Shown: positions 1 to 64,000 of the stretch, in pieces
How positions within the stretch are numbered: position 1 is the stretch's first letter
Layout of the letters: every line of letters begins with the position of its first letter
Assembly (NCBI GenBank): GCA_905221615.1
Contig: CAJNDT010003824.1
Coordinates: 75,001 to 139,000, forward strand
DNA: 64,000 nucleotides
Direction of reading: 5' to 3'
Source: Symbiodinium sp. CCMP2592
Taxonomy: Eukaryota; Sar; Dinophyceae; Suessiales; Symbiodiniaceae
Made by a program: the position numbers and the translations under genes
The notes under the pieces: model-generated
Told to the model about the DNA's origin: nothing
Seen by the model: the letters and a program-made list of their open reading frames with translations, nothing else
Databases searched by the model: none

Positions 1-239
1 TGCTGGTGCTGATGTTGATATGATGAGGATGAAGATGACAGATTTGATGTTGAATGGGTGATGCTGACGATGGTGACAGAGACGAACTCGCTGATGCTGA
101 TGCTGATCGTGATGCTGATGCTGATGACCACGATGGTGCCGTAAGTGGACGAGCTTGTGGTGTTGATTTGCAGTGTGGTAAAGCACTCCGTAGGATTGAT
201 TGATGGGATTTGTTTGGTGCGGTTTTCTTCTGGTCTCAG
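1..239. repeat. GAT/CTG-rich low-complexity sequence
   Basis: The first 130 bases are an irregular mix of GATGCT, GATGAT and GCTGAT units. Around 200-239 the sequence becomes pyrimidine-rich and ends in TCTGGTCTCAG, which serves as the acceptor of the exon at 240. It is probably the 3' part of an intron of the channel-like gene. Confidence 0.5.
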
Positions 240-326
240 ATGGATCAAGGAGCTGTCCGAGCAGCTTGGCACTTCGACGGAGGACGTCCGCAAGGGAGCT
301 CACCATCTCTTAAAACTGATGGACAG
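240..326 (+). CDS. ion-channel-like gene, exon before and into EF-hand loop
   Basis: The frame opening at the CTCAG acceptor encodes WIKELSEQLGTSTEDVRKGA followed by HHLLKLMD. Joined to the exon at 568 it gives LLKLMDRDQDKVLTKRE, a full 12-residue EF-hand loop (D1, D3, D5, L8, E12). The following RLGGPAK resembles the C-terminal EF-hand of alveolate voltage-gated cation channels. That is a family inference, because no membrane segment lies in the window. The upstream part of the gene lies outside the window. Confidence 0.6.
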
Positions 327-567
327 GAACCTGGATGAAAATTTAAGCTACCCTAATGTGTATACCTTTACCAAGAACTAAGCTACCATACTAAGGCTAC
401 CCTATGATGTGCTGCAAATCCCTCTTATGGTAACTTCTTGAACTAAGCTATCATACTAAGTACACCCTATCAACGACTTAAAGTATTTTCACAAGAAAAG
501 CTATCATACTAAGGACACCCTATTACTTGCTTGAAGAATCCCTACTATGGTAAGTTCAAGAACCCAG
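327..567 (+). other. GA-AG intron splitting an EF-hand loop
   Basis: The intron begins GAACC and ends AACCCAG. Only the join 326/568 restores DRDQDKVLTKRE in frame, so the donor is GA and the next exon begins with G. Inside are three diverged copies of a segment containing AAGCTATCATACTAAG and ACACCCTAT. Confidence 0.6.
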
Positions 568-664
568 GGACCAGGACAAGGTCCTGACGAAGCGAGAGCT
601 CATCTGCGGCCTGATGCGACTGGGCGGTCCGGCGAAGAATCTGGAGCTGCGGCTGGGCTCTGAA
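568..664 (+). CDS. ion-channel-like gene, EF-hand exon
   Basis: Encodes DQDKVLTKRELICGLMRLGG then PAKNLELRLGSE. The run of loop, exiting helix and RLGGPAK matches the pattern R-L-[KR]-G-x-A-K common after the EF-hand of dinoflagellate cation-channel tails. The end is uncertain: the frame stays open to about 669, where the sequence becomes AT-rich. A further exon may lie near 855-1000 (WEMQEIRKILLLLC), but I cannot prove it. Confidence 0.55.
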
Positions 665-668
665 TGTA

Positions 669-2071
669 AGTTAGTTGCTCTGATAGGGACCTATGGCAAA
701 TTTAGTTCTTGTTAAGGGATCATAGCAAATAATCTGGTTCCTTTTTTGGCTAGCTTGGTTAACTTCCTCAAGTCTAAACCCGTGCAAAATCCTTATTTAA
801 TTTTTTGCCCTAACAATATGGCACGTGAAATTGAGTTCGTTAACAAAAAGCCCAGGCAGTGGGAGATGCAAGAGATCCGTAAGATCCTCCTTCTGCTCTG
901 CAGTGGCAAGAGCAGGCATCGACGCAGGGCCAGGTGCCAACGGGCGGCACAGGGCCGGATGCGCTGTTGCAAGAGTTCTCGGCCCAAAGGTTCCAGGATT
1001 CTCTGCACTGATTACAAAGAATCCGCTATATCGCTTTAGCTCTCCAGGCCGCTTAGCCTGTCGGAGCTCGTTTCCCGGGAGCCCGCTCCACCTGGTGTGC
1101 GGCCCGCCCGGATAGTTTCAAGCCGCGTGACTCGCGTGAACAGGCCCTAAACTCTCAACACCACACTCTAACCCAGGAACTGCTCATAGTGCTTACGCTC
1201 TTCTAGAAGTGTTATTATAAGGACTTGTACCTAAACCCCCAAAAGTAGGTAGAAGTACCGCTCAAAACCTATACAGGGGCTATTATTCTACATACTGTTG
1301 GTAGTCGAGGGTGAAGCCCTGAGGCCTAAAGCTGACCTCAGCTAATACGTGCAGAGTTTAGTGAACGTCAGAACGAGACGCTTTAGATGAGACTGCGGAC
1401 GCATGGACGCAACTTGTGCAAAAAGGCTTTTGCTTCAAGTGGCAGTGCTGTATTGCGATGCTGATTCGGTTTAGCTCCTGGCAAAGGCAATTTCGCCAGC
1501 ACTCGTCGATAATCGTACTGTTGGCAGTAGTGGCAATGCTGTGCAGGTCAGACGCCGCCAGCCTGATTCTCAAAGCGTGGCGTGGGGAAGCAAAGCGGGC
1601 TCGAAGTGGTCTTTGAGGGCTCAGCGCCGCGGAAAATGCCTAAACTCGCTTCCGTTCCATGTGGGCGGCGCCTCAGGTCAGAAGTCACCGCCCGAGAACG
1701 AGCTGTGCTGAGGTGCCGGCTGGGATCCCGGGAGGATTTTCGAACTTAGAGAAACCGTGTGGATGCGCTGTCATGGGGTTGTATGTTCTTGGGGCATAAC
1801 GCGGCCGGAACCAAAACCCAAAGCCTGAAGCCCGCCCAGACAGGGCACGCCACAAACCCCTATGCCCAAAGTATCACAGCCGAGGGGTCGCAACGTTAGA
1901 AAACTCTGAGAGAGCCAGGCCACGTCTTTACCGCGACAGGGCTCAAAACGAGCCTGGCCGGTTCCCTGCCTTGTGAAGCAATGCACGGCCGGCCCCGCGT
2001 CTACGTGCGGTTTCGGCCTCCGACGGAGGCCAAAGAAGCACCGCTCCAACGGGGTAGAAACCTTAAAATTA
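669..2071. other. unresolved stretch, possible channel exon near 860
   Basis: Mostly unique sequence with little telomere-like repeat. 855-1000 is GC-rich and open in several frames, one reading WEMQEIRKILLLLC. 1,620-2,040 is also GC-rich with short overlapping ORFs on both strands. No family is recognised. The 3' end of the channel gene probably falls here. Confidence 0.3.
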
Positions 2072-2165
2072 CTAGGTAGGCCCTTCGGACATTGTATATT
2101 TCCCCTTATTGCGGTTAACAGGATCTTGTTTACGAATATTGTTCAGAGGCTTTGAGGGGCCAACC
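2072..2165 (+). repeat. introner-like family 8, copy 1
   Basis: A block with TAGGCC, a pyrimidine-rich centre, TTTACGAATATT, TTCAGAGGCTTT and GGGGCCAACCT. Related copies lie at 44,818-44,907 and 45,565-45,658, both just upstream of an exon acceptor. No clear terminal inverted repeat. Confidence 0.45.
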
Positions 2166-2431
2166 TATATTAGAACTATACTTGAAAGCTGCTTCAATTC
2201 GGAAACCCTCAAACCCCAAACCCTTCAACCCTCAGCCGAAGAAATGCCTCCAGCTGCCTAAGCCCTTACGCCCCAAACCCAAATCCCATGTCCCTTTTCC
2301 GGGGGCCCCCTGAGCCCTAAAGCTGCTTATAGTGGCCCAAGCCCTCAAATCCTAACCCTAAATCCCATGTCCTTTTTTGGACCCTAAACCCTAAACCCTA
2401 ACCGCCCCCTTTAGAAGGAGCCCCTGGTAAG
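2166..2431 (+). repeat. CCCTAAA-type block before an exon
   Basis: Degenerate C-rich telomere-type units, with perfect runs near 2,383-2,402. The block ends at TGGTAAG, the likely acceptor of the exon at 2,432. Confidence 0.6.
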
Positions 2432-2530
2432 GTGAAGCTTCCGGCGCTGAAGGGGCCGGGCATCCCGACGAGCGACACCGAGGTGCCTGTACTTCTCGGG
2501 CGCCGCCGCGACCAGGAGGAGCCAAACAAA
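2432..2530 (+). CDS. exon, unidentified, possibly kinesin 5' part
   Basis: GC-rich island between CCCTAAA DNA upstream and TTTAGGG DNA downstream. One open frame reads VKLPALKGPGIPTSDTEVPV then LLGRRRDQEEPNK. It fits the exon pattern of the whole window and lies in line with the kinesin exons, but I see no family motif. Confidence 0.4.
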
Positions 2531-2585
2531 GGTTTAGGGTTTAGAGGTTTAGGGTTTAGCGTTTAGGGTTTAGCCCTACCCACTT

Positions 2586-2680
2586 GGGTGGTTGTCAAAG
2601 TTAGGGTCCTTTTTTTGGGTACCCTAAATAGTAGGGTGCCGCAATATCCCAAAAAGGGACCATACTTTTGACAACCACCC
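2586..2680. mobile_element. introner family 1 (GGGTGGTTGTCAAA TIR), copy 1
   Basis: Starts GGGTGGTTGTCAAAG and ends CTTTTGACAACCACCC as a near-perfect inverted repeat. Flanked by ACTT on both sides (2,582-2,585 and 2,681-2,684), a 4-bp target-site duplication. Other copies start at 21,719, 33,245, 41,957, 49,436 and 53,143. Confidence 0.8.
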
Positions 2681-2966
2681 ACTTGTGAAGGAATTTAGTG
2701 TAAGTTACCATTATAGGCATCTCTAGTAAATAGTATGGTTTCCTTATTATTGTAAACGAAGTCCCTTAACAAGAACCCAGAACCCAGCCTAGCCGCAGAC
2801 CCGAAACAGCAAAGCCCAAAGTCTAAACTCTAAACCCTAAAAGAGAGCTGGACATGCTGTTTTTTTCTGAAACCCTAATCCTTAAACCCTACGCCCAAAA
2901 CAGAAAAATCCTAAACCCTAAACTTCAAACCCCAGACCCAAAATGCCCTAAATCTAAACACATCAG

Positions 2967-3062
2967 GAGGAGCCCGCGTCCCGACGGATCAGCCTCGAAG
3001 GGGAGCACACCATCAAGTTCCCCTGGAAGTCCCAAAGCAAGGAGGAGCGGGGCGGCCTAAAG
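2967..3062 (+). CDS. exon, unidentified, possibly kinesin 5' part
   Basis: Acceptor ACATCAG. Frame reads EEPASRRISLEGEHTIKFPW then KSQSKEERGG. Followed at once by TTTAGGG-type DNA. It is upstream of the motor exons, so it may encode the N-terminal part of the kinesin, but no motif confirms this. Confidence 0.4.
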
Positions 3063-4242
3063 CTTTCAGGGTTTAGTTGGGATTTGGGCTTCAGGGTTCA
3101 ATGAGGTTTGGGTTTTGTGTTCAAGATGTAGCTAGGGTTCAGGGTTTAAGGAAGATTCATAGCTTAGGTTTAGAGTTTAAAGTCCAATTAGGGTTCAGGT
3201 TTAGGGTTTGGTCACGGTTTGGGGTTTAAGGTTTAATTACGGTTTGGGTTTAGCGTTTAGGGATTCGGGTTCATTTCGGGTTTAGGGTTCAGAGTTTAGT
3301 CAGGGTTTAAGGATTACGCTTCAACTAGGGTCTAGTTACGGTTTATGGGCTAGGATTCAAGCATCGTTTAGGTTCATGTTTAAGCAAGGTTTACGGATTA
3401 GGGTTCAATTTGGGTGCAGGTTTAGGGTTTAGTTAGGGTTAGGGTTTAAGTTCAATAAGGGTCCAGCTTTAGGATTTAGGTTTAGGGTTTAAGGTTCATT
3501 TAGAGTTTAGGTTTAGGGTTTAAGGATTCGGGTTCTCTTCGGGTTTAGGGTTCAGGGTTTAGTTGGGGTTTAAGGACTGCAGTAGAATTAGGGTTTAGTT
3601 ACGGTTTAAGGATTAGGATTCAATTAGGTTTTGGGTGCAGGGATTTAGTAAGGGTTTAGGGATTCGGGTTCAGCAATAAGGGTCTAGCTTTAGGGTTCAG
3701 TTAGGATTTAGGGATTAGGGTGCAATTCGGGTTTGGGGTTCAGGGGTTAGGGTTCAATTAGGGTGTAAGTTTAGGGTTTATTTGGGGTTTAGGCATCAGG
3801 GTCCAATTAGGGTTTAGGTTTAGGGTTTACTCAGGGTTTAGGGTTCAATTCGGGTTTAGGCTTAGGGTTCAGTTAGGGTTTAGGGATTAGGGTTCAATTC
3901 GGGTTTCCGGTTAGTTTAGGGTTTAGGATTTAGTTAGGGTTTAGGGATCAGAGTTCAATTCGGGTTCAGGTGTAGGGTTGGGGTTTCGGTTTAGGGTTTA
4001 GTAAGGGTTTAGTGGTTAAGGTTGAATTAATTAGGGTTTAGGTTCAGGGGTTAGATATGGTTTAGGGTTAAATCTGGGTTTAGGTCCAGACGGCCCTGCA
4101 CTGCATCTACAGCCATGCTGCATCTAAAGCCATGCTGCAGGGAGGGGTGCAAACTCTCTAAATCCTACGCCTTAAACTCCATTGAAAGCCATCCCGCACG
4201 GATTCTAAGCCCCTTAAACCCTCCACGAAACTCCATCTAAAG
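3063..4242 (+). repeat. long degenerate TTTAGGG array turning to CCCTAAA type
   Basis: About 1 kb of GGTTTAGGG-like units with interspersed TTCAATTAGG variants to about 4,090, then a shorter C-rich stretch (TAAACCCTCC) before the acceptor at 4,242. G-rich first, C-rich last is the layout seen in most long introns here. Confidence 0.7.
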
Positions 4243-4358
4243 CACTCTTCGAGGAGTGGAAGGAGGTGCAGGTGCAGGTGGACCATGCCTTCACCGAAGA
4301 CTCGTCACAGGATGCAGTCTATTCCAGGGTTGGACCTGAGATGCTGGAGGCTTTGCCT
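4243..4358 (+). CDS. kinesin exon: N-terminal motor strand
   Basis: Acceptor TCTAAAG. Reads [16 protein letters not shown] then [20 protein letters not shown], equivalent to F-x-FDHVF...SQEEVYE...P-x-V in kinesins. The donor is not certain. Confidence 0.75.
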
Positions 4359-7300
4359 GTTTAGAGGTCAGGGCTTCGGGCTTACAGTAGAAGCCAGAAA
4401 GTTGGAATATCATTATCGTAAACCCCTTTAAGGTAAACTATAGGGGATCCTACCATTAATGCATATTCCAACTTTCTGGAGCTCCCTTTAGAGTTTTAAG
4501 GTGTCAGGGTGTTAGGGCCTGGGGTTTTAGGGCGTTGCGTCTAGGGTTTCAGGGCTGACGGTTTTAGAGCTTAGGGTTTCGGGTTTTAGGGTTTAGGGCT
4601 TTAGGGTTCTAGGGTTTGCGGTTTAAGTTGTAGGGTTTGAGTGTTGAGGAGTTGAGTTTCAGGTGCCGTTATCGGTTTATCGCAAATCACGCGCTTCTTT
4701 CGTCTTATGGTAACTTCAGTTCCACAACACCCCAAAATTTCCTTCAAGCATCCATAAGAAGCCTATACTGACTTCAATTTCATGTTTTTGACGAAAAACC
4801 CAACGCCCTAATCCTTGAACCCTAGGGCCTAGGACCTAGATCCCAGAAACTTGCAACCCCGAGATTCTAAACCCTGAACCCTTAAACCCTTGTAGAACTC
4901 TTGTAGGACCCTTAAAGATTTTTTTAAGCCCTTAAAGAGCTCTTGTGGAGCCCTTGTCGGGAACCTTCAAGTGTAGAGAACCGTAAAGAACCCTCAGGTA
5001 CCCCAAAACTCTCGACCCTAAACCAAACAAACTCTAAACCCGAACCTCTAAACCCTATCTCTAAACCCTAAACCCTAAACCCTAAGCTCTTATTCCTAAG
5101 CCAGAAACTCGTAAACGCGCACTCTCAACCCTAAGCCCTTGTTCAGCCCTCAGCCCAGGATTTCGTCCTCAAGGGCTTCCGTGGGCTCATCTGCACCTAC
5201 GGCATCACTGGGTCCGGGAAGAGTTACACCATGCCGGAAGCCCGGTGCAGGGAGGGTCTTTTCGGGGGGTGTAGGGAGGCTTTTCGGGCTTTAGGGGTTT
5301 AATGGGTTCAGGGTTCTGGGGGTTTAGGGCTTTGGGGGGTTTAGGGGTTGGGCGGTGTAGGGGTTTAGGTTCAATTAGGGCATTAGGGGTTTAGGGGTGA
5401 GAGACTGTTCGGGTTGAAAGCCCTGGACCCTAGCACCTCCACCTAAATCCCTGACCTATCCCTGACCTTGAATACCCCCAAACCTCAAACCCGTGAAAAG
5501 AAAAAGAGATGTTACTACTCTGACAAGTACAATAACTGCTTTCATTACCTGCTACAAATGTTCTATTCAGAGAGAATTAGCTACGACCATTACTAATTGC
5601 TATTCTTCCTACTTGTTACTACTGCTATCATTACAAGATTCCTGCAAGAGGATTTGAGCAAACCCCTAAACCCTACACGCCGAATCAAAAACCCTAAGCC
5701 CGCCATCCTAAATCCTATACCCCGAAAGCACAGAAACCCGAAAACCCGAAACCCCAAACCCTCAAACCACAAAGCCCTAGAGCAGAGTCTGAGTATTAAG
5801 GGACTCATAGCCCCACTTGTCACTACCCACGAGCCTCCAAGTAGGCCCTAAAATCTTACACCCTTATAGAAAATCTGTAGATCCCTTTGAAGGGACCCTT
5901 TAAGGAAGACATATAGCTACCCATGAAACCCCAAACCCCCAAACCCCCAAAACCCCCCTAAAACCCCTGTAACCCCAAGACCCCCCTAAATCCCCTAGAC
6001 CCCCCTAAACCCCCCTGAACCCCCAAAACCCCCCTAAAGCCCCTATAACCCCTATAAAGCAGCGTCGGAGCTAAGGCTCGGGGAGCAAGGGGGCTCCGGC
6101 CTGGCCCAGCGTCTCATTGAGGAGTTTCTTGGGCCTTGGAAAAGTGGCGCTTTTTGGGGGCTTTTGGGGGTTTAGGCGTTTAGGGGTTTAGGGCTTTAGG
6201 ATTCGGGGGTTTAGGGGTTTAGGCTTTAGGGCTTTTGGTGGTTTAGGGGTTTAGAGTTTAGGGGTTGGGGGTTTAATTACTACTTGCGGCGCTCCCTCGT
6301 TTTGCACTGGTGATGTGTTCGTCTTTGGTTTTTGTAGAACTTTGACAGGGATTTTTCGGTTTTGATAGGGTGTTTGATTGTAAGGATTTCTGCAAGGCCC
6401 TACAGGATTTTGATGGTCCTTCATTGGGTTTTCCATGGGTTTTCAAGTTTTTTTTGCCAGAAACCGAGGCTCTTCTTACGCGGGCTGCCGGACTTCTCGG
6501 TGAGTTTGCAGGCCGGATTCCGAAAATGGAGAGCCTTACATAGTACCCTAAATAGTAGGATCCCGATTATAAGGACACCAAAATAAGGCACCCCTATTTT
6601 CTAAAAGTCAGGAAGCAGACCCTGAACGCCAAAAGCCAACGCGAGGCAACGCCCTAGGAAAGCCACTGAAGGCCTTAGGGTTTCGGGTTTAGGGCTTTGG
6701 GTTTAGGGTTCCAGGGCTCTTTGTAAAAATCGCAAAGGCCGGAAGAGTCTCCCCTAACCCTAAGAATAGCTAGCAAGCGCGTACCATACCTTCCTTTCCC
6801 ATGTTGGAAGCTTACGGCCTCTTCTGTGAAGACTCCTTAGAACGACAAAGACTTGACAAACAACCATCAAAATCAAAGCCGAAAGCCCTGAAGCACCCAT
6901 CCCTCGCACTTCAAATCTTACGGAAATACTCAACAACCCTGCAGCCCCAGAAATCAAAAGCCCAAATCCTCAAGAACAAAGTTTTCTTGTTAACCCTTTT
7001 GGTAGCATGCACACTGTCTAATCTAGCCCAAAGCCCTAAAGCCTGGACACCAAACCCTAAACCCTAAACCGCTACGCCTCATCGAACCCCTGCATGCCCT
7101 CAACCCGCAACATGGGGGCCTAAATAGTTACCAATACTATCTTTTGGGAGGGTTCCTTATTATAACTATAGTATCATGATTAAGGCCCTAAACCCTAAAC
7201 CCTCTAACTCCTCTCAACCCTAAACCCTAAACCCCTATCGAACCCCCTAAACTCACAGGACTCCTCTAGTACCCGTACCCGAAGGCCATCCAGCTCCACC

Positions 7301-7430
7301 AGAACGACTTCACCGACCTCGGGCTCCCGGAGCTGCTGGGCGCATTTTGTTTCTGAGGGAGTTTAGGGTTTCGGGGTGCTACCATAAAGAAAGGAAGAAA
7401 GAACAACAACATACATGTATGTATATATGT

Positions 7431-7487
<57 letters not shown>

Positions 7488-10400
7488 CATACATATACAT
7501 ACTTATATATATATGTAGATATTATGTTTACATATATATATATACACACACACATAGAGATGTATATGTGTACATATATACACATATGTATACATATGTC
7601 TGTGTATATACATAGATATGTTTATGTTGTTGAAACCTGATGAGATGGTACACATCCTTGGGAAGTTTCCCACAATATACCAATACTACTAGACATATCA
7701 AGATCACCAACACATGTCACGACAATCGATTATGAGTTCCATCATGAGATCCTGAACCACCCTGTACAGCCATCCAAGCCGCTTAATCAAGACGGGCCGA
7801 CCTGAACCCTCGACCCCAAACGCCTGGCCCGATCACTACTATCCCTAAACCCACAACACGCTTGACAAGCTTGAATCCACCGACCCCTCAACCCCCAACA
7901 AATCCTGAGCCTTTACTACTCAAACCTAAAACCCCTCAAGCCCAAACCCCCCGAAAACCTCAGAAACAGAGACGCTCCGAGGATGCCGAGTCTGAAAGAT
8001 CTCAAGGTCCAGAGCGGCAACGGCTCGGAAAATACCGGCGCCCAGGAGCTCTCCTGGCTCCTGAGAGAGGGCTTCCGTGGTCTCTTTGAGAGGGGGCTTG
8101 ACAGAGGGTTTCATAGGGATTCTGAAATCCCTAAACTCCTAGGACCCTGGAGCCCCTAAACCCTAAAAGCCTAAAGGCTTAAGCCCGAATCCCAAACCTA
8201 AGCCTGCAACACCCCAAGCATTCGATAGAGCCGCCTTTCAAACCGTCGGAGGAGCAGATCAACACTAATTTAAACCCAAACGAGAATCACAGCAGCCTTA
8301 TCAACACCAAGATACTCTTCTGAATCCCGAAACACCCCCCTGAATCCTTAAAGAGGACCTTAACACGCCACCCCTTGGGTTCGAAACCCTAAACTCCAAA
8401 ACACTAAACCCCCAAACACCGTAAAGCCCCACAACTTTTAAACCCCGCACCCTCAAACCCTACACCCTAAAACCCCAAAGCCCTAAAGAGCACCGTTTTG
8501 GGAGGAGTTCAACATCCCAAGACAACTTTGAAAGCCCATAAAGTCTTTACAAAGCCCAAAACCCTGGGGGAGTAAACTCAACACGCAAAAAACCCTAAAT
8601 CCTAAAGCACTAAACCTTAAACCCTAAAACCCAAAACCTTCAAACCCCAAAACCCTAAAACCCTAGACGCTAAAACCCCGAAAGTACACCCCCTTTGGAA
8701 AGGCCCAAAACCGTAAGACCCCAAACCCTAAAACCCTAAACCCTAAAGCCCTAAACCCCAACCCTCAAGACTAAAAGAAAACCCCAAACCCTAAAACCCT
8801 GAATCCTAAAGCCCTCTAAGAGCCCTTGAACCCTACACCCTTAAATCCTTAAAAGGGAACCCTACTATAGAACCCCCAGCCCTAAATCCCAAAGCCCTGC
8901 AACTTTAAACCCCGCTCCCTTAAACCCCAAAACCCTAAAGCCCCAAAAGCCCAAAGCCTTCAAACCCCAAAACCCTAAAGCCCTACAGATCCCTTAAAGG
9001 AACCCTTAGAGATCGGGACGTCCGGCTCGCAGCAGAGCGTGTGCTTCAGACGCGAGGCCTGGTACCAGACGGGTGTTTCCACATCACCCTCATGCACAAC
9101 AACGCCATCCTAACGAACGACATCCAGCTCGCAGGCAGGCAGCTTTAGAGTCACGCCACGGCACAAGCAAGAGCACGCCGAATCTGTTGCAAGACATTCT
9201 CTCAACTGCGGGCAGGACCCGAACTTCTGCAGCGGACCCTGCCGCGAAGAGTGAGAGCCGGGCACAAAATGAGCCTTGCCGAATGGCAGTACCGGTGCCA
9301 GCTCACCGAGCTGTGACAGGCAAGACCCGTTCAAAACACAACGCAGCCTGCAGATCGCCCTGAGCTTTGACTCGGGAACCCTGGTCTTTCAAGCGCGCAA
9401 GGACTTGCACGCCGGCTCAGCTTTCGGCTGAAGCAACACAGCAAACCTCGCTTGAAAGTGACTCATAGCCAGCATGGTTTCGATGTCGAGCCATCGGAGC
9501 TGGCGCTGGAGCGCAGACAAGCCCGGCCGATGGGAGGCCAGAGCCAATGCATGCCGTTTCTCTTGCACGGTCGGTGCTGCGGTATGGCGCCACACAGGTG
9601 GGAGTCGTGCCGTGGAACCTCGACTATCCCGATTTCTTTGATGCCTTCCTGACAGACCTTCCAGAGCCGCGCGTCGGACTCCCATATTGACCATGTTTGA
9701 CGACATGACACTTCGTTGTGTATGTTTCCGGTAGTCAGGCCCACACTTGGGAACGCCACGAAACGCACGAAGAGCACTACCTGTGCTACGAGCGGCTTCA
9801 ACCAGGCACCATAAGATAACTATAATCCTGCAGACTTACTTCGCGGACATCAAGAGTGCATACTAGCGACAGGTATGCCGACGTACTATCACGGATGCCC
9901 TCTCCACTGCATCACGGGCATCCTGCGTTATGGCCTGCTGCCATCGAACGCGCACGACTTAATTTGCTTAGCCTGGAGTCACCACACCAACACCGAAGAA
10001 ATGCCAAAGCTTGACTAACGCAGGTTGAAGGGCAACACGACTTCTGGCGGGCAGAGATCTACGTGACGCCGTCGCTTAAGACGGCGTGCTGGTATGCCAC
10101 GCCGACGCGGTTGCTTGGCAGCGCAAGTGTCACGCAAGCGTCATTGTCAGAGCACCAGCAAGCAGCTTGTCAACGAGCAGCCTGCGCAGGTTGGGCCCCG
10201 TGCCGACGAATGGCTACCCTCCATACTGCCACGCAATACATGTCGTCCAACCCCGTCTTCAAGGCAAACGGACAACGATTCAGCACTAGTATTCTCCTTG
10301 ATGCTCTTGTGACCGCGCATACATCTGACAGGCGATACTGCTGCCCAGCCTAGCAAGATCCGACAAAAGGGGGGCGAGCAGTAAGACGACCTGTGCATCC

Positions 10401-13400
10401 AAGGCGCAATGTCGACAGTGAGCCGCCTTGCACGCCACGTCCAGCACAAACCCAGCTTCCGTCCATCAGGATTAATCGTGCGTCGCGGTTGCCACTTGGC
10501 TGACCGGAGCGGCGTCCTGCACATCAACAGCCACGAGGCCACAGAACGAGCCTTGCTTTCAACCGTTACGCCTGCAAACGTTTCGACGCAGGACTTGACG
10601 AAGTTCTACCCGCCGGACTATGCCAGCTTCCGCTTGGCAGTGGAGAGCCATGGTGGCTTGACGAAAGAGACTGAAAGCCTCTCCGCATGTTGGTGTCTCC
10701 TCCAACCAAGGCTTAGATCGCACGCACAACGGCAACTACGAGTAGACAAAGGTCGCGATCTCAGTTAGGCAGCCCCTACTGTGGAACCAGCTGAAATGGC
10801 CTCTGCACGGCCACTCGTAGTGAAGTCCGAGTCTGTGTGTCTCGACCCTCGCCAAGGCCAGCCCGCTGCAAGCGTTGCGCGGAGCCGCCCGAGCCGACGA
10901 GAAGAGACAAAAAGAGCAACGAGAATTCGAGAAGCACTGCAGCCTCTCCAGACCGACGGCGTAACGCGCTAACAGCCCATGCAACAAACTCATGACACCA
11001 GTGCCGCAGAACATCCAGCTCGAGAGTCCATCTCCCAGCCCCACACCCTCGCCAACGTTCGACGAGGCGAGAGTGATTAAACAGATCTATCGAGTAAGCT
11101 AGAACCACGCGCCACCCCGAAAGCCGAGGACTGTCGCCAGATGGGTAACTCAACGTCAACGGCCGACGAACGCCAGACCGGCAGACCGTTCAGGCGACCA
11201 CGACTGCCAGTACAGCAACGAGATCACAAATGAACCGTCCAGTAGACTCAGCAAACACGAAGCAGGTCAAACGGCGAGTGGTGGTGGTTCCACAGCGGCA
11301 ACTGGTACCACTACACGGGCGTGTCTCAGCCGCAAGCAGGCAGCAGCACACACGCACTCAAACACACGCACACACAGACACACGCACATGCACAAGCTCT
11401 GCACAACAACGCCAAAGAGCGCCCCGGCGAATACCCGAGACCCAGAAAGGACCCGCAGCATCCCATCGCCACGCCAGGAACAGGTCTGCCACGGGGTCCG
11501 TGTGATGGGGTGGTGCCGGTGGTCGCGAGAAGACGGACTCGACTTCAACGTCCCCACCTTAGAAATTCCGACGCAGCCGAAGACAAGCATTCAAGCAACA
11601 ACACCGAAACAACGACGACGCCGAGGACTTCTAGGCTGGAATGAAGCCACCGCCTGAGTCCCGAAGTCGGCTCAATTCCAGCCGCAGGATGCAGATCAGT
11701 TGTGCACGACGGCACCGAGGTCAAGCCGCTGCAGGAGCTGCGCGGCGATGTCCACCCGCACCAAAAGAAACCTGTCGCGCGAAGCGACCCAAAACGATGA
11801 CTGCGTGCAATGGTGTAGTAGTCTTCACACGTACCAGTCCGAGATCACGCACGAGCAAAGCAATTTCTTGCCGACGCCCGATAGCGTGACCAGCTCAAAA
11901 CTTGCGCCTGTCCGAGACGCCTTAGACACGACGCTGCACCTCCGACTAGCAGGCGGGCCTTTCTGTGCAGTGCTGTCCTCTCGTCGCCGTCACTCTCCCC
12001 CACACCCCCCGCCCCCCACCTCCCCCCCAAAAAAAATCAGGAAAAGGATGATTCTGAGGACTGGCACATTATACATTGCCCGCCTATGCTGATACATCAT
12101 TTCACAACAGCATAACATCTACATCGTCACTTTATTGCCTCGTTCGTTATAAATTTCTAGAATCTCTGGGGACATTTACCACATTCGCCCCTCATTCGTT
12201 TCATCTATCACACCACCTCGTTCGTTTTATTCAAGATGGTTCTGGGGACAAAATGCCTCATTCGTTTTCATCATTTCCTCACCTCATTCATTCCTCCATT
12301 CTTGAAGTGTTCTACCCCAGATTTTTCACATTTTTTCAAAGAGTATCCAATTTACCACCACCAAAAATCACAAAAAATAACAAAATATTAAATTTCTGGG
12401 GTCGATCACTTTATTCGTTATTCACAAATTTCATCACAAAATCACCAGGAAGTTAATATTATGTTAATGGTAAATTAATTGTCTTTTAGTTCACTGTTAA
12501 ACTAAATATTGTTATTCAAAATATACATTTGCGATATTTATATATTTCTTCATTATTGAAATAGGCTTGATTACAATGTTCAGACGTTGAATTTGTAAGA
12601 TATATTTCTATGATTGTTCTAAGGAGGCTCTTGTAAGTGGAATACTGACACATCCCGTTATGATAAAAGTCTTCATCTTCATCATACCAGAAGCATTTAA
12701 TTACATCAACATTATAATTAAGACGCCAATATTCCGTGTATTTTTCAATAAGTTTTATATTCTTTGTGTCATTAATAAACTTTATCATTAACTTTTTACA
12801 ACCATCACTGTATTGCATGTGTGTGGATTCATTGATAATGTCTTTAAAATATTGTTTCTTTTGCTTTAGGTTTCTTAGGTCTTTGTAGTTGAAGTCAAAA
12901 TGATGCAAAAGACAGTGTAATTGTTTCTTCCCAGTGCTATAGTGCTATACTTCTTGAATTCTTCTTTATTGTATTCGTTTTCTAATTTATGCATGTGTTC
13001 GCATTTCCAACAACGATTAAAGCATGTGATCATATTAGTGATGTTTTGGTCAAACATTTGACTTAAAACATCTGAATGTCTTTGCTTGCAACATTTACAT
13101 AAACTGCGCTCAAATTTAAAATCAAAGGTCATAAACACCCTACTATACTAAGGCTATTTCTCTTTAAGTCCGTTTTTATTCATTCATAAAACCTTACGGC
13201 GGGCAAAAATACATTGTCGTTCATCTTTCATCTCACTTCATATAAAAATTTCATTTCATGATAAATAATGTGCCGGTTTCTCAGAATCCCCTATAGTGTT
13301 TAGGTTAGGACGAAGCAATCAATCGGCGAGAAGTTCGCCATCATTGGACAGGTGTGCCTGTCTCGCTTGTGGTTTCTTAGTATGCCTCCACCTGTGTCCA

Positions 13401-16400
13401 GAAGCATAAAGAGCAACTTGCGCGAACGTCGTTTCCTGTTATAGCGGTTTCCTCTCAAATGGCTGACATAGAGAATGAAGAATACGACCGAGCCTATGAA
13501 TGGTTGGCGCCCGAAGTTGGTTCGCTTCTCGTTCTTCAAAAGCAGAGCGAGGTGATGAACATTGTCTTTTCAAGAGGCTTTTTCACCATGCCCAATGACG
13601 TGAAGGTCATACTCGTGAAGGGCGTGGAAGAATGGTTCTACAATAACCCGCCGATGAAGGATGCACCATAGCAGACTATGACATTGAACGAGAAGTTGAA
13701 GCATGGAATGAGTGGGCTGATGATCTTGTCAATAGCGAGGAGTGCCCAAGAACGGGCACTGATGCAGAGGAGGCAATGCGTGTCTACCATGCTGATCGGT
13801 ATGATTTCAAAGCATCGTTAAGCCTTTGAGAAAAACAAGTTGCCTTGAACACTGCTTGGAATGTCAGCTGCCGAGTGCTTTTGCAAGTGCAGTTGAACAG
13901 TGATGCAACGATTGCTTGAAAGCAAAACACATATATAGCGAAGTCTTTTTTGCTTACAGCATCCACTCGTGCCTTTGACCTCACTTTGTGAAAGAATGGC
14001 ACCGAAGCAGAGCGATAGTAAGAAAAACGCCGAGGAGCAGTTCCTTGACCACGTTGAGAGCCCAACTGACGACGAAGAAGACCTCGTTGAGTTGATGTTG
14101 GGACTGAGCCTTGAAGACTTCTTGGGCGATGTTCCCGCCTCATCAACCGACACTTTGCAGAGTGTGCTTCCCAAGTTGTTGGAGATGCAGGAGCAGATTG
14201 TCGAGAAGACCCGTGCCACAAAGAAGGAGTTGACCCTGCGCGACCGTGAGAACAAGAAGGTCACCACAAAGGTTCGCTTGGCAAAGAAGAAGATTGATGA
14301 CAAGAAAGCCCGTGAGACCGACAAAGCCTCCATCATCCAGATTGTTGTGATGTTGAACGGTGTTGAGGTGAAGTTGGAAGTGCCGAAGAGTATGACCATC
14401 GGAGACCTTCGCCGTGCCATCATCACCGCCTACAACGAGAAGTCCAGCAAGCCCTTGGCAAAGAAAATGGCTACAAAGATGACCCTTGATATGAACGGCA
14501 CGGTGCTGAGCGAGACCCTGCGCTAAAGGAACCCATAAAGCAGCCCCTAAAACCCCAACCCTCTAGATTAAAAGAACCCAAACCTTAAAACCCTGAACCC
14601 TAAAGCCCTCTCAGAGCCCTTGAACCCTAAACCTTTAAATCCCTAAAAGGGGAACCCTACTATAGAACCTTAAGGGAAGGGTTTCATAGGATTCGGAAAT
14701 CCCTCAAATCCTAGGACCCTAGATCCCGAAGCCGTAAAAGTGTAGGGTCCTTGAGCTTTAAAGCAGCCTTAAAACCCCAGGAGTTCGAGTTATAAGAGCC
14801 CTGGAACCCTAAACCCTTAAATCCCTAAAAGGGGAACCCGATTACAGAACCCCCAGCCCGAAAGCCCTAAAGCCCTACAACTTTTAAACCCCCAAAACCA
14901 CAAAACCCGAAAACCCCAAAACCCTAAAGCCCTAAAACCCCAAAGTACCCTCTAAAGGAGCCCATAAAGCAGCCTTAAAAAACCCCAGGAGTTTGAGTTC
15001 CGGAGCTCCGATCCGGCGTTGGCCTGGCTCTCGGAGGTCCTCGGCCGCCGGGCGAAGCTGAAGACCAGGAGCTGCCCGCCGCCGGGGGGGAAAATTAGGG
15101 GTACCTTATTGGGGGATCCTTATAGAGATCCTAGTATTTAGGGTGCGATATTAGTTCTTTTAAAAGTTTCAAGGGTTTAGGGGGTTTAGGGGTTTAGGGG
15201 TTTAGGGTTCAGGGGTTTAGGGGTTTAGGGGTTTAGGGTTTAAGGAGGGATGCTACTTACCGTAACATAAGGCAAAGGGACACTACTCACAGTAATATAT
15301 GGTTCCTAAGAAAGGGATGCTACTTAGAGTAGCATAGGGTTCCCTGTAAAGGGATGCCACTTATGGTGACATAGGGTCCTTGAAAGGGATCGATGAGTGC
15401 AAGGGCTCCGCACAGGGTTTGGAGGTTTGGGGTTTTGAGGGCTTTAGCAAGGGTTTTGGGGATTAGGGTTTGGGGTGGGATGAGGTTTGGATTGAATGTT
15501 TGTTGTTTTGGGTTCAAGCGGCGGGACTTTGGGGATTCATAGGGTTCCCTTTACGGGTACTGTAGGGTTCTATCATAGGGTGCAGGGTTTTGGGGTTTAG
15601 GGGTGCATGGTTTCAAGGTTTAGGGATTTAGGGCTGGGGGGTTTAGGGGTTTTGGGGGTTGGGATCTGGTATTGGGATGAGGTTTGGTCGGTTTGGTGTT
15701 GTTAAACGTTAAAGGAGGGGGATTTTGGGATTTATAGGGTTCACCCTAAAAGTACTATAGGGTTCTATCATAGGGAATAGGGTTTAGGTAACGATGTTTG
15801 GGATTTAGGGTTCCTGACATCTTCAAAGGGTATAATTTGTAGTTTAGAATGGGTTCCTGCAAGTGGATCTATAAGGCTTCTTTTAAAGGCTCTATAGGGT
15901 TTGGGGTTCAGGGGGGGTTCAGGAATTTGGGTTTTAGGGTTTTGGCGGTTTAGGGTTTAGGGTTGCAGGGGTGTGGAGGTTTAGAGTTTAGGGTCTAGGG
16001 TTTTAGGGTTTGGGTTGGGATGAGGTTTGGTTGCCTCTCCACCAATGAAGTGTGGAAGTATCGAGTCTGTGTTGTTAAGTCTTAACAAGAATTGTGTTTC
16101 GACGTCTTTTCTGGTTGAGTTTCCATCTGTTCATTTAGTTGGACTTCGGGTCATTCTATGTTACAGGATGCTCTATTTTCTGTTGTTTTGGTTTGTGTGG
16201 TTTGGGCTGTCTTTGATTGTTTCCCCGAGTCTTCAAAGAGAGCACGTCAACGAATCTGGGTTCTGGGTGTCGGGTTCAGGATGTACTGTACGGTTTGGGA
16301 CAGCATGATGTCGAGAAGTTTGACTTGCATGTAAAGTTTTTGATTTTCGGAGGAGCCACTTCCTGCTGCGGGTGAGCCTTGGGCCTTTCTTCAATCGTTT

Positions 16401-19400
16401 TCGTTTTCTTCTGGTCAAAACTGGCAGGGTTTGGGGTTCAAGGTCTAGGTGTTTAGGGTTTAGGGGTTTAGGTTTGATCAGGGGTTTAGGGGTTTAGGCT
16501 TAGGGATTTAGGGTTTGGGGTTCAAGGTCTAGGTGTTTAGGGTTTAGGGGTTTAGGTTTGATCAGGGGTTTAGGGGTTTAGGCTTAGGGATTTAGGGTTT
16601 GGGGTTCAAGGTCTAGGTGTTTAGGGTTTAGGGGTTTAGGTTTGATCAGGGGTTTAGGGGTTTAGGCTTAGGGATTTAGGGTTTGGGGTTCAAGGTCTAG
16701 GTGTTTAGGGTTTAGGGGTTTAGGTTTGATCAGGGGTTTAGGGGTTTAGGCTTAGGGATTTAGGGTTTGGGGTTCAAGGTCTAGGTGTTTAGGGTTTAGG
16801 GGTTTAGGTTTGATCAGGGGTTTAGGGGTTTAGGCTTAGGGATTTAGGGTTTGGGGTTCAAGGTCTAGGTGTTTAGGGTTTAGGGGTTTAGGTTTGATCA
16901 GGGGTTTAGGGGTTTAGGCTTAGGGATTTAGGGTTTGGGGTTCAAGGTCTAGGTGTTTAGGGTTTAGGGGTTTAGGGGTTTAGGTTTTATCAGGGGTGTG
17001 CGGGTTTAGGGATTTAGGGTTTGGGGGTTTAGGGTTTAAGGGATTTTGGGGCCTTCAGGAATATCCGCTTTACTTCCGGCGGTGCCGCGCTGAGTGCCGT
17101 GCTGGACCTGGCCGACCTCGCCGGCTGCGAGAAGATGGACGAAGGTGCCTGAAGTTCAGTGGAAAGATGGGTTAGGGTTTACTGTTTAGGGGTAAGAGAT
17201 AAGGTATAAGGGATCAGGGACTAAGGTTTATGGTTTGGGGATTAGGGTTTAGGGTCGAGGGTTGCGGTGTTCGGTTGAGGGTTTGTGGTGTTAGTCCAGC
17301 GTTGATCCTTTCTTTGAAAATTTTGAGCTTCAGAGACCAACTTGGAAGGGCTGAAAGACAGTCCGTAGGACACCCCAGCAGGTGGCCTCAGCCCTCAAGC
17401 CCTGTTGTACTGCGCCAGAAGGTGTTTCAGAAAACCTGGGACCGTAATCGTCTTATCAGGACGCCGAAGGGGCACCCCCAATTTTTTCTGAAAACCCTGG
17501 CATTCCTTAAATCCTTTACCCTAAACCCCGGAGACTTCGCGCCGCGCTGGACCTCCAGGTTTGGATGTAGCTGCCAAGAAGAACCACATGACGATCCAGG
17601 CACGTCCGGTGCGAAAGTCGGACTGCCTAAGCTCGACCTTGAGCCTGGACATCTGTGAACTTTTGCACGGCTTAAGGTTTAGGGTTTCGCGATTTGGGGG
17701 TTTCGGGGTTTAGGGATTTGGGGGTGTAGGGATTTGGGTGTTTAGGGGTTTAGGGTCTTTTAGGTTTTGGGGCCAATCAAAGCGTCAGCAAAGAAAGCTT
17801 CGAACTCCCAAAAACCAGGAGCTGCCGACCACCCTGAACCCTGAACCCTAAGCCCTAAGCCCTAAACCCTAAACCCTAAAGGCTAAAGCCTGAACCCCTA
17901 GACCCCAAACCTTAAGCCCTAAACCCCCAAAACCTTCTACCCCAAACCCCAAAACCCTAAACCCTGAACCCTAAAGCCTGAACCCTAAAGCCTAAACCCT
18001 AATGTCCCTGAGGCCGGGTTGAGCAATCTCCGGCACTGCATCGAGGCCAAGGTCAAAGGCAAGGCCGTGCCGATTCTTCGATCAAAACAGTTTTCAATTT
18101 GGGGTTGCTATGATCCCTAAGAAACCCTAAAGCCTAGACCCTGAACCCTGAACCCTGAAACCCTTGGAAACAGTTTTCAATTTTTTTGATTTTTGGTTGC
18201 TTACGGCGGCTATGATCCCTAAGAACCCCTAAGGCTTAAACCCTAAACTTGAAACCCTCACCTCGAACACCGCTTTCCCTAGGAGGGATTCTGTTCATGC
18301 GAACGGCAAAAACGTTCAAAAAAGCAACTTGAAACCCTAAGCCGCTTAGGTTTACGTACTTCAGCCTGCCTCGGCTGCTGGCGCCAGACTTCCGGGGAGA
18401 GGCTTCGGCTCAAGACTATGAGGGAAGCCATGCCTTGAAGAGGGGGGGGGGTTTCGGGTTTTAGGGTTTAGGGGTTAGGGGTTTAGGGTTTCGGGTTTAA
18501 GGGTTTAGGGGTCTAGGGGTTTAGGGGTTTAGGGTTTAGTGTTTCGGGGTTTCGGATTTAAGGGTTTAGCGGTCTAGGGGTTTAGGGGTTTAGGGTTAGG
18601 GTTGGGGGTTTAGGGGTTTAGGTACGTCATGGACCCTAATCCCTTGAGGGTGCAGGGTTTAGGTTTTCGGTTTTGGGATGGCGCCGAATCAGGACCCTTG
18701 CGAAACAGGAGGATGGCTTCTCTTGTTCTTCTGATGAACCGTCGTTGCAGGGTCTCATGCGGTCTAGCCGCCTAGCCCGTGAAGCATGGTGGCAAGGAGT
18801 GTGAAATAGCATCAGGCAAGATGCCAAGGACTATTTTGATCATTAAGTACCATGGCCACCTACATCTTAACACTAGACACCCTTGAGTAGCACTGAGCAT
18901 CAGCATGCGGCGATTTAAGCTCTTGAAGCCTAGGAAAGCCCCGAACCATAGAACCCCTTCTGGTGATTCCGAAAGTCCCGAAACCCTAAACCGTCCCGAA
19001 ACCCTGGAAGTCCCGGAACCTTTCAATCCCCAAGACCTTAAATCTCCAACCACCTAAGCCCTAAACCCCTCAGGGTTTAGGGTTTGGAGTTTAACTAAGC
19101 CGCCAAAGCCGAAGCAGGGGAGCCCCTGAAGCGCAAGGATCTACGTGAGCCCCGAAGCCCTAAAGCCTAAAACGTTAGAGGAGGTCTTGAAGTGAAATCC
19201 TCAAGCCCCAAACCCTAAACCCTAAACTCCAAACCTGCCGCCCCAAACCCCAAACCTTAAACCCTAAACCCAAAACCCTGAAACCCTCTAAGAGCTTGAA
19301 CCCTAAACCCCAAAATCCCCAAAAGGGAGCCCTATCATAGAACCCCTATAGCACCCTTAAAAAGGAAGCCCAAGGATGCCTATGATAGAACTCCTACAGT

Positions 19401-19535
19401 ACCCTTTAAGGGAAGCCCAAGGATGCCTCGATCTCCTTCGTCATCAACTGCCCGAGCCTCTCGGACGTCGACCGCACGGCCGAGACCTCGGAGACCCTTG
19501 ACCTGGCGCGCTTCATTCTGAGGCGCCCGGCCGGG
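4243..19535 (+). CDS. kinesin-like motor domain gene (multi-exon)
   Basis: A microtubule motor ATPase. Exons in order carry [18 protein letters not shown] (start of the P-loop strand region), [15 protein letters not shown] (P-loop, usual form AYGQTGSGKTYTM), ADLAGCE (switch II, usual DLAGSE), NLRHCIEA with VPILRSK (usual L-x-CI-x-AL and VPYRDSKLT), LPRLLAP (TRLLQDS) and [20 protein letters not shown], the end of the motor. The coding parts are only about 1.1 kb of 15 kb. Several residues differ from canonical kinesins, including K-S in place of K-T in the P-loop and C for S in switch II. The switch I/SSRSH part is weakly conserved or missed. The coiled-coil exons at 20.5-33.9 kb probably encode its stalk. 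Confidence 0.85.
4394..4479. mobile_element. introner family 4 (CCAGAAAGTTGGAATAT TIR), copy 1
   Basis: Left end CCAGAAAGTTGGAATAT, right end ATATTCCAACTTTCTGG, a perfect 17-bp inverted repeat. Interior has GTAAACCCCTTTAAGGTAAAC. Related copies at 42,219 and 44,205. Confidence 0.8.
4480..5158 (+). repeat. intron DNA: TTTAGGG type then CCCTAAA type
   Basis: 4,500-4,660 is G-rich (TTTAGGG-like). 4,800-5,150 is C-rich (CCCTAAA-like) with exact runs near 5,062-5,090. Nothing coding seen. Confidence 0.6.
5159..5243 (+). CDS. kinesin exon: P-loop
   Basis: Acceptor CAGCCCAG. Reads [20 protein letters not shown] then KSYTMPEAR. GxxxxGK(S/T) is the ATP-binding Walker A loop and the following TYTM-like tail is diagnostic of kinesins. 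Confidence 0.9.
5244..6059 (+). repeat. intron DNA with G-rich start and C-rich end
   Basis: 5,280-5,400 is TTTAGGG-like; 5,640-5,800 and 5,930-6,055 are CCCTAAA/CCCCCTAAA-like. Around 5,500-5,640 is unique AT-rich DNA. 5,805-5,848 resembles one end of introner family 6 (CACTACCCACGAGCCTCCAA). Confidence 0.55.
6060..6140 (+). CDS. kinesin exon: after P-loop
   Basis: Acceptor TATAAAG. Reads [20 protein letters not shown] then FLGPWKSG, equivalent to the GI(I/V)PR...ELF helix after the P-loop. The two flanking frames have stops. Confidence 0.65.
6141..7269 (+). repeat. intron DNA, TTTAGGG type then CCCTAAA type, with a family 2 remnant
   Basis: 6,150-6,270 is TTTAGGG-like. 6,518-6,610 resembles family 2 introners (ATTCCGAAAATGGAG, CTAAATAGTAGGATCC, AAGGCACCCC). 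6,660-6,715 is G-rich, and 7,040-7,255 is CCCTAAA-like. 6,780-7,000 is unique sequence without a convincing exon. Confidence 0.5.
7270..7349 (+). CDS. probable kinesin exon
   Basis: Acceptor CTCCTCTAG. Reads [20 protein letters not shown] then ELLGAF. Position and the N-D-x-x-D-L-x-L-x-E-L-L pattern fit the E-I-Y-N-E-x-V-x-D-L-L segment of kinesins, but identity is weak. Confidence 0.5.
7410..7625. repeat. (CATATA)n / (GTATAT)n microsatellite
   Basis: About 60 bases of perfect ATACAT hexamers near 7,435-7,490, flanked by degenerate TATG/CACA runs. Long ORFs on both strands here are repeat artefacts. Confidence 0.9.
7970..8085 (+). CDS. probable kinesin exon
   Basis: Acceptor AGAAACAG. Reads [20 protein letters not shown] then [18 protein letters not shown]. 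It matches the spaced pattern L-x-x-x-x-V-x-S-x-x-x-x-x-x-L-L-x-x-G that follows the DLL segment of kinesin motors. Confidence 0.6.
8086..9009 (+). repeat. 0.9-kb CCCTAAA-type block
   Basis: Almost continuous degenerate CCCTAAA/CCCCAAA units. Parts of it (about 8,100-8,150 and 8,758-8,960) reappear diverged at 14,684-14,745, 14,551-14,680 and 14,811-14,940, on the far side of the 9-14.5 kb island. Confidence 0.65.
9010..9148 (+). CDS. possible kinesin exon or start of the island
   Basis: GC-rich with two open frames. One reads [20 protein letters not shown] then [10 protein letters not shown], which could be the T-x-x-N-x-x-SSRSH region of a kinesin in diverged form. The other reads [21 protein letters not shown] cannot choose between them, nor exclude that the 9-12 kb coding island begins here. 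Confidence 0.35.
9149..12050 (+). pseudogene. GC-rich broken coding island, fragments of unidentified protein(s)
   Basis: About 2.9 kb free of telomere-like repeat, with convincing peptide pieces in changing frames. These are [18 protein letters not shown] (near 9,580-9,690), [20 protein letters not shown] (9,873-9,963, after acceptor GCGACAG), [20 protein letters not shown] (10,024-10,120), [14 protein letters not shown] (from about 10,125, one frame over), [16 protein letters not shown] (about 10,480), [17 protein letters not shown] (about 11,275) and [15 protein letters not shown] (about 11,500). The YHG...ILRYGLLPS followed by a Y-VTPS segment resembles the ligand-binding half of ADP-ribosyltransferase-like folds, but this is a guess. 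A frame change without an obvious intron near 10,125 points to decay. An (AC)n-rich patch lies at 11,345-11,400. Confidence 0.45.
12051..13290. other. AT-rich virus-like segment
   Basis: Base composition changes sharply to AT-rich, unlike everything around it. 12,100-12,320 has several short repeats of CTCATTCGTT and TCTGGGGACA. 12,516-13,138 codes on the - strand. The composition, small Lys/Asn/Tyr-rich proteins and lack of introns suggest DNA from a large AT-rich virus or another foreign source. Confidence 0.5.
12516..13138 (-). pseudogene. zinc-binding-like protein, apparently frameshifted
   Basis: Two overlapping - strand ORFs: 13,138-12,875 ([20 protein letters not shown]..., with C-x2-C pairs CKCC and CWKC) and 12,908-12,516 ([20 protein letters not shown]..., Lys/Tyr-rich, 130 aa). 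The first ends in a low-quality tail just where the second begins, so one ancestral protein broken by a frameshift near 12,890-12,910 is likely. Four cysteines in two pairs suggest a zinc-binding module. No family recognised. Confidence 0.45.
13459..13671 (+). CDS. small acidic virus-like protein, 70 aa
   Basis: Begins ATGGCTGACATAGAG. Reads [20 protein letters not shown]..., ends MKDAP with TAG. Uninterrupted, with codon use unlike the GC-rich host exons. No function recognised. It is followed directly by a second small frame that starts with the same residue pattern. Confidence 0.5.
   Translation: MADIENEEYDRAYEWLAPEVGSLLVLQKQSEVMNIVFSRGFFTMPNDVKVILVKGVEEWFYNNPPMKDAP
13662..13828 (+). pseudogene. 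second small acidic frame, lost start codon
   Basis: From 13,671 the frame reads [20 protein letters not shown] then [20 protein letters not shown] and ends at TGA after KASLSL. The codon before ADYD is ATA where the neighbouring gene has ATG before AD. Loss of the initiation codon by G-to-A is the simplest reading. Overlaps the stop of the preceding ORF. Confidence 0.35.
13996..14526 (+). CDS. 176-aa protein with C-terminal ubiquitin-like domain
   Basis: ATG at 13,996 (AAAGAATGGCACCG), about 60 bases after an ATATATAG box. N-terminal half is acidic then a Lys/Arg-rich helix (about residues 60-105), probably coiled coil. Residues about 112-176 read [20 protein letters not shown] then [10 protein letters not shown] and [12 protein letters not shown], the strand-turn-strand and helix pattern of a beta-grasp ubiquitin-like fold. 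There is no C-terminal GG, so it would not be conjugated like ubiquitin. Intact, intronless, at the right end of the virus-like segment. Function unknown. The - strand ORF over it is a shadow. Confidence 0.65.
   Translation: MAPKQSDSKKNAEEQFLDHVESPTDDEEDLVELMLGLSLEDFLGDVPASSTDTLQSVLPKLLEMQEQIVEKTRATKKELTLRDRENKKVTTKVRLAKKKIDDKKARETDKASIIQIVVMLNGVEVKLEVPKSMTIGDLRRAIITAYNEKSSKPLAKKMATKMTLDMNGTVLSETLR
14527..14988 (+). repeat. CCCTAAA-type block with an echo of the next exon's start
   Basis: C-rich telomere-type DNA resembling 8.1-8.96 kb. At 14,763-14,796 it holds a near copy of the acceptor and first bases of the exon at 14,989 (AAAGCAGCCTTAAAA, CCCCAGGAGTT). Confidence 0.6.
14989..15088 (+). 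CDS. probable kinesin exon
   Basis: Acceptor AACCCCAG. Reads [20 protein letters not shown] then [14 protein letters not shown]. It resembles the helix and R-x-x-x-x-T stretch before SSRSH, and is also similar in pattern to the exon at 7,970, so exon duplication is possible. Confidence 0.5.
15089..17058 (+). repeat. long TTTAGGG-type intron DNA
   Basis: 15,089-15,160 resembles a family 2 introner end (GGGGAAAATTAGGGGTACC). 15,175-15,245, 15,580-15,700 and 15,900-16,025 are TTTAGGG-like. 16,025-16,420 is unique T-rich DNA with no convincing exon. 16,430-17,040 is a tandem array listed separately. Confidence 0.6.
16441..17010 (+). repeat. 84-bp perfect tandem array
   Basis: Seven starts of AGGTCTAGGTG at 16,441, 16,525, 16,609, 16,693, 16,777, 16,861 and 16,945, spacing exactly 84. 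The units look identical. Each is made of TTTAGGG-like pieces plus TTTGATCAGG. The last copy diverges after about 40 bases. Confidence 0.95.
17059..17144 (+). CDS. kinesin exon: switch II
   Basis: Acceptor GCCTTCAG. Reads [20 protein letters not shown] then AGCEKMDE, donor GACGAAG|GTGCC. DLAGCE is the kinesin switch II motif DLAGSE with Ser changed to Cys. Confidence 0.88.
17571..17675 (+). CDS. probable kinesin exon
   Basis: Acceptor GGATGTAG. Reads [20 protein letters not shown] then [14 protein letters not shown]. Placed between switch II and the CIEA exon, where kinesins have the INKSL helix; the match is weak. Confidence 0.45.
17676..18012 (+). repeat. intron DNA: TTTAGGG type then CCCTAAA type
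   Basis: 17,680-17,765 is G-rich, 17,835-18,000 is C-rich with exact CCTAAACCCTAAACCCTAAA. A GC-rich patch at 17,785-17,835 could hide a tiny exon (KNQELPTTL), unproven. Confidence 0.55.
18013..18090 (+). CDS. kinesin exon: CI-x-A and VPxRxSK region
   Basis: Acceptor CCCTGAG. Reads [20 protein letters not shown] then ILRSKQF, matching L-S-x-L-x-x-C-I-x-A-L...V-P-Y-R-D-S-K-L of kinesins. Confidence 0.85.
18365..18440 (+). CDS. kinesin exon: TRLLQDS region
   Basis: Acceptor CGTACTTCAG. Reads [20 protein letters not shown] then SHALK, equivalent to L-T-R-L-L-Q-D-S-L-G-G right after the previous exon's SK. Followed by G-rich DNA. Confidence 0.7.
18441..19421 (+). repeat. intron DNA, TTTAGGG type then CCCTAAA type, with an echo of the next exon
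   Basis: 18,455-18,670 TTTAGGG-like, 18,670-18,960 unique, 19,040-19,420 CCCTAAA-like. 19,365-19,383 (GAAGCCCAAGGATGCCT) repeats the acceptor and first bases of the exon at 19,422. Confidence 0.6.
19422..19535 (+). CDS. kinesin exon: end of motor domain
   Basis: Acceptor GCCCAAG. Reads [20 protein letters not shown] then [18 protein letters not shown], matching T-L-M-I-x-x-I-S-P-x-x-x-x-x-x-E-T-L-x-T-L-R-(Y/F)-A. Followed by TTTAGGG-type DNA after a G-run. Confidence 0.88.
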
Positions 19536-20522
19536 GGGGGGGCCGGGGCCCTTTTCTTTTGGGGTTACCCTAAACCCTAAACCCTAAGTTTAGGGCGTTT
19601 GGGGCGTTTGGGGTTTTAGGGGTTTAGGGTTTAGGGGCTTGGATTCTGAGGACCCGCCCTTTCTTTAATGGGCTTCTAGGGTTTAGGGCGTTCGGGGTGT
19701 TTGGGGTTATTGGGGCCAGTTTTAGGTTTAGGGTTTGGGTGTGTGGTTATGTTGACTTCGTGTTGTTTTGTGTGTTTGTGCGCGCGAGTTTAGGGTTGAG
19801 GGTCTTGGACGTTTTCTTTATTGTCTTATGTTACTTGTTTTTTGTGGTTGAGGCTTCAGGGTTTGGGAGCAGGTAAGCTAGGACTCGGGGTAGGTGTGTC
19901 GTGAGGGTCTCTCGAAAAGTTGTGTTTCATGGGTTGTGGAGTCGTAGTTGGTACAGGAGTTTTCCAGGTAGAGTCCACACCAATTGCCCGCTGCACAGTG
20001 CAGAATTTTACGAAGGCTTTGTGCCTTAGGGTGTGCCGTAAACTAAGCTGCAAACCGAGAACCCTATGACATCTAAACGCGAAGGCAAAGTTTCGAAAAG
20101 GATCGAACTTGTGGGTTCAGGCAAAAGGAAGATGCGCGTACCCTACGGGTCGAGGAAAGCCGGGACGAGTGCCATCCGGCTGTCCCAAGGATCGAGACCC
20201 CGTTTCAGGAATGTTTTGTGGGATCTGAAAGTTTGGGGGTGGAGTCCTGTGAGTTGTTAGTTTTTGCTGGAAGCCCAAATGTAAGCAGCTCTGCAAGTCC
20301 TAAACCGTGAAGCCCTTAAGCCTTAAAGCCACCATATTTCCCAAAGCCCTAACCATCCTTCAGCCTTAAAGCCCTAAACCCCCAAACCCTAAACCCATGC
20401 ACCCTAAACCCGATGATGCCTATGATAGAACCTTATAGGACCCTTAAAGGGCATCCTATTTTTCTACCATACAACACCTACAGCACCCTTCGGCCCCCAA
20501 TATGAGGGGTTTATCACAGCAG
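19536..20522 (+). repeat. intron DNA: TTTAGGG type, unique middle, CCCTAAA type
   Basis: 19,560-19,740 is G-rich, 19,740-20,280 is unique (short ORFs on both strands, none convincing), 20,290-20,415 is C-rich. Confidence 0.5.
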
Positions 20523-20585
20523 GCTCGAGCTTGCCTACCGGGCCCAAAAAGCCACTGTGCAGCTGACGGCGGAGGAGCTTTGGTT
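20523..20585 (+). CDS. probable kinesin stalk exon
   Basis: Acceptor TATCACAGCAG. Reads LELAYRAQKATVQLTAEELW, helical. Placed just after the motor, so neck or stalk is likely. Confidence 0.5.
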
Positions 20586-21044
20586 GAGGGGCTGCACATA
20601 GGTCTTCCTAGTGTTTCCTGAAATTTCTGAGGCTTTCAAAGAAACGGCAGGTCTTTTCCTAAGGGTGTCTTTGGGGTTTAGTGCTACGGGCCTAGCACGA
20701 TCTTCTTTGATATTCAAGATGCAAGAGTGTGATACTGCGGGATTCTAATATGCGGCTCAGGAATCCAAACTAAATCCAAGCTACCCTAGCAAGGAAACCG
20801 TAACGGAGCTTTAAGTTCAAGTCCCAACCTTAAAACACCACCAAAAAATCTCACCCCTAAACTAAACCCCTCTAGAACCCTTATGAAACCTTAAAATGAA
20901 GATTCCTTCCAGGAGCCCTTCTACAGTCCTTAAACCCTAAATCCCAACACCTCATCCCTAAACCTCCCCCTTTAAAAGGAGCCCTTCTATAGTCCCTAAA
21001 CCCTAAACCCCCCCTTTTAAAGGAGCCCTGTAAAGCTCTCTTAG

Positions 21045-21150
21045 GAGCTCCTGAAGTCTGCCGAGAGCCGCGCCGAGAGGGCGCCGACGCCCAAGGCGGA
21101 GGCCCCGGTGAAACCCATGCCCTCCGACGACCGGGAGATCCGGAGGCGCC
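21045..21150 (+). CDS. probable kinesin stalk exon
   Basis: Acceptor CTCTTAG. Reads ELLKSAESRAERAPTPKAEA then PVKPMPSDDREIRRRL, with a charged Pro-rich linker and the start of a helix. Preceded by CCCTAAA and followed by TTTAGGG type DNA. Confidence 0.6.
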
Positions 21151-21676
21151 TTCTTTTCTTTCTTTCTAAGGGTTTAGGGTTTAGGGATTAGGGATTACGG
21201 GTTTAGGGTTTGGGGTTTAGTGTTCCTTAGGATTTAGGGTTTGGGATTAAAAGGGATCCTGTCAGGTTCCCGGTTTAGGGTTTAGGGTTTAAATAAGGCT
21301 TCATGCCCGGAGTTTTGACAAGGGATCCTAGAAGGGATCTGTAAGGTGCTACATTGGGGAGGGTTCGGGGTTCCAAAACGGGCTTCAAAAAGGGTTTTGG
21401 GTTTTGGGATTTGGGAATGAAAACGGTCCAGAGTTCGAGGGTTTGGGGTTTGTAGCCCCAAAGCCTACAGCAGAGTAACCTTAAACCCTAAACCTTACTA
21501 GGTGATCTCATATCCTTGTGCTGCCATACCTTAAAACCCCAAGCCCCAAATCCTGAAACCAAATACCGCCGAAAACCCGAATGCCCTAAACCCTCCATCC
21601 GAAGTTTTACAGCCGAAGAATCCCAGAACCCTAAAATATTTTAAAGCCCCACAAGCCCCAAAAGCCCTAGACAAAG

Positions 21677-21716
21677 CGTCCTCAGGCTCCGGAAGAAGTT
21701 GGAGAGGCGGAACCAG
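21677..21716 (+). CDS. coiled-coil exon (stalk), left of an introner
   Basis: Reads VLRLRKKLERRNQ, then joins exactly to EVQELRKQLEAQRLG of the exon at 21,849. Heptad-like Leu spacing runs across the join. Confidence 0.75.
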
Positions 21717-21718
21717 GA

Positions 21719-21846
21719 GGGTGGTTGTCAAAATTAGGGTCCCTTTCTGGGTACCCTAAATATTAGGTGCCGTACCATATTAGGGACCCAAATAGGGACC
21801 CTATTCCCTAAACCCTAAACCCTAAACCCTATTTTGACAACCACCC
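21719..21846. mobile_element. introner family 1, copy 2: a complete intron
   Basis: 128 bp, GGGTGGTTGTCAAAATTAGG to the inverted CCTAAACCCTATTTTGACAA with end CCACCC, flanked by AGGA at 21,715-21,718 and 21,847-21,850. Removing 21,717-21,848 (GA...AG) restores one AGGA and the coiled-coil frame. The right arm contains CCTAAACCCTAAACCCTAAA, so telomere-type units are growing inside the element. Confidence 0.9.
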
Positions 21847-21848
21847 AG

Positions 21849-21920
21849 GAAGTGCAGGAGCTGCGGAAGCAGCTGGAGGCCCAGCGCCTGGGTCCTCTGC
21901 TGAAGAGGACTCCGCTGTTT
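21849..21920 (+). CDS. coiled-coil exon (stalk), right of an introner
   Basis: Reads EVQELRKQLEAQRLGPLLKR then TPLF. Continues the helix of the exon ending at 21,716. Followed by G-rich intron DNA. Confidence 0.75.
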
Positions 21921-22184
21921 GGGGCTTTGGAGTTTTAGGCTTACGGCTTGAGGGCTTTAGGATTTTTTGGGGTTTTCGGGTTTTAGGATTTTTGGGCTTG
22001 GGGTTGTAGGGCTTCGGGTTTGGGGCTTGGGCCGCAAGGTTTTAAGGTTTAGAGTCGGATTCCAGCGTTTGGTTACCTTTTTTGATCATCTATTCCTAAA
22101 ACCCGAAGCCCTTGAACAACCCTAAGCCCTAAAAGCCTAGCAGGGCGGGATTAAGGATATCGGGTTCCATGGTCTCTTCCCCAG

Positions 22185-22261
22185 ACGTGGCCTTCGAGAA
22201 TCAGGGTCCCCAGGTCTTCGGGTATGGCTCCCGCTTTGGATGCGGGCTGTTCAGAATACAG
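22185..22261 (+). CDS. probable stalk exon with GA donor at an introner
   Basis: Acceptor TTCCCCAG. Reads VAFENQGPQVFGYGSRFGCG then LFRIQ. Ends ACAG and the intron begins GAGTTTCCGAAAAT, the terminal repeat of introner family 2, so the element's end supplies a GA donor. Confidence 0.55.
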
Positions 22262-22425
22262 GAGTTTCCGAAAATCAGGGGTACCTTATTCCTTATAATA
22301 AGGATCCTACTGTTTAGGGTACTATATTAGGGTGCTTCGAGCTTTACGGGTTTAGGGGCAGCTGTAGCTCTCAAAGCTTCCTAAACACTACTTCCCTGAA
22401 TGCCGAAGCCCCAAATGCGCAAGAG
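22262..22425 (+). mobile_element. intron led by a family 2 introner end
   Basis: Starts GAGTTTCCGAAAATCAGGGG TACCTTATT with ATAAGGATCCTACTGTTTAG inside. The right TIR is not recognisable. A short C-rich patch precedes the next acceptor. Confidence 0.5.
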
Positions 22426-22482
22426 GAGTCTGGAGAAGGCCTCATCCGAAGAGGTCCGGGAACTCTTGAAGGAGGCTGGTGC
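22426..22482 (+). CDS. helical exon (stalk)
   Basis: Acceptor CAAGAG. Reads SLEKASSEEVRELLKEAGA, amphipathic helix. Confidence 0.55.
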
Positions 22483-23708
22483 TTTAGTTCTTTGTTGTTA
22501 GTACTTACAGTTGTCTTGTCATGAGTCTTATTTGGTACTTATGGTTGTCATGAGTCTTGTTTGGGGTTCGAGTTGTTATGGTTTTGTCTTCGTGGGGCTC
22601 CTTGTTTTTCTTTGGGGTGGGCTCTTGCCACCTTACCAATCTTTTTGCTTCGCAGGGAGAGCTTAGGTCATATGATTGCTGTTGTACTTTGTTATTCTGA
22701 GTTTTCGACGGTGCTGTTTTGTTTTAGGGTCGAGGGCTTCGGAATGTTTGTATCGCTGTTTTGGAGTACAAAAGCACAAAGACCCAAAGCTCTAAGCCCC
22801 AAACGGTAGCTCTTCAATCAAACCACAAGCGAAACTCCCACGCACCTAGGGTTTAGCCGCCTTGGATTTGGTTGTCGGTGTTCACGCGTTTCTTACTTTG
22901 AGTTCAGGGCTTTTGGTTCTTGGGGCTTTTGGATCTTTGCCTGTGTTCTTTGTTGCTTGTGGCTTTGGGCCTGTTTGTTGCCTCTTGTTAGGGCCTGGAG
23001 CTTTTGGGGTTTGATTATGTCTTTTAGGGTTCAGGGTTTAGTGGTTTAGGGTTTAGGGCCTAGGGGTTTAGAGGTTTAGGGTTCAGGGTTTAGGGCCTCG
23101 GGCTTTGATTTCTATTTCTTTACGGCTTTGAGCTTTGGGCTCGGGGCGTTTGGGGGTTGCGCGTCCGTCCTGGGGCCTTCTGGCTTTGGGTTTTGTTGCC
23201 TTGATCATCTACCTGGACCCTAAGGAACCTACCTTTTTAGGGTTCCCTAGTATGACTTCTTTATATAAGTCCTTAAAACGATAGGTTACTTGGGGTTAAG
23301 GTTGGGCTTACGAAGGCTTTGGGGGCACTGTTGATATAAGGGTTTAGCACTTTTGGTGGTTTTGCTTTTTCTCTTTAGGTATGTTATTGTAGGTATTTAG
23401 GGCCTGGTTGTTTTTCTTTGGGGTTTCAAGGGTTTGCTTTTTTGTTGAAGGTTTAATCGGTCTTTGTTTCTAGTTTTGGCTAGTTAGGGCTCTTGGGGTT
23501 TGGGGTATCAAACCATGAAGGAGGTGTTAAACGAACCCACGCACCTAAACCCTGAAGCCTAAGCCCTAAACCCTAAACCCACCGACGGAAAAAGTGCTTT
23601 CAAAAAAAACAAAAAAACCCTGAACCCCTATAAGCCCTAAAAACCCAAAAAGGAGCCCTTAAACAAAACAAAAACCCAAATAAGCAAAGCCCACTGCCTC
23701 TGTGGCAG
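22483..23708 (+). repeat. 1.2-kb intron: T/G-rich then CCCTAAA type
   Basis: Mostly unique T- and G-rich sequence with TTTAGGG-like patches (23,020-23,100), then C/A-rich DNA from 23,530. 22,561-22,809 is open on the + strand but low in coding character. Confidence 0.5.
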
Positions 23709-23798
23709 GTGGAGCAGCGCTACCCGGAGATCCTGCAGGCTTGGCCGCGCTGGCGGGAGCAGCTGGAGAAGGGCGACTTCCAGGAGCACGAAGCGTGC
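23709..23798 (+). CDS. helical exon (stalk)
   Basis: Acceptor TGTGGCAG. Reads VEQRYPEILQAWPRWREQLE then KGDFQEHEAC, with TGA at 23,799, so the donor lies before it (a GA donor after TTCCAG at 23,783 is possible). Helical, acidic/basic mix. Confidence 0.6.
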
Positions 23799-24100
23799 TG
23801 AATCTCATGACAAGTATTGCTGCAAGTGGAAGAGTAAGAACCACTTGTAACAATACTACTACACTAATCATGAGAACAACGAATCATAATGAACATAACC
23901 ATAAGCTTATAGTAGTCAGAATAATCTTCTGCGAAAGGAGCAGGCAGGGAGTTTGGGCATCAACATTTTTTGTTGGGGACTGTTCAAGATACACATTGTG
24001 CCAACTAGCAACGGCAATAATAGTCGCAACGTGACGCGAATCGCAGCAGTCACGGCTGCAGAAAAGAAAGAACGCTAGCAATCATCACCCATGCGATTTG

Positions 24101-24202
24101 GGAGTTTCCGAAAATAGGGGACCCTAATATGGTACCCTAAATAGTAGGGTCCTTACTAAAAGGACCCCCAAATAAGGCACCCCTGATTTTCGGAAACTCT
24201 CC
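24101..24202. mobile_element. introner family 2 (GGAGTTTCCGAAAAT TIR), cleanest copy
   Basis: GGAGTTTCCGAAAATAGGGG at the left and CCCCTGATTTTCGGAAACTC at the right, with TACCCTAAATAGTAGGGTCC and AATAAGGCA inside. ATTT flanks both ends, consistent with a 4-bp duplication. Other copies or remnants at 22,262, 45,380, 48,875, 49,363 and 58,375. Confidence 0.8.
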
Positions 24203-24345
24203 ATTTTCTGCTTTCAACTGAGGGGCCTCGGGCTTCGCTGCATTGGGGGTTTACTTAAAGGATCATGGGACTTAGTAACTAGGGTTCCTTTAAAGGGATC
24301 TATAAGGGTTCCTTAAAGGGATCTATAAGGTTTAGGGTTTAGGGT

Positions 24346-24470
24346 CTACTTAAAGGATCATGGGACTTAGTAGCTAGGGTTATAATTAGGGTAACTATAC
24401 TTATAACTACTTATAACCCCAATTAGGTACTTACAACCTTACTTACTAAGTCCCATGATCCTCCAAGTAG
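24346..24470. mobile_element. introner family 6 (CTACTTGGAGGTTCATGGG TIR), diverged copy
   Basis: CTACTTAAAGGATCATGGGA at the left, TCCCATGATCCTCCAAGTAG at the right. A half copy lies just upstream at about 24,252. Other copies: 25,785, 50,559, 62,631. Confidence 0.7.
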
Positions 24471-24759
24471 CGGGTTCAGGGGCTCTACTTTAGGAGGTTT
24501 GGAGCCTCAGGGACTTTTGGGGTCGGGGTTTGGGTTGAGGCGTTTTTCTCAAGTTTAGGGCCTTGGGGGTTGTGTTGCGTAGCTTTCACTGGAGACCTCA
24601 AGCCTGAATCTCTTCCGTGAGCTTTACCACCCTGAAACCTAAAGAGCCTGCTAAATCCCTACCCCGAAGACTCTTGTACCCTAAACCGTAAAGCCCAAAC
24701 CCTTAAAGTCCTCAACCCGGAAGAACCCCAAAATACCCCTAAACCCTACGTCCTACGAG

Positions 24760-24903
24760 CATGGCTGCGGCTGCAGGACCACCTCCTTGAGGTGCAGAAG
24801 GCTGTGGATCAGCGCGAGATGCAGCTCCAATCATTTCAGTGGCTCCTCCAGCGCAAGGAGGAGCCGCGAGAGCTTCGGGGACTTCTGCCTGGGGGAGGCT
24901 TTT
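24760..24903 (+). CDS. coiled-coil exon (stalk)
   Basis: Acceptor CCTACGAG. Reads WLRLQDHLLEVQKAVDQREM then QLQSFQWLLQRKEEPRELRG and LLPGGGF, a long helix with heptad-like Leu/Val/Gln pattern. Ends next to the terminal repeat of a family 3 introner. Confidence 0.75.
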
Positions 24904-24904
24904 T

Positions 24905-24966
24905 CTTACCTTTGGTTTGTAGGGAATGGAAGAATGGTAGTAGTAGTAGTAGTAGTAGTAGTAGTA
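24905..24966 (+). mobile_element. introner family 3, left part, interrupted
   Basis: CTTACCTTTGGTTTGTAGGG AATGG followed by (GTA)n. The right part of the same element is at 30,079-30,192. Intact copies elsewhere have a TAG/GTA trinucleotide core between inverted ACCTTTGGTTAGTAGGGAAT ends. Confidence 0.75.
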
Positions 24967-25478
24967 CGCGCAGGAGTAGAGGTTTGCCCACGGCATTTGG
25001 GCACTTACGCATCAGCATTCAGGATTCAGGGTTTCGGCTGCGCTTGAGTCTTTGGATTCCAGGACTATTGTCTTATGTCTTCTTCTTTCGGTGCGTTTGT
25101 GTCTTTGGATGCAGATTTTCTGCCTTATGTTTTCTTATTTGTATGGTGCATCAACACTGTCTGCTCCACCATCTCGCCCGCGTGATTACGAACATCTTCA
25201 GCAACATCGTCCTCCAAGTCAACACCAAGTGCATGTGAGGTCAAAGCAGTAGCAACATGTCTTCCGCTCATGATGATGTCTGATGATGCTGATAGGCTCT
25301 TCTGTCGTCCTGGTGGTGTTGACGATTAAGATGGTGAGAATGAATAAAACTCCCAAGAACTTAACAACCCTCCAAGTCTCTTCGGTGTGCGAGCTCTTGC
25401 TTCTGCCTCGACTTCTGGTCTCTGGGCAGAGGGAGCAAGTGCTGCAGTGACGCACCAGAATATGGCAAGCTTGGCTCA

Positions 25479-25670
25479 ATGATTCTGTGCCCGCAAGTTC
25501 CCTCTGACTTTCGCACGTGGCCGTTGGCGGTGCAGGTGAACGTGCTGTCCTGTCTTTCGGTTGCGGACCGCACACGTCTGCAGTGGTGTAGCCTTGTGCA
25601 GCACGAACCAACACTCACGAGGCCATGGCAGCGCATAGTATGCTTATGCCAGCTTTCCGCGGTAAGCTGA
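25479..25670 (+). CDS. F-box-like ORF inside the transposon
   Basis: 63 aa. Contains WPLAVQVNVLSCLSVADRTR then LQWCSLV and LTRPWQRIV, the L-P-x-x-V-x-x-x-x-L-S-(F/C)-L-S-x-x-D-(L/R) pattern of F-box domains, which bind SKP1 in ubiquitin ligases. Short and perhaps one exon of a larger protein. Could be captured host sequence or an N-terminal part of the element's own product. Confidence 0.5.
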   Translation: MILCPQVPSDFRTWPLAVQVNVLSCLSVADRTRLQWCSLVQHEPTLTRPWQRIVCLCQLSAVS

Positions 25671-25784
25671 CTACGACCCCAGTCTTTGGAGTAGTGGCTT
25701 TAGAGCTTTCAAAAGGGCCATAACGAAGTCATGAAGATTTTCATGTAGGAAGATGCGATGCTATAATGGTATAGGATTTAGGGT

Positions 25785-25905
25785 CTACTTGGAGGTTCAT
25801 GGGTAGTTATAACAGTGGGGATATAAGTCCCTAATATGATTCGTAACTACAGGTAATTAACCTGCTTATAACCTGGCTTATAACTACCCATGAACCTCGA
25901 AGTAG
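25785..25905. mobile_element. introner family 6, inside the transposon
   Basis: CTACTTGGAGGTTCATGGGT at the left, ACCCATGAACCTCGAAGTAG at the right, 121 bp. This places an introner inside a transposon that itself sits inside another introner. Confidence 0.8.
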
Positions 25906-26240
25906 GAATCCGAGGAACAGTTGCAACATGGCAGAGCTGGAGCCCAAAACCTTACCTTTATAATTTACGGACTCATGGTTTCAGGTTTTCTGGCCCACAA
26001 GGACCATGCTATCTTAAGGCTAACATTATCGGTCTCAGGGCCTGCATGTTGGCTGACAATGCCCTGCAGGCTGTTACAAGGACTCGAGGGCTTCCTGCCG
26101 CCACCACAAGCTCCGTCGCCAGCACCCACTCAGCTAGACCCGCCGGAGGTGGACGTGCAGGACCTCGGCGGCTTCTTAGACCCGGAGACACCTCCCAGAG
26201 CACTTCGTCGCCAGCCTCTTGAGTACACGCCACCGTGACC

Positions 26241-26726
26241 ATGGGCAAAGGAGGCCTCAAAATCAAACCCAAAAGCAAACTTGGGAACCGCAGGAAGATC
26301 AAGAAGGACCAGCAGCTGCAAGACCTCAAGACGAAGAACGCAAACTTCAAACGGCATAACATACAATACGCACCGACCACAGCTCCGAAGCAGTCCGTGG
26401 CCTTGAAAGAGTTGCAGGAGGAGATCTCCTACCCTGAGATCGTGCGCAGCACCGACAAGGCCCTGAAGTCCATGCTCCTGGCCGAAGGCGTGCTGCGCGC
26501 GAAGACACAGCGGCCCGTGATCATGTGTTGGTCCTGCGGCAGCCGCATGGAAGCCGCAGACAGCCGAAGTAGCTCACTCCGCTGCTCCGGCGGGCGTGCA
26601 TGCCCGACGCGTGCCAGGCTGAGCAATGTGGACGATGCCTTCACGCCCTTCGGCCCGACAGCAGCATCTGGATGCGACAAGGACTTCGCAGCCTTCGTGA
26701 GAACCGCATGGTGCTACGGCATGAAG
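26241..26726 (+). CDS. Merlin-like transposase exon 1: basic N-terminus and zinc ribbon
   Basis: Begins MGKGGLKIKPKSKLGNRRKI (ATG in ACCATGG context). Around residue 95 comes VIMCWSCGSR...LRCSGGRACPTR, a CxxC...C zinc ribbon like that of IS1595/ISXO2 and Merlin transposases, followed by DDAFTPF and FAAFVRTAWCYGMK. Upstream 25,960-26,238 has a Pro-rich open frame that may be an earlier exon. Ends at a GC donor (AAG|GCAAG). Joining to 28,531 keeps the frame. Confidence 0.7.
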
Positions 26727-26730
26727 GCAA

Positions 26731-26912
26731 GCGTGCGACATATGTAAAACTCAGACGTGTGTACCAGTATTGCACAGTAAAACCCCTGGCCGTCTCTCGA
26801 GGAACCTGAACATACGGCATCATGGCAGACGTGCGACATATGTAAACCGCACGCGTGTGTACCAGCATTGCACAGTAAAACCCCTTGCCGTCTCTCGACG
26901 AACTTGAACATC
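26731..26912 (+). repeat. 98-bp tandem duplication
   Basis: GTGCGACATATGTAAA starts at 26,733 and 26,831; the copies share TGTGTACCAG and TTGCACAGTAAAACCCC. Lies at the start of the transposase intron, so the donor region is partly duplicated. Confidence 0.85.
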
Positions 26913-27441
26913 AGCGATCCTGCCGCCTGGGAAAAGTAGCAAGACACGAATACTACATCGAAGCATTGGTGTTTGCCTCCTTGTCAGCGAGACGGAAGAT
27001 CCAGGAATTAAACATCCGTTTGAAAGCCACTCAACCAGGAATAAGACATCAAAGTATTGCCATCGCCCGCTGTCCTTAACAGCATTCAAAGACGAATACC
27101 ACACGGACGCTAGTTGTGAGTTTTTCTGTTGAGTCAACTGTGTTTTCGTTCTAGTGTCGAAAGAATACTCTTTTGTGCCGCGGTGCTTTTCGGCACTAGC
27201 TGTCACACAACTAGCGTTTTCTGCTTGGCATCGCATGCTAGAATATTTTTTCACCCACCCTCCACGCCCTGGGGATGGCTCGGCATCGCTTGCCTCTTTC
27301 CTCTGGCGAGCAATGCGTCGCAATGCAGTGCGTCCTTCGAGCAATCTCTGCGGACAAAGAGGGAGTCCGTTCGCCATGCACTCCTGTATCTTTCGAAATA
27401 GAATAGAGAACGTAACTGAGCTATTGATTCACGCTTTGTTT

Positions 27442-27840
27442 CCGAAGATGTCCCAAAGTTGCTCGGGCGGAGATGAGAGCTGGAGGGAACTGCTGCGAGC
27501 GGCTTCGCTGGCTTCCGTGGCTGCCTGTTCGCGAGCGGGGGGACTGGGAAGCGAAGAAAAGCGCGAAGCTGAACTACGGAAACGGTGCGGGATGAGACCC
27601 GGGTGCACGCAAGGGGGAGAGAAGGCGAAGCGTGCTTTTCCTTTTAGCACGCTTCGCGTTCTCTCCCCCTTGCGTGCACCCGGGTCTCATCCCGCACCGT
27701 TTCCGTAGTTCAGCTTCGCGCTTTTCTTCGCTTCCCAGTCCCCCCGCTCGCGAACAGGCAGCCACGGAAGCCAGCGAAGCCGCTCGCAGCAGTTCCCTCC
27801 AGCTCTCATCCCCGCCCGAGCAACTTTGGGGCATCTTCGG
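27442..27840. repeat. 399-bp near-perfect palindrome
   Basis: Arms 27,442-27,636 and 27,646-27,840 (195 nt each) differ at three positions; the 9-nt loop is TTTCCTTTT. GC-rich. Lies inside the first intron of the transposase gene. Its transcript would fold into one long hairpin. ORFs on both strands here mirror each other. Confidence 0.95.
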
Positions 27841-28204
27841 TGGCCGCACCCCCTGCATGCTGCCCTGGTTCAAAAATCCAAATACATAGGTGGGTATGTC
27901 AATAAAGCCGGTGTTTTTCATGTTTGTTTCGGGAGCGATGTCTCAGCACGAACTTCTCTAATTTCTTGTGAAGTCCACCCGGTTGAAATGAATGTTCTCA
28001 TTGCAACCCAGGCAGGAGCCAATAGAAGGCATTTCCAACAGTAAGCCATAGGAAGCCTGTACGACAACCAAACAGAATCCAACCAGGATCCACAAGGAAG
28101 CATTGACAGTGCTGAAGTTGAAGCAATACCCAGCCAGGAGCTTAAACACGGCAAGGGGTCAATACTGCGCAATACGCATGCGCAGACACGCAACACACGT
28201 AGAC

Positions 28205-28255
28205 ATACACATGCATAGACATAGACAAGACATAAAGACATGCACATATACATAC

Positions 28256-28301
<46 letters not shown>

Positions 28302-28415
28302 GTACATATGCATATACATATGCACACACATACACAAGCACATACACATGCACATATACATACACATAGACATACATATGACATAGACATATACATATAC
28401 AAGCGTATACATACA
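28205..28415. repeat. (ATACAT)n microsatellite
   Basis: Perfect CATATA units near 28,255-28,310 with degenerate CACATA/CATAGA flanks. ORFs in all frames here are artefacts. Confidence 0.9.
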
Positions 28416-28530
28416 CATTATCATCCTATGCATTATATCTTTCACATCTACTGGGAAGCCAGCTTAGTGTAAGTAAAAAAAGGCCGCATAGTGTAAGTGC
28501 GAGACGCTGTGTCTTCCATTCAGACGTCAG

Positions 28531-28757
28531 GCCGGGGCAGATCAGACAGCTCATCTCATCCGGGAGCCGGGCGAGAATCTGCTCACAGTGCACAAAAAGG
28601 TGCAGCGATACAGACAGCTGCATGCCATCGCTTTGGCCTACAGCGAAATGCTGCACGCGCAGCAGGTCCGCTTCGAGTACGACATCGTAGAGCCAGACAG
28701 TGCGCGCTTCGGGAAGCGGGCGACAGAAGATGGTTCCGCTCGCACGCACGTGGGCAG
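28531..28757 (+). CDS. Merlin-like transposase exon 2: first catalytic Asp region
   Basis: Acceptor AGACGTCAG. Reads AGADQTAHLIREPGENLLTV then HKKVQRYRQLHAIALAYSEM and FEYDIVEPDSARFGKRA. FE-x-D...FGKR is the first-Asp block of Merlin transposases. Ends GTGGGCAG with GA donor; joined to 28,938 it gives THVGRTLVLKGRKSKEW. Confidence 0.75.
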
Positions 28758-28937
28758 GAGCTTGAGACTGAAGAAGTTGTATGGAGTCAGGTCAAAAACA
28801 TGTGAATAAGCAGCTACTTTGATTCCCATGGGCCGCCGTGCATAGAGAGCTTAAGTTTCAGCCTTGTACGCCCTAGCCTTAGTCACCATTGAATTCCCAA
28901 ACTGTGAACTTAGCAATCACACAGTATCTGGACACAG

Positions 28938-29357
28938 GACGTTGGTCTTGAAGGGGCGCAAAAGCAAGGAATGGACGGCAACTCCTCTGCAACCAAGTCA
29001 GTCACTGGGCAAGCGCGGCATGCCACCCGAGTCTCTGGACGAAGTCTTGGGTCCCATGCAGAAGCAGATCCGTCGTGGGTGCGTTGTCGCGCCCGACGGC
29101 GGCCAAGCCTTCAAGGCTGCCGCGGCTGCCTTGCAGAAGCCATTGCTGCCTGGGGTGAGGCATGCGCAGAAGCTTTTCACGCCCACAGCCAAGTTGCCAG
29201 CCTCTACTTGCCAGACGGAGACGAAGAAGAGGACGCTGACGAAGAACATCGCCAAGAAGTCCGGGCGAGACTACATCATGGCTGCTGGTGACAACTGCGC
29301 AGAAGGATTGCTTGGCAACATTAAAACAACGCTCAGGACCGGAGTCTTTCGAGTAGC
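28938..29357 (+). CDS. Merlin-like transposase exon 3: second Asp and Glu
   Basis: Acceptor GGACACAG. Reads TLVLKGRKSKEWTATPLQPS, PPESLDEVLGPMQKQI, then RRGCVVAPDGGQAFKAAAAA (second Asp) and GDNCAEGLLGNIKTTLR (likely catalytic Glu, usual form H-x-N-x-I-E-G-x-W-x-x-L-K). With exon 2 this supplies all three residues of a DDE catalytic site. No stop or frameshift within the exon. Confidence 0.78.
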
Positions 29358-29438
29358 AGCGTACACAAACCGACCAAGTGGCAGCTTCATTTCTCGGTTT
29401 GAACAGTTTCGTCTTTTCTTCGGTTGTTGCTTCCAGGA

Positions 29439-29562
29439 GATCTGGTGGCATGCGCGCGCAGAGAGACAAGCTTTCTTCACTTCGTTCTCTCAGTGCAGCC
29501 GCTCTGCTTCGACAGCCGGGCTTGCGAAGAGTACTTCAGGCACCGTTGGCCCAGAAATCTGT
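29439..29562 (+). CDS. possible transposase C-terminal exon
   Basis: One frame reads MRAQRDKLSSLRSLSAAALL then RQPGLRRVLQAPLAQKS, helical and coding-like. The join to exon 3 is not clear. The rest to 30,078 shows nothing recognisable. Confidence 0.4.
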
Positions 29563-30077
29563 CAGTCTTCTTCGGCTTGGGGTCTAAGATTCCAGACGTC
29601 AGGTTTGGCTTTCAGGGATTTGAGATCCTTACTCTTTTTGGGTTGCCGCGTTTCGGTCTGGGGTTTAGCCTGGTGTAGAGCCTCCCCGACTACTCATCAT
29701 CTGCGGCAGGCGCACGCAAATTATCGACGTGCGCTGGAATCCGGAGTTTTGAAGCTTTCACCCACGCAGGCTTATGCTGTTAACAGCATTTCCTGGCTCG
29801 GACTGGCAGAAGATCAGGCCGAGAAGTAGCAGTAGGCAGCTTCTGCGCGCAGCCAGCTTTCCGGCACAATCTCCCCCGAAACCTCAGCCCTTCCTTAGGG
29901 AAACCTACTGCAGCACAGAAACGCACAAGCCATTCGCAGCTTCAACTCGGGAGTTCGGGCAGAAGTTTGGCACCGACAAGCTCGGGAGGACCCCTCGCAG
30001 GTACCGCGCCTGCCACGAAAAAGAGACGCGGCTGTGGATGCAGCCAAAGAGGCGCGGGCAAACCTACGCCTCTGCCC

Positions 30078-30078
<1 letters not shown>

Positions 30079-30157
<79 letters not shown>

Positions 30158-30192
30158 TATACTTGTACCCCATTCCTCCATTCAAAGGTGCG
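30079..30192 (+). mobile_element. introner family 3, right part, with expanded (GTA)n
   Basis: About 75 bases of pure GTA repeat, then TTATACTTGTACCCCATTCC TCCATTCAAAGGTG, the right end of family 3 with about 10 bases (CCCTACTAAC) missing. Pairs with 24,905-24,966. Confidence 0.8.
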
Positions 30193-30229
30193 TATTGAGA
30201 TAAGCCCGAAACCCCGATCCTCTCGCGAG

Positions 30230-30300
30230 GAGCTGCAGAACTGCGAGGAGCTGCCCGAGGAGGTGCGGCAGCTTCGGCAGCAGCAGGCCCGGTTCTTGTT
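30230..30300 (+). CDS. coiled-coil exon (stalk), after the nested insertion
   Basis: Acceptor CTCGCGAG. Reads ELQNCEELPEEVRQLRQQQA then RFLL. Continues the coiled-coil character of the exon ending near 24,903, so the 5.3 kb between them is intron. Confidence 0.65.
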
Positions 30301-30468
30301 AAGGAGTTTTTTTTTTTACTTTGCCATGGGTTTTGCTAGTTTTTTTGGGGGTTGAGGGTGCAGGATTTTGATGTATTCCTATAGATCCCGAAAATGGCAA
30401 CTTCAAACTATCCTCCGAAGCCCTAAACCCTAGACCCTAAACTCTCAGCCTTAACGAGACTCCAGCAG

Positions 30469-30537
30469 GTGGCAGCGTTGGATCTGCTTCTGGACTCGGC
30501 CGGCGCCTGGACCTGCTTTGGAGTTGGGGGCGGGGCT
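30469..30537 (+). CDS. probable exon
   Basis: Acceptor TCCAGCAG. Reads VAALDLLLDSAGAWTCFGVG. Flanked by CCCTAAA type DNA before and TTTAGGG type after. Confidence 0.5.
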
Positions 30538-30919
30538 CTAGTTGTAGGATCTAACAATATAGTGGCCTCAATAAGTAGAATAGGGTTCTCTAAGGGTTCC
30601 TTGGGCTTTAGTTTTTGGGGTTCAGGAATTGGGGTCTAGGGTGGTCATTCTTAGAGCCCTTTTGAAACCCACGGGTTTAGTATAGAGCTGTAGTTTTCGG
30701 GTTTAGGATTTAGGGTTTAGGGTGTTCGCGCCTAAAAGGCCTTAGGGAACGCTTGAGGGACCCCCTAGCGAGATCTTAAAGGAAACCTAAAGCATTCTGT
30801 GCTAAAGCCCTAAACGTCGAATGCCAAACCGCTAGTCAAAAACAATTGTTCGAGCCCTCGCATCCGTATAGAACTTTCGAAGTACCCTAAGCCTTACCCC
30901 TGACCAACGGTCTCTGTAG

Positions 30920-30972
30920 TAACCGTGATGAAGGCCTTTCAAGCCTTCTTCTACATGGACAGAGCCTGCAGA
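30920..30972 (+). CDS. possible exon
   Basis: Acceptor CTCTGTAG. Reads TVMKAFQAFFYMDRACR. Short; supported mainly by position. Confidence 0.3.
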
Positions 30973-31153
30973 AGTGTCCTAAACCCCGCAAGTCCCTAAA
31001 AAACTTTGTATACTTTAGGGGTCTTAAAGCAGTAGACTTGTTCTGTGTCGTTGTTGTAATTGTACCTTTTTACCATCATATGTGCCTTAACTTTCTTTTA
31101 ACTAATGAGGCCCCTAGGTTCCTGCATTGTTCTCATAAAGCCATCGAAGTCAG

Positions 31154-31226
31154 GCTTGTCGAATGAGCAAAGAGCAGACTTGGCCAAGGAGGCCGCGCAG
31201 AAAGAGGCTCCTTTCCGGACTGAGAC
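31154..31226 (+). CDS. probable helical exon
   Basis: Acceptor GAAGTCAG. Reads LSNEQRADLAKEAAQKEAPF then RTET, charged helix. Followed by TTTAGGG-type DNA (31,390-31,580), then CCCTAAA type (31,640-32,050) before the next exon; 31,690-31,915 inside that stretch is unique. Confidence 0.5.
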
Positions 31227-32063
31227 TACGGCATTACGGGTCCATTTTTTGTGGTTTTCGTAAGGGTTTCGAGTTCCACAAGGCTTCATCGAACTTCTAT
31301 ACGGGTTTCCGAGGCTTTTCACGGGCTTCTGTACTGGTGCCTTGACGGATTCTTCCAAGCACGCGGTATTTTTATGAAATCTTTCTTTTGTGAGCGCTTT
31401 CGGCTTTAGGATCTTAGGTCTTAGCGTTTGGGGGTTTGGGGTCCTAAACTTTTTAACTTCAGGGGTTAGGATCTTGGAGCGAGGTTTACGGTCTGGCGTT
31501 TGGGGGTTAGGGTCCGAGGGTTTTAGGGCTTAGGATTGGGATTTACGGTCTGGGGTTTTGGGTCTTGGTTTTCGGGTTTTCGGGTTGTTCCTTGTAGTTA
31601 AATCTTCCTTCACACGCGTCATGGGGGCCCATGACCCCTAGCCCTAACCCCCCCTGAACCCTAAACCCCAAACCCTGAACCGCCCTGCCCTGCCCTGACT
31701 CCTTACTTTGCCTAACTGCCGGAAAGGAAGAAAAGCGAGTTTCGGCTTAAACCCCAGAAGGAATGGGTTTGGGTGGCTTGGCCGCTTTATACGGCGTGGG
31801 GGGAAAGAAGGAGGGAAAAAGCCTTCTATAGACAGGCTTCCGCAGCTTGTCACTGCAATACGATGCACTCGACACAAACCTTGTCGCAAGATATTATCGC
31901 CTATGCGCTCTTCCACGGCAAGCCCTAAACCCCAAACCCTAAACCCTGAATTCTAAACCCCAAACCCTAAACCCTAAACCGTAAACCCTAAACCCTAAAC
32001 CCCAAACCCTAAACCATACACCATACACCATAAGCCATAACCTTTATGCTCCGCCCCTGAAAG

Positions 32064-32117
32064 GCGCTGCAGCAGAAGCTGCAGAAGAAGCAGGAGGAGC
32101 TCCGGCCTCCGAGGGAA
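32064..32117 (+). CDS. coiled-coil exon
   Basis: Acceptor CTGAAAG. Reads ALQQKLQKKQEELRPPREV, strongly coiled-coil. Followed by TTTAGGG-type DNA (32,125-32,290), then C-rich from 32,420. Confidence 0.65.
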
Positions 32118-32633
32118 GTCTGTTTTGGGGTTTGGGGTTTAAATTCAGGGCCTAAAGGGTTGGGTTGTAGGGGTTTAGGGTTTAGGGGGTTTAGGGGTTT
32201 AGGGTTCAGGGGTTTAGGGTTTAGGGTTGTGATGTGGGGGTTTAAGGTTTAGGGTTTGCAGGTCATTAAGGGGCATTAAGGGGTTTAGAGTGATATAGAG
32301 CTGGGGTTTGTTGCGAGCTTTGAAGACTTTGATGCTCCTGTTTCGGATTTCCTTTTCTGAACTTCCTTCGGTGCTGAGGCCGCAAATACGGTGGTCCGGC
32401 CTTGTACAGCCCTCTTCAGACCCCTAAACCCTAGACCCTAAACCCCGAAACCCTTAATTAATCCCTAAACCTCAATACCTCAGCTCCCTAAACGCCAAGC
32501 CCTCAACCCGAAAGCCCTAAACCCCTAAACCCGAGGAGATCCAACCCCTACACCCCTACACCCCTAAACCCCTAAATCCCTAAACCCTAAACCCCTAAAC
32601 CCTAAACCCCTAGAGCCCCGAGAGCCCTAAGAG

Positions 32634-32711
32634 GAGATCGGGCTTCTGGAGACGAACTTGCACCTCGCTGGTGCCAGGGACGATGCACCCGCCCGGGCCT
32701 CGTCGTGGGAG
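32634..32711 (+). CDS. probable exon
   Basis: Acceptor CCTAAGAG. Reads EIGLLETNLHLAGARDDAPA then RASSWET; TAA follows, so the donor is before it. 32,777-32,836 downstream is a rearranged family 2 introner end. Confidence 0.5.
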
Positions 32712-33118
32712 ACATAAACGCCAGACGTGCAGCGCCTGATAGAACATCCCAGGTGAAAAAGCGGCTCTATGGCATGCCTTAAATAAACCCAAAAGGGTTC
32801 CGAAGATTGGGGGTACCCCATTTTCGGAAACTCCCAAAACACTAATCAACCCGGCTTTGCCCCTTGGAAGCCCTACTAAAGCCCCCAGCTCCCATTCCTT
32901 TTCCCTTGGAGGACCCTTATAGAATGCTTATGAGGCCCTCAAAATCCGGAAGGCAAACCTATATACACCACCGTAGGCCCTAAACCCAAACGCTGAGCCC
33001 GAAACCCTAATTCCTAAACCCTAAGCCCAAACCCTGAGCCCGAAACTCTAGATCTAAACCCTAAACCCAAACCCTGAGCCATAAACCCTTAAATCCTAAA
33101 CCCTAAACCGCCTCCCAG

Positions 33119-33205
33119 GTGAAGAAGGAGCTGTTGGAGGACCTCGCGGCTTTCGGCATCGACGAGCTCAAGCAAGCGGTGGAGCGTCTTCCTGGGCGGC
33201 TCCGT
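33119..33205 (+). CDS. helical exon
   Basis: Acceptor CCTCCCAG. Reads VKKELLEDLAAFGIDELKQA then VERLPGRL. Confidence 0.65.
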
Positions 33206-33244
33206 CCTTGACAAGCCGATCACCTCCTTCCCTAAACCCTACAT

Positions 33245-33346
33245 GGGTGGTTGTCAAAATTATGGTCCCTTTTTGGGTCCCGAATATAGTACGGCACCTA
33301 TTATTTAGGGTACCCAAAAAAGGAACCATAATTTTGACAACCACCC
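33245..33346. mobile_element. introner family 1, copy 3
   Basis: GGGTGGTTGTCAAAATTATG to CATAATTTTGACAACCACCC, perfect ends, flanked by ACAT on both sides (4-bp duplication). Confidence 0.85.
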
Positions 33347-33837
33347 ACATCTCTTAACCCTCAAGGGAGGGAAGCTTCTTGGAGGAGCTTTAGGGGGCTT
33401 TGGGATCTTAAGAATGTCTTGGGTGAGTTTATATAAGGCTTTATCAGGTTTAGGATTTAGGGGTGTAGGTCTTAGGGTCTTTGGGTCTAGGGGTTTATGG
33501 AGTTTTCTGGGGTTTGTAGGATTTCGTTTTTTAGGTTTCATGCTTAATGTAGATGGCTGGCTGATTGCCACTACTTCACTGCTATTCCGTCCGTACGGTT
33601 CCGTGCTATGAAGTATACTGTAATGTACCCCGGCACCCTTTTCTAACCATGTGCGGTTTTGGAGTTCGCAGTTCCAGGACTTACGGTCTCGGCAAAGTAC
33701 ACCAAAGGTTCTGGTAAATCCCAAACACAACACACCATACCCAAAATATCTCCCTTTATGCGAAACTGCACTAGACTCTGCCATAACATACTGTAAGCAG
33801 AATATGTAACACACCGAGGTCCACCTCCACCTTGCAG

Positions 33838-33930
33838 CACCTGCTCATGGCGCACCCCTCCTGGAAGCAGCGCTTCTACCAGATCGGCGGCTTGGAGAAA
33901 ATCCTGGAGAAGATGGAGAGGATCGAAAGG
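33838..33930 (+). CDS. coiled-coil exon
   Basis: Acceptor ACCTTGCAG. Reads HLLMAHPSWKQRFYQIGGLE then KILEKMERIER, donor AGG|GTTTC. Last clearly helical exon in line with the kinesin. Confidence 0.65.
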
Positions 33931-34129
33931 GTTTCTTTAAGGGCCAAGGGTGCCTTTGCGGGATCCGTTAGTGTTTTTTGAAAGGGGGTTCTTCTAAGGG
34001 CTCCTTTCAGTGATCTACGGGGTTTCCTCTAAGGGCTCCTTTAAGGGTGCCTTTAAGGGTTCCTTTATGGGTTGGAGGGTTCGAGAGAACCGGGCCTCAG
34101 GGCTTCAGGGTTGGGCACTTGTTTGCGGC

Positions 34130-35310
34130 CAGCCTGCCCGCACGGCTTCAACATCTCCACAAAGCCTCCAACTCGCTGCGGGCAGCCTGCCCGCACGGCC
34201 TCAACACCTCGACAAAGCAGCCAGCTGGCTGCGGGCAGCCTGCCCGAACGCTCCACAAAGCCTCGAACTCGCTGCGGGCAGCCTGCCCGCACGGCCTCAA
34301 CACCTCCACAAAGCAGCCAGCTGGCTGCAGGCAGCCTCCCCGCACGGCCTCAACATCTCCACAAAGCCTCCAACTCCTGCAGGCAGCCTGCCCGCACGGC
34401 CTCAACACCTCCACAAAGCCTCCAACTTGCTGCGGGCAGGGCCTCAACATCTCCACAAAGCCTCCAACTCGCTGCGGGCAGCCTGCCCGCACGGCCTCAA
34501 CACCTCTACAAAGCCTCCAACTAGCTGCGGGCAGCCTCCCCGCACGGCCTCAACACCTCCACAAAGCCTCCAACTCGCTGCGGTCGGCCTGCCCGCACTG
34601 CCTCAACACCTCCACAAAGCCTCCAACTCTGCGGGCAGCCTGCTCGCACGGCCTCAACACCTCTACAAAGCCTCCAACTCGCTGCGGGCAGCTTCCCCGC
34701 ACGGCCTCAACACCTCCACAAAGCCTCCAACTCGCTGCGGTCGGCCTGCCCGCAGGCCTCAACACCTCCACAAAGCCTCCAACTCGCTGCGGGCAGCCTG
34801 CCCGCACGGCCTCAACATCTCCACAATAAGCCTCCAACTCGCTGCGGGCAGCCTGCCCGCACGGCCTCAACATCTCCACAAAGCCTCCAACTCGCTGCGG
34901 GCAGCCTGCCCGCACGGCCTCAACATCTCCACAAAGCAGCCAGATGGCTGCGGGCAGCCTGCCCGCACGGCCTCAGCATCTCCACAAAGCCTCCAACAGC
35001 CTGCCCGCAGAGCCTCAACATCTCCACAAAGCCTTCAACTCGCTGCGGGCAGCCTGCCCGCACGGCTTCACAAGCACCACAAAGCCTCCTGCCCTCCACA
35101 AAGCCTCCAACTCGCTGCGGGCAGCCTGCCCGCACGGCCTCAACATCTCCACAATAAGCCTCCAACTCGCTGCGGGCAGCCTGCCCGCACGGCCTCAACA
35201 TCTCCACAAAGCCTCCAACTCGCTGCGGGCAGCCTGCCCGCACGGCCTCAACATCTCCACAAAGCCTCCAACTCGCTGCGGGCAGCCGGCCCACAGGATG
35301 TCAACACCTC
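34130..35310 (+). repeat. 53-bp minisatellite, about 22 units
   Basis: Unit runs from TCCACAAAGCCTCCAACTCG to CGGCCTCAACATC; spacing of 53 checked at 34,875/34,928. Each unit holds a perfect 9-bp hairpin, TGCGGGCAGCCTGCCCGCA. Some units have AGCAGCCAGCTGG in place of AGCCTCCAACTCG. Because 53 is not a multiple of 3, translation cycles through three peptide repeats and long ORFs appear on both strands; these are artefacts. Confidence 0.95.
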
Positions 35311-36158
35311 TACTTTTGGATTTAAGGGCTTGAGGGTGTAGTGATGTGATGTTTTCGGGTTTAGGTCTTGCAGCTTCCAGGGTTTAGGGGTTTAATGTTT
35401 TAGGGTTTAGGGTTCAAGAGTTTCAGGGTTTAGGGATTAGAAGTTTTCGGGATTAGGGTTTAAGGGTTTCAGGGTTTATTGGTTTTAGGGTTTAGAGATT
35501 TGGGGTTTGATGGTTGCAGGGTTTAGTGATTTGATGTTTTCAGGTTTAGGTCTTACAGGTTCCAGGGGATGGAGATTTAATGTTTGAGGTTTCAGGGTTC
35601 AAGCAAGGGTGTCAGGGTTTAGTGATATGAGGTTTTCGGGGTTAAACGGTTCACCGATTTTGGGGTTCAGAGATTTGCGGTTTCAGGGTTTCAGGCTTTT
35701 GGGGCTTTGGGGTTTGGCATTTTGGGGAGGCTCAAGAGGTGTGTTGGGTTGAGAAGGTTTTCGAGAGTTACGAGTTTATGGCCACGGGTTAGGGCTCAGG
35801 GGGTTCAGACGTTTAGGGTTTACCGGGATTACGGGGTCCAGGGGTTTAGGGCGTAGGGTTTTTCAGACCAATCGAAGGTCCTCGAAGGGTCTAACAAGGT
35901 TCTGTGATAAGGGTGCTATAACGGCTCCTTGGGTTTTGGGAATGTGAAGGTTGGGGCTGGGGTTTGGAGTAGGTTCTTTCAAGGGATCTATGGCTCCAGG
36001 GTTTAGAGTTTGGGATAGGTTCTAGCAGAGTCTCACGATGCTGATGACGATCCACAGCCTTAAGTTCTAAAGGGTTCTGTGTGCGAGCGTAGTCCAACAT
36101 ACCTCCGTTCGCATCGTTCGCCCCTCAAGTTCTTGCAAAACCTGCCTGTCCTGCGAGG
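35311..36158 (+). repeat. TTTAGGG-type intron or intergenic DNA
   Basis: Degenerate G-rich units (GGGTTTAGGG, TTTCAGGG) to about 36,010, then a short unique stretch before the next exon. Possible boundary between the kinesin and the next gene. Confidence 0.55.
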
Positions 36159-36371
36159 ACCAAGAAGGCCTTCTATCATCAGCGCTTGGCACAGTGCCTG
36201 TGCCGCACACTGGACATGGAGAAAGTTGGCAGGAAGGATCGTTCAGAGCTCCTCCCACGCTTGGTGAAACAAGTTCTCGACATCACAAACGGGATCCGAT
36301 TTCCTCTGGATGCCAACAGCGACGAGAGTCGTATTCTGGAGTACATGGATTTGATGGAAGCGGTCGCCCAG
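36159..36371 (+). CDS. exon of helical (armadillo/HEAT-like?) protein
   Basis: Longest exon here: TKKAFYHQRLAQCLCRTLDM, ...RSELLPRLVKQVLDITNGI, ...ESRILEYMDLMEAVAQ, ending CCCAG|GTGCAC. Amphipathic helices. No specific family recognised. Confidence 0.65.
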
Positions 36372-36498
36372 GTGCACCGGGGATTTCTTCTTGTTATTGT
36401 CATCTAATTTGCTCTCATTTTTGTCATGATGAAAGGTTCCTGAGCGTAAGACTGTACTGTAACAGAAGCCGCTCTCTTTCGACAACGTTTTGTTGCAG

Positions 36499-36569
36499 TT
36501 CCCGTCAGGACAAGGAGGCTCGGTGCTTGCTGGTGCGAGGAGACGCTGTTGCCAAGGCGCTGCAATGCT
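36499..36569 (+). CDS. exon, same helical protein
   Basis: Acceptor TTGTTGCAG. Reads SRQDKEARCLLVRGDAVAKA then LQCC; TAG follows, so the donor is before it. Confidence 0.55.
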
Positions 36570-36658
36570 GTTAGGGTCCCTGTTGTGTCGACCTTTTAGT
36601 TTGTGGGAGCCCTTTGCAGAAGAGCCCTAAACCTTGAGACCCTAAACAGGCATTGCAG

Positions 36659-36763
36659 TTCACGCAGCACCGCGCACAAGCCGTGGCTGCTGCGGCCCTG
36701 AACGCCTTGGGACAAGTTGCAAGCGACGGCGTGGAGGAGGTCGGGCAAGTTGGAGTATCACAG
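36659..36763 (+). CDS. exon, same helical protein
   Basis: Acceptor GGCATTGCAG. Reads FTQHRAQAVAAAALNALGQV then ASDGVEEVGQVGVSQ. A-x-x-A-A-x-x-A-L-x-x-L is armadillo-like. Confidence 0.55.
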
Positions 36764-36888
36764 GGAGACTATTCAGAAGCCTTACTTGGAGAAGTGCCCT
36801 GGGCCCTGAACTTGCTAAACCCTATATACACGCTAGTTTCGAAACGTTGCTCCTAAAACGCTTTCAGCGCCTGACGCATCTACGTTAG

Positions 36889-36990
36889 AACGTTTGGTCT
36901 CGAAGAGGTGTCACTGCCGGCCGATGCTTTGCGCTGGATGCTGAGCCTCCTGCGCAGTGGCCACCGGGACTTCGAAGCAAACGCCAGAGA
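36889..36990 (+). CDS. exon, same helical protein
   Basis: Acceptor TACGTTAG. Reads TFGLEEVSLPADALRWMLSL then LRSGHRDFEANARE. Confidence 0.55.
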
Positions 36991-38058
36991 GTTTAGTACC
37001 CCAGGTCTTTACCGGCGGCCGAAACCTGCAAAACCCTAAGCCCCCACCCCAAACAAAGCTCTAAATGTAGGTATTGTGCGGGGGTTCTGTAGTGGTTTTG
37101 GAGGGTTTAGGGCAGTTGGGGGTTTCGTGGTTTAGGCTTTTGCGCCCGAGATGAGTTGATGGTAAAGGCAATGTAAATTCTTCGAGCAAGGATCCCGACT
37201 AAAAACCGGGTCCGCAATCCTAAGCCGTAAACCCTAAACCCTAAACCCTAAGCCCTAAACCCTAAACCCTAAACCTTAAGCCCTAAACCCTAAATCCTAA
37301 ACCCTAAACCCTAAGCTTCCTAAGCCCTGAACCTCCTGGTTCTGATAGCAGACAGGAGCCCAAGACAATCGCTCCCTTGTTCTTTCAAAGGGGAAAAGGA
37401 GGGACCCTTCATGGGGACCCCTAATGGCAATAGTAAGGGTATATATGTAGGGGTCCTTATTAAGGGTCCCTCCTTTTACCCTTGGATTCTTACCAGGGGA
37501 TGGGGGAATGGGTCCCTCTGATGGACCCGAAAAGCGTTCCTTGTAGTAGTCCCTATGTCCCTCCAGGGACTCCAGGGTATCCTACTCTTACGCACGAGGC
37601 CATACACTATGTCTCGATTTGGGATTAAATTTTGGTTTCCCTTTATTGTTTTATATGGAGCCTAGATTCGTTAACAGACACCTAGGAAAGCTTAAACCCC
37701 CATCCTCGGACCAAGCTTGAAATCCTAACCCTCCAAGCCCTGAGCTCGCGCTGTGAACTCAGGCCAGTCAGCGCGACTCAAGAAGGCGGGTGTTTAGTTT
37801 CTCTTCTTCCGATGCTGTTTTCACATGACGGTTCAGCCTCTAACAATTGGCATTAAGGGTATAGGGTTCCGGACGACGACTATTGACTACTGTACTCCTG
37901 GCCTGACGGTTGCATCCTAACGTGGTCGAAATAACCCCGTGTGGCTTTGATATTGCTTCTACAATAATGTACCCAAACCCCTCTTCTAATTGTCAAGGCC
38001 CCTACATCAGCCTTCACACCTAAACCCCTAAACCCTAAACCCCACAACCCTCGACAAG
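36991..38058 (+). repeat. intron DNA with telomere-type runs and an introner
   Basis: 37,200-37,325 is nearly exact CCCTAAA array. 37,391-37,481 is an introner. 37,500-38,010 is mostly unique with no convincing exon. Confidence 0.5.
37391..37481. mobile_element. introner family 9 (GGGAAAAGGAGGGACCC TIR)
   Basis: GGGAAAAGGAGGGACCCTTC at the left, AAGGGTCCCTCCTTTTACCC at the right, 91 bp. A half copy lies at 58,846-58,905 (GGGTAAATGGAGGGACC). Confidence 0.7.
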
Positions 38059-38106
38059 GCGGCGGCGCAGTGCCTTCAGCGGCTCTGCTACTCGGCTCTT
38101 GTCAAG
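38059..38106 (+). CDS. exon, same helical protein
   Basis: Acceptor CTCGACAAG. Reads AAAQCLQRLCYSALVKG, armadillo-like helix. Flanked by CCCTAAA DNA. Confidence 0.5.
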
Positions 38107-38616
38107 GGGCCACCTTTAGTAAATCAAACTGAGTTTCCTTATCATGGCAACCGAAAAGAATCACGTTCCTGAATTCAATACCTTATAGAAACCTTACAGA
38201 AGTTATGGTAAATGAAAATAAGGTCCCAGGCCCTAAACCCTGACCGTGGTAATTTGGACTAGTTAAAACCTGCCAGATTCCTTGTAGAAGCCTTCAGGGA
38301 GCCTTAAATTATGCCCTTAAACCCTAAACCCAAAACCCTAAACCTTAAACCCTAAGCCCCAAATCCTCCAACCCCCCTTAGCAGCTCCTGAATAAGAACC
38401 CTTAAAGGAAACCTAAACCATTGATTGTACCCCAAACCAAGCTCCTTAACCCTAAACCTCAAGCCCCAAACCGTGGTAAGCTAACTTAGACTTAGCTCCT
38501 TAGTTCCCTAACTCAAAACTTTGTAGAGCTTTTACAGAAGCCTTAAAGGAAATACTTTACTAAACCCTAAACCTTTAACCCTACTCTAAATTATGGCGCC
38601 TTATTTGCAAGCCCAG

Positions 38617-38684
38617 GCTATGGGTCCTCGGCCTCGGCGCAGGCCTTGCGCCGAAGTCTGGACCAGCTTCAGGTCGGTCGGATC
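38617..38684 (+). CDS. probable exon
   Basis: Acceptor AAGCCCAG. Reads YGSSASAQALRRSLDQLQVG, ending next to a family 3 introner. Confidence 0.45.
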
Positions 38685-38687
38685 TCT

Positions 38688-38774
38688 TACCTTTAATTAG
38701 AAGGGAATGGAGGAATGGGGTACAATCATAATTGCTACTACTACCATTCCTCCATTCCCTACTAACCAAAGGTG
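38688..38774. mobile_element. introner family 3, compact copy
   Basis: CTTACCTTTAATTAGAAGGG AATGGAGGAATGG to CCATTCCTCCATTCCCTACT AACCAAAGGTGAG, with GCTACTACTA core. About 87 bp. Confidence 0.8.
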
Positions 38775-39430
38775 AGATCTGAGAGTGCTTGAATCGTAGC
38801 TTTGGGTGTCTGGGAATCCTAGCTTAGGGCTCTGGCAGGTTTTAGGTTCAGAGTTTTCGGGGCTTTGGGGTTTAGGATGTTTGGGGTTTGGGTTTAGGAT
38901 GTTTAGGGTTTTTTGGGTTGAGGGTTTGGGGTTTCTCAACCCGAAGCCCAAGCCGCAAACAGTCAGGCCGCCTCTGGTTGCGAGCTCCCATAAAGGAGGT
39001 TACAGAGCTACATACAGGTACCACAGATTTCAGTGGGAACAACTCTCTATCCATCTACCCGTCTGTCTGAGGGTTTTGCTGGTATTCGCGATGTTATCAT
39101 GTACTGTAGCAACAACTATGGTGTCCCTGCGAACAAGCTGTGGCATGTTGAGTGCATTCAGATGGAGTTCGTAATATCTACCGTCATAGCTCTGTACACA
39201 TGCCAACCATCAACATCGTGTTACTTCTTTACTTTCATCGTTGTCAAAATCATCATATCATCGACATCTTCAGCATCTCCACCATCATGTTTCGTAGGAG
39301 TCATGTAAGGACCAAAGCCCCGATATCCCCCAAAGCCCGATAAATCCGTTAAGTTCTGACGAATTGAACCATCTACTAATCTGTTCGTTTTATTTTTTAC
39401 GGCTCCTACAAGGCCTTCATTGTACACCAC

Positions 39431-39710
39431 TATAGAACTCTTCTCACAAACCTTACAGAAGGAACCCTTATCTAGTTCTTGAGGACCCCTACCCCATGAG
39501 CCAGTATAGAACTCTTATCACAGACCATATAGAAGGAATCGTATTCTAAGTCTTGAAGGCCCGCACGCTGTGAACCATTATAGAACTCTTATCATAAGCC
39601 TCGTACAAGGAACCTTATTCTCAGAATTCAAACATCCTACTAATATAGAACTCTTGTGCTAAACCTTGTACAAGGAACCTTACTCTAAGCTCTTCAAGGA
39701 TCCGACCTGA
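39431..39710 (+). repeat. about 74-bp tandem repeat, four diverged units
   Basis: TATAGAACTCTT starts at 39,431, 39,505, 39,579 and 39,644. Each unit also has ACCTTA..GAAGGAACC. 38,940-39,345 just upstream is unique; one frame there reads GIRDVIMYCSNNYGVPANKL but exon status is unclear. Confidence 0.8.
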
Positions 39711-39746
39711 AACCCTAAACCCTAAACCCTAAACCGTGGGACGCAG

Positions 39747-39810
39747 ACTCCGTGAGGCAGTGCCTGAGCTCCTCGCGGCGGCGCGGCATTTTCAGAGCGC
39801 GGAGCAGCAG
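39747..39810 (+). CDS. exon, helical protein, GC donor
   Basis: Acceptor GGACGCAG. Reads LREAVPELLAAARHFQSAEQ, HEAT/armadillo-like. Ends AGCAG|GCTTAA; the frame closes at TAA, so a GC donor at 39,811 is likely. Confidence 0.55.
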
Positions 39811-39819
39811 GCTTAACCG

Positions 39820-40190
39820 ACCTTTGGTTAGTAGGGAATAGAGCTCCTTTAAAGGGATCTATAGGGGTGTAGGGTTCCTTTAAAGGGATCTTTACCCATG
39901 GTTAGTAGGGAATAGGGCTCCTTTAAAGGGATCTATAGGGGTTTAGGGTTCCTTTAAAGGGATCTTTACCCATGGTTAGAAGGGAATAGGGCTCCTTTAA
40001 AGGGATCTATAGGGGTTTAGGGTTCCGTTAATGGGATCTTTACCTTTGGTTAGTAGGGAATGGAAGGGGCCTTATAAAGAGGTCTATAAGGGTTACTGTA
40101 GGGGTGCTATAATAATCCCATAACTTACCTTTGGTTAGTAGGGAATGGAGAAATGGTATTCCCCACTAACCGAAGGTAAGTTAAGGCACC
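39820..40190. mobile_element. introner family 3 with internal 74-bp amplification
   Basis: Begins ACCTTTGGTTAGTAGGGAAT and ends ATTCCCCACTAACCGAAGGT. GGTTAGTAGGGAAT (or GGTTAGAAGGGAAT) recurs at 39,826, 39,900, 39,974 and 40,048 (spacing 74) with CTCCTTTAAAGGGATCTATA between, then once more near 40,135. Confidence 0.75.
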
Positions 40191-40699
40191 ATTTGGGGTC
40201 CCTTAACCCTGAACCCCAAACCCTACTCCCTGAAACCTGAACCTCATATTAAGAGCCTCCGGCTCAAGCCGCCGACCCCGTGGGCGACAGACCAGAAGCC
40301 GAATGCACTTCCTTGGACGACTAGCAGGGTTGAGGGCTAGGGCGGAGGGGGGGGGAGGGGTCCTACACCCTCAAGCTTCAGGAGGTGGGGCAGAAAAGGA
40401 GAAAAAAATCGGTGGTCTCCTACAGTGGACTGATTTGAACCCAATGGGCTGTGGTGTGATGCTTTTCGGGGCTTGGGTGCTGCTTGCAAACAGCCATGGG
40501 GTACCCCCCCCCCCCCCGTAGGGTGCGCCCGGTGCGCGGGATTTTGGTGTGGGAGGAGGGAAAAAGGGAGGTTAATCACCTCCAAGCCCATCGAAACCCA
40601 TCCAACACGCCGCCAGGGTCGGCGGACTCTAATCCTCAAAGCCCTTAAAACCCTAAACCCTAAACCGTAAAGTAAACCCTGAACCTTTTTTGGGTTTAG

Positions 40700-40800
40700 C
40701 TGCCAGTTGCTGCAGGTGGGCCGGAACGACGGAGCCGAAGTGGCCAGGCACGTGAAGAACGCGGCCTTGCTGATGTTGAACGACCGTCGCCGGGCCGCTA
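40700..40800 (+). CDS. exon, helical (armadillo-like) protein
   Basis: Acceptor TGGGTTTAG. Reads CQLLQVGRNDGAEVARHVKN then AALLMLNDRRRAAT. CCCTAAA type before, TTTAGGG type after. 40,261-40,325 upstream is a weaker exon candidate ending in TAG. Confidence 0.6.
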
Positions 40801-41078
40801 CAGGGGTTTAGGGCCTTGGGGCTTTAGGGTTAAACCCTAAACCCTAAACCGTAGGGGTTTAGGGCTTTAGGGGTTTAGGGCTTGGGGGCTTCACAATTTA
40901 GAGTTTGGGAGGGTGTTGCTTGTCTTGAAGCCAAGAAATGCAGCCCTCAACCTCCACAGTTACTAGTTAGAATTAGTCCCGACACGATCACAAAATCGAA
41001 CATCTCAGAAGCTTCTTGTAATTCTGCCTTGCTTTGCCCCTAGACCCTGAACCCAAAACCCAATCCAATGCCTCGAAG

Positions 41079-41182
41079 GCAACATCACGCCCGAACCAGA
41101 TCCGAGCCACGGCCGCATCGTGTTGGAGGCCATGGCATACGCCACAGCCAAGTCTTTTGCCAAGGACGGTGGGGTCGGTTTC
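41079..41182 (+). CDS. probable exon
   Basis: Reads GNITPEPDPSHGRIVLEAMA then YATAKSFAKDGGVG. Helical second half. Confidence 0.45.
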
Positions 41183-41253
41183 GTAGACTCTCAAACTGGT
41201 ATCATATCTCTAAACCAGTAAACCCTAAACCCCGAACCTTAAACAGCCTGCAG

Positions 41254-41325
41254 GAGATAGCCTTCAACAATGAAGCGGCTGGCGTCCAGTGCTTCGGGCA
41301 CGTGAAGTTGGGTGCTTGGACGGCT
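41254..41325 (+). CDS. probable exon
   Basis: Acceptor GCCTGCAG. Reads EIAFNNEAAGVQCFGHVKLG. Armadillo-like N-x-x-A motif. Confidence 0.5.
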
Positions 41326-41409
41326 CAGCCGGCGACGGCTGGCGGCCCGCTCGAATGCTCACTGTCGTGGATGAGCCTTTGCTGCAATTTGAACCACTGA
41401 ACTGCGGGG

Positions 41410-41790
41410 TTGGAGCCAAGCCCCAACAAAGCCATCATCTCCTCACCTTCATCTGTTGATCATGTCGTTTTGGTGTTGGACCGCTGTGGTAAGCATTGTC
41501 ATTCTCACGATCATGGTCATCATCGCCATTATCGTGGCCGTCATGTTCATCATCGCCATCACTCTTGGCATCGCCCTCCTCCTCCTCCTCCTCCTCGTCC
41601 TCCTCCTCCTCCTGCTGCCCCTTCTCCTCCAACTCCTCCTCCTCCTCCTCGTCATCCTCATCGTCACAATCCTGGTCATGATCAGGGCCACGGTCAGGGT
41701 GAGGGGCGTGGCCACGGTCATCGTTGCCGTCGTCATCGTCATCATCACCATCAACAGCGTGATCGTTGTGATCATCAACTAAACTTCGGT
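41410..41790. repeat. CTC- and CAT-rich low-complexity DNA
   Basis: A (CTC)n core at 41,575-41,655 with CAT/GTC-rich flanks. Long ORFs (His-Pro-rich on +, Met-Thr-Arg-rich on -) exist only because the repeat lacks stops. Confidence 0.8.
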
Positions 41791-41956
41791 CTCCTCATCC
41801 TCGTTTTCAGCCTGATCCCGATGCTGCTGTTCATAGTCTCTCTTCCAGTTGTCCAGTTGCGAGGGTTCTCCCAGCCTATATGACTTTCACGGCTCTTGTA
41901 AATGAACCTTCGGAGAGCATTTCAGGGAACCCAGACTCGTCACCAAAATGTCATAT

Positions 41957-42057
41957 GGGTGGTTGTCAAAATTAGGGTCCCTTTTTGGGTCCTTATTATA
42001 ATACGGCACCTAATATTTAGGGCGCCCAAACAGGGACCCTAATTTTGACAACCACCC
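41957..42057. mobile_element. introner family 1, copy 4
   Basis: GGGTGGTTGTCAAAATTAGG to CCTAATTTTGACAACCACCC. A lone right end (ATTTTGACAACCACCCAT) follows at 42,152-42,170. No clear target duplication here. Confidence 0.85.
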
Positions 42058-42218
42058 TTATAGTAATCCTTATAGACCCCTTTAACAGGAACCCTGAAGA
42101 GAACCCTGTTTTCATTGCTGGTCTCCCGGTGGTCTCTTGGTGGTATCCTGGTATTTTGACAACCACCCATATCCTCTCCAGCAGCCCTGAGACGAACCCC
42201 GAAACACGAAAGTAAAAG

Positions 42219-42384
42219 CCAGAAACTTGGAATATGATTATCCTAAACCCTTTATGGTAAGTTATTATCCTAAACCCTTTATGGTAAGTTATTATCCTAA
42301 ACCCTTTATGGTAAGTTATTGTCCTAAACCCTTTATGGTAAATTATAAGGTATCCTACCCTGAAACCATATTCCAACTTTCTGG
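42219..42384. mobile_element. introner family 4 with a 27-bp internal tandem repeat
   Basis: CCAGAAACTTGGAATAT at the left, ATATTCCAACTTTCTGG at the right. TCCTAAACCCTTTATGGTAA recurs four times with 27-bp spacing (42,241, 42,268, ...). Confidence 0.85.
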
Positions 42385-42509
42385 AGTTCCCTTTAAACCG
42401 GAACCGCAAGCCGTAACCTCTACGCCCGTCGTCGCAAGCCTAGTAACCTAGTCGCCCGTGATGCCAAACATATTCTGCTTTCCTTTATCCCTCTAAGCCC
42501 TACATGGTC

Positions 42510-42932
42510 AGGAACCCATCGAAATTCCTAAATGCTTCTGAGCCGTACATCGTCAGGAACCCCATGCACGTGCCTAAACTCTTAACCCTAAGCCGCAAAG
42601 CCTGAAACCCTAAACCCTACACCCTAAAGCCTAGACCCTACGCCCTAAGCCCATAAGCCCTAGCTCGTCAGGAACCCCATGGACGCCTAAACCCTAAACT
42701 CCTACACCCTAAAGCTTGAAACCCTAGACCCTAAACTCCTAAACCCATAAGCCCTACCTTGTCAGGAACCCCTCGAAATTCCTAAATGCCTCTGAGCCCT
42801 ACCTTGTCAGGAACCCCTCGAAATTCCTACATTCCTCTGAGATCCTCTGAGCCCTACCTTGTCAGGAACCCCTCGAAATTCCTACATTCCTCTGAGATCC
42901 TCTGAGCCCTACCTTGTCAGGAACCCCATGTT
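42510..42932 (+). repeat. tandem copies of an acceptor and exon start
   Basis: CCTTGTCAGGAACCCC recurs about six times. The last copy is the acceptor (GTCAG) and first bases (GAACCCCATG) of the exon at 42,921-42,933. Two long copies near 42,795-42,915 differ by few bases. Confidence 0.75.
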
Positions 42933-43012
42933 CGCCTTGCGCTTCCCACCTGGTCGGAAGGCGGCCGTGGCGGTGGCAGCTCTTCGGCTCGGGAGCAGCA
43001 GAGTTGTCGCTG
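42933..43012 (+). CDS. exon, helical (armadillo-like) protein
   Basis: Reads FALRFPPGRKAAVAVAALRL then GSSRVVAA; may start at 42,921 after GTCAG. Followed by TTTAGGG-type DNA. 43,100-43,640 is unique, T-rich, with no convincing exon. Confidence 0.5.
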
Positions 43013-43644
43013 CTTTTTTGGTGGCTTTTTGTGGTTTCGATATGGGGTTTGGGGCTTGGGGCTTAGGGTTTGGGGTTTAGGATTTAGGGTTTAGGGGGTT
43101 TGTGGTGTGTTGTTTTGGGTTTGGGCTTGTTATTCAGGGTGCAGGCATAGGCCGGAAGTTAGGTTGTGCAACGGACATCGCCATGTGCGAGCTTGTCGTT
43201 CCTAAGGGCACTTCAGGCAAAGCAGGTCTTTTTTCAAGTTGACCTTGAACCGTTTGGTCGTCCTCTATGTCCTCAGGTTTCGGGTGTGGCTTTTGGGGTC
43301 TTCATTTTGCAGGGTTTCAGTGCAGGACGTGCGAGTTTTGCTGTTGCCAGTCTTGCTGGCTACTACATGTCCACTATTGTTGCTGTAATGCTGAACTTGT
43401 TCTTGTTCCAAGCATTCTTGCTCGGAAGTTGCAGCACAGCGATAACACAGTAAGAGCAAGATGATACCGCTAGATCGAACATCCAAAGCTGTGTCAACGC
43501 ATCCCACAGCAACGGGACAGAATCAACACCGTTGAGAGCTGTGGATACAGCACACTATGGAAAGATCTGGGACAAAATGAATGGAGCTGCTCTAATTATC
43601 TCTCAGCCGAAAGACAAAGCATGCAAAAGCAGCTGAAGTCACAG

Positions 43645-43740
43645 GTTATCGATCCTGACGCCGAGTCCCGGCGGGAGCATGGGCCCAGCCAGCAGCGGAG
43701 CCTCTACCACGTCTCCAGGATCATGACCGCCACGTGTCTT
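43645..43740 (+). CDS. probable exon
   Basis: Acceptor AAGTCACAG. Reads VIDPDAESRREHGPSQQRSL then YHVSRIMTATCLR. 43,750-44,040 downstream is unique then CCCTAAA type. Confidence 0.5.
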
Positions 43741-44204
43741 CGAAGTTCTTGGGATCTTTCTGGAAATCTCTAGTGATTGATAGGATTCAGAGCTGAAGGT
43801 CCACAAGCACTGAACTCAACCCTGAACAAGGTGGACAGGACCGAGGGTTCAGGGGCCTTCGCTTCCGGAGTTCGAGGTTCAAGGCTCAGGAAGTTTCGCA
43901 GCGACGGCCTAGGCATGTGCAAACGCGAAGAGCAAGCGGCGTGTGTTGACGTCGGGTTCCCTTTCTTATTCTTGCAAAGCCTAAGCCCGAAACCCGAAAC
44001 CCGGACTCAGGGTGACCCTGAGCCCTAAACCCTAAACCCTAAACCACGAAGCCAGAAGCCACAGGCTGTGGATCACCATGGCCTCACTTCCTTTTCAGGG
44101 ACCTTCGTATGGGGTTCCCTTAAAGGGGTCTAGAAGGGTTACTATACAAGGGGTCTATAGGGGTACTATGATATAGGCGCCTTAGTTATTACCTAAAGGG
44201 AACT

Positions 44205-44289
44205 CCAGAAAGTTGGAATATGGATTAATGGCAGGATCCCATATAACTTACCTTACAGGGGTTACGATAATGATATTCCAACTTTCTGG
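44205..44289. mobile_element. introner family 4, copy 3
   Basis: CCAGAAAGTTGGAATAT and ATATTCCAACTTTCTGG, perfect 17-bp inverted repeat, 85 bp. Confidence 0.85.
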
Positions 44290-44390
44290 CTTCTTCTTAA
44301 GGAATATACCCTTTATATAGAGGCCTTAGAAGGGTTACTATAAGGGATCGATAGGGGTACTATGATATAGGTTCCTTAGTTATTACCTAT

Positions 44391-44502
44391 ACTACCCTGA
44401 GCATCCCATATTGATTACAATCAATATCTTGATTTTGATGGTTCGCAGAATCAATATAATGACATTGATTGATTGTAATCAATATGGGATGCTCAGGGTA
44501 GT
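44391..44502. mobile_element. introner family 5: perfect 35-bp TIR
   Basis: 44,391-44,425 (ACTACCCTGAGCATCCCATA...) is the exact reverse complement of 44,468-44,502. 112 bp in all, AT-rich centre. Ends 9 bases before the acceptor of the next exon. Single copy in the window. Confidence 0.85.
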
Positions 44503-44511
44503 TGTGCTCAG

Positions 44512-44607
44512 GTGAAGCGAGCCCACTCCGCCGAGGGCGCGGAGGAGAAGGATCAGGCTCTGCCCGGCATGAGCCATCTGCAGCCCCCAAAGCCCAGTGC
44601 TACAAAG
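44512..44607 (+). CDS. exon of gene ending at 46,750
   Basis: Acceptor GTGCTCAG. Reads [20 protein letters not shown] then [12 protein letters not shown], donor AAAG|GAATG (GA). Which gene it belongs to is inferred from position only. Confidence 0.5.
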
Positions 44608-44627
44608 GAATGTACGTGTGGGCCAGC

Positions 44628-44658
44628 ATATATATATATATATATGTATATATATATG

Positions 44659-44713
<55 letters not shown>

Positions 44714-44735
44714 GTACATATATATGTATGGACAT
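44628..44735. repeat. (TA)n/(TATG)n microsatellite
   Basis: TATATATATG units for about 100 bases, inside an intron. Confidence 0.9.
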
Positions 44736-44817
44736 CAAAACAAGGAGTTCGAACATGCAGGTTTTCCGGGCCACAGTCATATGAACGGCCCACCTGGAAA
44801 GGGAAGACAGCAACTCT

Positions 44818-44907
44818 AGGTAGGCCTTTGGGACATTTTAGATTTTCCTTTATTGGGCTTAGTAGGACCCTATTTACGAATATTTTTCAGAGGCTTTAAG
44901 GGGCCAA
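44818..44907 (+). repeat. introner-like family 8, copy 2
   Basis: TAGGTAGGCC...TTTCCTTTATTGGGCTTAG, TTTACGAATATTTTTCAGAG, GGGGCCAACCT. Ends 17 bases before the acceptor at 44,924. Confidence 0.55.
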
Positions 44908-44924
44908 CCTGGAAGAGAAACCAG

Positions 44925-44978
44925 GCCAAGTTCTTGGAGGACCTGGTCGACCGAGGCTTCAACTCACCGTTGCCGGGC
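44925..44978 (+). CDS. exon of gene ending at 46,750
   Basis: Acceptor GAAACCAG. Reads AKFLEDLVDRGFNSPLPG. Confidence 0.5.
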
Positions 44979-45083
44979 GCTGGGTGTTGGATGGGGGGTT
45001 GAGGGATGTCAACCCTAAAGCTTAAGCACTAAGCGCGACACCCGGGTTTCGGTGTTTTTTTTTCAGAGTTCGTGATGAACGAG

Positions 45084-45379
45084 ACGAAGTGTGATTTGGG
45101 GGCTCTACAATGACATTAAAAATGATGTTCAGGCCCCAATTTTTGCTATTCCGAGCCATGTTGTTTCCAGAAATGCTGGACCCAGGCTGTTTTGGCAGGG
45201 TTTGCAGAGCGCTGCTCCGTTCATGTCTGAAGATGTTACGGCGCAGCACGTCGAGGAGCTGAACACGGACGACTCTCACATACTCATGCTGTCTATGGGA
45301 ACTGCTCTGCAAGAGAAGCGATACGTGGTCAGCGTTTGTGCGGATGCGCAGCTCGAGCTCGTGCCTCTTTCCACAGAAG
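45084..45379 (+). CDS. exon with first beta-rich repeat
   Basis: Reads VIWGLYNDIKNDVQAPIFAI, ...FWQGLQSAAPFMSEDVT, ...ILMLSMGTALQEKRYVVSVC then ADAQLELVPLSTE. YVVSVCADAQLELVPL matches the pattern FRLLVLSDCELEMQPV in the next large exon. An upstream TGA at 45,076 limits the start. Confidence 0.6.
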
Positions 45380-45480
45380 GTCGGGGTCTCCGACCCTTGT
45401 ACCCTAAATAGTAGGATCCTTATGACAAGGACCCCCCAAAATACGGCACCCCATATTCTGGGATTCTGGGAAACCCCCAG
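45380..45480 (+). mobile_element. intron made mostly of a family 2 introner
   Basis: Contains GTACCCTAAATAGTAGGATC and TACGGCACCCCATATTCTGG GATTCTGGGAAACCCCCAG. Boundaries GT...AG by frame. Confidence 0.6.
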
Positions 45481-45540
45481 GTTGGCAGAGGCGCAGCTTT
45501 GCAGGGCAATGGCGCAGCTCGATACCAGGATCTGCTCAAG
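45481..45540 (+). CDS. exon of gene ending at 46,750
   Basis: Acceptor ACCCCCAG. Reads LAEAQLCRAMAQLDTRICS, helical. A family 8 copy (45,565-45,658) fills much of the next intron. Confidence 0.55.
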
Positions 45541-45564
45541 CCATGATCGATCTGCAGCAAGTTT

Positions 45565-45658
45565 CTAGATTGGATTTTGCGACATTTTCTATTTTCCTTA
45601 TTGGGTTTATAAGGGACCCTATATATAAATATTTTTCAGGGTGTTTAAAGGCCAACCC
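45565..45658 (+). repeat. introner-like family 8, copy 3
   Basis: ACATTTTCTATTTTCCTTAT TGGG, ATATTTTTCAGGG, AAAGGCCAACCCAGG, just before the acceptor at 45,672. Confidence 0.5.
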
Positions 45659-45672
45659 AGGTTTTCCCGCAG

Positions 45673-46592
45673 CTGATCCTTACAAACGCGGCAACCTCCT
45701 CGGCCAGCGTCTGCTTCATCCTCTCCTTCACTTCGAAGGATGCGCAGCATGTGAAGAAACACAAATGGCACGAGGAAGACGATGAGGAGAATATCGATGC
45801 ATCCTGCCCAGGCGCTTCTTACCCCTTGCTTGACATACAGCTTTTCGAGACTGGCAAGCACCCGATTCAACGCTACGTGGGGGGCGGCTTTGGTGTAGCC
45901 AAGAACCGGAAAACCTCCAACGAGTGGGTGGCCTTGGGAGCACAGCTGCCACCCTGCAGCACCCACAGTCTGGTGATAGGTCGGTGCTGGGGTCACACAC
46001 AGAAGCAGTTGCCGGACAAGGCGGAGTTCCAGTCATTTCGGCTCTTGGTGCTGTCTGATTGCGAGCTGGAGATGCAACCGGTCCGCTGTAGCAACGAGTG
46101 GCGCGTGGCATCGTCAAGGCTGCTACGGGTTCAGGACACGAAGGCCTCCTCCAAGCTGAAGCTGCAACTGAAAGATGGATCATCCTCCGAGTCAGAGGCC
46201 TCCCAGAAGCCGAGACATCCGGTGAAAATCATGGTGACCACATGTGCGGGTGAGGAGTCACCGGCTTACATGATGCTGCAAGCCTTTCCGCCCGACGGAA
46301 AAGTGGAGGTCGAGCCGGTGCTATGCCCCTCGAAGGACGGAAAAAGAGTCTTCCTGTCCCCGAACGTACACAATGAGTACGAGCTCAGCGGCGGCGACTG
46401 GACGATCAACATCAACTACCATCCCCAGTGCAAGCCCGGCTTCTTGCTCGGCGTGCGCGTCTTCAGCCTCTGTGATCTGGAGCTGCAGTGGCAAAGCCCC
46501 ACCGAAGCTCCCGAGAAGGCTGGGCCCAACTTCTGGCAAAAAGTCCCTCTGTTCGTAGAAGTTCGTCTGTTCACAAGGACAAGGAGGCTAAT
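45673..46592 (+). CDS. large exon: beta-rich repeats (calpain domain III-like?)
   Basis: Acceptor TTTTCCCGCAG. About 305 codons open, longest multi-domain exon of the window. Two repeats, FRLLVLSDCELEMQPV and FLLGVRVFSLCDLELQW, with YELSGGDWTININYHP between, join the related YVVSVCADAQLELVPL upstream. The F-x-L-x-V-x-S-x-x-x-x-E-L pattern is like calpain domain III beta-sandwiches, but no protease core is seen, so I only suggest it. Acidic linkers, no membrane segments. Confidence 0.6.
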
Positions 46593-46636
46593 AAGAAAGA
46601 GTATGTATACTGTGTTACTGTTCGTCGATAGCAGAG

Positions 46637-46750
46637 GTAGATCCCGGCAGTGACTTTGAGCGGAGCTTCATCCAAGAGTTCCGAACCCAGCTCCCCTCCT
46701 GGCAGCATCCCCACAGCGACGAGGATCTGCGGATACTGGGCTCTCCTTGA
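46637..46750 (+). CDS. last exon with stop
   Basis: Acceptor ATAGCAGAG. Reads VDPGSDFERSFIQEFRTQLP then SWQHPHSDEDLRILGSP and TGA at 46,748-46,750. The intron before it is only about 45 nt. Confidence 0.5.
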   Translation, partial: VDPGSDFERSFIQEFRTQLPSWQHPHSDEDLRILGSP

Positions 46751-47277
46751 GGAACATCATTTTCCGTTGCCATAAGAGGGGTCTACATAGTCTAACACCA
46801 TTTCCTTATTGCTTGTTGTGGTAGGTTTGATTAAGTCAGCTGTTTTGTGGTAGTTTAAGTCACGTTCACTCTTATGGTACCGTTACTTAACCCCGAAACC
46901 CCCAAACCCCAAACCCTTTCTTATGGGGATTTACATAATCTATATTGGGGTTTCCTTACTGTTGATGGACAAAATCCTGCATTACCCATTGTAAGGAATG
47001 TATCATAATTCCCATAGTTTAGGGTCCTTGGGGTAATGCAGGATTCTGTCCATCAACAGTAGGAGGCCAAACGGGGTTTTAGCCTACGGGTGGTTTAGTA
47101 GGGGGGTTCATATTAAGGAATCCCTACCATATTGGGGCCCAAACCCTAAACCCTTATGGTACCTTGAATGAGCCCAGGGACCCCTAAACCCCAAACCCTT
47201 TCTTATGGGGGTCTATATAATCTATATTGGGGCTTCCTTATTATGGTACCTTAAACCCTAAACCTTAATGAGCCCAG
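46751..47277. repeat. region with family 7 introner and a duplicated acceptor segment
   Basis: 46,905-46,955 and 47,186-47,240 share AACCCTTTCTTATGGGG and TCTATATTGGGG. TGAGCCCAGG, the acceptor at 47,277, also occurs at 47,169. No gene seen. Confidence 0.55.
46959..47060. mobile_element. introner family 7 (GTTGATGGACAAAATCCTGC TIR), copy 1
   Basis: ACTGTTGATGGACAAAATCC TGCATTACC at the left, GGTAATGCAGGATTCTGTCC ATCAACAGT at the right. The 40 bases after it (AGGCCAAACGGGGTTTTAGC) are shared with the copy at 54,501. Confidence 0.8.
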
Positions 47278-47347
47278 GATTGAGGACTCCGCTTTCCCGC
47301 CGGTGCCCAATCAGAGGGCCGAGGACCGCTTGGAAGCCGGGCCTCTG
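47278..47347 (+). CDS. probable exon
   Basis: Acceptor TGAGCCCAG. Reads IEDSAFPPVPNQRAEDRLEA. Gene unknown; G-rich intron DNA follows. Confidence 0.45.
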
Positions 47348-48110
47348 GGGGGGGTTTTAATCTAAAAAAGGGCTTAAATAGTTACTCATACTATTTTGGT
47401 GGGTTCCTTTAAAGGGGTCTTAGTCTAATGTTTTAGGGTTTAGAGTTTAGGGTTTAGTCCAATTTTTGAGGGTTGAGGGTTTAAGGTTTAGGGATAGCTA
47501 CCAATACTATTTTGTGGGTTCCTTGAAAGGGTCTGTAAGGGCCATAAGGGATCTAGAGTAGGGTTCTGTGTAGGGCCTGGGGTTTACAAGGCTTGAGGTG
47601 GCTTTTGGCTCCAGGGTTTGGGAGAAGGTTTTGGGGTTTAGGCGCTTTTTGGGTTTAGGGCTTGGACTGAGGGACGTCTCGCGGTTGAGGAAGTTAGAGC
47701 TTAGGAAACATGATGAATCCGCATTCCTATGCCTGTGTTCTAGCAGTTCGATGAAGCAGGTGGGACCAGAGTCGGCAAAGATACATCGTGTATCATTGGT
47801 GTGTAAATCTGCATGTATGCATGTATGCGAGCATGTGTGTGGATGGATGTTCGTGCGCAGGTATGTACCTTTCTTTTTAAAGGGCCATCAGCAGAGCTGT
47901 AGCTTAAACTTCCCGAGCCGTAAGGAAAACAGCTTTCAACACAGGCAGACAACGTGTTACGGCCTGTATCACTCCAGCACTAAACCCGATGCCCTAAGCC
48001 CAAAATAGACTAACTTCCCAGGCCTTCAAGTCATTCAATGCCTAAACCATACATCCTAAACCTTACATCCTCAATCCTCAACCTTCGACCGCAAATCCTA
48101 AATCCTCAAG

Positions 48111-48177
48111 GATAAGGAGATGATTTCGGTGAGCATGGCCTACTTGCAACGCCTGCACCGTCGGGCTTTGCGTGACC
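48111..48177 (+). CDS. probable exon
   Basis: Acceptor AATCCTCAAG. Reads DKEMISVSMAYLQRLHRRAL then RDQ. Followed by TTTAGGG-type DNA. 47,600-48,050 upstream is unique with no convincing exon. Confidence 0.45.
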
Positions 48178-48773
48178 AGGGGCCGACAGATGACTAACAT
48201 AGAGGTCGGAGGAATATCAGGTTTAGGGTTTAGGGTTTTGGGTGCAGGGTTGAGGGTTCAGGGTTCAGGTTTTAGGCGCAACACGGGCTTAGCATTTAGG
48301 GTTTAGGGCTCCTTACAATCGCTATCTTATGACAACCTCCGTAACCCCAAACCCTAATCTTACATTGAACCTCATCGAACCTTTTTCAGACACTTTAACA
48401 GGCTCCTAAATTTGTTGCTCTGCGTCCGGGCTCCTTGTTCTTAGGCTTTTGAAGGATCTTGGATTTAGGGGTTTAGGGGTTTAGGGGTTTAGGGGTTTAG
48501 GGGCTCAGGGATTCAGGGTTTAGGGTTTTAGGGTTCTAGAGGCTTTGGGTTCAGGGTGAAGCGTTTGGCAGTTTAGGGGGTTTCTAGCAATATTTCCCCT
48601 TAGATATGGTATTTCACTATAAATCTACATCAAAACCCTTCTTCTAAATCTTCATGCTCCTATACTAGACTGGAACAGTCCCGCTACCCCCGATGGCTCT
48701 TCATGATAAATATGCCCCAAAACCTCGTTCTAACTGTTCAGGCCCCTGTTTTCGACTGAAGAGTCTGGTGCTA

Positions 48774-48868
48774 GAAGCCCTGGGTGCCTCTTCGAGTCCA
48801 CAAAGCGATTCGGAGAGCATCCTCGGGTGCAAAAAGCCCGGGCGTCCAGGAGGTCCCGGAGCCAACAG
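48774..48868 (+). CDS. probable exon with GA donor at an introner
   Basis: Reads EALGASSSPQSDSESILGCK then KPGRPGGPGAN, ending CAACAG|GATAG where a family 2 introner begins. Confidence 0.4.
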
Positions 48869-48874
48869 GATAGA

Positions 48875-48966
48875 AAATAAGGGACCTTCATATAGTACCC
48901 TAAATAGTAGGATCCTTATTGTAAGGACCCCAAACTAAGGTACCCCTATATAATTTTCGGAAACTC
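48875..48966. mobile_element. introner family 2 copy
   Basis: GAAAATAAGGGACC, TACCCTAAATAGTAGGATCC, AAGGTACCCC and right end ATTTTCGGAAACTCCC. Confidence 0.7.
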
Positions 48967-49131
48967 CCATATGGGTCTCCAAGTGATCGTCTGCTGGAGC
49001 TTTTTCTCATTTGTGGTGCGCATCCAGGATCCTGGCCGTACTTTCAGGTCTAGGGCACGGTTCTTTTTGCGTAACTTCACCTTGGAAGCGAGGGGGGAGA
49101 GTAGGACTATTGCACACCGACCATCTACTAA

Positions 49132-49222
49132 CTTACCTTTGGTTAGTAGGGAATGGAAGAATAGTGGTAGTAGTAGTTATAATTGTACCCCATTCCTCCA
49201 TTCCCTACAAACCAAAGGTAAG
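49132..49222. mobile_element. introner family 3 copy
   Basis: CTTACCTTTGGTTAGTAGGG AATGGAAGAAT, GTAGTAGTAGTTATAATTG core, CATTCCTCCATTCCCTACAA ACCAAAGGTAAG. Confidence 0.85.
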
Positions 49223-49362
49223 ATCAGGATCATGAGAAGCATCGGCATCAGCATAAGACGAGCATCTATATTCGTAGCACATGTTGCAAGGGCACCTACA
49301 GTAATAAGCATTGCAACAGCAAGCATGAGGCAGCCGAACCCTTAAGGCCCCCCTTTCATCCG

Positions 49363-49553
49363 TAAGTTTCCGAGAATTAGGCTTGCCTTTTTCGGGGTCC
49401 TTGTAATAGGGATCCTACTATGCAGGGTGCTCTATGGGTGGTTGTCATTTGAGTACCCTAAATACCATGTGCCGCAATATAATAACGACCCCAACAAGGG
49501 ACACTAATATTGACAACCACCCATATGAGGGTCCCCTGTTTGCGGAAAATCCC
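49363..49553. mobile_element. family 1 introner nested in a family 2 introner
   Basis: Outer: TAAGTTTCCGAGAATTAGG...GGGATCCTACTATGCAGGG, then ...GGGTCCCCTGTTTGCGGAAA ATCCC. Inner 49,436-49,522: GGGTGGTTGTC to TATTGACAACCACCC. The stretch to 50,558 is otherwise unique or TTTAGGG-like (50,005-50,130). Confidence 0.7.
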
Positions 49554-50558
49554 ATAACATGGCTTCAACCCGGAAGCCTCGAACCCGGAACCTGGTGGCA
49601 AAGAAAACGATATCCCCCTTTGCTAACGGGTTTAAGAGAGAGGCTTGAAGAGTGAGTTTAGCCCCTAAACCCTAAACTGTATAGTTCATGGTCCTTATGT
49701 AATTTGTTATACTGTTATAGAGTTGTATCCCTTAACTAAAGACGAAAGATGAGTGTTGTCCATCTCTTTCGTCACCCCTGTGTCAACCTTACAAAGCCCC
49801 GGTGAAATCACATTAGATTGAGGGTCCCGAACCCCGCAGGGCCCGAAACTTTCAACGTTGAACACCAAAGCTTGTATGCCCCAAGCCCTGAAACTCTAAT
49901 GCCTGAAACCCTATACATCTGACGTTGGATGCAAGGGATTCGGATCTGTTCTTCGGGTCTACGGATACTTGCGACCTCCCCCGAGTCACCAAGCCGAGGA
50001 AATGCTCAGGGTTTAAGGTTTGGGGTTTAGGGTTTAGGGGGTTTAGGGGTTGTGGTTGTAGGTTGGGGGTTTAGGGTTTAAGGGGTTTAGGGGTTGTGGT
50101 TGTAGATTGGGGGTTTGAGTGTTGCGGGCTCAGGTTTGAAGGGCTTTAGGCTTTTTGACTTCTGGGGTACTTAGTTTGGGCCTCAGGTTTCAAAGGCATG
50201 GGCTTAGCCTTGGCTAAGGATTCAGGGGTTAAGGGTAGAAGATGCATCCTTCAGGGCTTTGTGTTTAGCAAACATCTTCCCCCCCCACGAACACCCCCTC
50301 TACCTCCAAGGTTTGCCCAACAAAGTCTGAGTTGTGACACTCACCTCGGCAGCTGCACCACTTCTCAGAGTACGTCTTGCTATGAGCTGAACTGCAACAG
50401 TGTAGAAGTTCGCAGAGAACTTGGCTTCGGGGAAAGGGTTCGAGATTTTGGGGGCCTTGGGGCGTGCTTACGCATAAGGCTTCGGACAGTGGCAGAAACT
50501 TCTTGTGTCTGGCAAGGTAGAGAGGAAGCGCCAGTCACGCGGTTTAGGGTTTAGGGTT

Positions 50559-50670
50559 TACTTGGAGGTATGGGGAGTTATAAGTGGGGTTATAATTCCC
50601 TTTTTTGGGTTATAAGTGTAGTTACCGTACTTATAACCCCACTTATAACTAGCCCTGAACCTCCAAGTAG
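50559..50670. mobile_element. introner family 6, directly upstream of a start codon
   Basis: TACTTGGAGGT at the left, ACCTCCAAGTA at the right, GTGGGGTTATAA/TTATAACCCCAC inside. Ends nine bases before the ATG of the RCC1-like gene, so it would be spliced from the 5' UTR. Confidence 0.75.
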
Positions 50671-50678
50671 TGTTGAGG

Positions 50679-52256
50679 ATGAGCAGGCCATGGCGCTCCC
50701 TCGACCGGTGTGGGCCTGTTTGGACCAACGACAGAGCGTTTTTTGTGCAGCTAGACACCGGGGAGTGCTTGGCGTGGGGAAGCTCAGAGTGTGGCGGTGA
50801 TCTGCCAGATGAGCATAAAGCCAAGCTTAAGGGAATCAAGTCAGCCTGGAGCACGGAACACGCTTTCCTTGCGCAGTTGGACAGTGGGGAGTGCCTGGCC
50901 TGGGGTCGCCCAAGGCATGGCGGCGAACTCCCAGAGCTGAAGAAGGGCGTAAGGTCTGTTTGGGCCACGGGTTTTGCGTTCCTGGCACAGCTGGACACCG
51001 GCGAATGTCTGGCGTGGGGTTACCAAAGATTTGGCGGTGAGCTCTCAGATGAGCACAAAGCCAAGTTGGAGAAGGGCATCAAGTCCGTTTGGAGCAGTCG
51101 CTATGCCTTCCTGGTGCAACTGACAACGGGTGAGTGTGTATCCTGGGGTCTGAGCGTTGGATTTGGAGGACGCGAGCAGCAAGCCCAGCTGGAGAAGGGC
51201 ATCAAGTGCGTCTGGACCACGAACCAAGCTTTCCTGACACAGCTGGACACTGGGGAGTGCCTGGCGTGGGGTGACAAAGATCACGGTGGAAAAATCCCAG
51301 ATTCGTTCAAAGCCAAGCTGGAGCAGGGCATCAAGTCCGTCTGGACCACGGAAGGAGCATTTTTGGTACAACTGGACACCGGGGAATGTCTGCTGTGGGG
51401 TGGCTCAGAGTACGGCGGCGATGCGCCAGATGTGCACATAACCAAGCTTGAAAAGGGCGTCAAGGCCGTCTGGAGCTCTGGCTATGCCTTCCTGGCGCAG
51501 CTGGACACCGGGGAATGTCTGGCATGGGGTCATCCAAAGAATGGCGGCGAGCTTTCAGATGAGCACAAAGCCAAGCTGGAGAAGGGCATCCAGTCGGTCT
51601 GGAACACGAGATCTGCCTTCCTGGTGCAACTGAAAACGGGTGAGTGTCTAGCCTGGGGTGTGACTGCTGGATTCGGGGAACACGTTCAGCGAGCCCTGCT
51701 GGAGAAGGGCGTCAAGGCCGTTTGGAGGACGGCAGGAGCTTTCCTGGCACAGCTGGGCACCGGGGAGTGCTTGGCATTTGGTTCTGACGACTCCGGTGGC
51801 TCTCTCCCGGAGGAGCAGAGGGCTCTGCTGGCGAAGCTCGGGCTCCGAGGCACCAAGAGCTCCGGAGCTTCGCCGGCGGCCTCCGGCTCTCCGCGGGCTG
51901 CGGTGAAGTCGTTGCGGGACTTCGACCTGTCGCCGGCAGCGGTGCGCCTCCAGGAGGAGCTCTCCGTGATCTCCAGCTCGCTCCACCGGGCCTCCGTGAA
52001 GCTGAGCGAAGCCGAGGCCCGAGATGGGGGCTACTTTTGCTTCAATACCAGGGCTTTCAAGAGGCAGCGGAGAGGGGAGAGGGGAGTCCCTCATAGGCAC
52101 GGGGATGTCGGTTTTGCGGTCTAGAGTCGAAAAACGCCCCACCTGAAGCTGCACAGAACAGGTGCCAGCCATAGTCAAGACCGCTCGACTAGCCGAGCCC
52201 GAGATGGGAAAGATCAAAGATCTGCTGCTTTGGATCAAGAAGGACGGCCTTTTTAG
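50679..52256 (+). CDS. RCC1-like nine-repeat protein
   Basis: ATG at 50,679 (MSRPWRSLDRCGPVW, matching the start of the second copy at 63,331). Nine repeats of about 40-45 aa with core AFLAQLDTGECLAWG and linker GGELSDEHKAKLEKGIKSVW. Repeats 4 and 8 share a shortened linker with GFG, so the array grew by duplication of a four-repeat block. This resembles the RCC1/HERC-like repeat proteins numerous in dinoflagellates, which form propellers. A Leu-rich helical tail follows (VRLQEELSVISSSLHRASVK). The frame is open to 52,124. A 17-bp direct repeat (GCCGAG(G)CCCGAGATGGG at about 52,011 and 52,191) could mark an intron; splicing within it gives a stop at 52,256. Function unknown. Confidence 0.75.
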
Positions 52257-52616
52257 GCGCTCATGTGCATAACGACTTTTCGGGGTTCACCGTCACTTCT
52301 TCAGGTTTGCCCACTCCGACTCTTTGTGCTTGCCTCCGGACCCCGAGCCCCAAAACCCAACTCCAAACCCGAAACGCCTAAATCCCATGCAAACGCCCGA
52401 AGCCCCCAAACCGAGCCCGTAAACCCTAGAAGACCTCAACCCCTGTTTGTTGGAGACCTGTGAACCCCTCAACCCTCGAACCCCTGAACCTCTGAATCCC
52501 TGAACCCCTCAACCCTCGAACCCCTGAACCCCTGAACCCCTGAATCCCTGAATCCCTGAACCCCTGAATCCCTGAACCTCAGGGGTTCAGGCCCAGACAC
52601 CCCTAAACCCCCGAAG

Positions 52617-52718
52617 CCCTTGGTGGAGGAGGTGCAGCACGAGCACCTGGCGAAGATCCTGGGCCTCTACTGGCTCAAGCCCGGGGTGCTCGGCATGGTC
52701 CTGGAGCCCGCGCCGAGG
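52617..52718 (+). CDS. kinase exon: beta4-hinge
   Basis: Acceptor CCCCGAAG. Reads PLVEEVQHEHLAKILGLYWL then KPGVLGMVLEPAPR. C-rich before, TTTAGGG type after. Confidence 0.75.
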
Positions 52719-55700
52719 TGGTTTGGGGATTTTTCCGGAGGTTTTGGGGATGGGCTCTTGAGGGGTGTTAAGGGTGTGAAGGGTGTTTAGGGCTTTCGGT
52801 TTGCGGTTTAGGGCTTAGGGTTTGGGTCTTCATGGATTTTGGGGGTCTCAAAAGGCTTTCAGGGCTCTTGGGACTCTTCAGGATGTCATATACCTCAGCC
52901 TTAGATAGCGAACGGGGGAACTTTAAACTTTTTAGCTCTATCTTAAAAAGTTTGAACTTTTTGGGACCCGGCTGTTGAAGAAGAGAGCAGCCTTAAACCC
53001 TAAACCTTACCATGCTCAGCATGATTCCTGGGCCGGGGATGCTCGGCAGCATCCATCCACCCCTTTTTGTAGCATGGTCAGACTTGTCCTGAATGCATCG
53101 TCCCAAAGGTCCCAAGGGCCCCCAAAAGCCTTAACCCTATATGGGTGGTTGTAAAAATTATGGTCCCTTTTTGGGTACGATCCAGAAAGGGACCCTAATA
53201 TTGACAACCACCCATATAAACTATAGACTAAATGAAGACAGAAGCCTTAAACCCTTTCAGCAATGAGTCGAGTTTGCGAGCTTTTGATGTGCTTTGGTGC
53301 ACTCCAGACCAGGTTTGCTGTGCTGCGTTTCTAGTGCCACAAGCCTTTCACCTCAAAAAAAGCCTTGTAAGTCCCTCCACCTAAACCTTCAACACTCCCA
53401 ACAAGCTGGACCCTAAACCCTAACCCTAAACCCAAAAGCCCCTTAACACCTAAACCCCTAACCCCTAAACCCTAAGCCCTTAACCCTGAAAGCCTAAGCC
53501 CTGAAATCCTTAAACGCCGCAGCAGGTGCTTGAGGCGTCTCATCCAACAGGAGCCGCAGCTGGCGCAGAAGCAGCAGCTGCCCTTGGCCCGCGGCATAGC
53601 CTCTGCCATGGCGTCACCTGTCTTGAGGTTTGGTACAAAGGTTACTAGAAGGGATACTTTCAGGCTTGGGGTTTAGGATTTAGGACTGTTGGGGTTTGGG
53701 GTTTAGTAGGGTTTCTTGTAAGGTTTTGTTTGAAGGATACTGTAGGGGTTTCCATAAGGCTTGTTTTTTTTTTGGCGTTTTACCGTCAGGGTTACTATAC
53801 GTGCCTGATATTGGTCTCCGGGGTTCCTAATGTATTTACATAGTTTAAGCTAGCCCAAAAACCCTGAGGCCCTGAGTTAGTTTGGTGTTGAAGTTTGTGA
53901 TAGGATTCTGCTAATGAGCCGTCGGTCCTTGCAACTTGCGCTGCGTTCCATGTTATGCTGGGTGTTTTGGAGCTGGGTTTAGGATTGCAGCGCAGAGGAC
54001 GAGACGAAGCGATTGCAGGTTGTTTCAGAATCTCCTGGTCGTTGCGTGCGGAGCTGCGCCGTTGATCCCCCAACTCCAAGCCGCCAGAAACTATCGGAAC
54101 CCGCAGCCCTGAAGCCTATAACTCCAAGCCCTAAACCAGGCACTTGCATGGACTCTTGGAGCCTCTGATCCACCAAGAGCTGAAGCCGGAGAACGTCTTG
54201 ATCTTCGAGTCGGGCTCCGGGCTCCTGGCGAAGGTCACGGCCCCTACGATTGCAGGGAGGTAACCAGGGTTCCAGGGATGAGGGGTTTCGGGCTCTGAGG
54301 TTTGGCATTTAGGTTTAGGGTTTAGGGTTCAAGTTCTCATCCTAGAGTCCTTACCTAAATTTGACCTAAATCCAGCTGAGGACGTGGGCTTCAACAAGGC
54401 CATCTTTGGACACGGGCCGCTGGCCTACAAAGCGCCCGAACTCTTCGATGGGAAGCCTTGCAGTATGGCTTCGGACGCCAGGGCCTTACATTCATACGGC
54501 TGATGGACAAAATCCTGCATTACCCATAATAAGGAATATATCATAATTCCCCTAGTTTAGGGTCCTTGGGGTAATGCAGGATTCTGTCCATCAACAGTAG
54601 GAGGCCAAACGGGGTTTTAGCCTACGGGGGGTTTAGTAGGGATTAGGGTTCCCATAATCGGGTTCGAATTCAGGAATCCCTACCCCAAGAATCTTAAACC
54701 CTCCCTTTTGGCCTCTGTTGGAGGTCTGGATCTGAGAATCCGGTCGTGGCACGCAATGCTCCCCCCCAAACCCCCAAAGCAGCAAACCGTACTGTTTAGG
54801 GTTTAGGGTTTAGGGGCAAACTCCTTAAAACCCCAAGCCTTCAATCGTCAAACCCCTGCGCCCTTGAGGGCAGAAGGTGCCTTATCACAAGTAAAAAATA
54901 CCCCAACCCTGATCGAATTACTAAGTCCCGTACGTTATGTCTCGACAGGTCTATGCTTTTGCCATCCTCGGCTGGGAGCTCCTCTGTGCACAGGAAGCCT
55001 GGGCAGGGTGGCTGGGCATTCCTGTAGAGTTCAGCGTTTGGAGTTTAGGGTGTTTGACTTAGGGATTCGGATCTGGGTTGAGTCTTTTTGGGGGTTAAAG
55101 GGGTAAGAGGCGTGATCTACGGTTTGGTGTTTGGGGTTTCAAACTTTAAGGGTCTAGGCCATGGTCTGGTCAGCGCCCTACACGGACTAAGGCGTAAGGC
55201 TTAAACCGCTCTGGAGGGAGGAAGCTCGTCGACTTGGAGTTCGGGGGTTCAAGGATTGTCAATTACCATTACTGCAATGATTACGATGATTGTGTTGTCA
55301 GTACATCAAAGGTACACAGATTTGTGCAAGCTCAAAGCCATCTGCGTGGAGAACAAGCGGCCTAGCATGGATGAGGAGGCTTCGAAGTCGCGCTTGGGCA
55401 AGCTCATTCAGGACTCGTATAATCGTACGTAGTGGTAAAAAGAAACATTATGTAATCAGAAAAGTCATACTATACAAGAATGGATGTACAGTGGCATACC
55501 CACCGCTCCGTTATAATTAAGATTTTTATGGACACCCTAAGCCCTAAACCTGAAGGCCCTCACCCTCACCCTAACCCTAACCCTAGATGCTCAAGTTCGA
55601 CCCTGGGGAAGGAGGCTTGGGCGCAAGACCCCGCTGACCGACCCTCCTTCGAAACGATCCGCGAGAAGCTCTCACAGCCGAGCATCCCCAAGCAGTTGTC

Positions 55701-55745
55701 CAAGGAAGTGCCGAGCTATTGGTCGGGACAAGACTTGGACCAAGG
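52617..55745 (+). CDS. protein kinase domain gene with altered catalytic motifs (multi-exon)
   Basis: Seven exons give, in order, HEHLAKILGLYW...VLEPAP (beta4-beta5 and hinge), CLRRLI...LARGIASAMA, HLHGLLEPLIHQELKPENVL (catalytic loop, usual HRDLKPEN), AKVT+DVGFNK (usual AKVTDFGLxK), LAYKAPELFDGK (APE motif), SD+VYAFAILGWELLCAQEAW (DVYSFGIVLWELL), and WAQDPADRPSFETIREKL (end of the fold). The layout is that of tyrosine-kinase-like Ser/Thr kinases. The catalytic Asp is Glu and Arg is Gln in HRD, and DFG is DVG, so activity is doubtful. I cannot find the Gly-rich loop or VAIK exon; they may be missing or further upstream. Confidence 0.82.
53143..53213. mobile_element. introner family 1, short copy
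   Basis: 71 bp, GGGTGGTTGTAAAAATTATG to CCTAATATTGACAACCACCC, flanked by ATAT on both sides. Confidence 0.8.
53526..53627 (+). CDS. kinase exon: alphaD-alphaE
   Basis: Acceptor CGCAGCAG. Reads CLRRLIQQEPQLAQKQQLPL then ARGIASAMASPVL, matching G-S-L-x-x-L-I...R-L-x-x-A-x-x-I-A-x-A-(M/L). Confidence 0.7.
54139..54239 (+). CDS. kinase exon: catalytic loop, GC donor
   Basis: Acceptor TAAACCAG. Reads HLHGLLEPLIHQELKPENVL then IFESGSGLLAKVT. Ending at a GC donor (ACG|GCCCC) joins to DVGFNK in frame. Confidence 0.8.
54381..54476 (+). CDS. kinase exon: DVG and APE, GC donor
   Basis: Acceptor CCAGCTGAG. Reads DVGFNKAIFGHGPLAYKAPE then LFDGKPCSMASD, GC donor (GAC|GCCAGG); the next exon starts VYAFAI. 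Confidence 0.8.
54501..54598. mobile_element. introner family 7, copy 2
   Basis: TGATGGACAAAATCCTGCAT TACCC to GGGTAATGCAGG ATTCTGTCCATCAACAGT (one arm shortened). Near-identical to 46,959-47,060 including downstream flank. Confidence 0.8.
54949..55002 (+). CDS. kinase exon: alphaF (DVYSFG-like)
   Basis: Acceptor GTCTCGACAG. Reads VYAFAILGWELLCAQEAW; GC donor TGG|GCAGGG likely. Confidence 0.78.
55312..55424 (+). CDS. kinase exon: C-lobe
   Basis: Reads DLCKLKAICVENKRPSMDEE then ASKSRLGKLIQDSYN, containing the (K/R)RP...L-x-x-L-I segment before the RPSF helix. Confidence 0.65.
55597..55745 (+). CDS. kinase exon: final C-lobe helix
   Basis: Reads EAWAQDPADRPSFETIREKL then SQPSIPKQLSKEVPSYWSGQ. 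(D/N)P-x-x-RPSF-x-x-I is the end of tyrosine-kinase-like domains. The frame closes at TGA 55,792-55,794; whether that is the true stop is unknown. Confidence 0.78.
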
Positions 55746-55796
55746 CACCGTCAGCACTTTGCTTTTGTGGCTTCTGGGGTTGAGGGCCGACTGACT

Positions 55797-55975
55797 GTCC
55801 CTCTCTCGCTGCCGCTCTTGCTGTCTCTCTCGCTCTCGCGGTATCTCTCGCCGTCTCTCTCGCCGTCTCTCTCGCCGTCTCTCTCGCCGTCGCTCTCGCC
55901 GTCGCTCTCGCTGTCGCTCTCGATGTCGCTCTCGCTCTCTGTCTCTCGCTCTCGCTGTCGCTGCTGCCACGGGTC
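55797..55975 (+). repeat. CTCTCTCGCCGT-type minisatellite
   Basis: 12-13 base units TCTCTCGCCGTC, diverging to TCGCTCTCGCTG. Ser/Leu/Pro (+) and Arg/Glu (-) ORFs are artefacts. Confidence 0.9.
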
Positions 55976-56274
55976 TCATATGCATCGGTTCGGGTGCAGC
56001 ATTAATCCTTCCGCGTGTGTAGGTCCTAAGCAGGGGGACTACACCCAAGACCCTAAACCCTAAGCAGGATCGTAGAAAATGCCCTGTGACGCACAGGCTG
56101 GGTTGCTGTCCCTGTGGCTGAAGAGACGTTTCAGAAGCTCTCAGCCCTTTTCGTCGTCACGCAGCCACGGGAGCTCGGGACCGGTCGCGATGCAGCATCC
56201 TATTCTCGGGCTTACAGCAACTTGAAGCAGCTTGGTGCGAGCAATGAGACAAGAATCTGTTAGTTGTGGCTGAG

Positions 56275-56505
56275 CTTCGCTGCTGCCCATGGGATTGTGG
56301 CTGTGATGGTTGCTGTTTCTGTTACCGTTGATGCTGCTGTGGTGGCTGCTGCTCCTGTCGTGGTGGTGGTGCTGCTGCTGGCGGTGCTGGTGGTGCCGGT
56401 GGTGTTGCTGGTGGGTCTCGTTGTTGTGGTGGTGCTGGAGGTGCTGGTGGTACTGGTGGTGTTGTTGTTGTTGGTGGTGGTTCTGGTGACGATGCACTGT
56501 TCTGG
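56275..56505 (+). repeat. GGTGNT/GCTGNT-rich low-complexity DNA
   Basis: Interrupted GTT/GGT/GCT trinucleotides directly before the first PARP exon. Poly-Val/Leu, Thr and His frames all open; not taken as coding. Confidence 0.75.
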
Positions 56506-56513
56506 GCCCCGAG

Positions 56514-56735
56514 GTTGTGGTGTGCGTGGCGCATTGAGCACCAAAGTCTTTGGGACAAGTATGTCGCGGAGAGGAACGACGTCGTCCGGCACCTGCGCCA
56601 GCTGGAACGGAGCTCCATCGAAACTCCCCAGTGGAGGAGCAGATTTGATTTGCAACCTCAACCTCGAACAAACTTGGGTGACGAACCCTCCACAGCCCCA
56701 AGCTCGGCCTACAACTATGTCGCATGGGAGGAGCA
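56514..56735 (+). CDS. PARP exon 1 (of those seen)
   Basis: Acceptor GCCCCGAG. Reads LWCAWRIEHQSLWDKYVAER then NDVVRHLRQLERSSIETPQW. Open to 56,872, so the end is approximate. 56,740-57,170 has one more open frame (RFQQILQLNAPN) that might be an exon. Confidence 0.7.
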
Positions 56736-59700
56736 AGCTGGAGGACGCCACGGTGGGAATGCCAGACGAGCTCTGTGCCCCCATTGGTCAGTCGGCTCAA
56801 CCTGGTTTTTGCGATGTTCAAAGTGCAGGGTTCAGCGAATGTCCCCTGAGCCCTAAAACCCAAAGCCGCTGATTTGCATAGACGGAGAGAGCCACCAGCT
56901 TGATTATTGAGGCCGTCCTGGCAGGTTTTTTCAGGGTTCAAGTGTTACTGGGCGTTTGGCGTTCAGGGTTTAGCGGTTGATCCAACGCAACCGACCTTGT
57001 TGGTAGGGTCCACTTTCTACGCTGAGGCTAACATAAGAACCCTGTCAACAGGCAGGTTCCAGCAGATCTTGCAGCTGAATGCCCCAAACTACGGTTTTGG
57101 CCAGCGAACCCTAGACTCTATGCCCCGAGTCCTAAGCCCTAAGCCCAAAACCCCAAAAAGGCCCTGAGCCCTGAGTCCTAAGCCGAGAGAATCGAATCTC
57201 AGCATCCGGTCATTGAGAGACTGCTGCCCAGGCGAGAGGTACCTGCTCCATGGCACGAAGCCAGAGGTGCAAGGGCCTGCTAGGGTTGATGATATAAATC
57301 CTGCATTACCTTAAGGACCCTAAACTATGGGAATTATGGTATATTCCTTATTATGGCTATGGGTAATGCAGGATTTATATCATCAACCGTAGGGGTGCTT
57401 CTCAGGTTGACCCTAAACCCTAAATCCGACACCCCATGCAGGTTTAGGGCTTCAAAGGGTCGAAGCCACAGGTGCTTCTGGACATTCTACATCAGGGCTT
57501 CAATGACAAGCTCGCGAGTTTGAGAGGAATGCCCCTTGGTCGCGCAATTAGAATCAGGATCCGATAACCCTAACCGCAGTTAACACTGGAATCCCTGCAA
57601 GCCCAGCTAAGACGGAAGCGACGAAAGCCCTTTGTCTAACTTTTTGGCAGCCCGTCGCAGACGATTCGATTCTATCTCGACGGCCCGGCACCGTTGATTC
57701 AAGACGCCGTCATGCGCTTTCCCAGGTTCGGCGCCGGAGCCTACTTTGCCGAAGATCCGGACACTTGCCTGATCACGCGTTATCGTTGGCGGGTAGGGGT
57801 CCGCTGTCCTGGCGCAGCAGGGCTGGAGGAAGTTCAGTTGCAGATGGTTGTGACCGATTACACAAACTTATTGAAGGGTCTTAAGTGGCAGAAATGAATT
57901 TGCACATCTAGGCACAACAACATACCACCATCTGAATATGCTCTGATATACCATAGTTTATCTTTTTTATATCAGAATACACCCGAATATTCCATAATAC
58001 ACCATAATACCCCATACTCATACCATAATATAATAGGCCTTAAGGGTTCAGAGCCCAGGAGAAGATCGACCAATACGCGCGGGAGGATCCGGGCCACGAG
58101 ACCCCTGGCCTGGAGACCTTGCACTCGCGGCTCTACCGCGCAGGTGGCCACCAGCATCCAGGACCGCACCGAGGCTTTGGGGTTCAGGGTTTAGGGCTTA
58201 GGGTTTGGGGTTCAGGGCTTTAGGGCTTTAGGGCTTCAGGGTTTTGGCGCTCTGCCTCCAACCGCCTTCTCCGCACTTCTGATCTGGATTGCTTGCATAA
58301 TTGTCTCTTGCACCTTGACGTCTTGACCCGTTTCTTCCTACGTAACGCCTCGAAAAACACTCTCAGACATTAGGGAGCTCCGTTACAGGACCCTAAATAG
58401 CAGGATCCTTGTTATCAAGAGCTCTGAATCAGGTACGCTTGCTTTGAAAAGACTCCCACACCCTGAACCTGAAAAGGAATCCCGACACCCTATTCTGATT
58501 ATTGACAAATAGTTGCCGTTATATTAAAGCCCTTATTAACTCCTAGAAGCCCGATAAATGGCTTAAACTGTTATGGATGGGATCCCACTCCCATCACTCA
58601 GGGCTCTCTGTACTGCAAACTTCAGAGCTTCATACTAATCCCTAAGCTTTTGGGCTTGGGTCGCAGGTTTAAAAACCCTTTAAAAAATCCCTGTAATTCA
58701 GTGAGGAACGCCTCTAAAGAAAGCCTTTTGGGAGGAGATCACATCTTCTACTGCTTCGTGGTTCGTGTGACGTGTGGCGCGTGCTTCCTGAGCCGCGGCT
58801 TCAAAGATTCGCTCCTGGGCTGGGCTCTGAAAGCATTTATCAAAGGGTAAATGGAGGGACCTTAATGGGGACCCCTACCCTATAATGGGCTATATAATGC
58901 TTAAAGCATTTAAGTTTTAAGTTTTAGGGTTCAGAGCTTTTAGTTTAGGGTTCAGGGACACTTAAGTTTTAAGTTTTAGGTTTTCAGGGGATGAATAGTA
59001 CTTAGACTTCATGCTGTCAGCAATCTTGTAAAATCCTCATAAGACCCCCCATAACCCCCCGAAAGCCCAACTCTGATTGTCAAAAGCTACAGAACCGCTC
59101 AAAGCCCTGGTACAAACCCTAAACTGCCCTAAACCCTAAACCTTAAACCCTAAACCCTAAACCTTAAACCCTAAACCCTAAACCCTGAGCTCTCTTTCCG
59201 TAAGTTCCTTTGAAGAAAGAGCCCAGGCTCCGCGACCACGACAGCGACTTCCAAGTCTTCGTCAACGAAGACCGCCGGGTGACCCGGCAGAGTGCAGAGC
59301 TTCAAACGCCTGGCTAATGTAGGGGTTTAGGGGTTTAGTAATCAGAATAAGGAACCCAAAAGCCTGGCTACTTGAATTGCGGCTTGGGGTTTAGGGCCTT
59401 TAGGGGTTTTCCCTTAATTGCGGCTTGGGGTTTAGGGCCTTTAGGGTTTTTTTAGGGTGTGGGTTTAGGGTTTAGGGTTTTTGGGGTTTAGGGCTTTACT
59501 TAATGGTGGGTTCGTAAGGGGTTGTAGGTGGTTTGTAGGGCTTTTAGTGTTCTTCAAGCCTGGCTGATGTAGGAGTTTAGGGGTCTAGTAATCAGAATAG
59601 GGTTCCTCTCAAGGGGTCTACTATAAGGGTTCTGTATAAGGCTACTTTAATTGCGGCTTAATGTAGGGGTTTAGGGGTTTAGTAATCAGAATAGGGTTCC

Positions 59701-61060
59701 TTTAAAGGGGTCTATGTTCAGGGTCTGCATTAGGGGCCTAAAAAATTACCGATACAATGCGGCTTCGGGTTTAGGGCCTTTAGGGTTTTTGGGGTTTAGG
59801 GCTTTACTTGATCGTGGTTTCGGGTTTAGGGCCTTTAGGGATTTTGGGGTTTAGGGCTGTACTGGATCGCGGTTTCGGGTTTAGGGCCTTTAGGGTTTTT
59901 GGGGTTTAGGGCTTTACTTGATCGTGGTTTCGGGTTTAGGGCCTTTAGGGTTTTTGGGGTTTAGGGCTGTACTGGATCGCGGTTTCGGGTTTAGGGCCTT
60001 TAGGGTTTTTGGGGTTTAGGGCTTTACTTGATCGTGGTTTCGGGTTTAGGGCCTTTAGTGTTTTTGGGGTTTAGGGCTGTACTGGATCGCGGTTTCGGGT
60101 TTAGGGCCTTTAGGGTTTTTGGGTTTTAGGGCTTTACTTGATTGTGGTTTCTGGTTTAGGGCCTTTAGGGTTTTTGGGGATTAGGGCTTTACTTGATCGT
60201 GGTCTCGGGTTTAGGGCCTTTAGGTTTTTTTGGGTTTAGGGCTTTACTAGATTGTGGTTCCGGGTTTAGGGCCTTTAGGGTTTTCGGGGTTTAGGGTTTA
60301 GGGCTTTAGGCTTTACTAGATTGTGGTTTCGGGTCTAGGGCCTTTGGGGTTTATGGGGTTTAAGGGTTTGGGGTGTTTGGGGTTTTGGGGTTTAGGGTTC
60401 AGGCCCTGTAGGGCGTTTCGTGTTTAGGGCTTTACTAAATGGTGGGTTCGTAAAGGGTTGTAGGTGGTTTGTAGGGCGTTTAGGGTTCTTACTATACAGT
60501 GTTTAGTTTACAAGGATTTGAGGGTTTTTATGGTCTTTTCTAAACGAAGCGCATGCTCACCGAGAAACAAAACCAATCGGCTTCCGCGGTGTTTTGAAGC
60601 TGTCTCGATGCGAAACTGAGGAGCTTTCGGCTGTGCCCGGATCAGAGCCTCGAATTCCCTACCACACCTTGGTGGTGCAAACGGGGAAGGAGGCCAAGAA
60701 GAGAATCGCATCCCGGCCCAGCAAGGGTTTGAGTTTCGGATTGTCATGCTACCCTTGCTGCTCTTTCTGCATGCTGCTGCTTTTGCCACCACTGCGGCGA
60801 CGACGACGACGATGTTGCGGCTTCAACTCTACCTGCCACTGCGACTGCGACTGCTAGTATTACCGCTACCTCTGCCATCACCAGCGGCTTTGTTAGCACT
60901 GTAAATATCTATCCTCAAGGAGTCAGTGTCGTAAGACTGATTTTGGCGATAGTGTCATTGATGCTCTCGCGTTTCGTCCAAGGAGCGCTTTCGAGAAGTC
61001 ATCTCCTTCAGTGCCAACCGCGCCTATCCGGAGTACCTGCTGGCATACCAAAGGGTATAG
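56514..61060 (+). CDS. poly(ADP-ribose) polymerase catalytic domain gene (multi-exon, ends TAG)
   Basis: Transfers ADP-ribose from NAD+ to targets. In order: WRIEHQSLWDKY (PARP start, usual RIxNxxLWxxY), RYLLHGTKPEV (HGT of the NAD-binding H-Y-E triad), VLLDILHQGFNDKLASL, FGAGAYFAEDPDT (GxGxYFA, Tyr of the triad), KIDQYAREDPG...LHSRLYR (SSKxxxY-like), LRDHDSDFQVFVNEDRRVT, ELSAVPGSEPRIPYHTLVVQ and ERFREVISFSANRAYPEYLL AYQR. In the last exon the usual catalytic Glu/(P)EY strand is PEYLLAYQR, followed by V and TAG at 61,058-61,060. N-terminal domains, if any, would lie upstream. Introns are TTTAGGG/CCCTAAA and introner DNA. Confidence 0.85.
57231..57284 (+). CDS. PARP exon: HGT motif
   Basis: Reads GERYLLHGTKPEVQGPA, ending where a family 7 introner begins. 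Upstream acceptor TGCCCAG. Confidence 0.8.
57285..57387. mobile_element. introner family 7, copy 3
   Basis: GTTGATGATATAAATCCTGC ATTACC at the left, GGTAATGCAGGATTTATATC ATCAAC at the right, perfect 26-bp TIR; interior TTAAGGACCCTAAACTATGG. Confidence 0.88.
57472..57524 (+). CDS. PARP exon: I-x-x-x-GF helix
   Basis: Acceptor AAGCCACAG. Reads VLLDILHQGFNDKLASL, equivalent to I-x-x-x-G-F-(D/N)-x-R-x-A. Confidence 0.78.
57726..57770 (+). CDS. PARP exon: GxGxYFA motif
   Basis: Acceptor TTTCCCAG. Reads FGAGAYFAEDPDTCL. The frame continues to 57,897 but the tail is not PARP-like. 57,900-58,050 is AT-rich. Confidence 0.82.
58059..58172 (+). CDS. PARP exon: KxxQY region
   Basis: Acceptor GAGCCCAG. 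Reads EKIDQYAREDPGHETPGLET then LHSRLYRAGGHQHPGPH. TTTAGGG type DNA follows. Confidence 0.78.
58173..59226 (+). repeat. intron DNA with decayed introners and a CCCTAAA array
   Basis: 58,185-58,250 TTTAGGG-like; 58,375-58,460 decayed family 2 (GGACCCTAAATAGCAGGATC); 58,650-58,850 unique, open but unconvincing; 58,846-58,905 half of family 9; 58,910-58,990 AGTTTTAAGTTTTAGG repeats; 59,105-59,190 CCCTAAA array. Confidence 0.5.
59227..59307 (+). CDS. PARP exon
   Basis: Acceptor AGAGCCCAG. Reads LRDHDSDFQVFVNEDRRVTR then QSAEL. Placed in the loop region before the last two exons; family fit moderate. Confidence 0.55.
59308..60500 (+). repeat. 1.2-kb TTTAGGG-type intron DNA
   Basis: Degenerate G-rich units throughout. 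59,315-59,760 has several copies of AATGTAGGGGTTTAGGGG with AGTAATCAGAATAGGG. Followed by the alternating array below. Confidence 0.75.
59800..60300 (+). repeat. 55-bp units in an alternating 110-bp higher-order array
   Basis: Units end TTTACTTGATCGTGG (type A) or TGTACTGGATCGCGG (type B) with common GTTTCGGGTTTAGGGCCTTT. ATCG falls at 59,811, 59,866 and 59,921. Order A-B-A-B-A-B-A-A-A, the last copies more diverged. Confidence 0.88.
60621..60702 (+). CDS. PARP exon: PYHTL region
   Basis: Acceptor GAAACTGAG. Reads ELSAVPGSEPRIPYHTLVVQ then TGKEAKKR. Confidence 0.78.
60983..61060 (+). CDS. PARP last exon with stop
   Basis: Acceptor TCGTCCAAG. Reads ERFREVISFSANRAYPEYLL then AYQRV and TAG. 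(Y/F)REF-x-x-(F/Y)...YPEYL-x-x-(Y)-x-R is the end of PARP catalytic domains. Confidence 0.88.
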   Translation, partial: ERFREVISFSANRAYPEYLLAYQRV

Positions 61061-62630
61061 CCTGCATGTCTGATCTCCTTCTTCGATGTCCGTTTGTCCG
61101 ATTCTTGACATCGCAGTAGAGATCACGAGGTGGGGCCAAGACACAGAACTCACGCCACTCATCGCAATTATGGCCCTACTTTGCTCTTGGTAGACCCTCT
61201 CAGCCCTTCAAGTTTCACCGGAATGGGCTCATGCTCCGAAGGAGCATCGCACCCCATGGCATCCCCAAGGAAGCAGATGTGCCCTGGCGGCCTCGGGCCG
61301 GACGAAGGGCTGTGGAAGCTGAGACAGGTTGTGCACGAGGTACGCCTCTGCAGCACTGAAGGAGCCAACAAAAGGCCAAGGCCGAAGCTAGACCCCAGAC
61401 CGCCGAACCCTGAACCCCAATCTTACCTGTGGTTAGTACTAGTAGGGCATGGAGGAATGGGGTACAATTATAACTACTATTACTACCATTCTTCCATTCC
61501 CTTCTGCCCAAAGGGAAGCAAGGGTGTAGCTCCCTTCCAGGCTGCCGCGGCTGGCTGCTGCTGCACGCGCTGCACCTGTAGGATTCCTCCGCAGGGGCCT
61601 GAAAAAGGACAAAAAGTTGCGGTTTCGCGTCTTGGCGCCGGCTTCAGCTCCGTTACCAGCAATCCAGGACGCAAGATGAAAGTCTAAACCCTGAACCCTA
61701 GAAGAAACCCTAAACCCCAAACCCGACTAAAAGCCCGGCCTGAACCAACTCACAAAGCCCTTAAGCCCCAAACCCTCAGAGTGTCTGAGCAACGCCGCGC
61801 AACTCTCTCAGTGGAGCTCTGCACACAGGGCTTCGGGGGTTGATAGGCCGTAGGAGTTCAGGGCTTAGGGCTTAGCTGGAACCGCCAAGACCTGCTTTGT
61901 CCTGCAGGGTTTGGTAAGTTCTATCTTGGGGTTGACAAAAGTAGGGTTATGGTAATTAATGGAGGGTTAGGGTGTGAGGCCTAGACTCGAGGGTTTAGGG
62001 CTTAGGGCTTTGGGTTTGGGGTTTAGTTATTTTTTGGGGCATGGCTGTATGGAGTCGCGGCAGCTGCGGGCTCTCATCTCTCCAGTTGCGAAGTTGTCTG
62101 AGAACTCCTTGCCGTAGCTGCGCAATGCGTGCCCCGGCTCAGGCTTTCTTCCCCGGACCCTAAACCCTAAACCCTAAGATGGGGGAGGGCCGTCTTCCCC
62201 GGGCATTGATTCGTCAGGAGCTACTTCTGAAACCCTGGAGTAGAGGTCTACAGTACCAGTTGGTATAGGGTTTCAATGATTTCTCTTGCCTGCTTTTGAA
62301 CATACCTCCTGGCTGCTGTTGAATTAAGACTTGCTCACCAGATTAAGAGAGGAACTGCTACCGCTTGCAGAGCTTCTATCGGGATTCGACAGCCGTTCAA
62401 GACACGAGCAGCGTTCCATATTTCGTACAATCGGCCCCGAAACCCCATTCCTGTTAGTTTGGCTCCTCGTGGATCCTAAACTTCAAAATTCTAGGTGGCT
62501 GGGCTGGTTTTGCTGGCTGCGCTGGCCTTTGCGGATGGCAGCCGGGCTGGCTCCCCGGAAACACACCAGGGGAGAGTTGGAGTTGTTTTGGTCCTCTTTG
62601 CTTCCGCGACATCATCCGACACATCCAGCT
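61061..62630. other. region between PARP and second RCC1 gene
   Basis: 61,130-61,400 is open on + (MGPRHRTHATHRNYGPTLLL...) with no family match. 61,423-61,515 is a family 3 introner. 61,690-62,040 mixes CCCTAAA and TTTAGGG type DNA. 62,040-62,630 is unique with a 144-codon open frame (62,331-62,765) I do not recognise. Confidence 0.35.
61423..61515. mobile_element. introner family 3 copy
   Basis: CTTACCTGTGGTTAGTACTA GTAGGGCATGGAGGAATGG to CCATTCTTCCATTCCCTTCT GCCCAAAGGGAAG, with TAACTACTATTACTACC core. Confidence 0.75.
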
Positions 62631-62735
62631 GTTGGAGGTTCATGGGTAGCCAAAAGTGGAGTTACAAGTAGGATAACTACGACATGTGAGGGGACTTATA
62701 ATCCCCACTTGTATCTACACATGAACCTCCATGTG
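62631..62735. mobile_element. introner family 6 copy
   Basis: TTGGAGGTTCATGGGTAGCC at the left and CACATGAACCTCCATGTGG at the right, with AGTGGAGTTACAAG and CTTATAATCCCCACTTGTA inside. 62,760-62,850 downstream may be a decayed family 2 copy. Confidence 0.7.
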
Positions 62736-62884
62736 GGGGCTCCGTGTGTCTGGGTAATTCTCTAAATCTCTAATTAAGGGTTCCTTATAGGGTCCTTTTT
62801 GTAAGGATGCCATACTATACTGCGGATCTAAAACGGGGACCCTAATTTGGAGAACTGCGCATTTGAACTCGTGACTTCGGAAAA

Positions 62885-63330
62885 CCCCGCTGCGTTTGCC
62901 GCGAGCTGAACTATGTGACATAGAAGAAGTTCTCAACAGAATTGAGCTAAAGAAACGGTTCAAGCTCCAGGGCTCTGGGTTGTGCTTTGACCGCAGTGGA
63001 AGAAACTTCTTGTGTCTCGAGAGGTCCACAGGACGAAACCCCTTGTGGGTGGACTGCTCACGGTTTGGAACAGGGGGAGGCGCAGTGAAAGAACCGATGA
63101 CATGCCCCGATTCCTCAAGCCGAAGAGCATTGGCTCGTGGGATCCACAACATTTCGCTACCCCAACCCAAAGCATTGCAAGCCAGAGCCGAAACAAAGAC
63201 ACAAAAGCGATCTTGATGCCTGCTGAAAGTTTTTTGGAGGTTCTTTTTCACGATGGGCTCCTTGCGATTAGATTAGGAATTGGGATGCTTCCGAAGCTTC
63301 AGCGCTGCATCGAATCGCATTGGATCCACG
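62885..63330 (+). other. leader region of the second RCC1-like gene
   Basis: Shares AGTGGAAGAAACTTCTTGTG TCT with 50,493-50,515 upstream of the first RCC1-like gene (AGTGGCAGAAACTTCTTGTG), so the duplication includes 5' flank. An open frame (62,896-63,216) is not recognised. In-frame TAG at about 63,273 separates it from the RCC1 frame. Confidence 0.45.
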
Positions 63331-64000
63331 ATGACATGGCGCTGCTTAGAGCCGTGTGGCCCTGTTTGGACCACGGAACGAGCCTTCTTGGTGCAACTGG
63401 ACACCGGGGAATGCGTGGCATGGGGAGACTCAAACTGTGGCGGCGAGCTCTCAGCTGAGAACAAGGCCAAGCTCGAGAAAGGCACCAAGTCCGTTTGGAG
63501 CACGGAGCAGGCTTTCCTGGCGCAGCTGCACACCGGGGAATGTCTGGCATGGGGTGACCCAAATTATGGCGGCGAGCTCCCAGCTGAGCACAAAGTCGAG
63601 CTCGAGAAAGGCATCAAGTCCGTTTGGAGCACGCGCCGAGCTTTCCTGGCGCAGCTGCACACCGGGGAATGTCTGGCATGGGGTGACGAAACTTTTGGGG
63701 GCCGTCTGTCAGACGAGCACAAAGCCAAGCTGGCAAAGGGCACCAAGTCCGTCTGGAGCAATGGCTATGCCTTCCTGGCACAACTGGACACCGGGGAATG
63801 TCTGGCATGGGGTCCGGCAAGGATAGGCGGCCGTCTCCCAAATAAGCACAAATCCCAGCTGGAGAAAGGCATCGAGTCCGTTTGGAGCACGGGGCAGGCT
63901 TTCCTGGCACAGCTGCACAACGGGGAATGTCTGGCATGGAGTGACCCAAATTATGGCGGCGAGCTCTCAGATGAGAACAAAGCCAAGCTCGACAAAGGCA
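63331..64000 (+). CDS. second RCC1-like repeat protein, cut by window edge
   Basis: ATG at 63,331 (MTWRCLEPCGPVWTTERAFL). Five repeats before the edge with core AFLAQLHTGECLAWG and linker GGELSDENKAKLDKG. Paralog of 50,679-52,256; repeats here are more alike one another (HTGE in several), suggesting recent internal homogenisation. The frame is intact to the end. ORFs in the other frames are shadows of the repeat. Confidence 0.78.
   Translation, partial: MTWRCLEPCGPVWTTERAFLVQLDTGECVAWGDSNCGGELSAENKAKLEKGTKSVWSTEQAFLAQLHTGECLAWGDPNYGGELPAEHKVELEKGIKSVWSTRRAFLAQLHTGECLAWGDETFGGRLSDEHKAKLAKGTKSVWSNGYAFLAQLDTGECLAWGPARIGGRLPNKHKSQLEKGIESVWSTGQAFLAQLHNGECLAWSDPNYGGELSDENKAKLDKG

What the first reader, a model, noticed from the sequence alone, without database searches (positions are those of the whole stretch)
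2166..60500. Introns are giant telomere-repeat inverted repeats: TTTAGGG after an exon, CCCTAAA before the next
Over most of the recognised exons the intron's 5' part is G-rich (TTTAGGG type) and its 3' part C-rich (CCCTAAA type). Examples: exon 3,062 G-rich to C-rich to 4,243; exon 5,243 to 6,060; 18,440 to 19,422; 19,535 to 20,523; 21,150 to 21,677; 32,117 to 32,634; 52,718 to 53,526; C-rich into 59,227 and G-rich out of it. Random insertion of telomeric DNA would not orient by exon. The RNA of each intron could fold so that its ends meet, the C-rich half doubling as a polypyrimidine tract. Together with GA/GC donors this suggests that structure, more than donor sequence, defines introns. 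I know of no description of telomere-type intron arms.
Basis: partly seen in the sequence, partly recalled or inferred. Interest (0 to 1): 0.93.

Follow-up and report, generated by a model that had tools for sequence, protein, structure and literature searches.

The report
Telomere-like repeats point outward from exons
In this alga-like (dinoflagellate) genome, many short coding pieces of genes tend to be bracketed by telomere-type repeats, CCCTAAA on the left and TTTAGGG on the right; it most likely reflects how mobile DNA became introns and then grew telomere-like arms, rather than a new way of splicing.

Summary
Two genes were mapped with homologous proteins: a kinesin (22 introns, 2029-24776) and a kinase-PARP (16 introns, 53613-60982). 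In 32 of 38 introns the 5' half is more G-skewed than the 3' half; 15 carry a G arm then a C arm, 2 the reverse. Genome-wide, C-arm/G-arm word pairs 100-130 bp apart number 30,554, G-arm/C-arm pairs 9,660. In DNA from other contigs, C-to-G gaps are enriched for coding sequence. G-then-C is its own reverse complement, so it marks exons, not the transcribed strand.

In the 22 kinesin introns, ends pair no better with their own partner than with other introns' ends; there is no polypyrimidine tract or AG-free zone; 11 of 38 introns are one-armed, arm-less or unclear. The 38 introns carry target-duplication-like repeats at their splice sites, like introners. One verified intron is a TIR element holding CCCTAAA units that its five sister copies lack. 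Best explanation: introner insertions whose telomere-like seeds grew into arms. Moderate confidence in that growth step, seen directly once.

The parts
1981..24866 (+). kinesin-type gene (part), 22 introns placed by homology
   Evidence: spliced 489 aa, no stops, 68% id over 488 aa to P0001; Pfam Kinesin E 4e-14 on draft pieces
2029..2431 (+). intron 1, GC donor, C-type repeats in both halves
2516..2966 (+). intron 2, GA donor, G arm then C arm; direct repeat CAGGAGGAGCC at both junctions
3042..4253 (+). intron 3, GA donor, G arm over most of its length, one C unit near the acceptor
4347..5158 (+). intron 4, GA donor, G then C
5233..6075 (+). intron 5, GC donor, G then C
6124..6468 (+). intron 6, GT donor, G arm only
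6512..7284 (+). intron 7, GC donor, G then C
7332..7981 (+). intron 8, GC donor, short G then short C
8046..14988 (+). intron 9 (6.9 kb), GA donor, C-type in both halves; holds an ORF at about 13999-14526
15069..16352 (+). intron 10, GA donor, G throughout (exception)
16372..17059 (+). intron 11, GT donor (or GG donor with AG|G, one base off), G throughout (exception)
17145..17558 (+). intron 12, GT donor, G then C
17600..18012 (+). intron 13, GC donor, G then C; own ends pair best among 22
18072..18349 (+). intron 14, GA donor, C-type only
18399..19421 (+). intron 15, GA donor, G then C
19523..20522 (+). intron 16, GC donor, G then C
20575..21044 (+). intron 17, GA donor, G then C
21146..21685 (+). 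intron 18, GC donor, G then C
21717..21848 (+). intron 19 = one whole TIR element (21719-21846, TIR GGGTGGTTGTCAAA) with CCCTAAA units at its 3' end; own ends pair best among 22
21908..22425 (+). intron 20, GA donor, weak reverse order
22475..23708 (+). intron 21, GC donor, G then C
23784..24776 (+). intron 22, GA donor, weak reverse order
53524..61057 (+). kinase-PARP gene (part), 16 introns (53613-60982) placed by spliced alignment to P0002
58811..59226 (+). kinase-PARP intron with strong G then C arms
59279..60620 (+). kinase-PARP intron, GT donor, G throughout (exception)
2586..2680 (.). sister TIR element GGGTGGTTGTCAAA..TTTGACAACCACCC inside intron 2
33245..33346 (.). sister TIR element
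41957..42057 (.). sister TIR element
49436..49522 (.). sister TIR element (degraded)
53143..53213 (.). sister TIR element (degraded)

Best explanation
The introns are mostly old introner-type insertions: terminal-inverted-repeat elements that inserted into coding sequence, duplicated a few bases of target and were spliced out using AG|G at the duplicated target. Some such elements carry telomere-like seeds just inside their ends (TTAGGG after the 5' TIR, CCCTA before the 3' TIR). These seeds, or telomeric DNA copied into them, grew into degenerate TTTAGGG and CCCTAAA arms. Because a TIR element is its own mirror image, arms grown this way read G then C whichever way it inserted and whichever strand is transcribed, so an exon left between two insertions reads C-exon-G. 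Shown: the exon-phased order, its genome-wide excess, duplication-like matches at splice sites, and one verified intron that is a TIR element with CCCTAAA units its sisters lack. Inferred: that most introns were such insertions, and that the long arms of the other introns arose the same way, by slippage, gene conversion or telomerase.
For: Exon-phased order: 0 of 3236 shifts and 0 of 5000 permutations for kinesin; 32 of 38 introns skewed in the predicted direction. Genome-wide 30,554 C-to-G against 9,660 G-to-C word pairs at 100-130 bp. C-to-G gaps are coding-like: z>2 in 9 of 19 against 2 of 25 other gaps in 100 kb of other contigs, p 0.003; with a further 45 kb 10 of 20 against 3 of 27, p 0.003; 10 of 19 places on contig C1, 5 on each strand. 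Target-duplication-like match of intron bases +1 to +4 to the first exon bases: 0 of 2000 permutations, 38 introns. Intron 21717-21848 is a TIR element whose alignment with 5 sister copies shows a 27-base block of CCCTAAA units in its 3' end that all five lack; TTAGGGTCC (5') and ACCCTA (3') seeds are each seen in 3 of the 6 copies. Complementary 8-mers between first and last 40 bases: 7 of 38 own pairs against 7.5% of mismatched pairs.
Against: Only one intron shows growth inside an intact TIR element, and only half of that family's copies carry the seeds. I saw no terminal motif shared by the other introns (kinesin junctions printed, kinase-PARP). Across six TIR families in held DNA, the G-type bias just inside the ends is 13:6 in one family, 9:4 in another, and near even or opposite in four. 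Five introns are G throughout and two reversed. Twenty exons of other kinesin genes show no clear orientation. In the held DNA itself, exact 10-mer pairs 100-130 bp apart do not show the genome-wide excess (window 1 C-to-G against 5 G-to-C; random loci 0 against 2), although wider gaps of 161-330 do (window 77 against 34, random loci 56 against 6). The extra 45 kb taken alone held 1 testable C-to-G gap, not coding-like, and 2 others, 1 of them above z 2.
Confidence: 0.45

Rival explanations
1. Telomere healing of double-strand breaks: a break in an exon is extended by telomerase on both 3' ends, the ends are rejoined, and the scar (TTTAGGG)n(CCCTAAA)n is spliced out as a new intron.
For: Predicts the same strand-symmetric G-then-C order and arms near exon ends; staggered breaks can leave short duplications like those at +1..+4; telomeric repeats inserted at repaired breaks are described in mammals (PMC7215372, start of abstract in search listing only).
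Against: Head-to-head joins should abut, but in held DNA G-to-C 10-mers 0-30 bp apart are rare (window 1, random loci 0; C-to-G 3 and 1). In 18 of the 20 kinesin introns that have a G unit the first exact one lies 15-179 bases inside the donor, not at the junction. Genome-wide 0-30 counts could not be obtained.
Confidence: 0.2
2. Splicing filter: telomere-like repeats spread at random and survive in introns only where they suit splicing, G-rich near donors (as G-run enhancers, recalled) and C-rich near acceptors.
For: Residual skew remains after masking all heptamers with up to one mismatch: 26 of 38, p 0.002.
Against: No AG or AGG exclusion before acceptors in 22 introns; no pyrimidine excess; introns with G repeats in the 3' half are evidently tolerated (15069-16352, 16372-17059, 59279-60620).
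Confidence: 0.2
3. One reading: each intron folds through its arms so that its ends meet, and this structure defines the intron.
For: 10 of 22 introns pair better than shuffles.
Against: Own partners are not better than ends of other introns; 11 of 38 introns are one-armed, arm-less or unclear and 10 have one type throughout.
Confidence: 0.1

Closest known systems
Introner elements of dinoflagellates and other algae (Gozashti et al. 2022, PMC9860276, passages seen; Roy et al. 2023, not held, known only through citations)
   Same: Target-site duplications and TIRs around introns; splice sites recruited from the duplication; GA/GC donors allowed; MITE-like length of the 21717 intron.
   Different: The term 'telomer' has 0 hits in the main text of PMC9860276; no telomere-type arms in the passages seen.
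Inverted-repeat introns of Amoebophrya (Farhat et al. 2021, PMC7789003, passages seen)
   Same: Complementary 5' and 3' intron ends and 3-5 nt direct repeats over the boundaries.
   Different: There the inverted repeats are 8-20 nt with no family-specific motif; here they are telomere-type, degenerate and up to about 1000 bases. In the passages seen telomere repeats are named only at scaffold ends.
Introns with 'simple inverted repeats at both ends' in Prorocentrum cordatum (PMC10666404, passages) and introners in Effrenium voratum (PMC11114475, passages, section 14)
   Same: Long introns with introner-like ends; E. voratum has matching GC content (50.6-50.9%) and introns peaking at 1 kb.
   Different: The term 'telomer' has 0 hits in either main text.
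Interstitial telomeric sequences and plant telo boxes (PMC3022908, passages seen)
   Same: Telomere-type units inside genes, including introns; a telomerase-and-recombination model of spread was proposed.
   Different: Telo boxes are short motifs enriched in 5' UTRs; here arrays flank exons in a preferred order.

Membership tests
Introner-derived introns | Target-site duplication at the two splice junctions | tested here: met
   Match at +1..+4, 0.49 against 0.285 expected, 0 of 2000 permutations, 38 introns as a set
Introner-derived introns | Terminal inverted repeats | tested here: inconclusive
   Clear in 21717-21848; 7 of 38 introns share an 8-mer complement between ends against 7.5% by mismatching
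Introner-derived introns | Many near-identical copies sitting as introns in different genes | tested here: inconclusive
   Six copies of one family in the window, one of them exactly an intron; genome-wide copies not counted
Amoebophrya inverted-repeat introns | 8-20 nt inverted repeat near the boundaries | tested here: inconclusive
   Found in 7 of 38 introns at 8 nt within 40 bases of the ends
Telomere-fusion scars | Head-to-head arrays that abut | tested here: inconclusive
   Held DNA: G-to-C gaps 0-30 bp 1 (window) and 0 (random loci), C-to-G 3 and 1; genome-wide search unanswered
Break-repair interstitial telomeric sequence | Empty orthologous site in a relative | not testable with these tools
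   No genome of a relative was available ('It has no relatives here')
Structure-defined introns | Specific pairing of the two ends of the same intron | tested here: not met
   Own -92.7 against mismatched -96.7 kcal/mol, 22 of the 38 introns tested

The most novel reading that the evidence does not exclude
Telomerase, or telomeric DNA copied at break or transposition ends, is a regular source of intron sequence in this lineage: introns are born or enlarged as telomere-type scars, so that exons across the genome sit like miniature chromosomes capped by CCCTAAA and TTTAGGG.
Probability: 0.2. Interest if true: 0.92.

Novelty: new variant of a known kind. Interest (0 to 1): 0.74.

Why it matters
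Where introns come from and why dinoflagellate introns are so many and so long is open. A genome with about 320,000 matches to a 17-base telomeric word, ordered on average by exon, offers many sites where intron origin, telomere-like repeat growth and transposition can be dated and compared. It also gives a practical exon-finding signal in such genomes.

Tried and rejected
AG- or AGG-exclusion as the reason for the C arm: rejected on 22 kinesin introns. Distance to the previous AG averaged 14.5 against 22.1 after shuffling; AGG 78.9 against 94.3, with 467 of 500 shuffles at or above. Polypyrimidine tract: rejected. Intron-specific hairpins: rejected. Seeds in all TIR families: weak, two of six families biased. 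Orientation in other kinesin genes: no clear bias. Extra sample of 45 kb: too few tracts by itself. A first version of the coding test with a smaller codon model and gap limits 60-350 (score 10 or more in 5 of 20 C-to-G, 0 of 11 G-to-C, 1 of 24 same-type gaps) preceded the version quoted on the same DNA. Looking for prior description: searches listed no paper that I recognised as describing telomere-type intron arms; I saw passages of ten papers only (PMC7789003, PMC11453091, PMC10666404, PMC11508785, PMC11114475, PMC8045281, PMC9860276, PMC11782384, PMC7023079, PMC3022908) and no hits for my terms in PMC4201569. Roy et al. 2023 and Mendez et al. 2015 are not held. Species: not named by any tool. 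Effrenium voratum fits by GC content and intron length but is unproven.

Full report
What was checked. The window is part of a 1.098 Gb, 5383-contig assembly (G000:C3824:75001-139000). Its TTTAGGG-type repeats, GA/GC donors and AG|G acceptors are dinoflagellate-like; no tool named the species. GC content (0.506, from the base counts) and intron length resemble Effrenium voratum as described in PMC11114475 (passages, section 14), but that is a lead, not an identification.

Exons without looking at repeats. A codon-usage scan found many short coding islands. A draft of the first gene found one homologue, P0001 (597 aa), and local tblastn placed its pieces in order. With hand-chosen junctions the spliced product is an open 489-aa frame, 68% identical to P0001 over 488 aa. 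A draft of the second gene found P0002 (476 aa; Pfam PF07714, PF00069 and PF00644, the last recalled as the PARP catalytic domain). A script that required GT, GC or GA at the donor and AG at the acceptor, and favoured AG|G, placed 16 introns. So 38 introns rest on homologous proteins, not on cDNA. Donors are GC 15, GA 15, GT 8.

The observation. Counting exact 7-base telomeric words, kinesin introns are 15.2% covered, its exons 0%, the rest of the window 7.5%. In 38 introns the 5' halves hold 1665 G-type and 409 C-type bases, the 3' halves 972 and 1057. GC skew is higher in the 5' half in 32 of 38, and still in 26 of 38 after masking every word within one mismatch of the repeat. For kinesin, none of 3236 circular shifts and none of 5000 permutations of intron and exon lengths reaches the observed statistic. 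For kinase-PARP 62 of 2437 shifts do. By arm type the 38 introns are: 15 G then C, 5 G throughout, 5 C throughout, 2 reversed, 11 one-armed, arm-less or unclear.

Genome-wide. The word CCCTAAACCCTAAACCC occurs 161,265 and 159,311 times on the two strands, against 38 and 21 for the reversed control. CCCTAAACCC followed after 100-130 bases by GGGTTTAGGG occurs 30,554 times (control 3); the opposite order at the same spacing 9,660 times (control 1). Overlapping words inside one array are counted more than once in both, so these are not counts of independent places. In the DNA held here that spacing alone does not show the excess (window 1 against 5, random loci 0 against 2), while gaps of 161-330 do (77 against 34; 56 against 6).

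Coding test. In 100 kb from 20 contigs (round positions on contigs that also hold a kinesin match elsewhere; one locus has 2078 N), gaps of 70-300 bases between tracts score as coding (z>2) in 9 of 19 C-to-G cases and 2 of 25 others, p 0.003. In the window the same test gives 7 of 11 against 6 of 30 in the kinesin region and 10 of 14 against 6 of 28 in the rest. A further 45 kb added one C-to-G gap (not coding-like) and two others (one above z 2); together 10 of 20 against 3 of 27, p 0.003. Of the 19 distinct places whose letters one search printed, all on contig C1, 10 score z>2, five on each strand; one search printed no letters, so the opposite order has no matching sample. Against this, 20 short exons of other kinesin genes showed 4 C:4 G upstream and 3 G:2 C downstream within 150 bases, so the pattern is an average and not a rule.

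A logical point. TTTAGGG..CCCTAAA reads the same on the other strand. The pattern therefore cannot tell the transcribed strand; it says that repeats point outward from exons. Any mechanism must explain exon phase, not strand.

Mechanism. Hairpins specific to each intron are not supported: the first and last 200 bases (or half introns) of 22 kinesin introns pair at -92.7 kcal/mol on average with their own partner and -96.7 with others; the own partner ranks first in 2 of 22. The C-rich part is not a polypyrimidine tract and not an AG-free zone. What the junctions do show is a short direct repeat: intron bases +1 to +4 match the first bases of the next exon at 0.49 against 0.285 expected, 0 of 2000 permutations, the signature of target duplication described for introners (PMC9860276, passages). 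One intron, 21717-21848, is a TIR element with TIR GGGTGGTTGTCAAA; the TIR word has 13 matches in the window against 0.7 expected, forming six elements. Aligned with its five sisters, the intron copy has an extra 27-base block of CCCTAAA units at its 3' end, beside an ACCCTA seed; that seed is in 3 of 6 copies and the mirror seed TTAGGGTCC in 3 of 6. That is the only directly visible case of arm growth. In six TIR families in held DNA, inward G-type against C-type ends are 13:6, 7:6, 9:4, 4:4, 6:8 and 4:3, so seeds favour the right order in two families only.

Conclusion. The exon-phased order is established. The best reading is introner insertions whose symmetric ends grew telomere-like arms (0.45); break healing by telomeric DNA (0.2) and a splicing filter (0.2) remain open; the folding model is least likely (0.1). 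Intron origin in dinoflagellates from introners is known; telomere-type arms in a preferred order around exons were not seen in print in the searches, which cover open-licence papers only and of which I read passages, not whole texts.

Noticed in passing
window 24102-24199, 24259-24462, 25795-25895, 46973-47045, 54511-54583, 57297-57375 and several loci: At least six families of short TIR elements, mostly 70-200 bp (TIRs such as CCAGAAAGTTGGAATA, AGGATCATGGGACTTAGT, GTTCATGGGTAGTTATAA, GAGTTTCCGAAAATAGG, AATCCTGCATTACC, GGGTGGTTGTCAAA) recur in held DNA.
   Followed up: partly
window 16426-16976: 84-bp unit repeated 6.6 times at 100% matches inside intron 11, built of telomere-like words: a very recent tandem expansion.
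   Followed up: no
window 42237-42346: 27-bp unit ATTATCCTAAACCCTTTATGGTAAGTT repeated about 4 times at 97%, next to a TIR end of the CCAGAAAGTTGGAATA family: repeat growth inside another element.
   Followed up: partly
window about 50649-52124 and from 63367 to the window's end: Long uninterrupted frames made of repeats of the type AFLAQLDTGECLAWG; the first lies between a G tract and a C tract, the opposite of exons.
   Followed up: no
window about 13999-14526: Open frame of about 175 aa inside the 6.9-kb kinesin intron on the same strand; no Pfam match above cut-off.
   Followed up: no
window 27497-27571 (+) and 27711-27785 (-): The same 25-aa peptide is encoded on both strands about 140 bp apart: an inverted repeat.
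   Followed up: no
window 34124-35292: 53-bp GC-rich tandem repeat, about 19 plus 4 copies, open in several frames.
   Followed up: no
window 53524-61057: Gene joining protein kinase and PARP-type domains in one protein (homologue P0002: PF07714, PF00069 and PF00644).
   Followed up: partly
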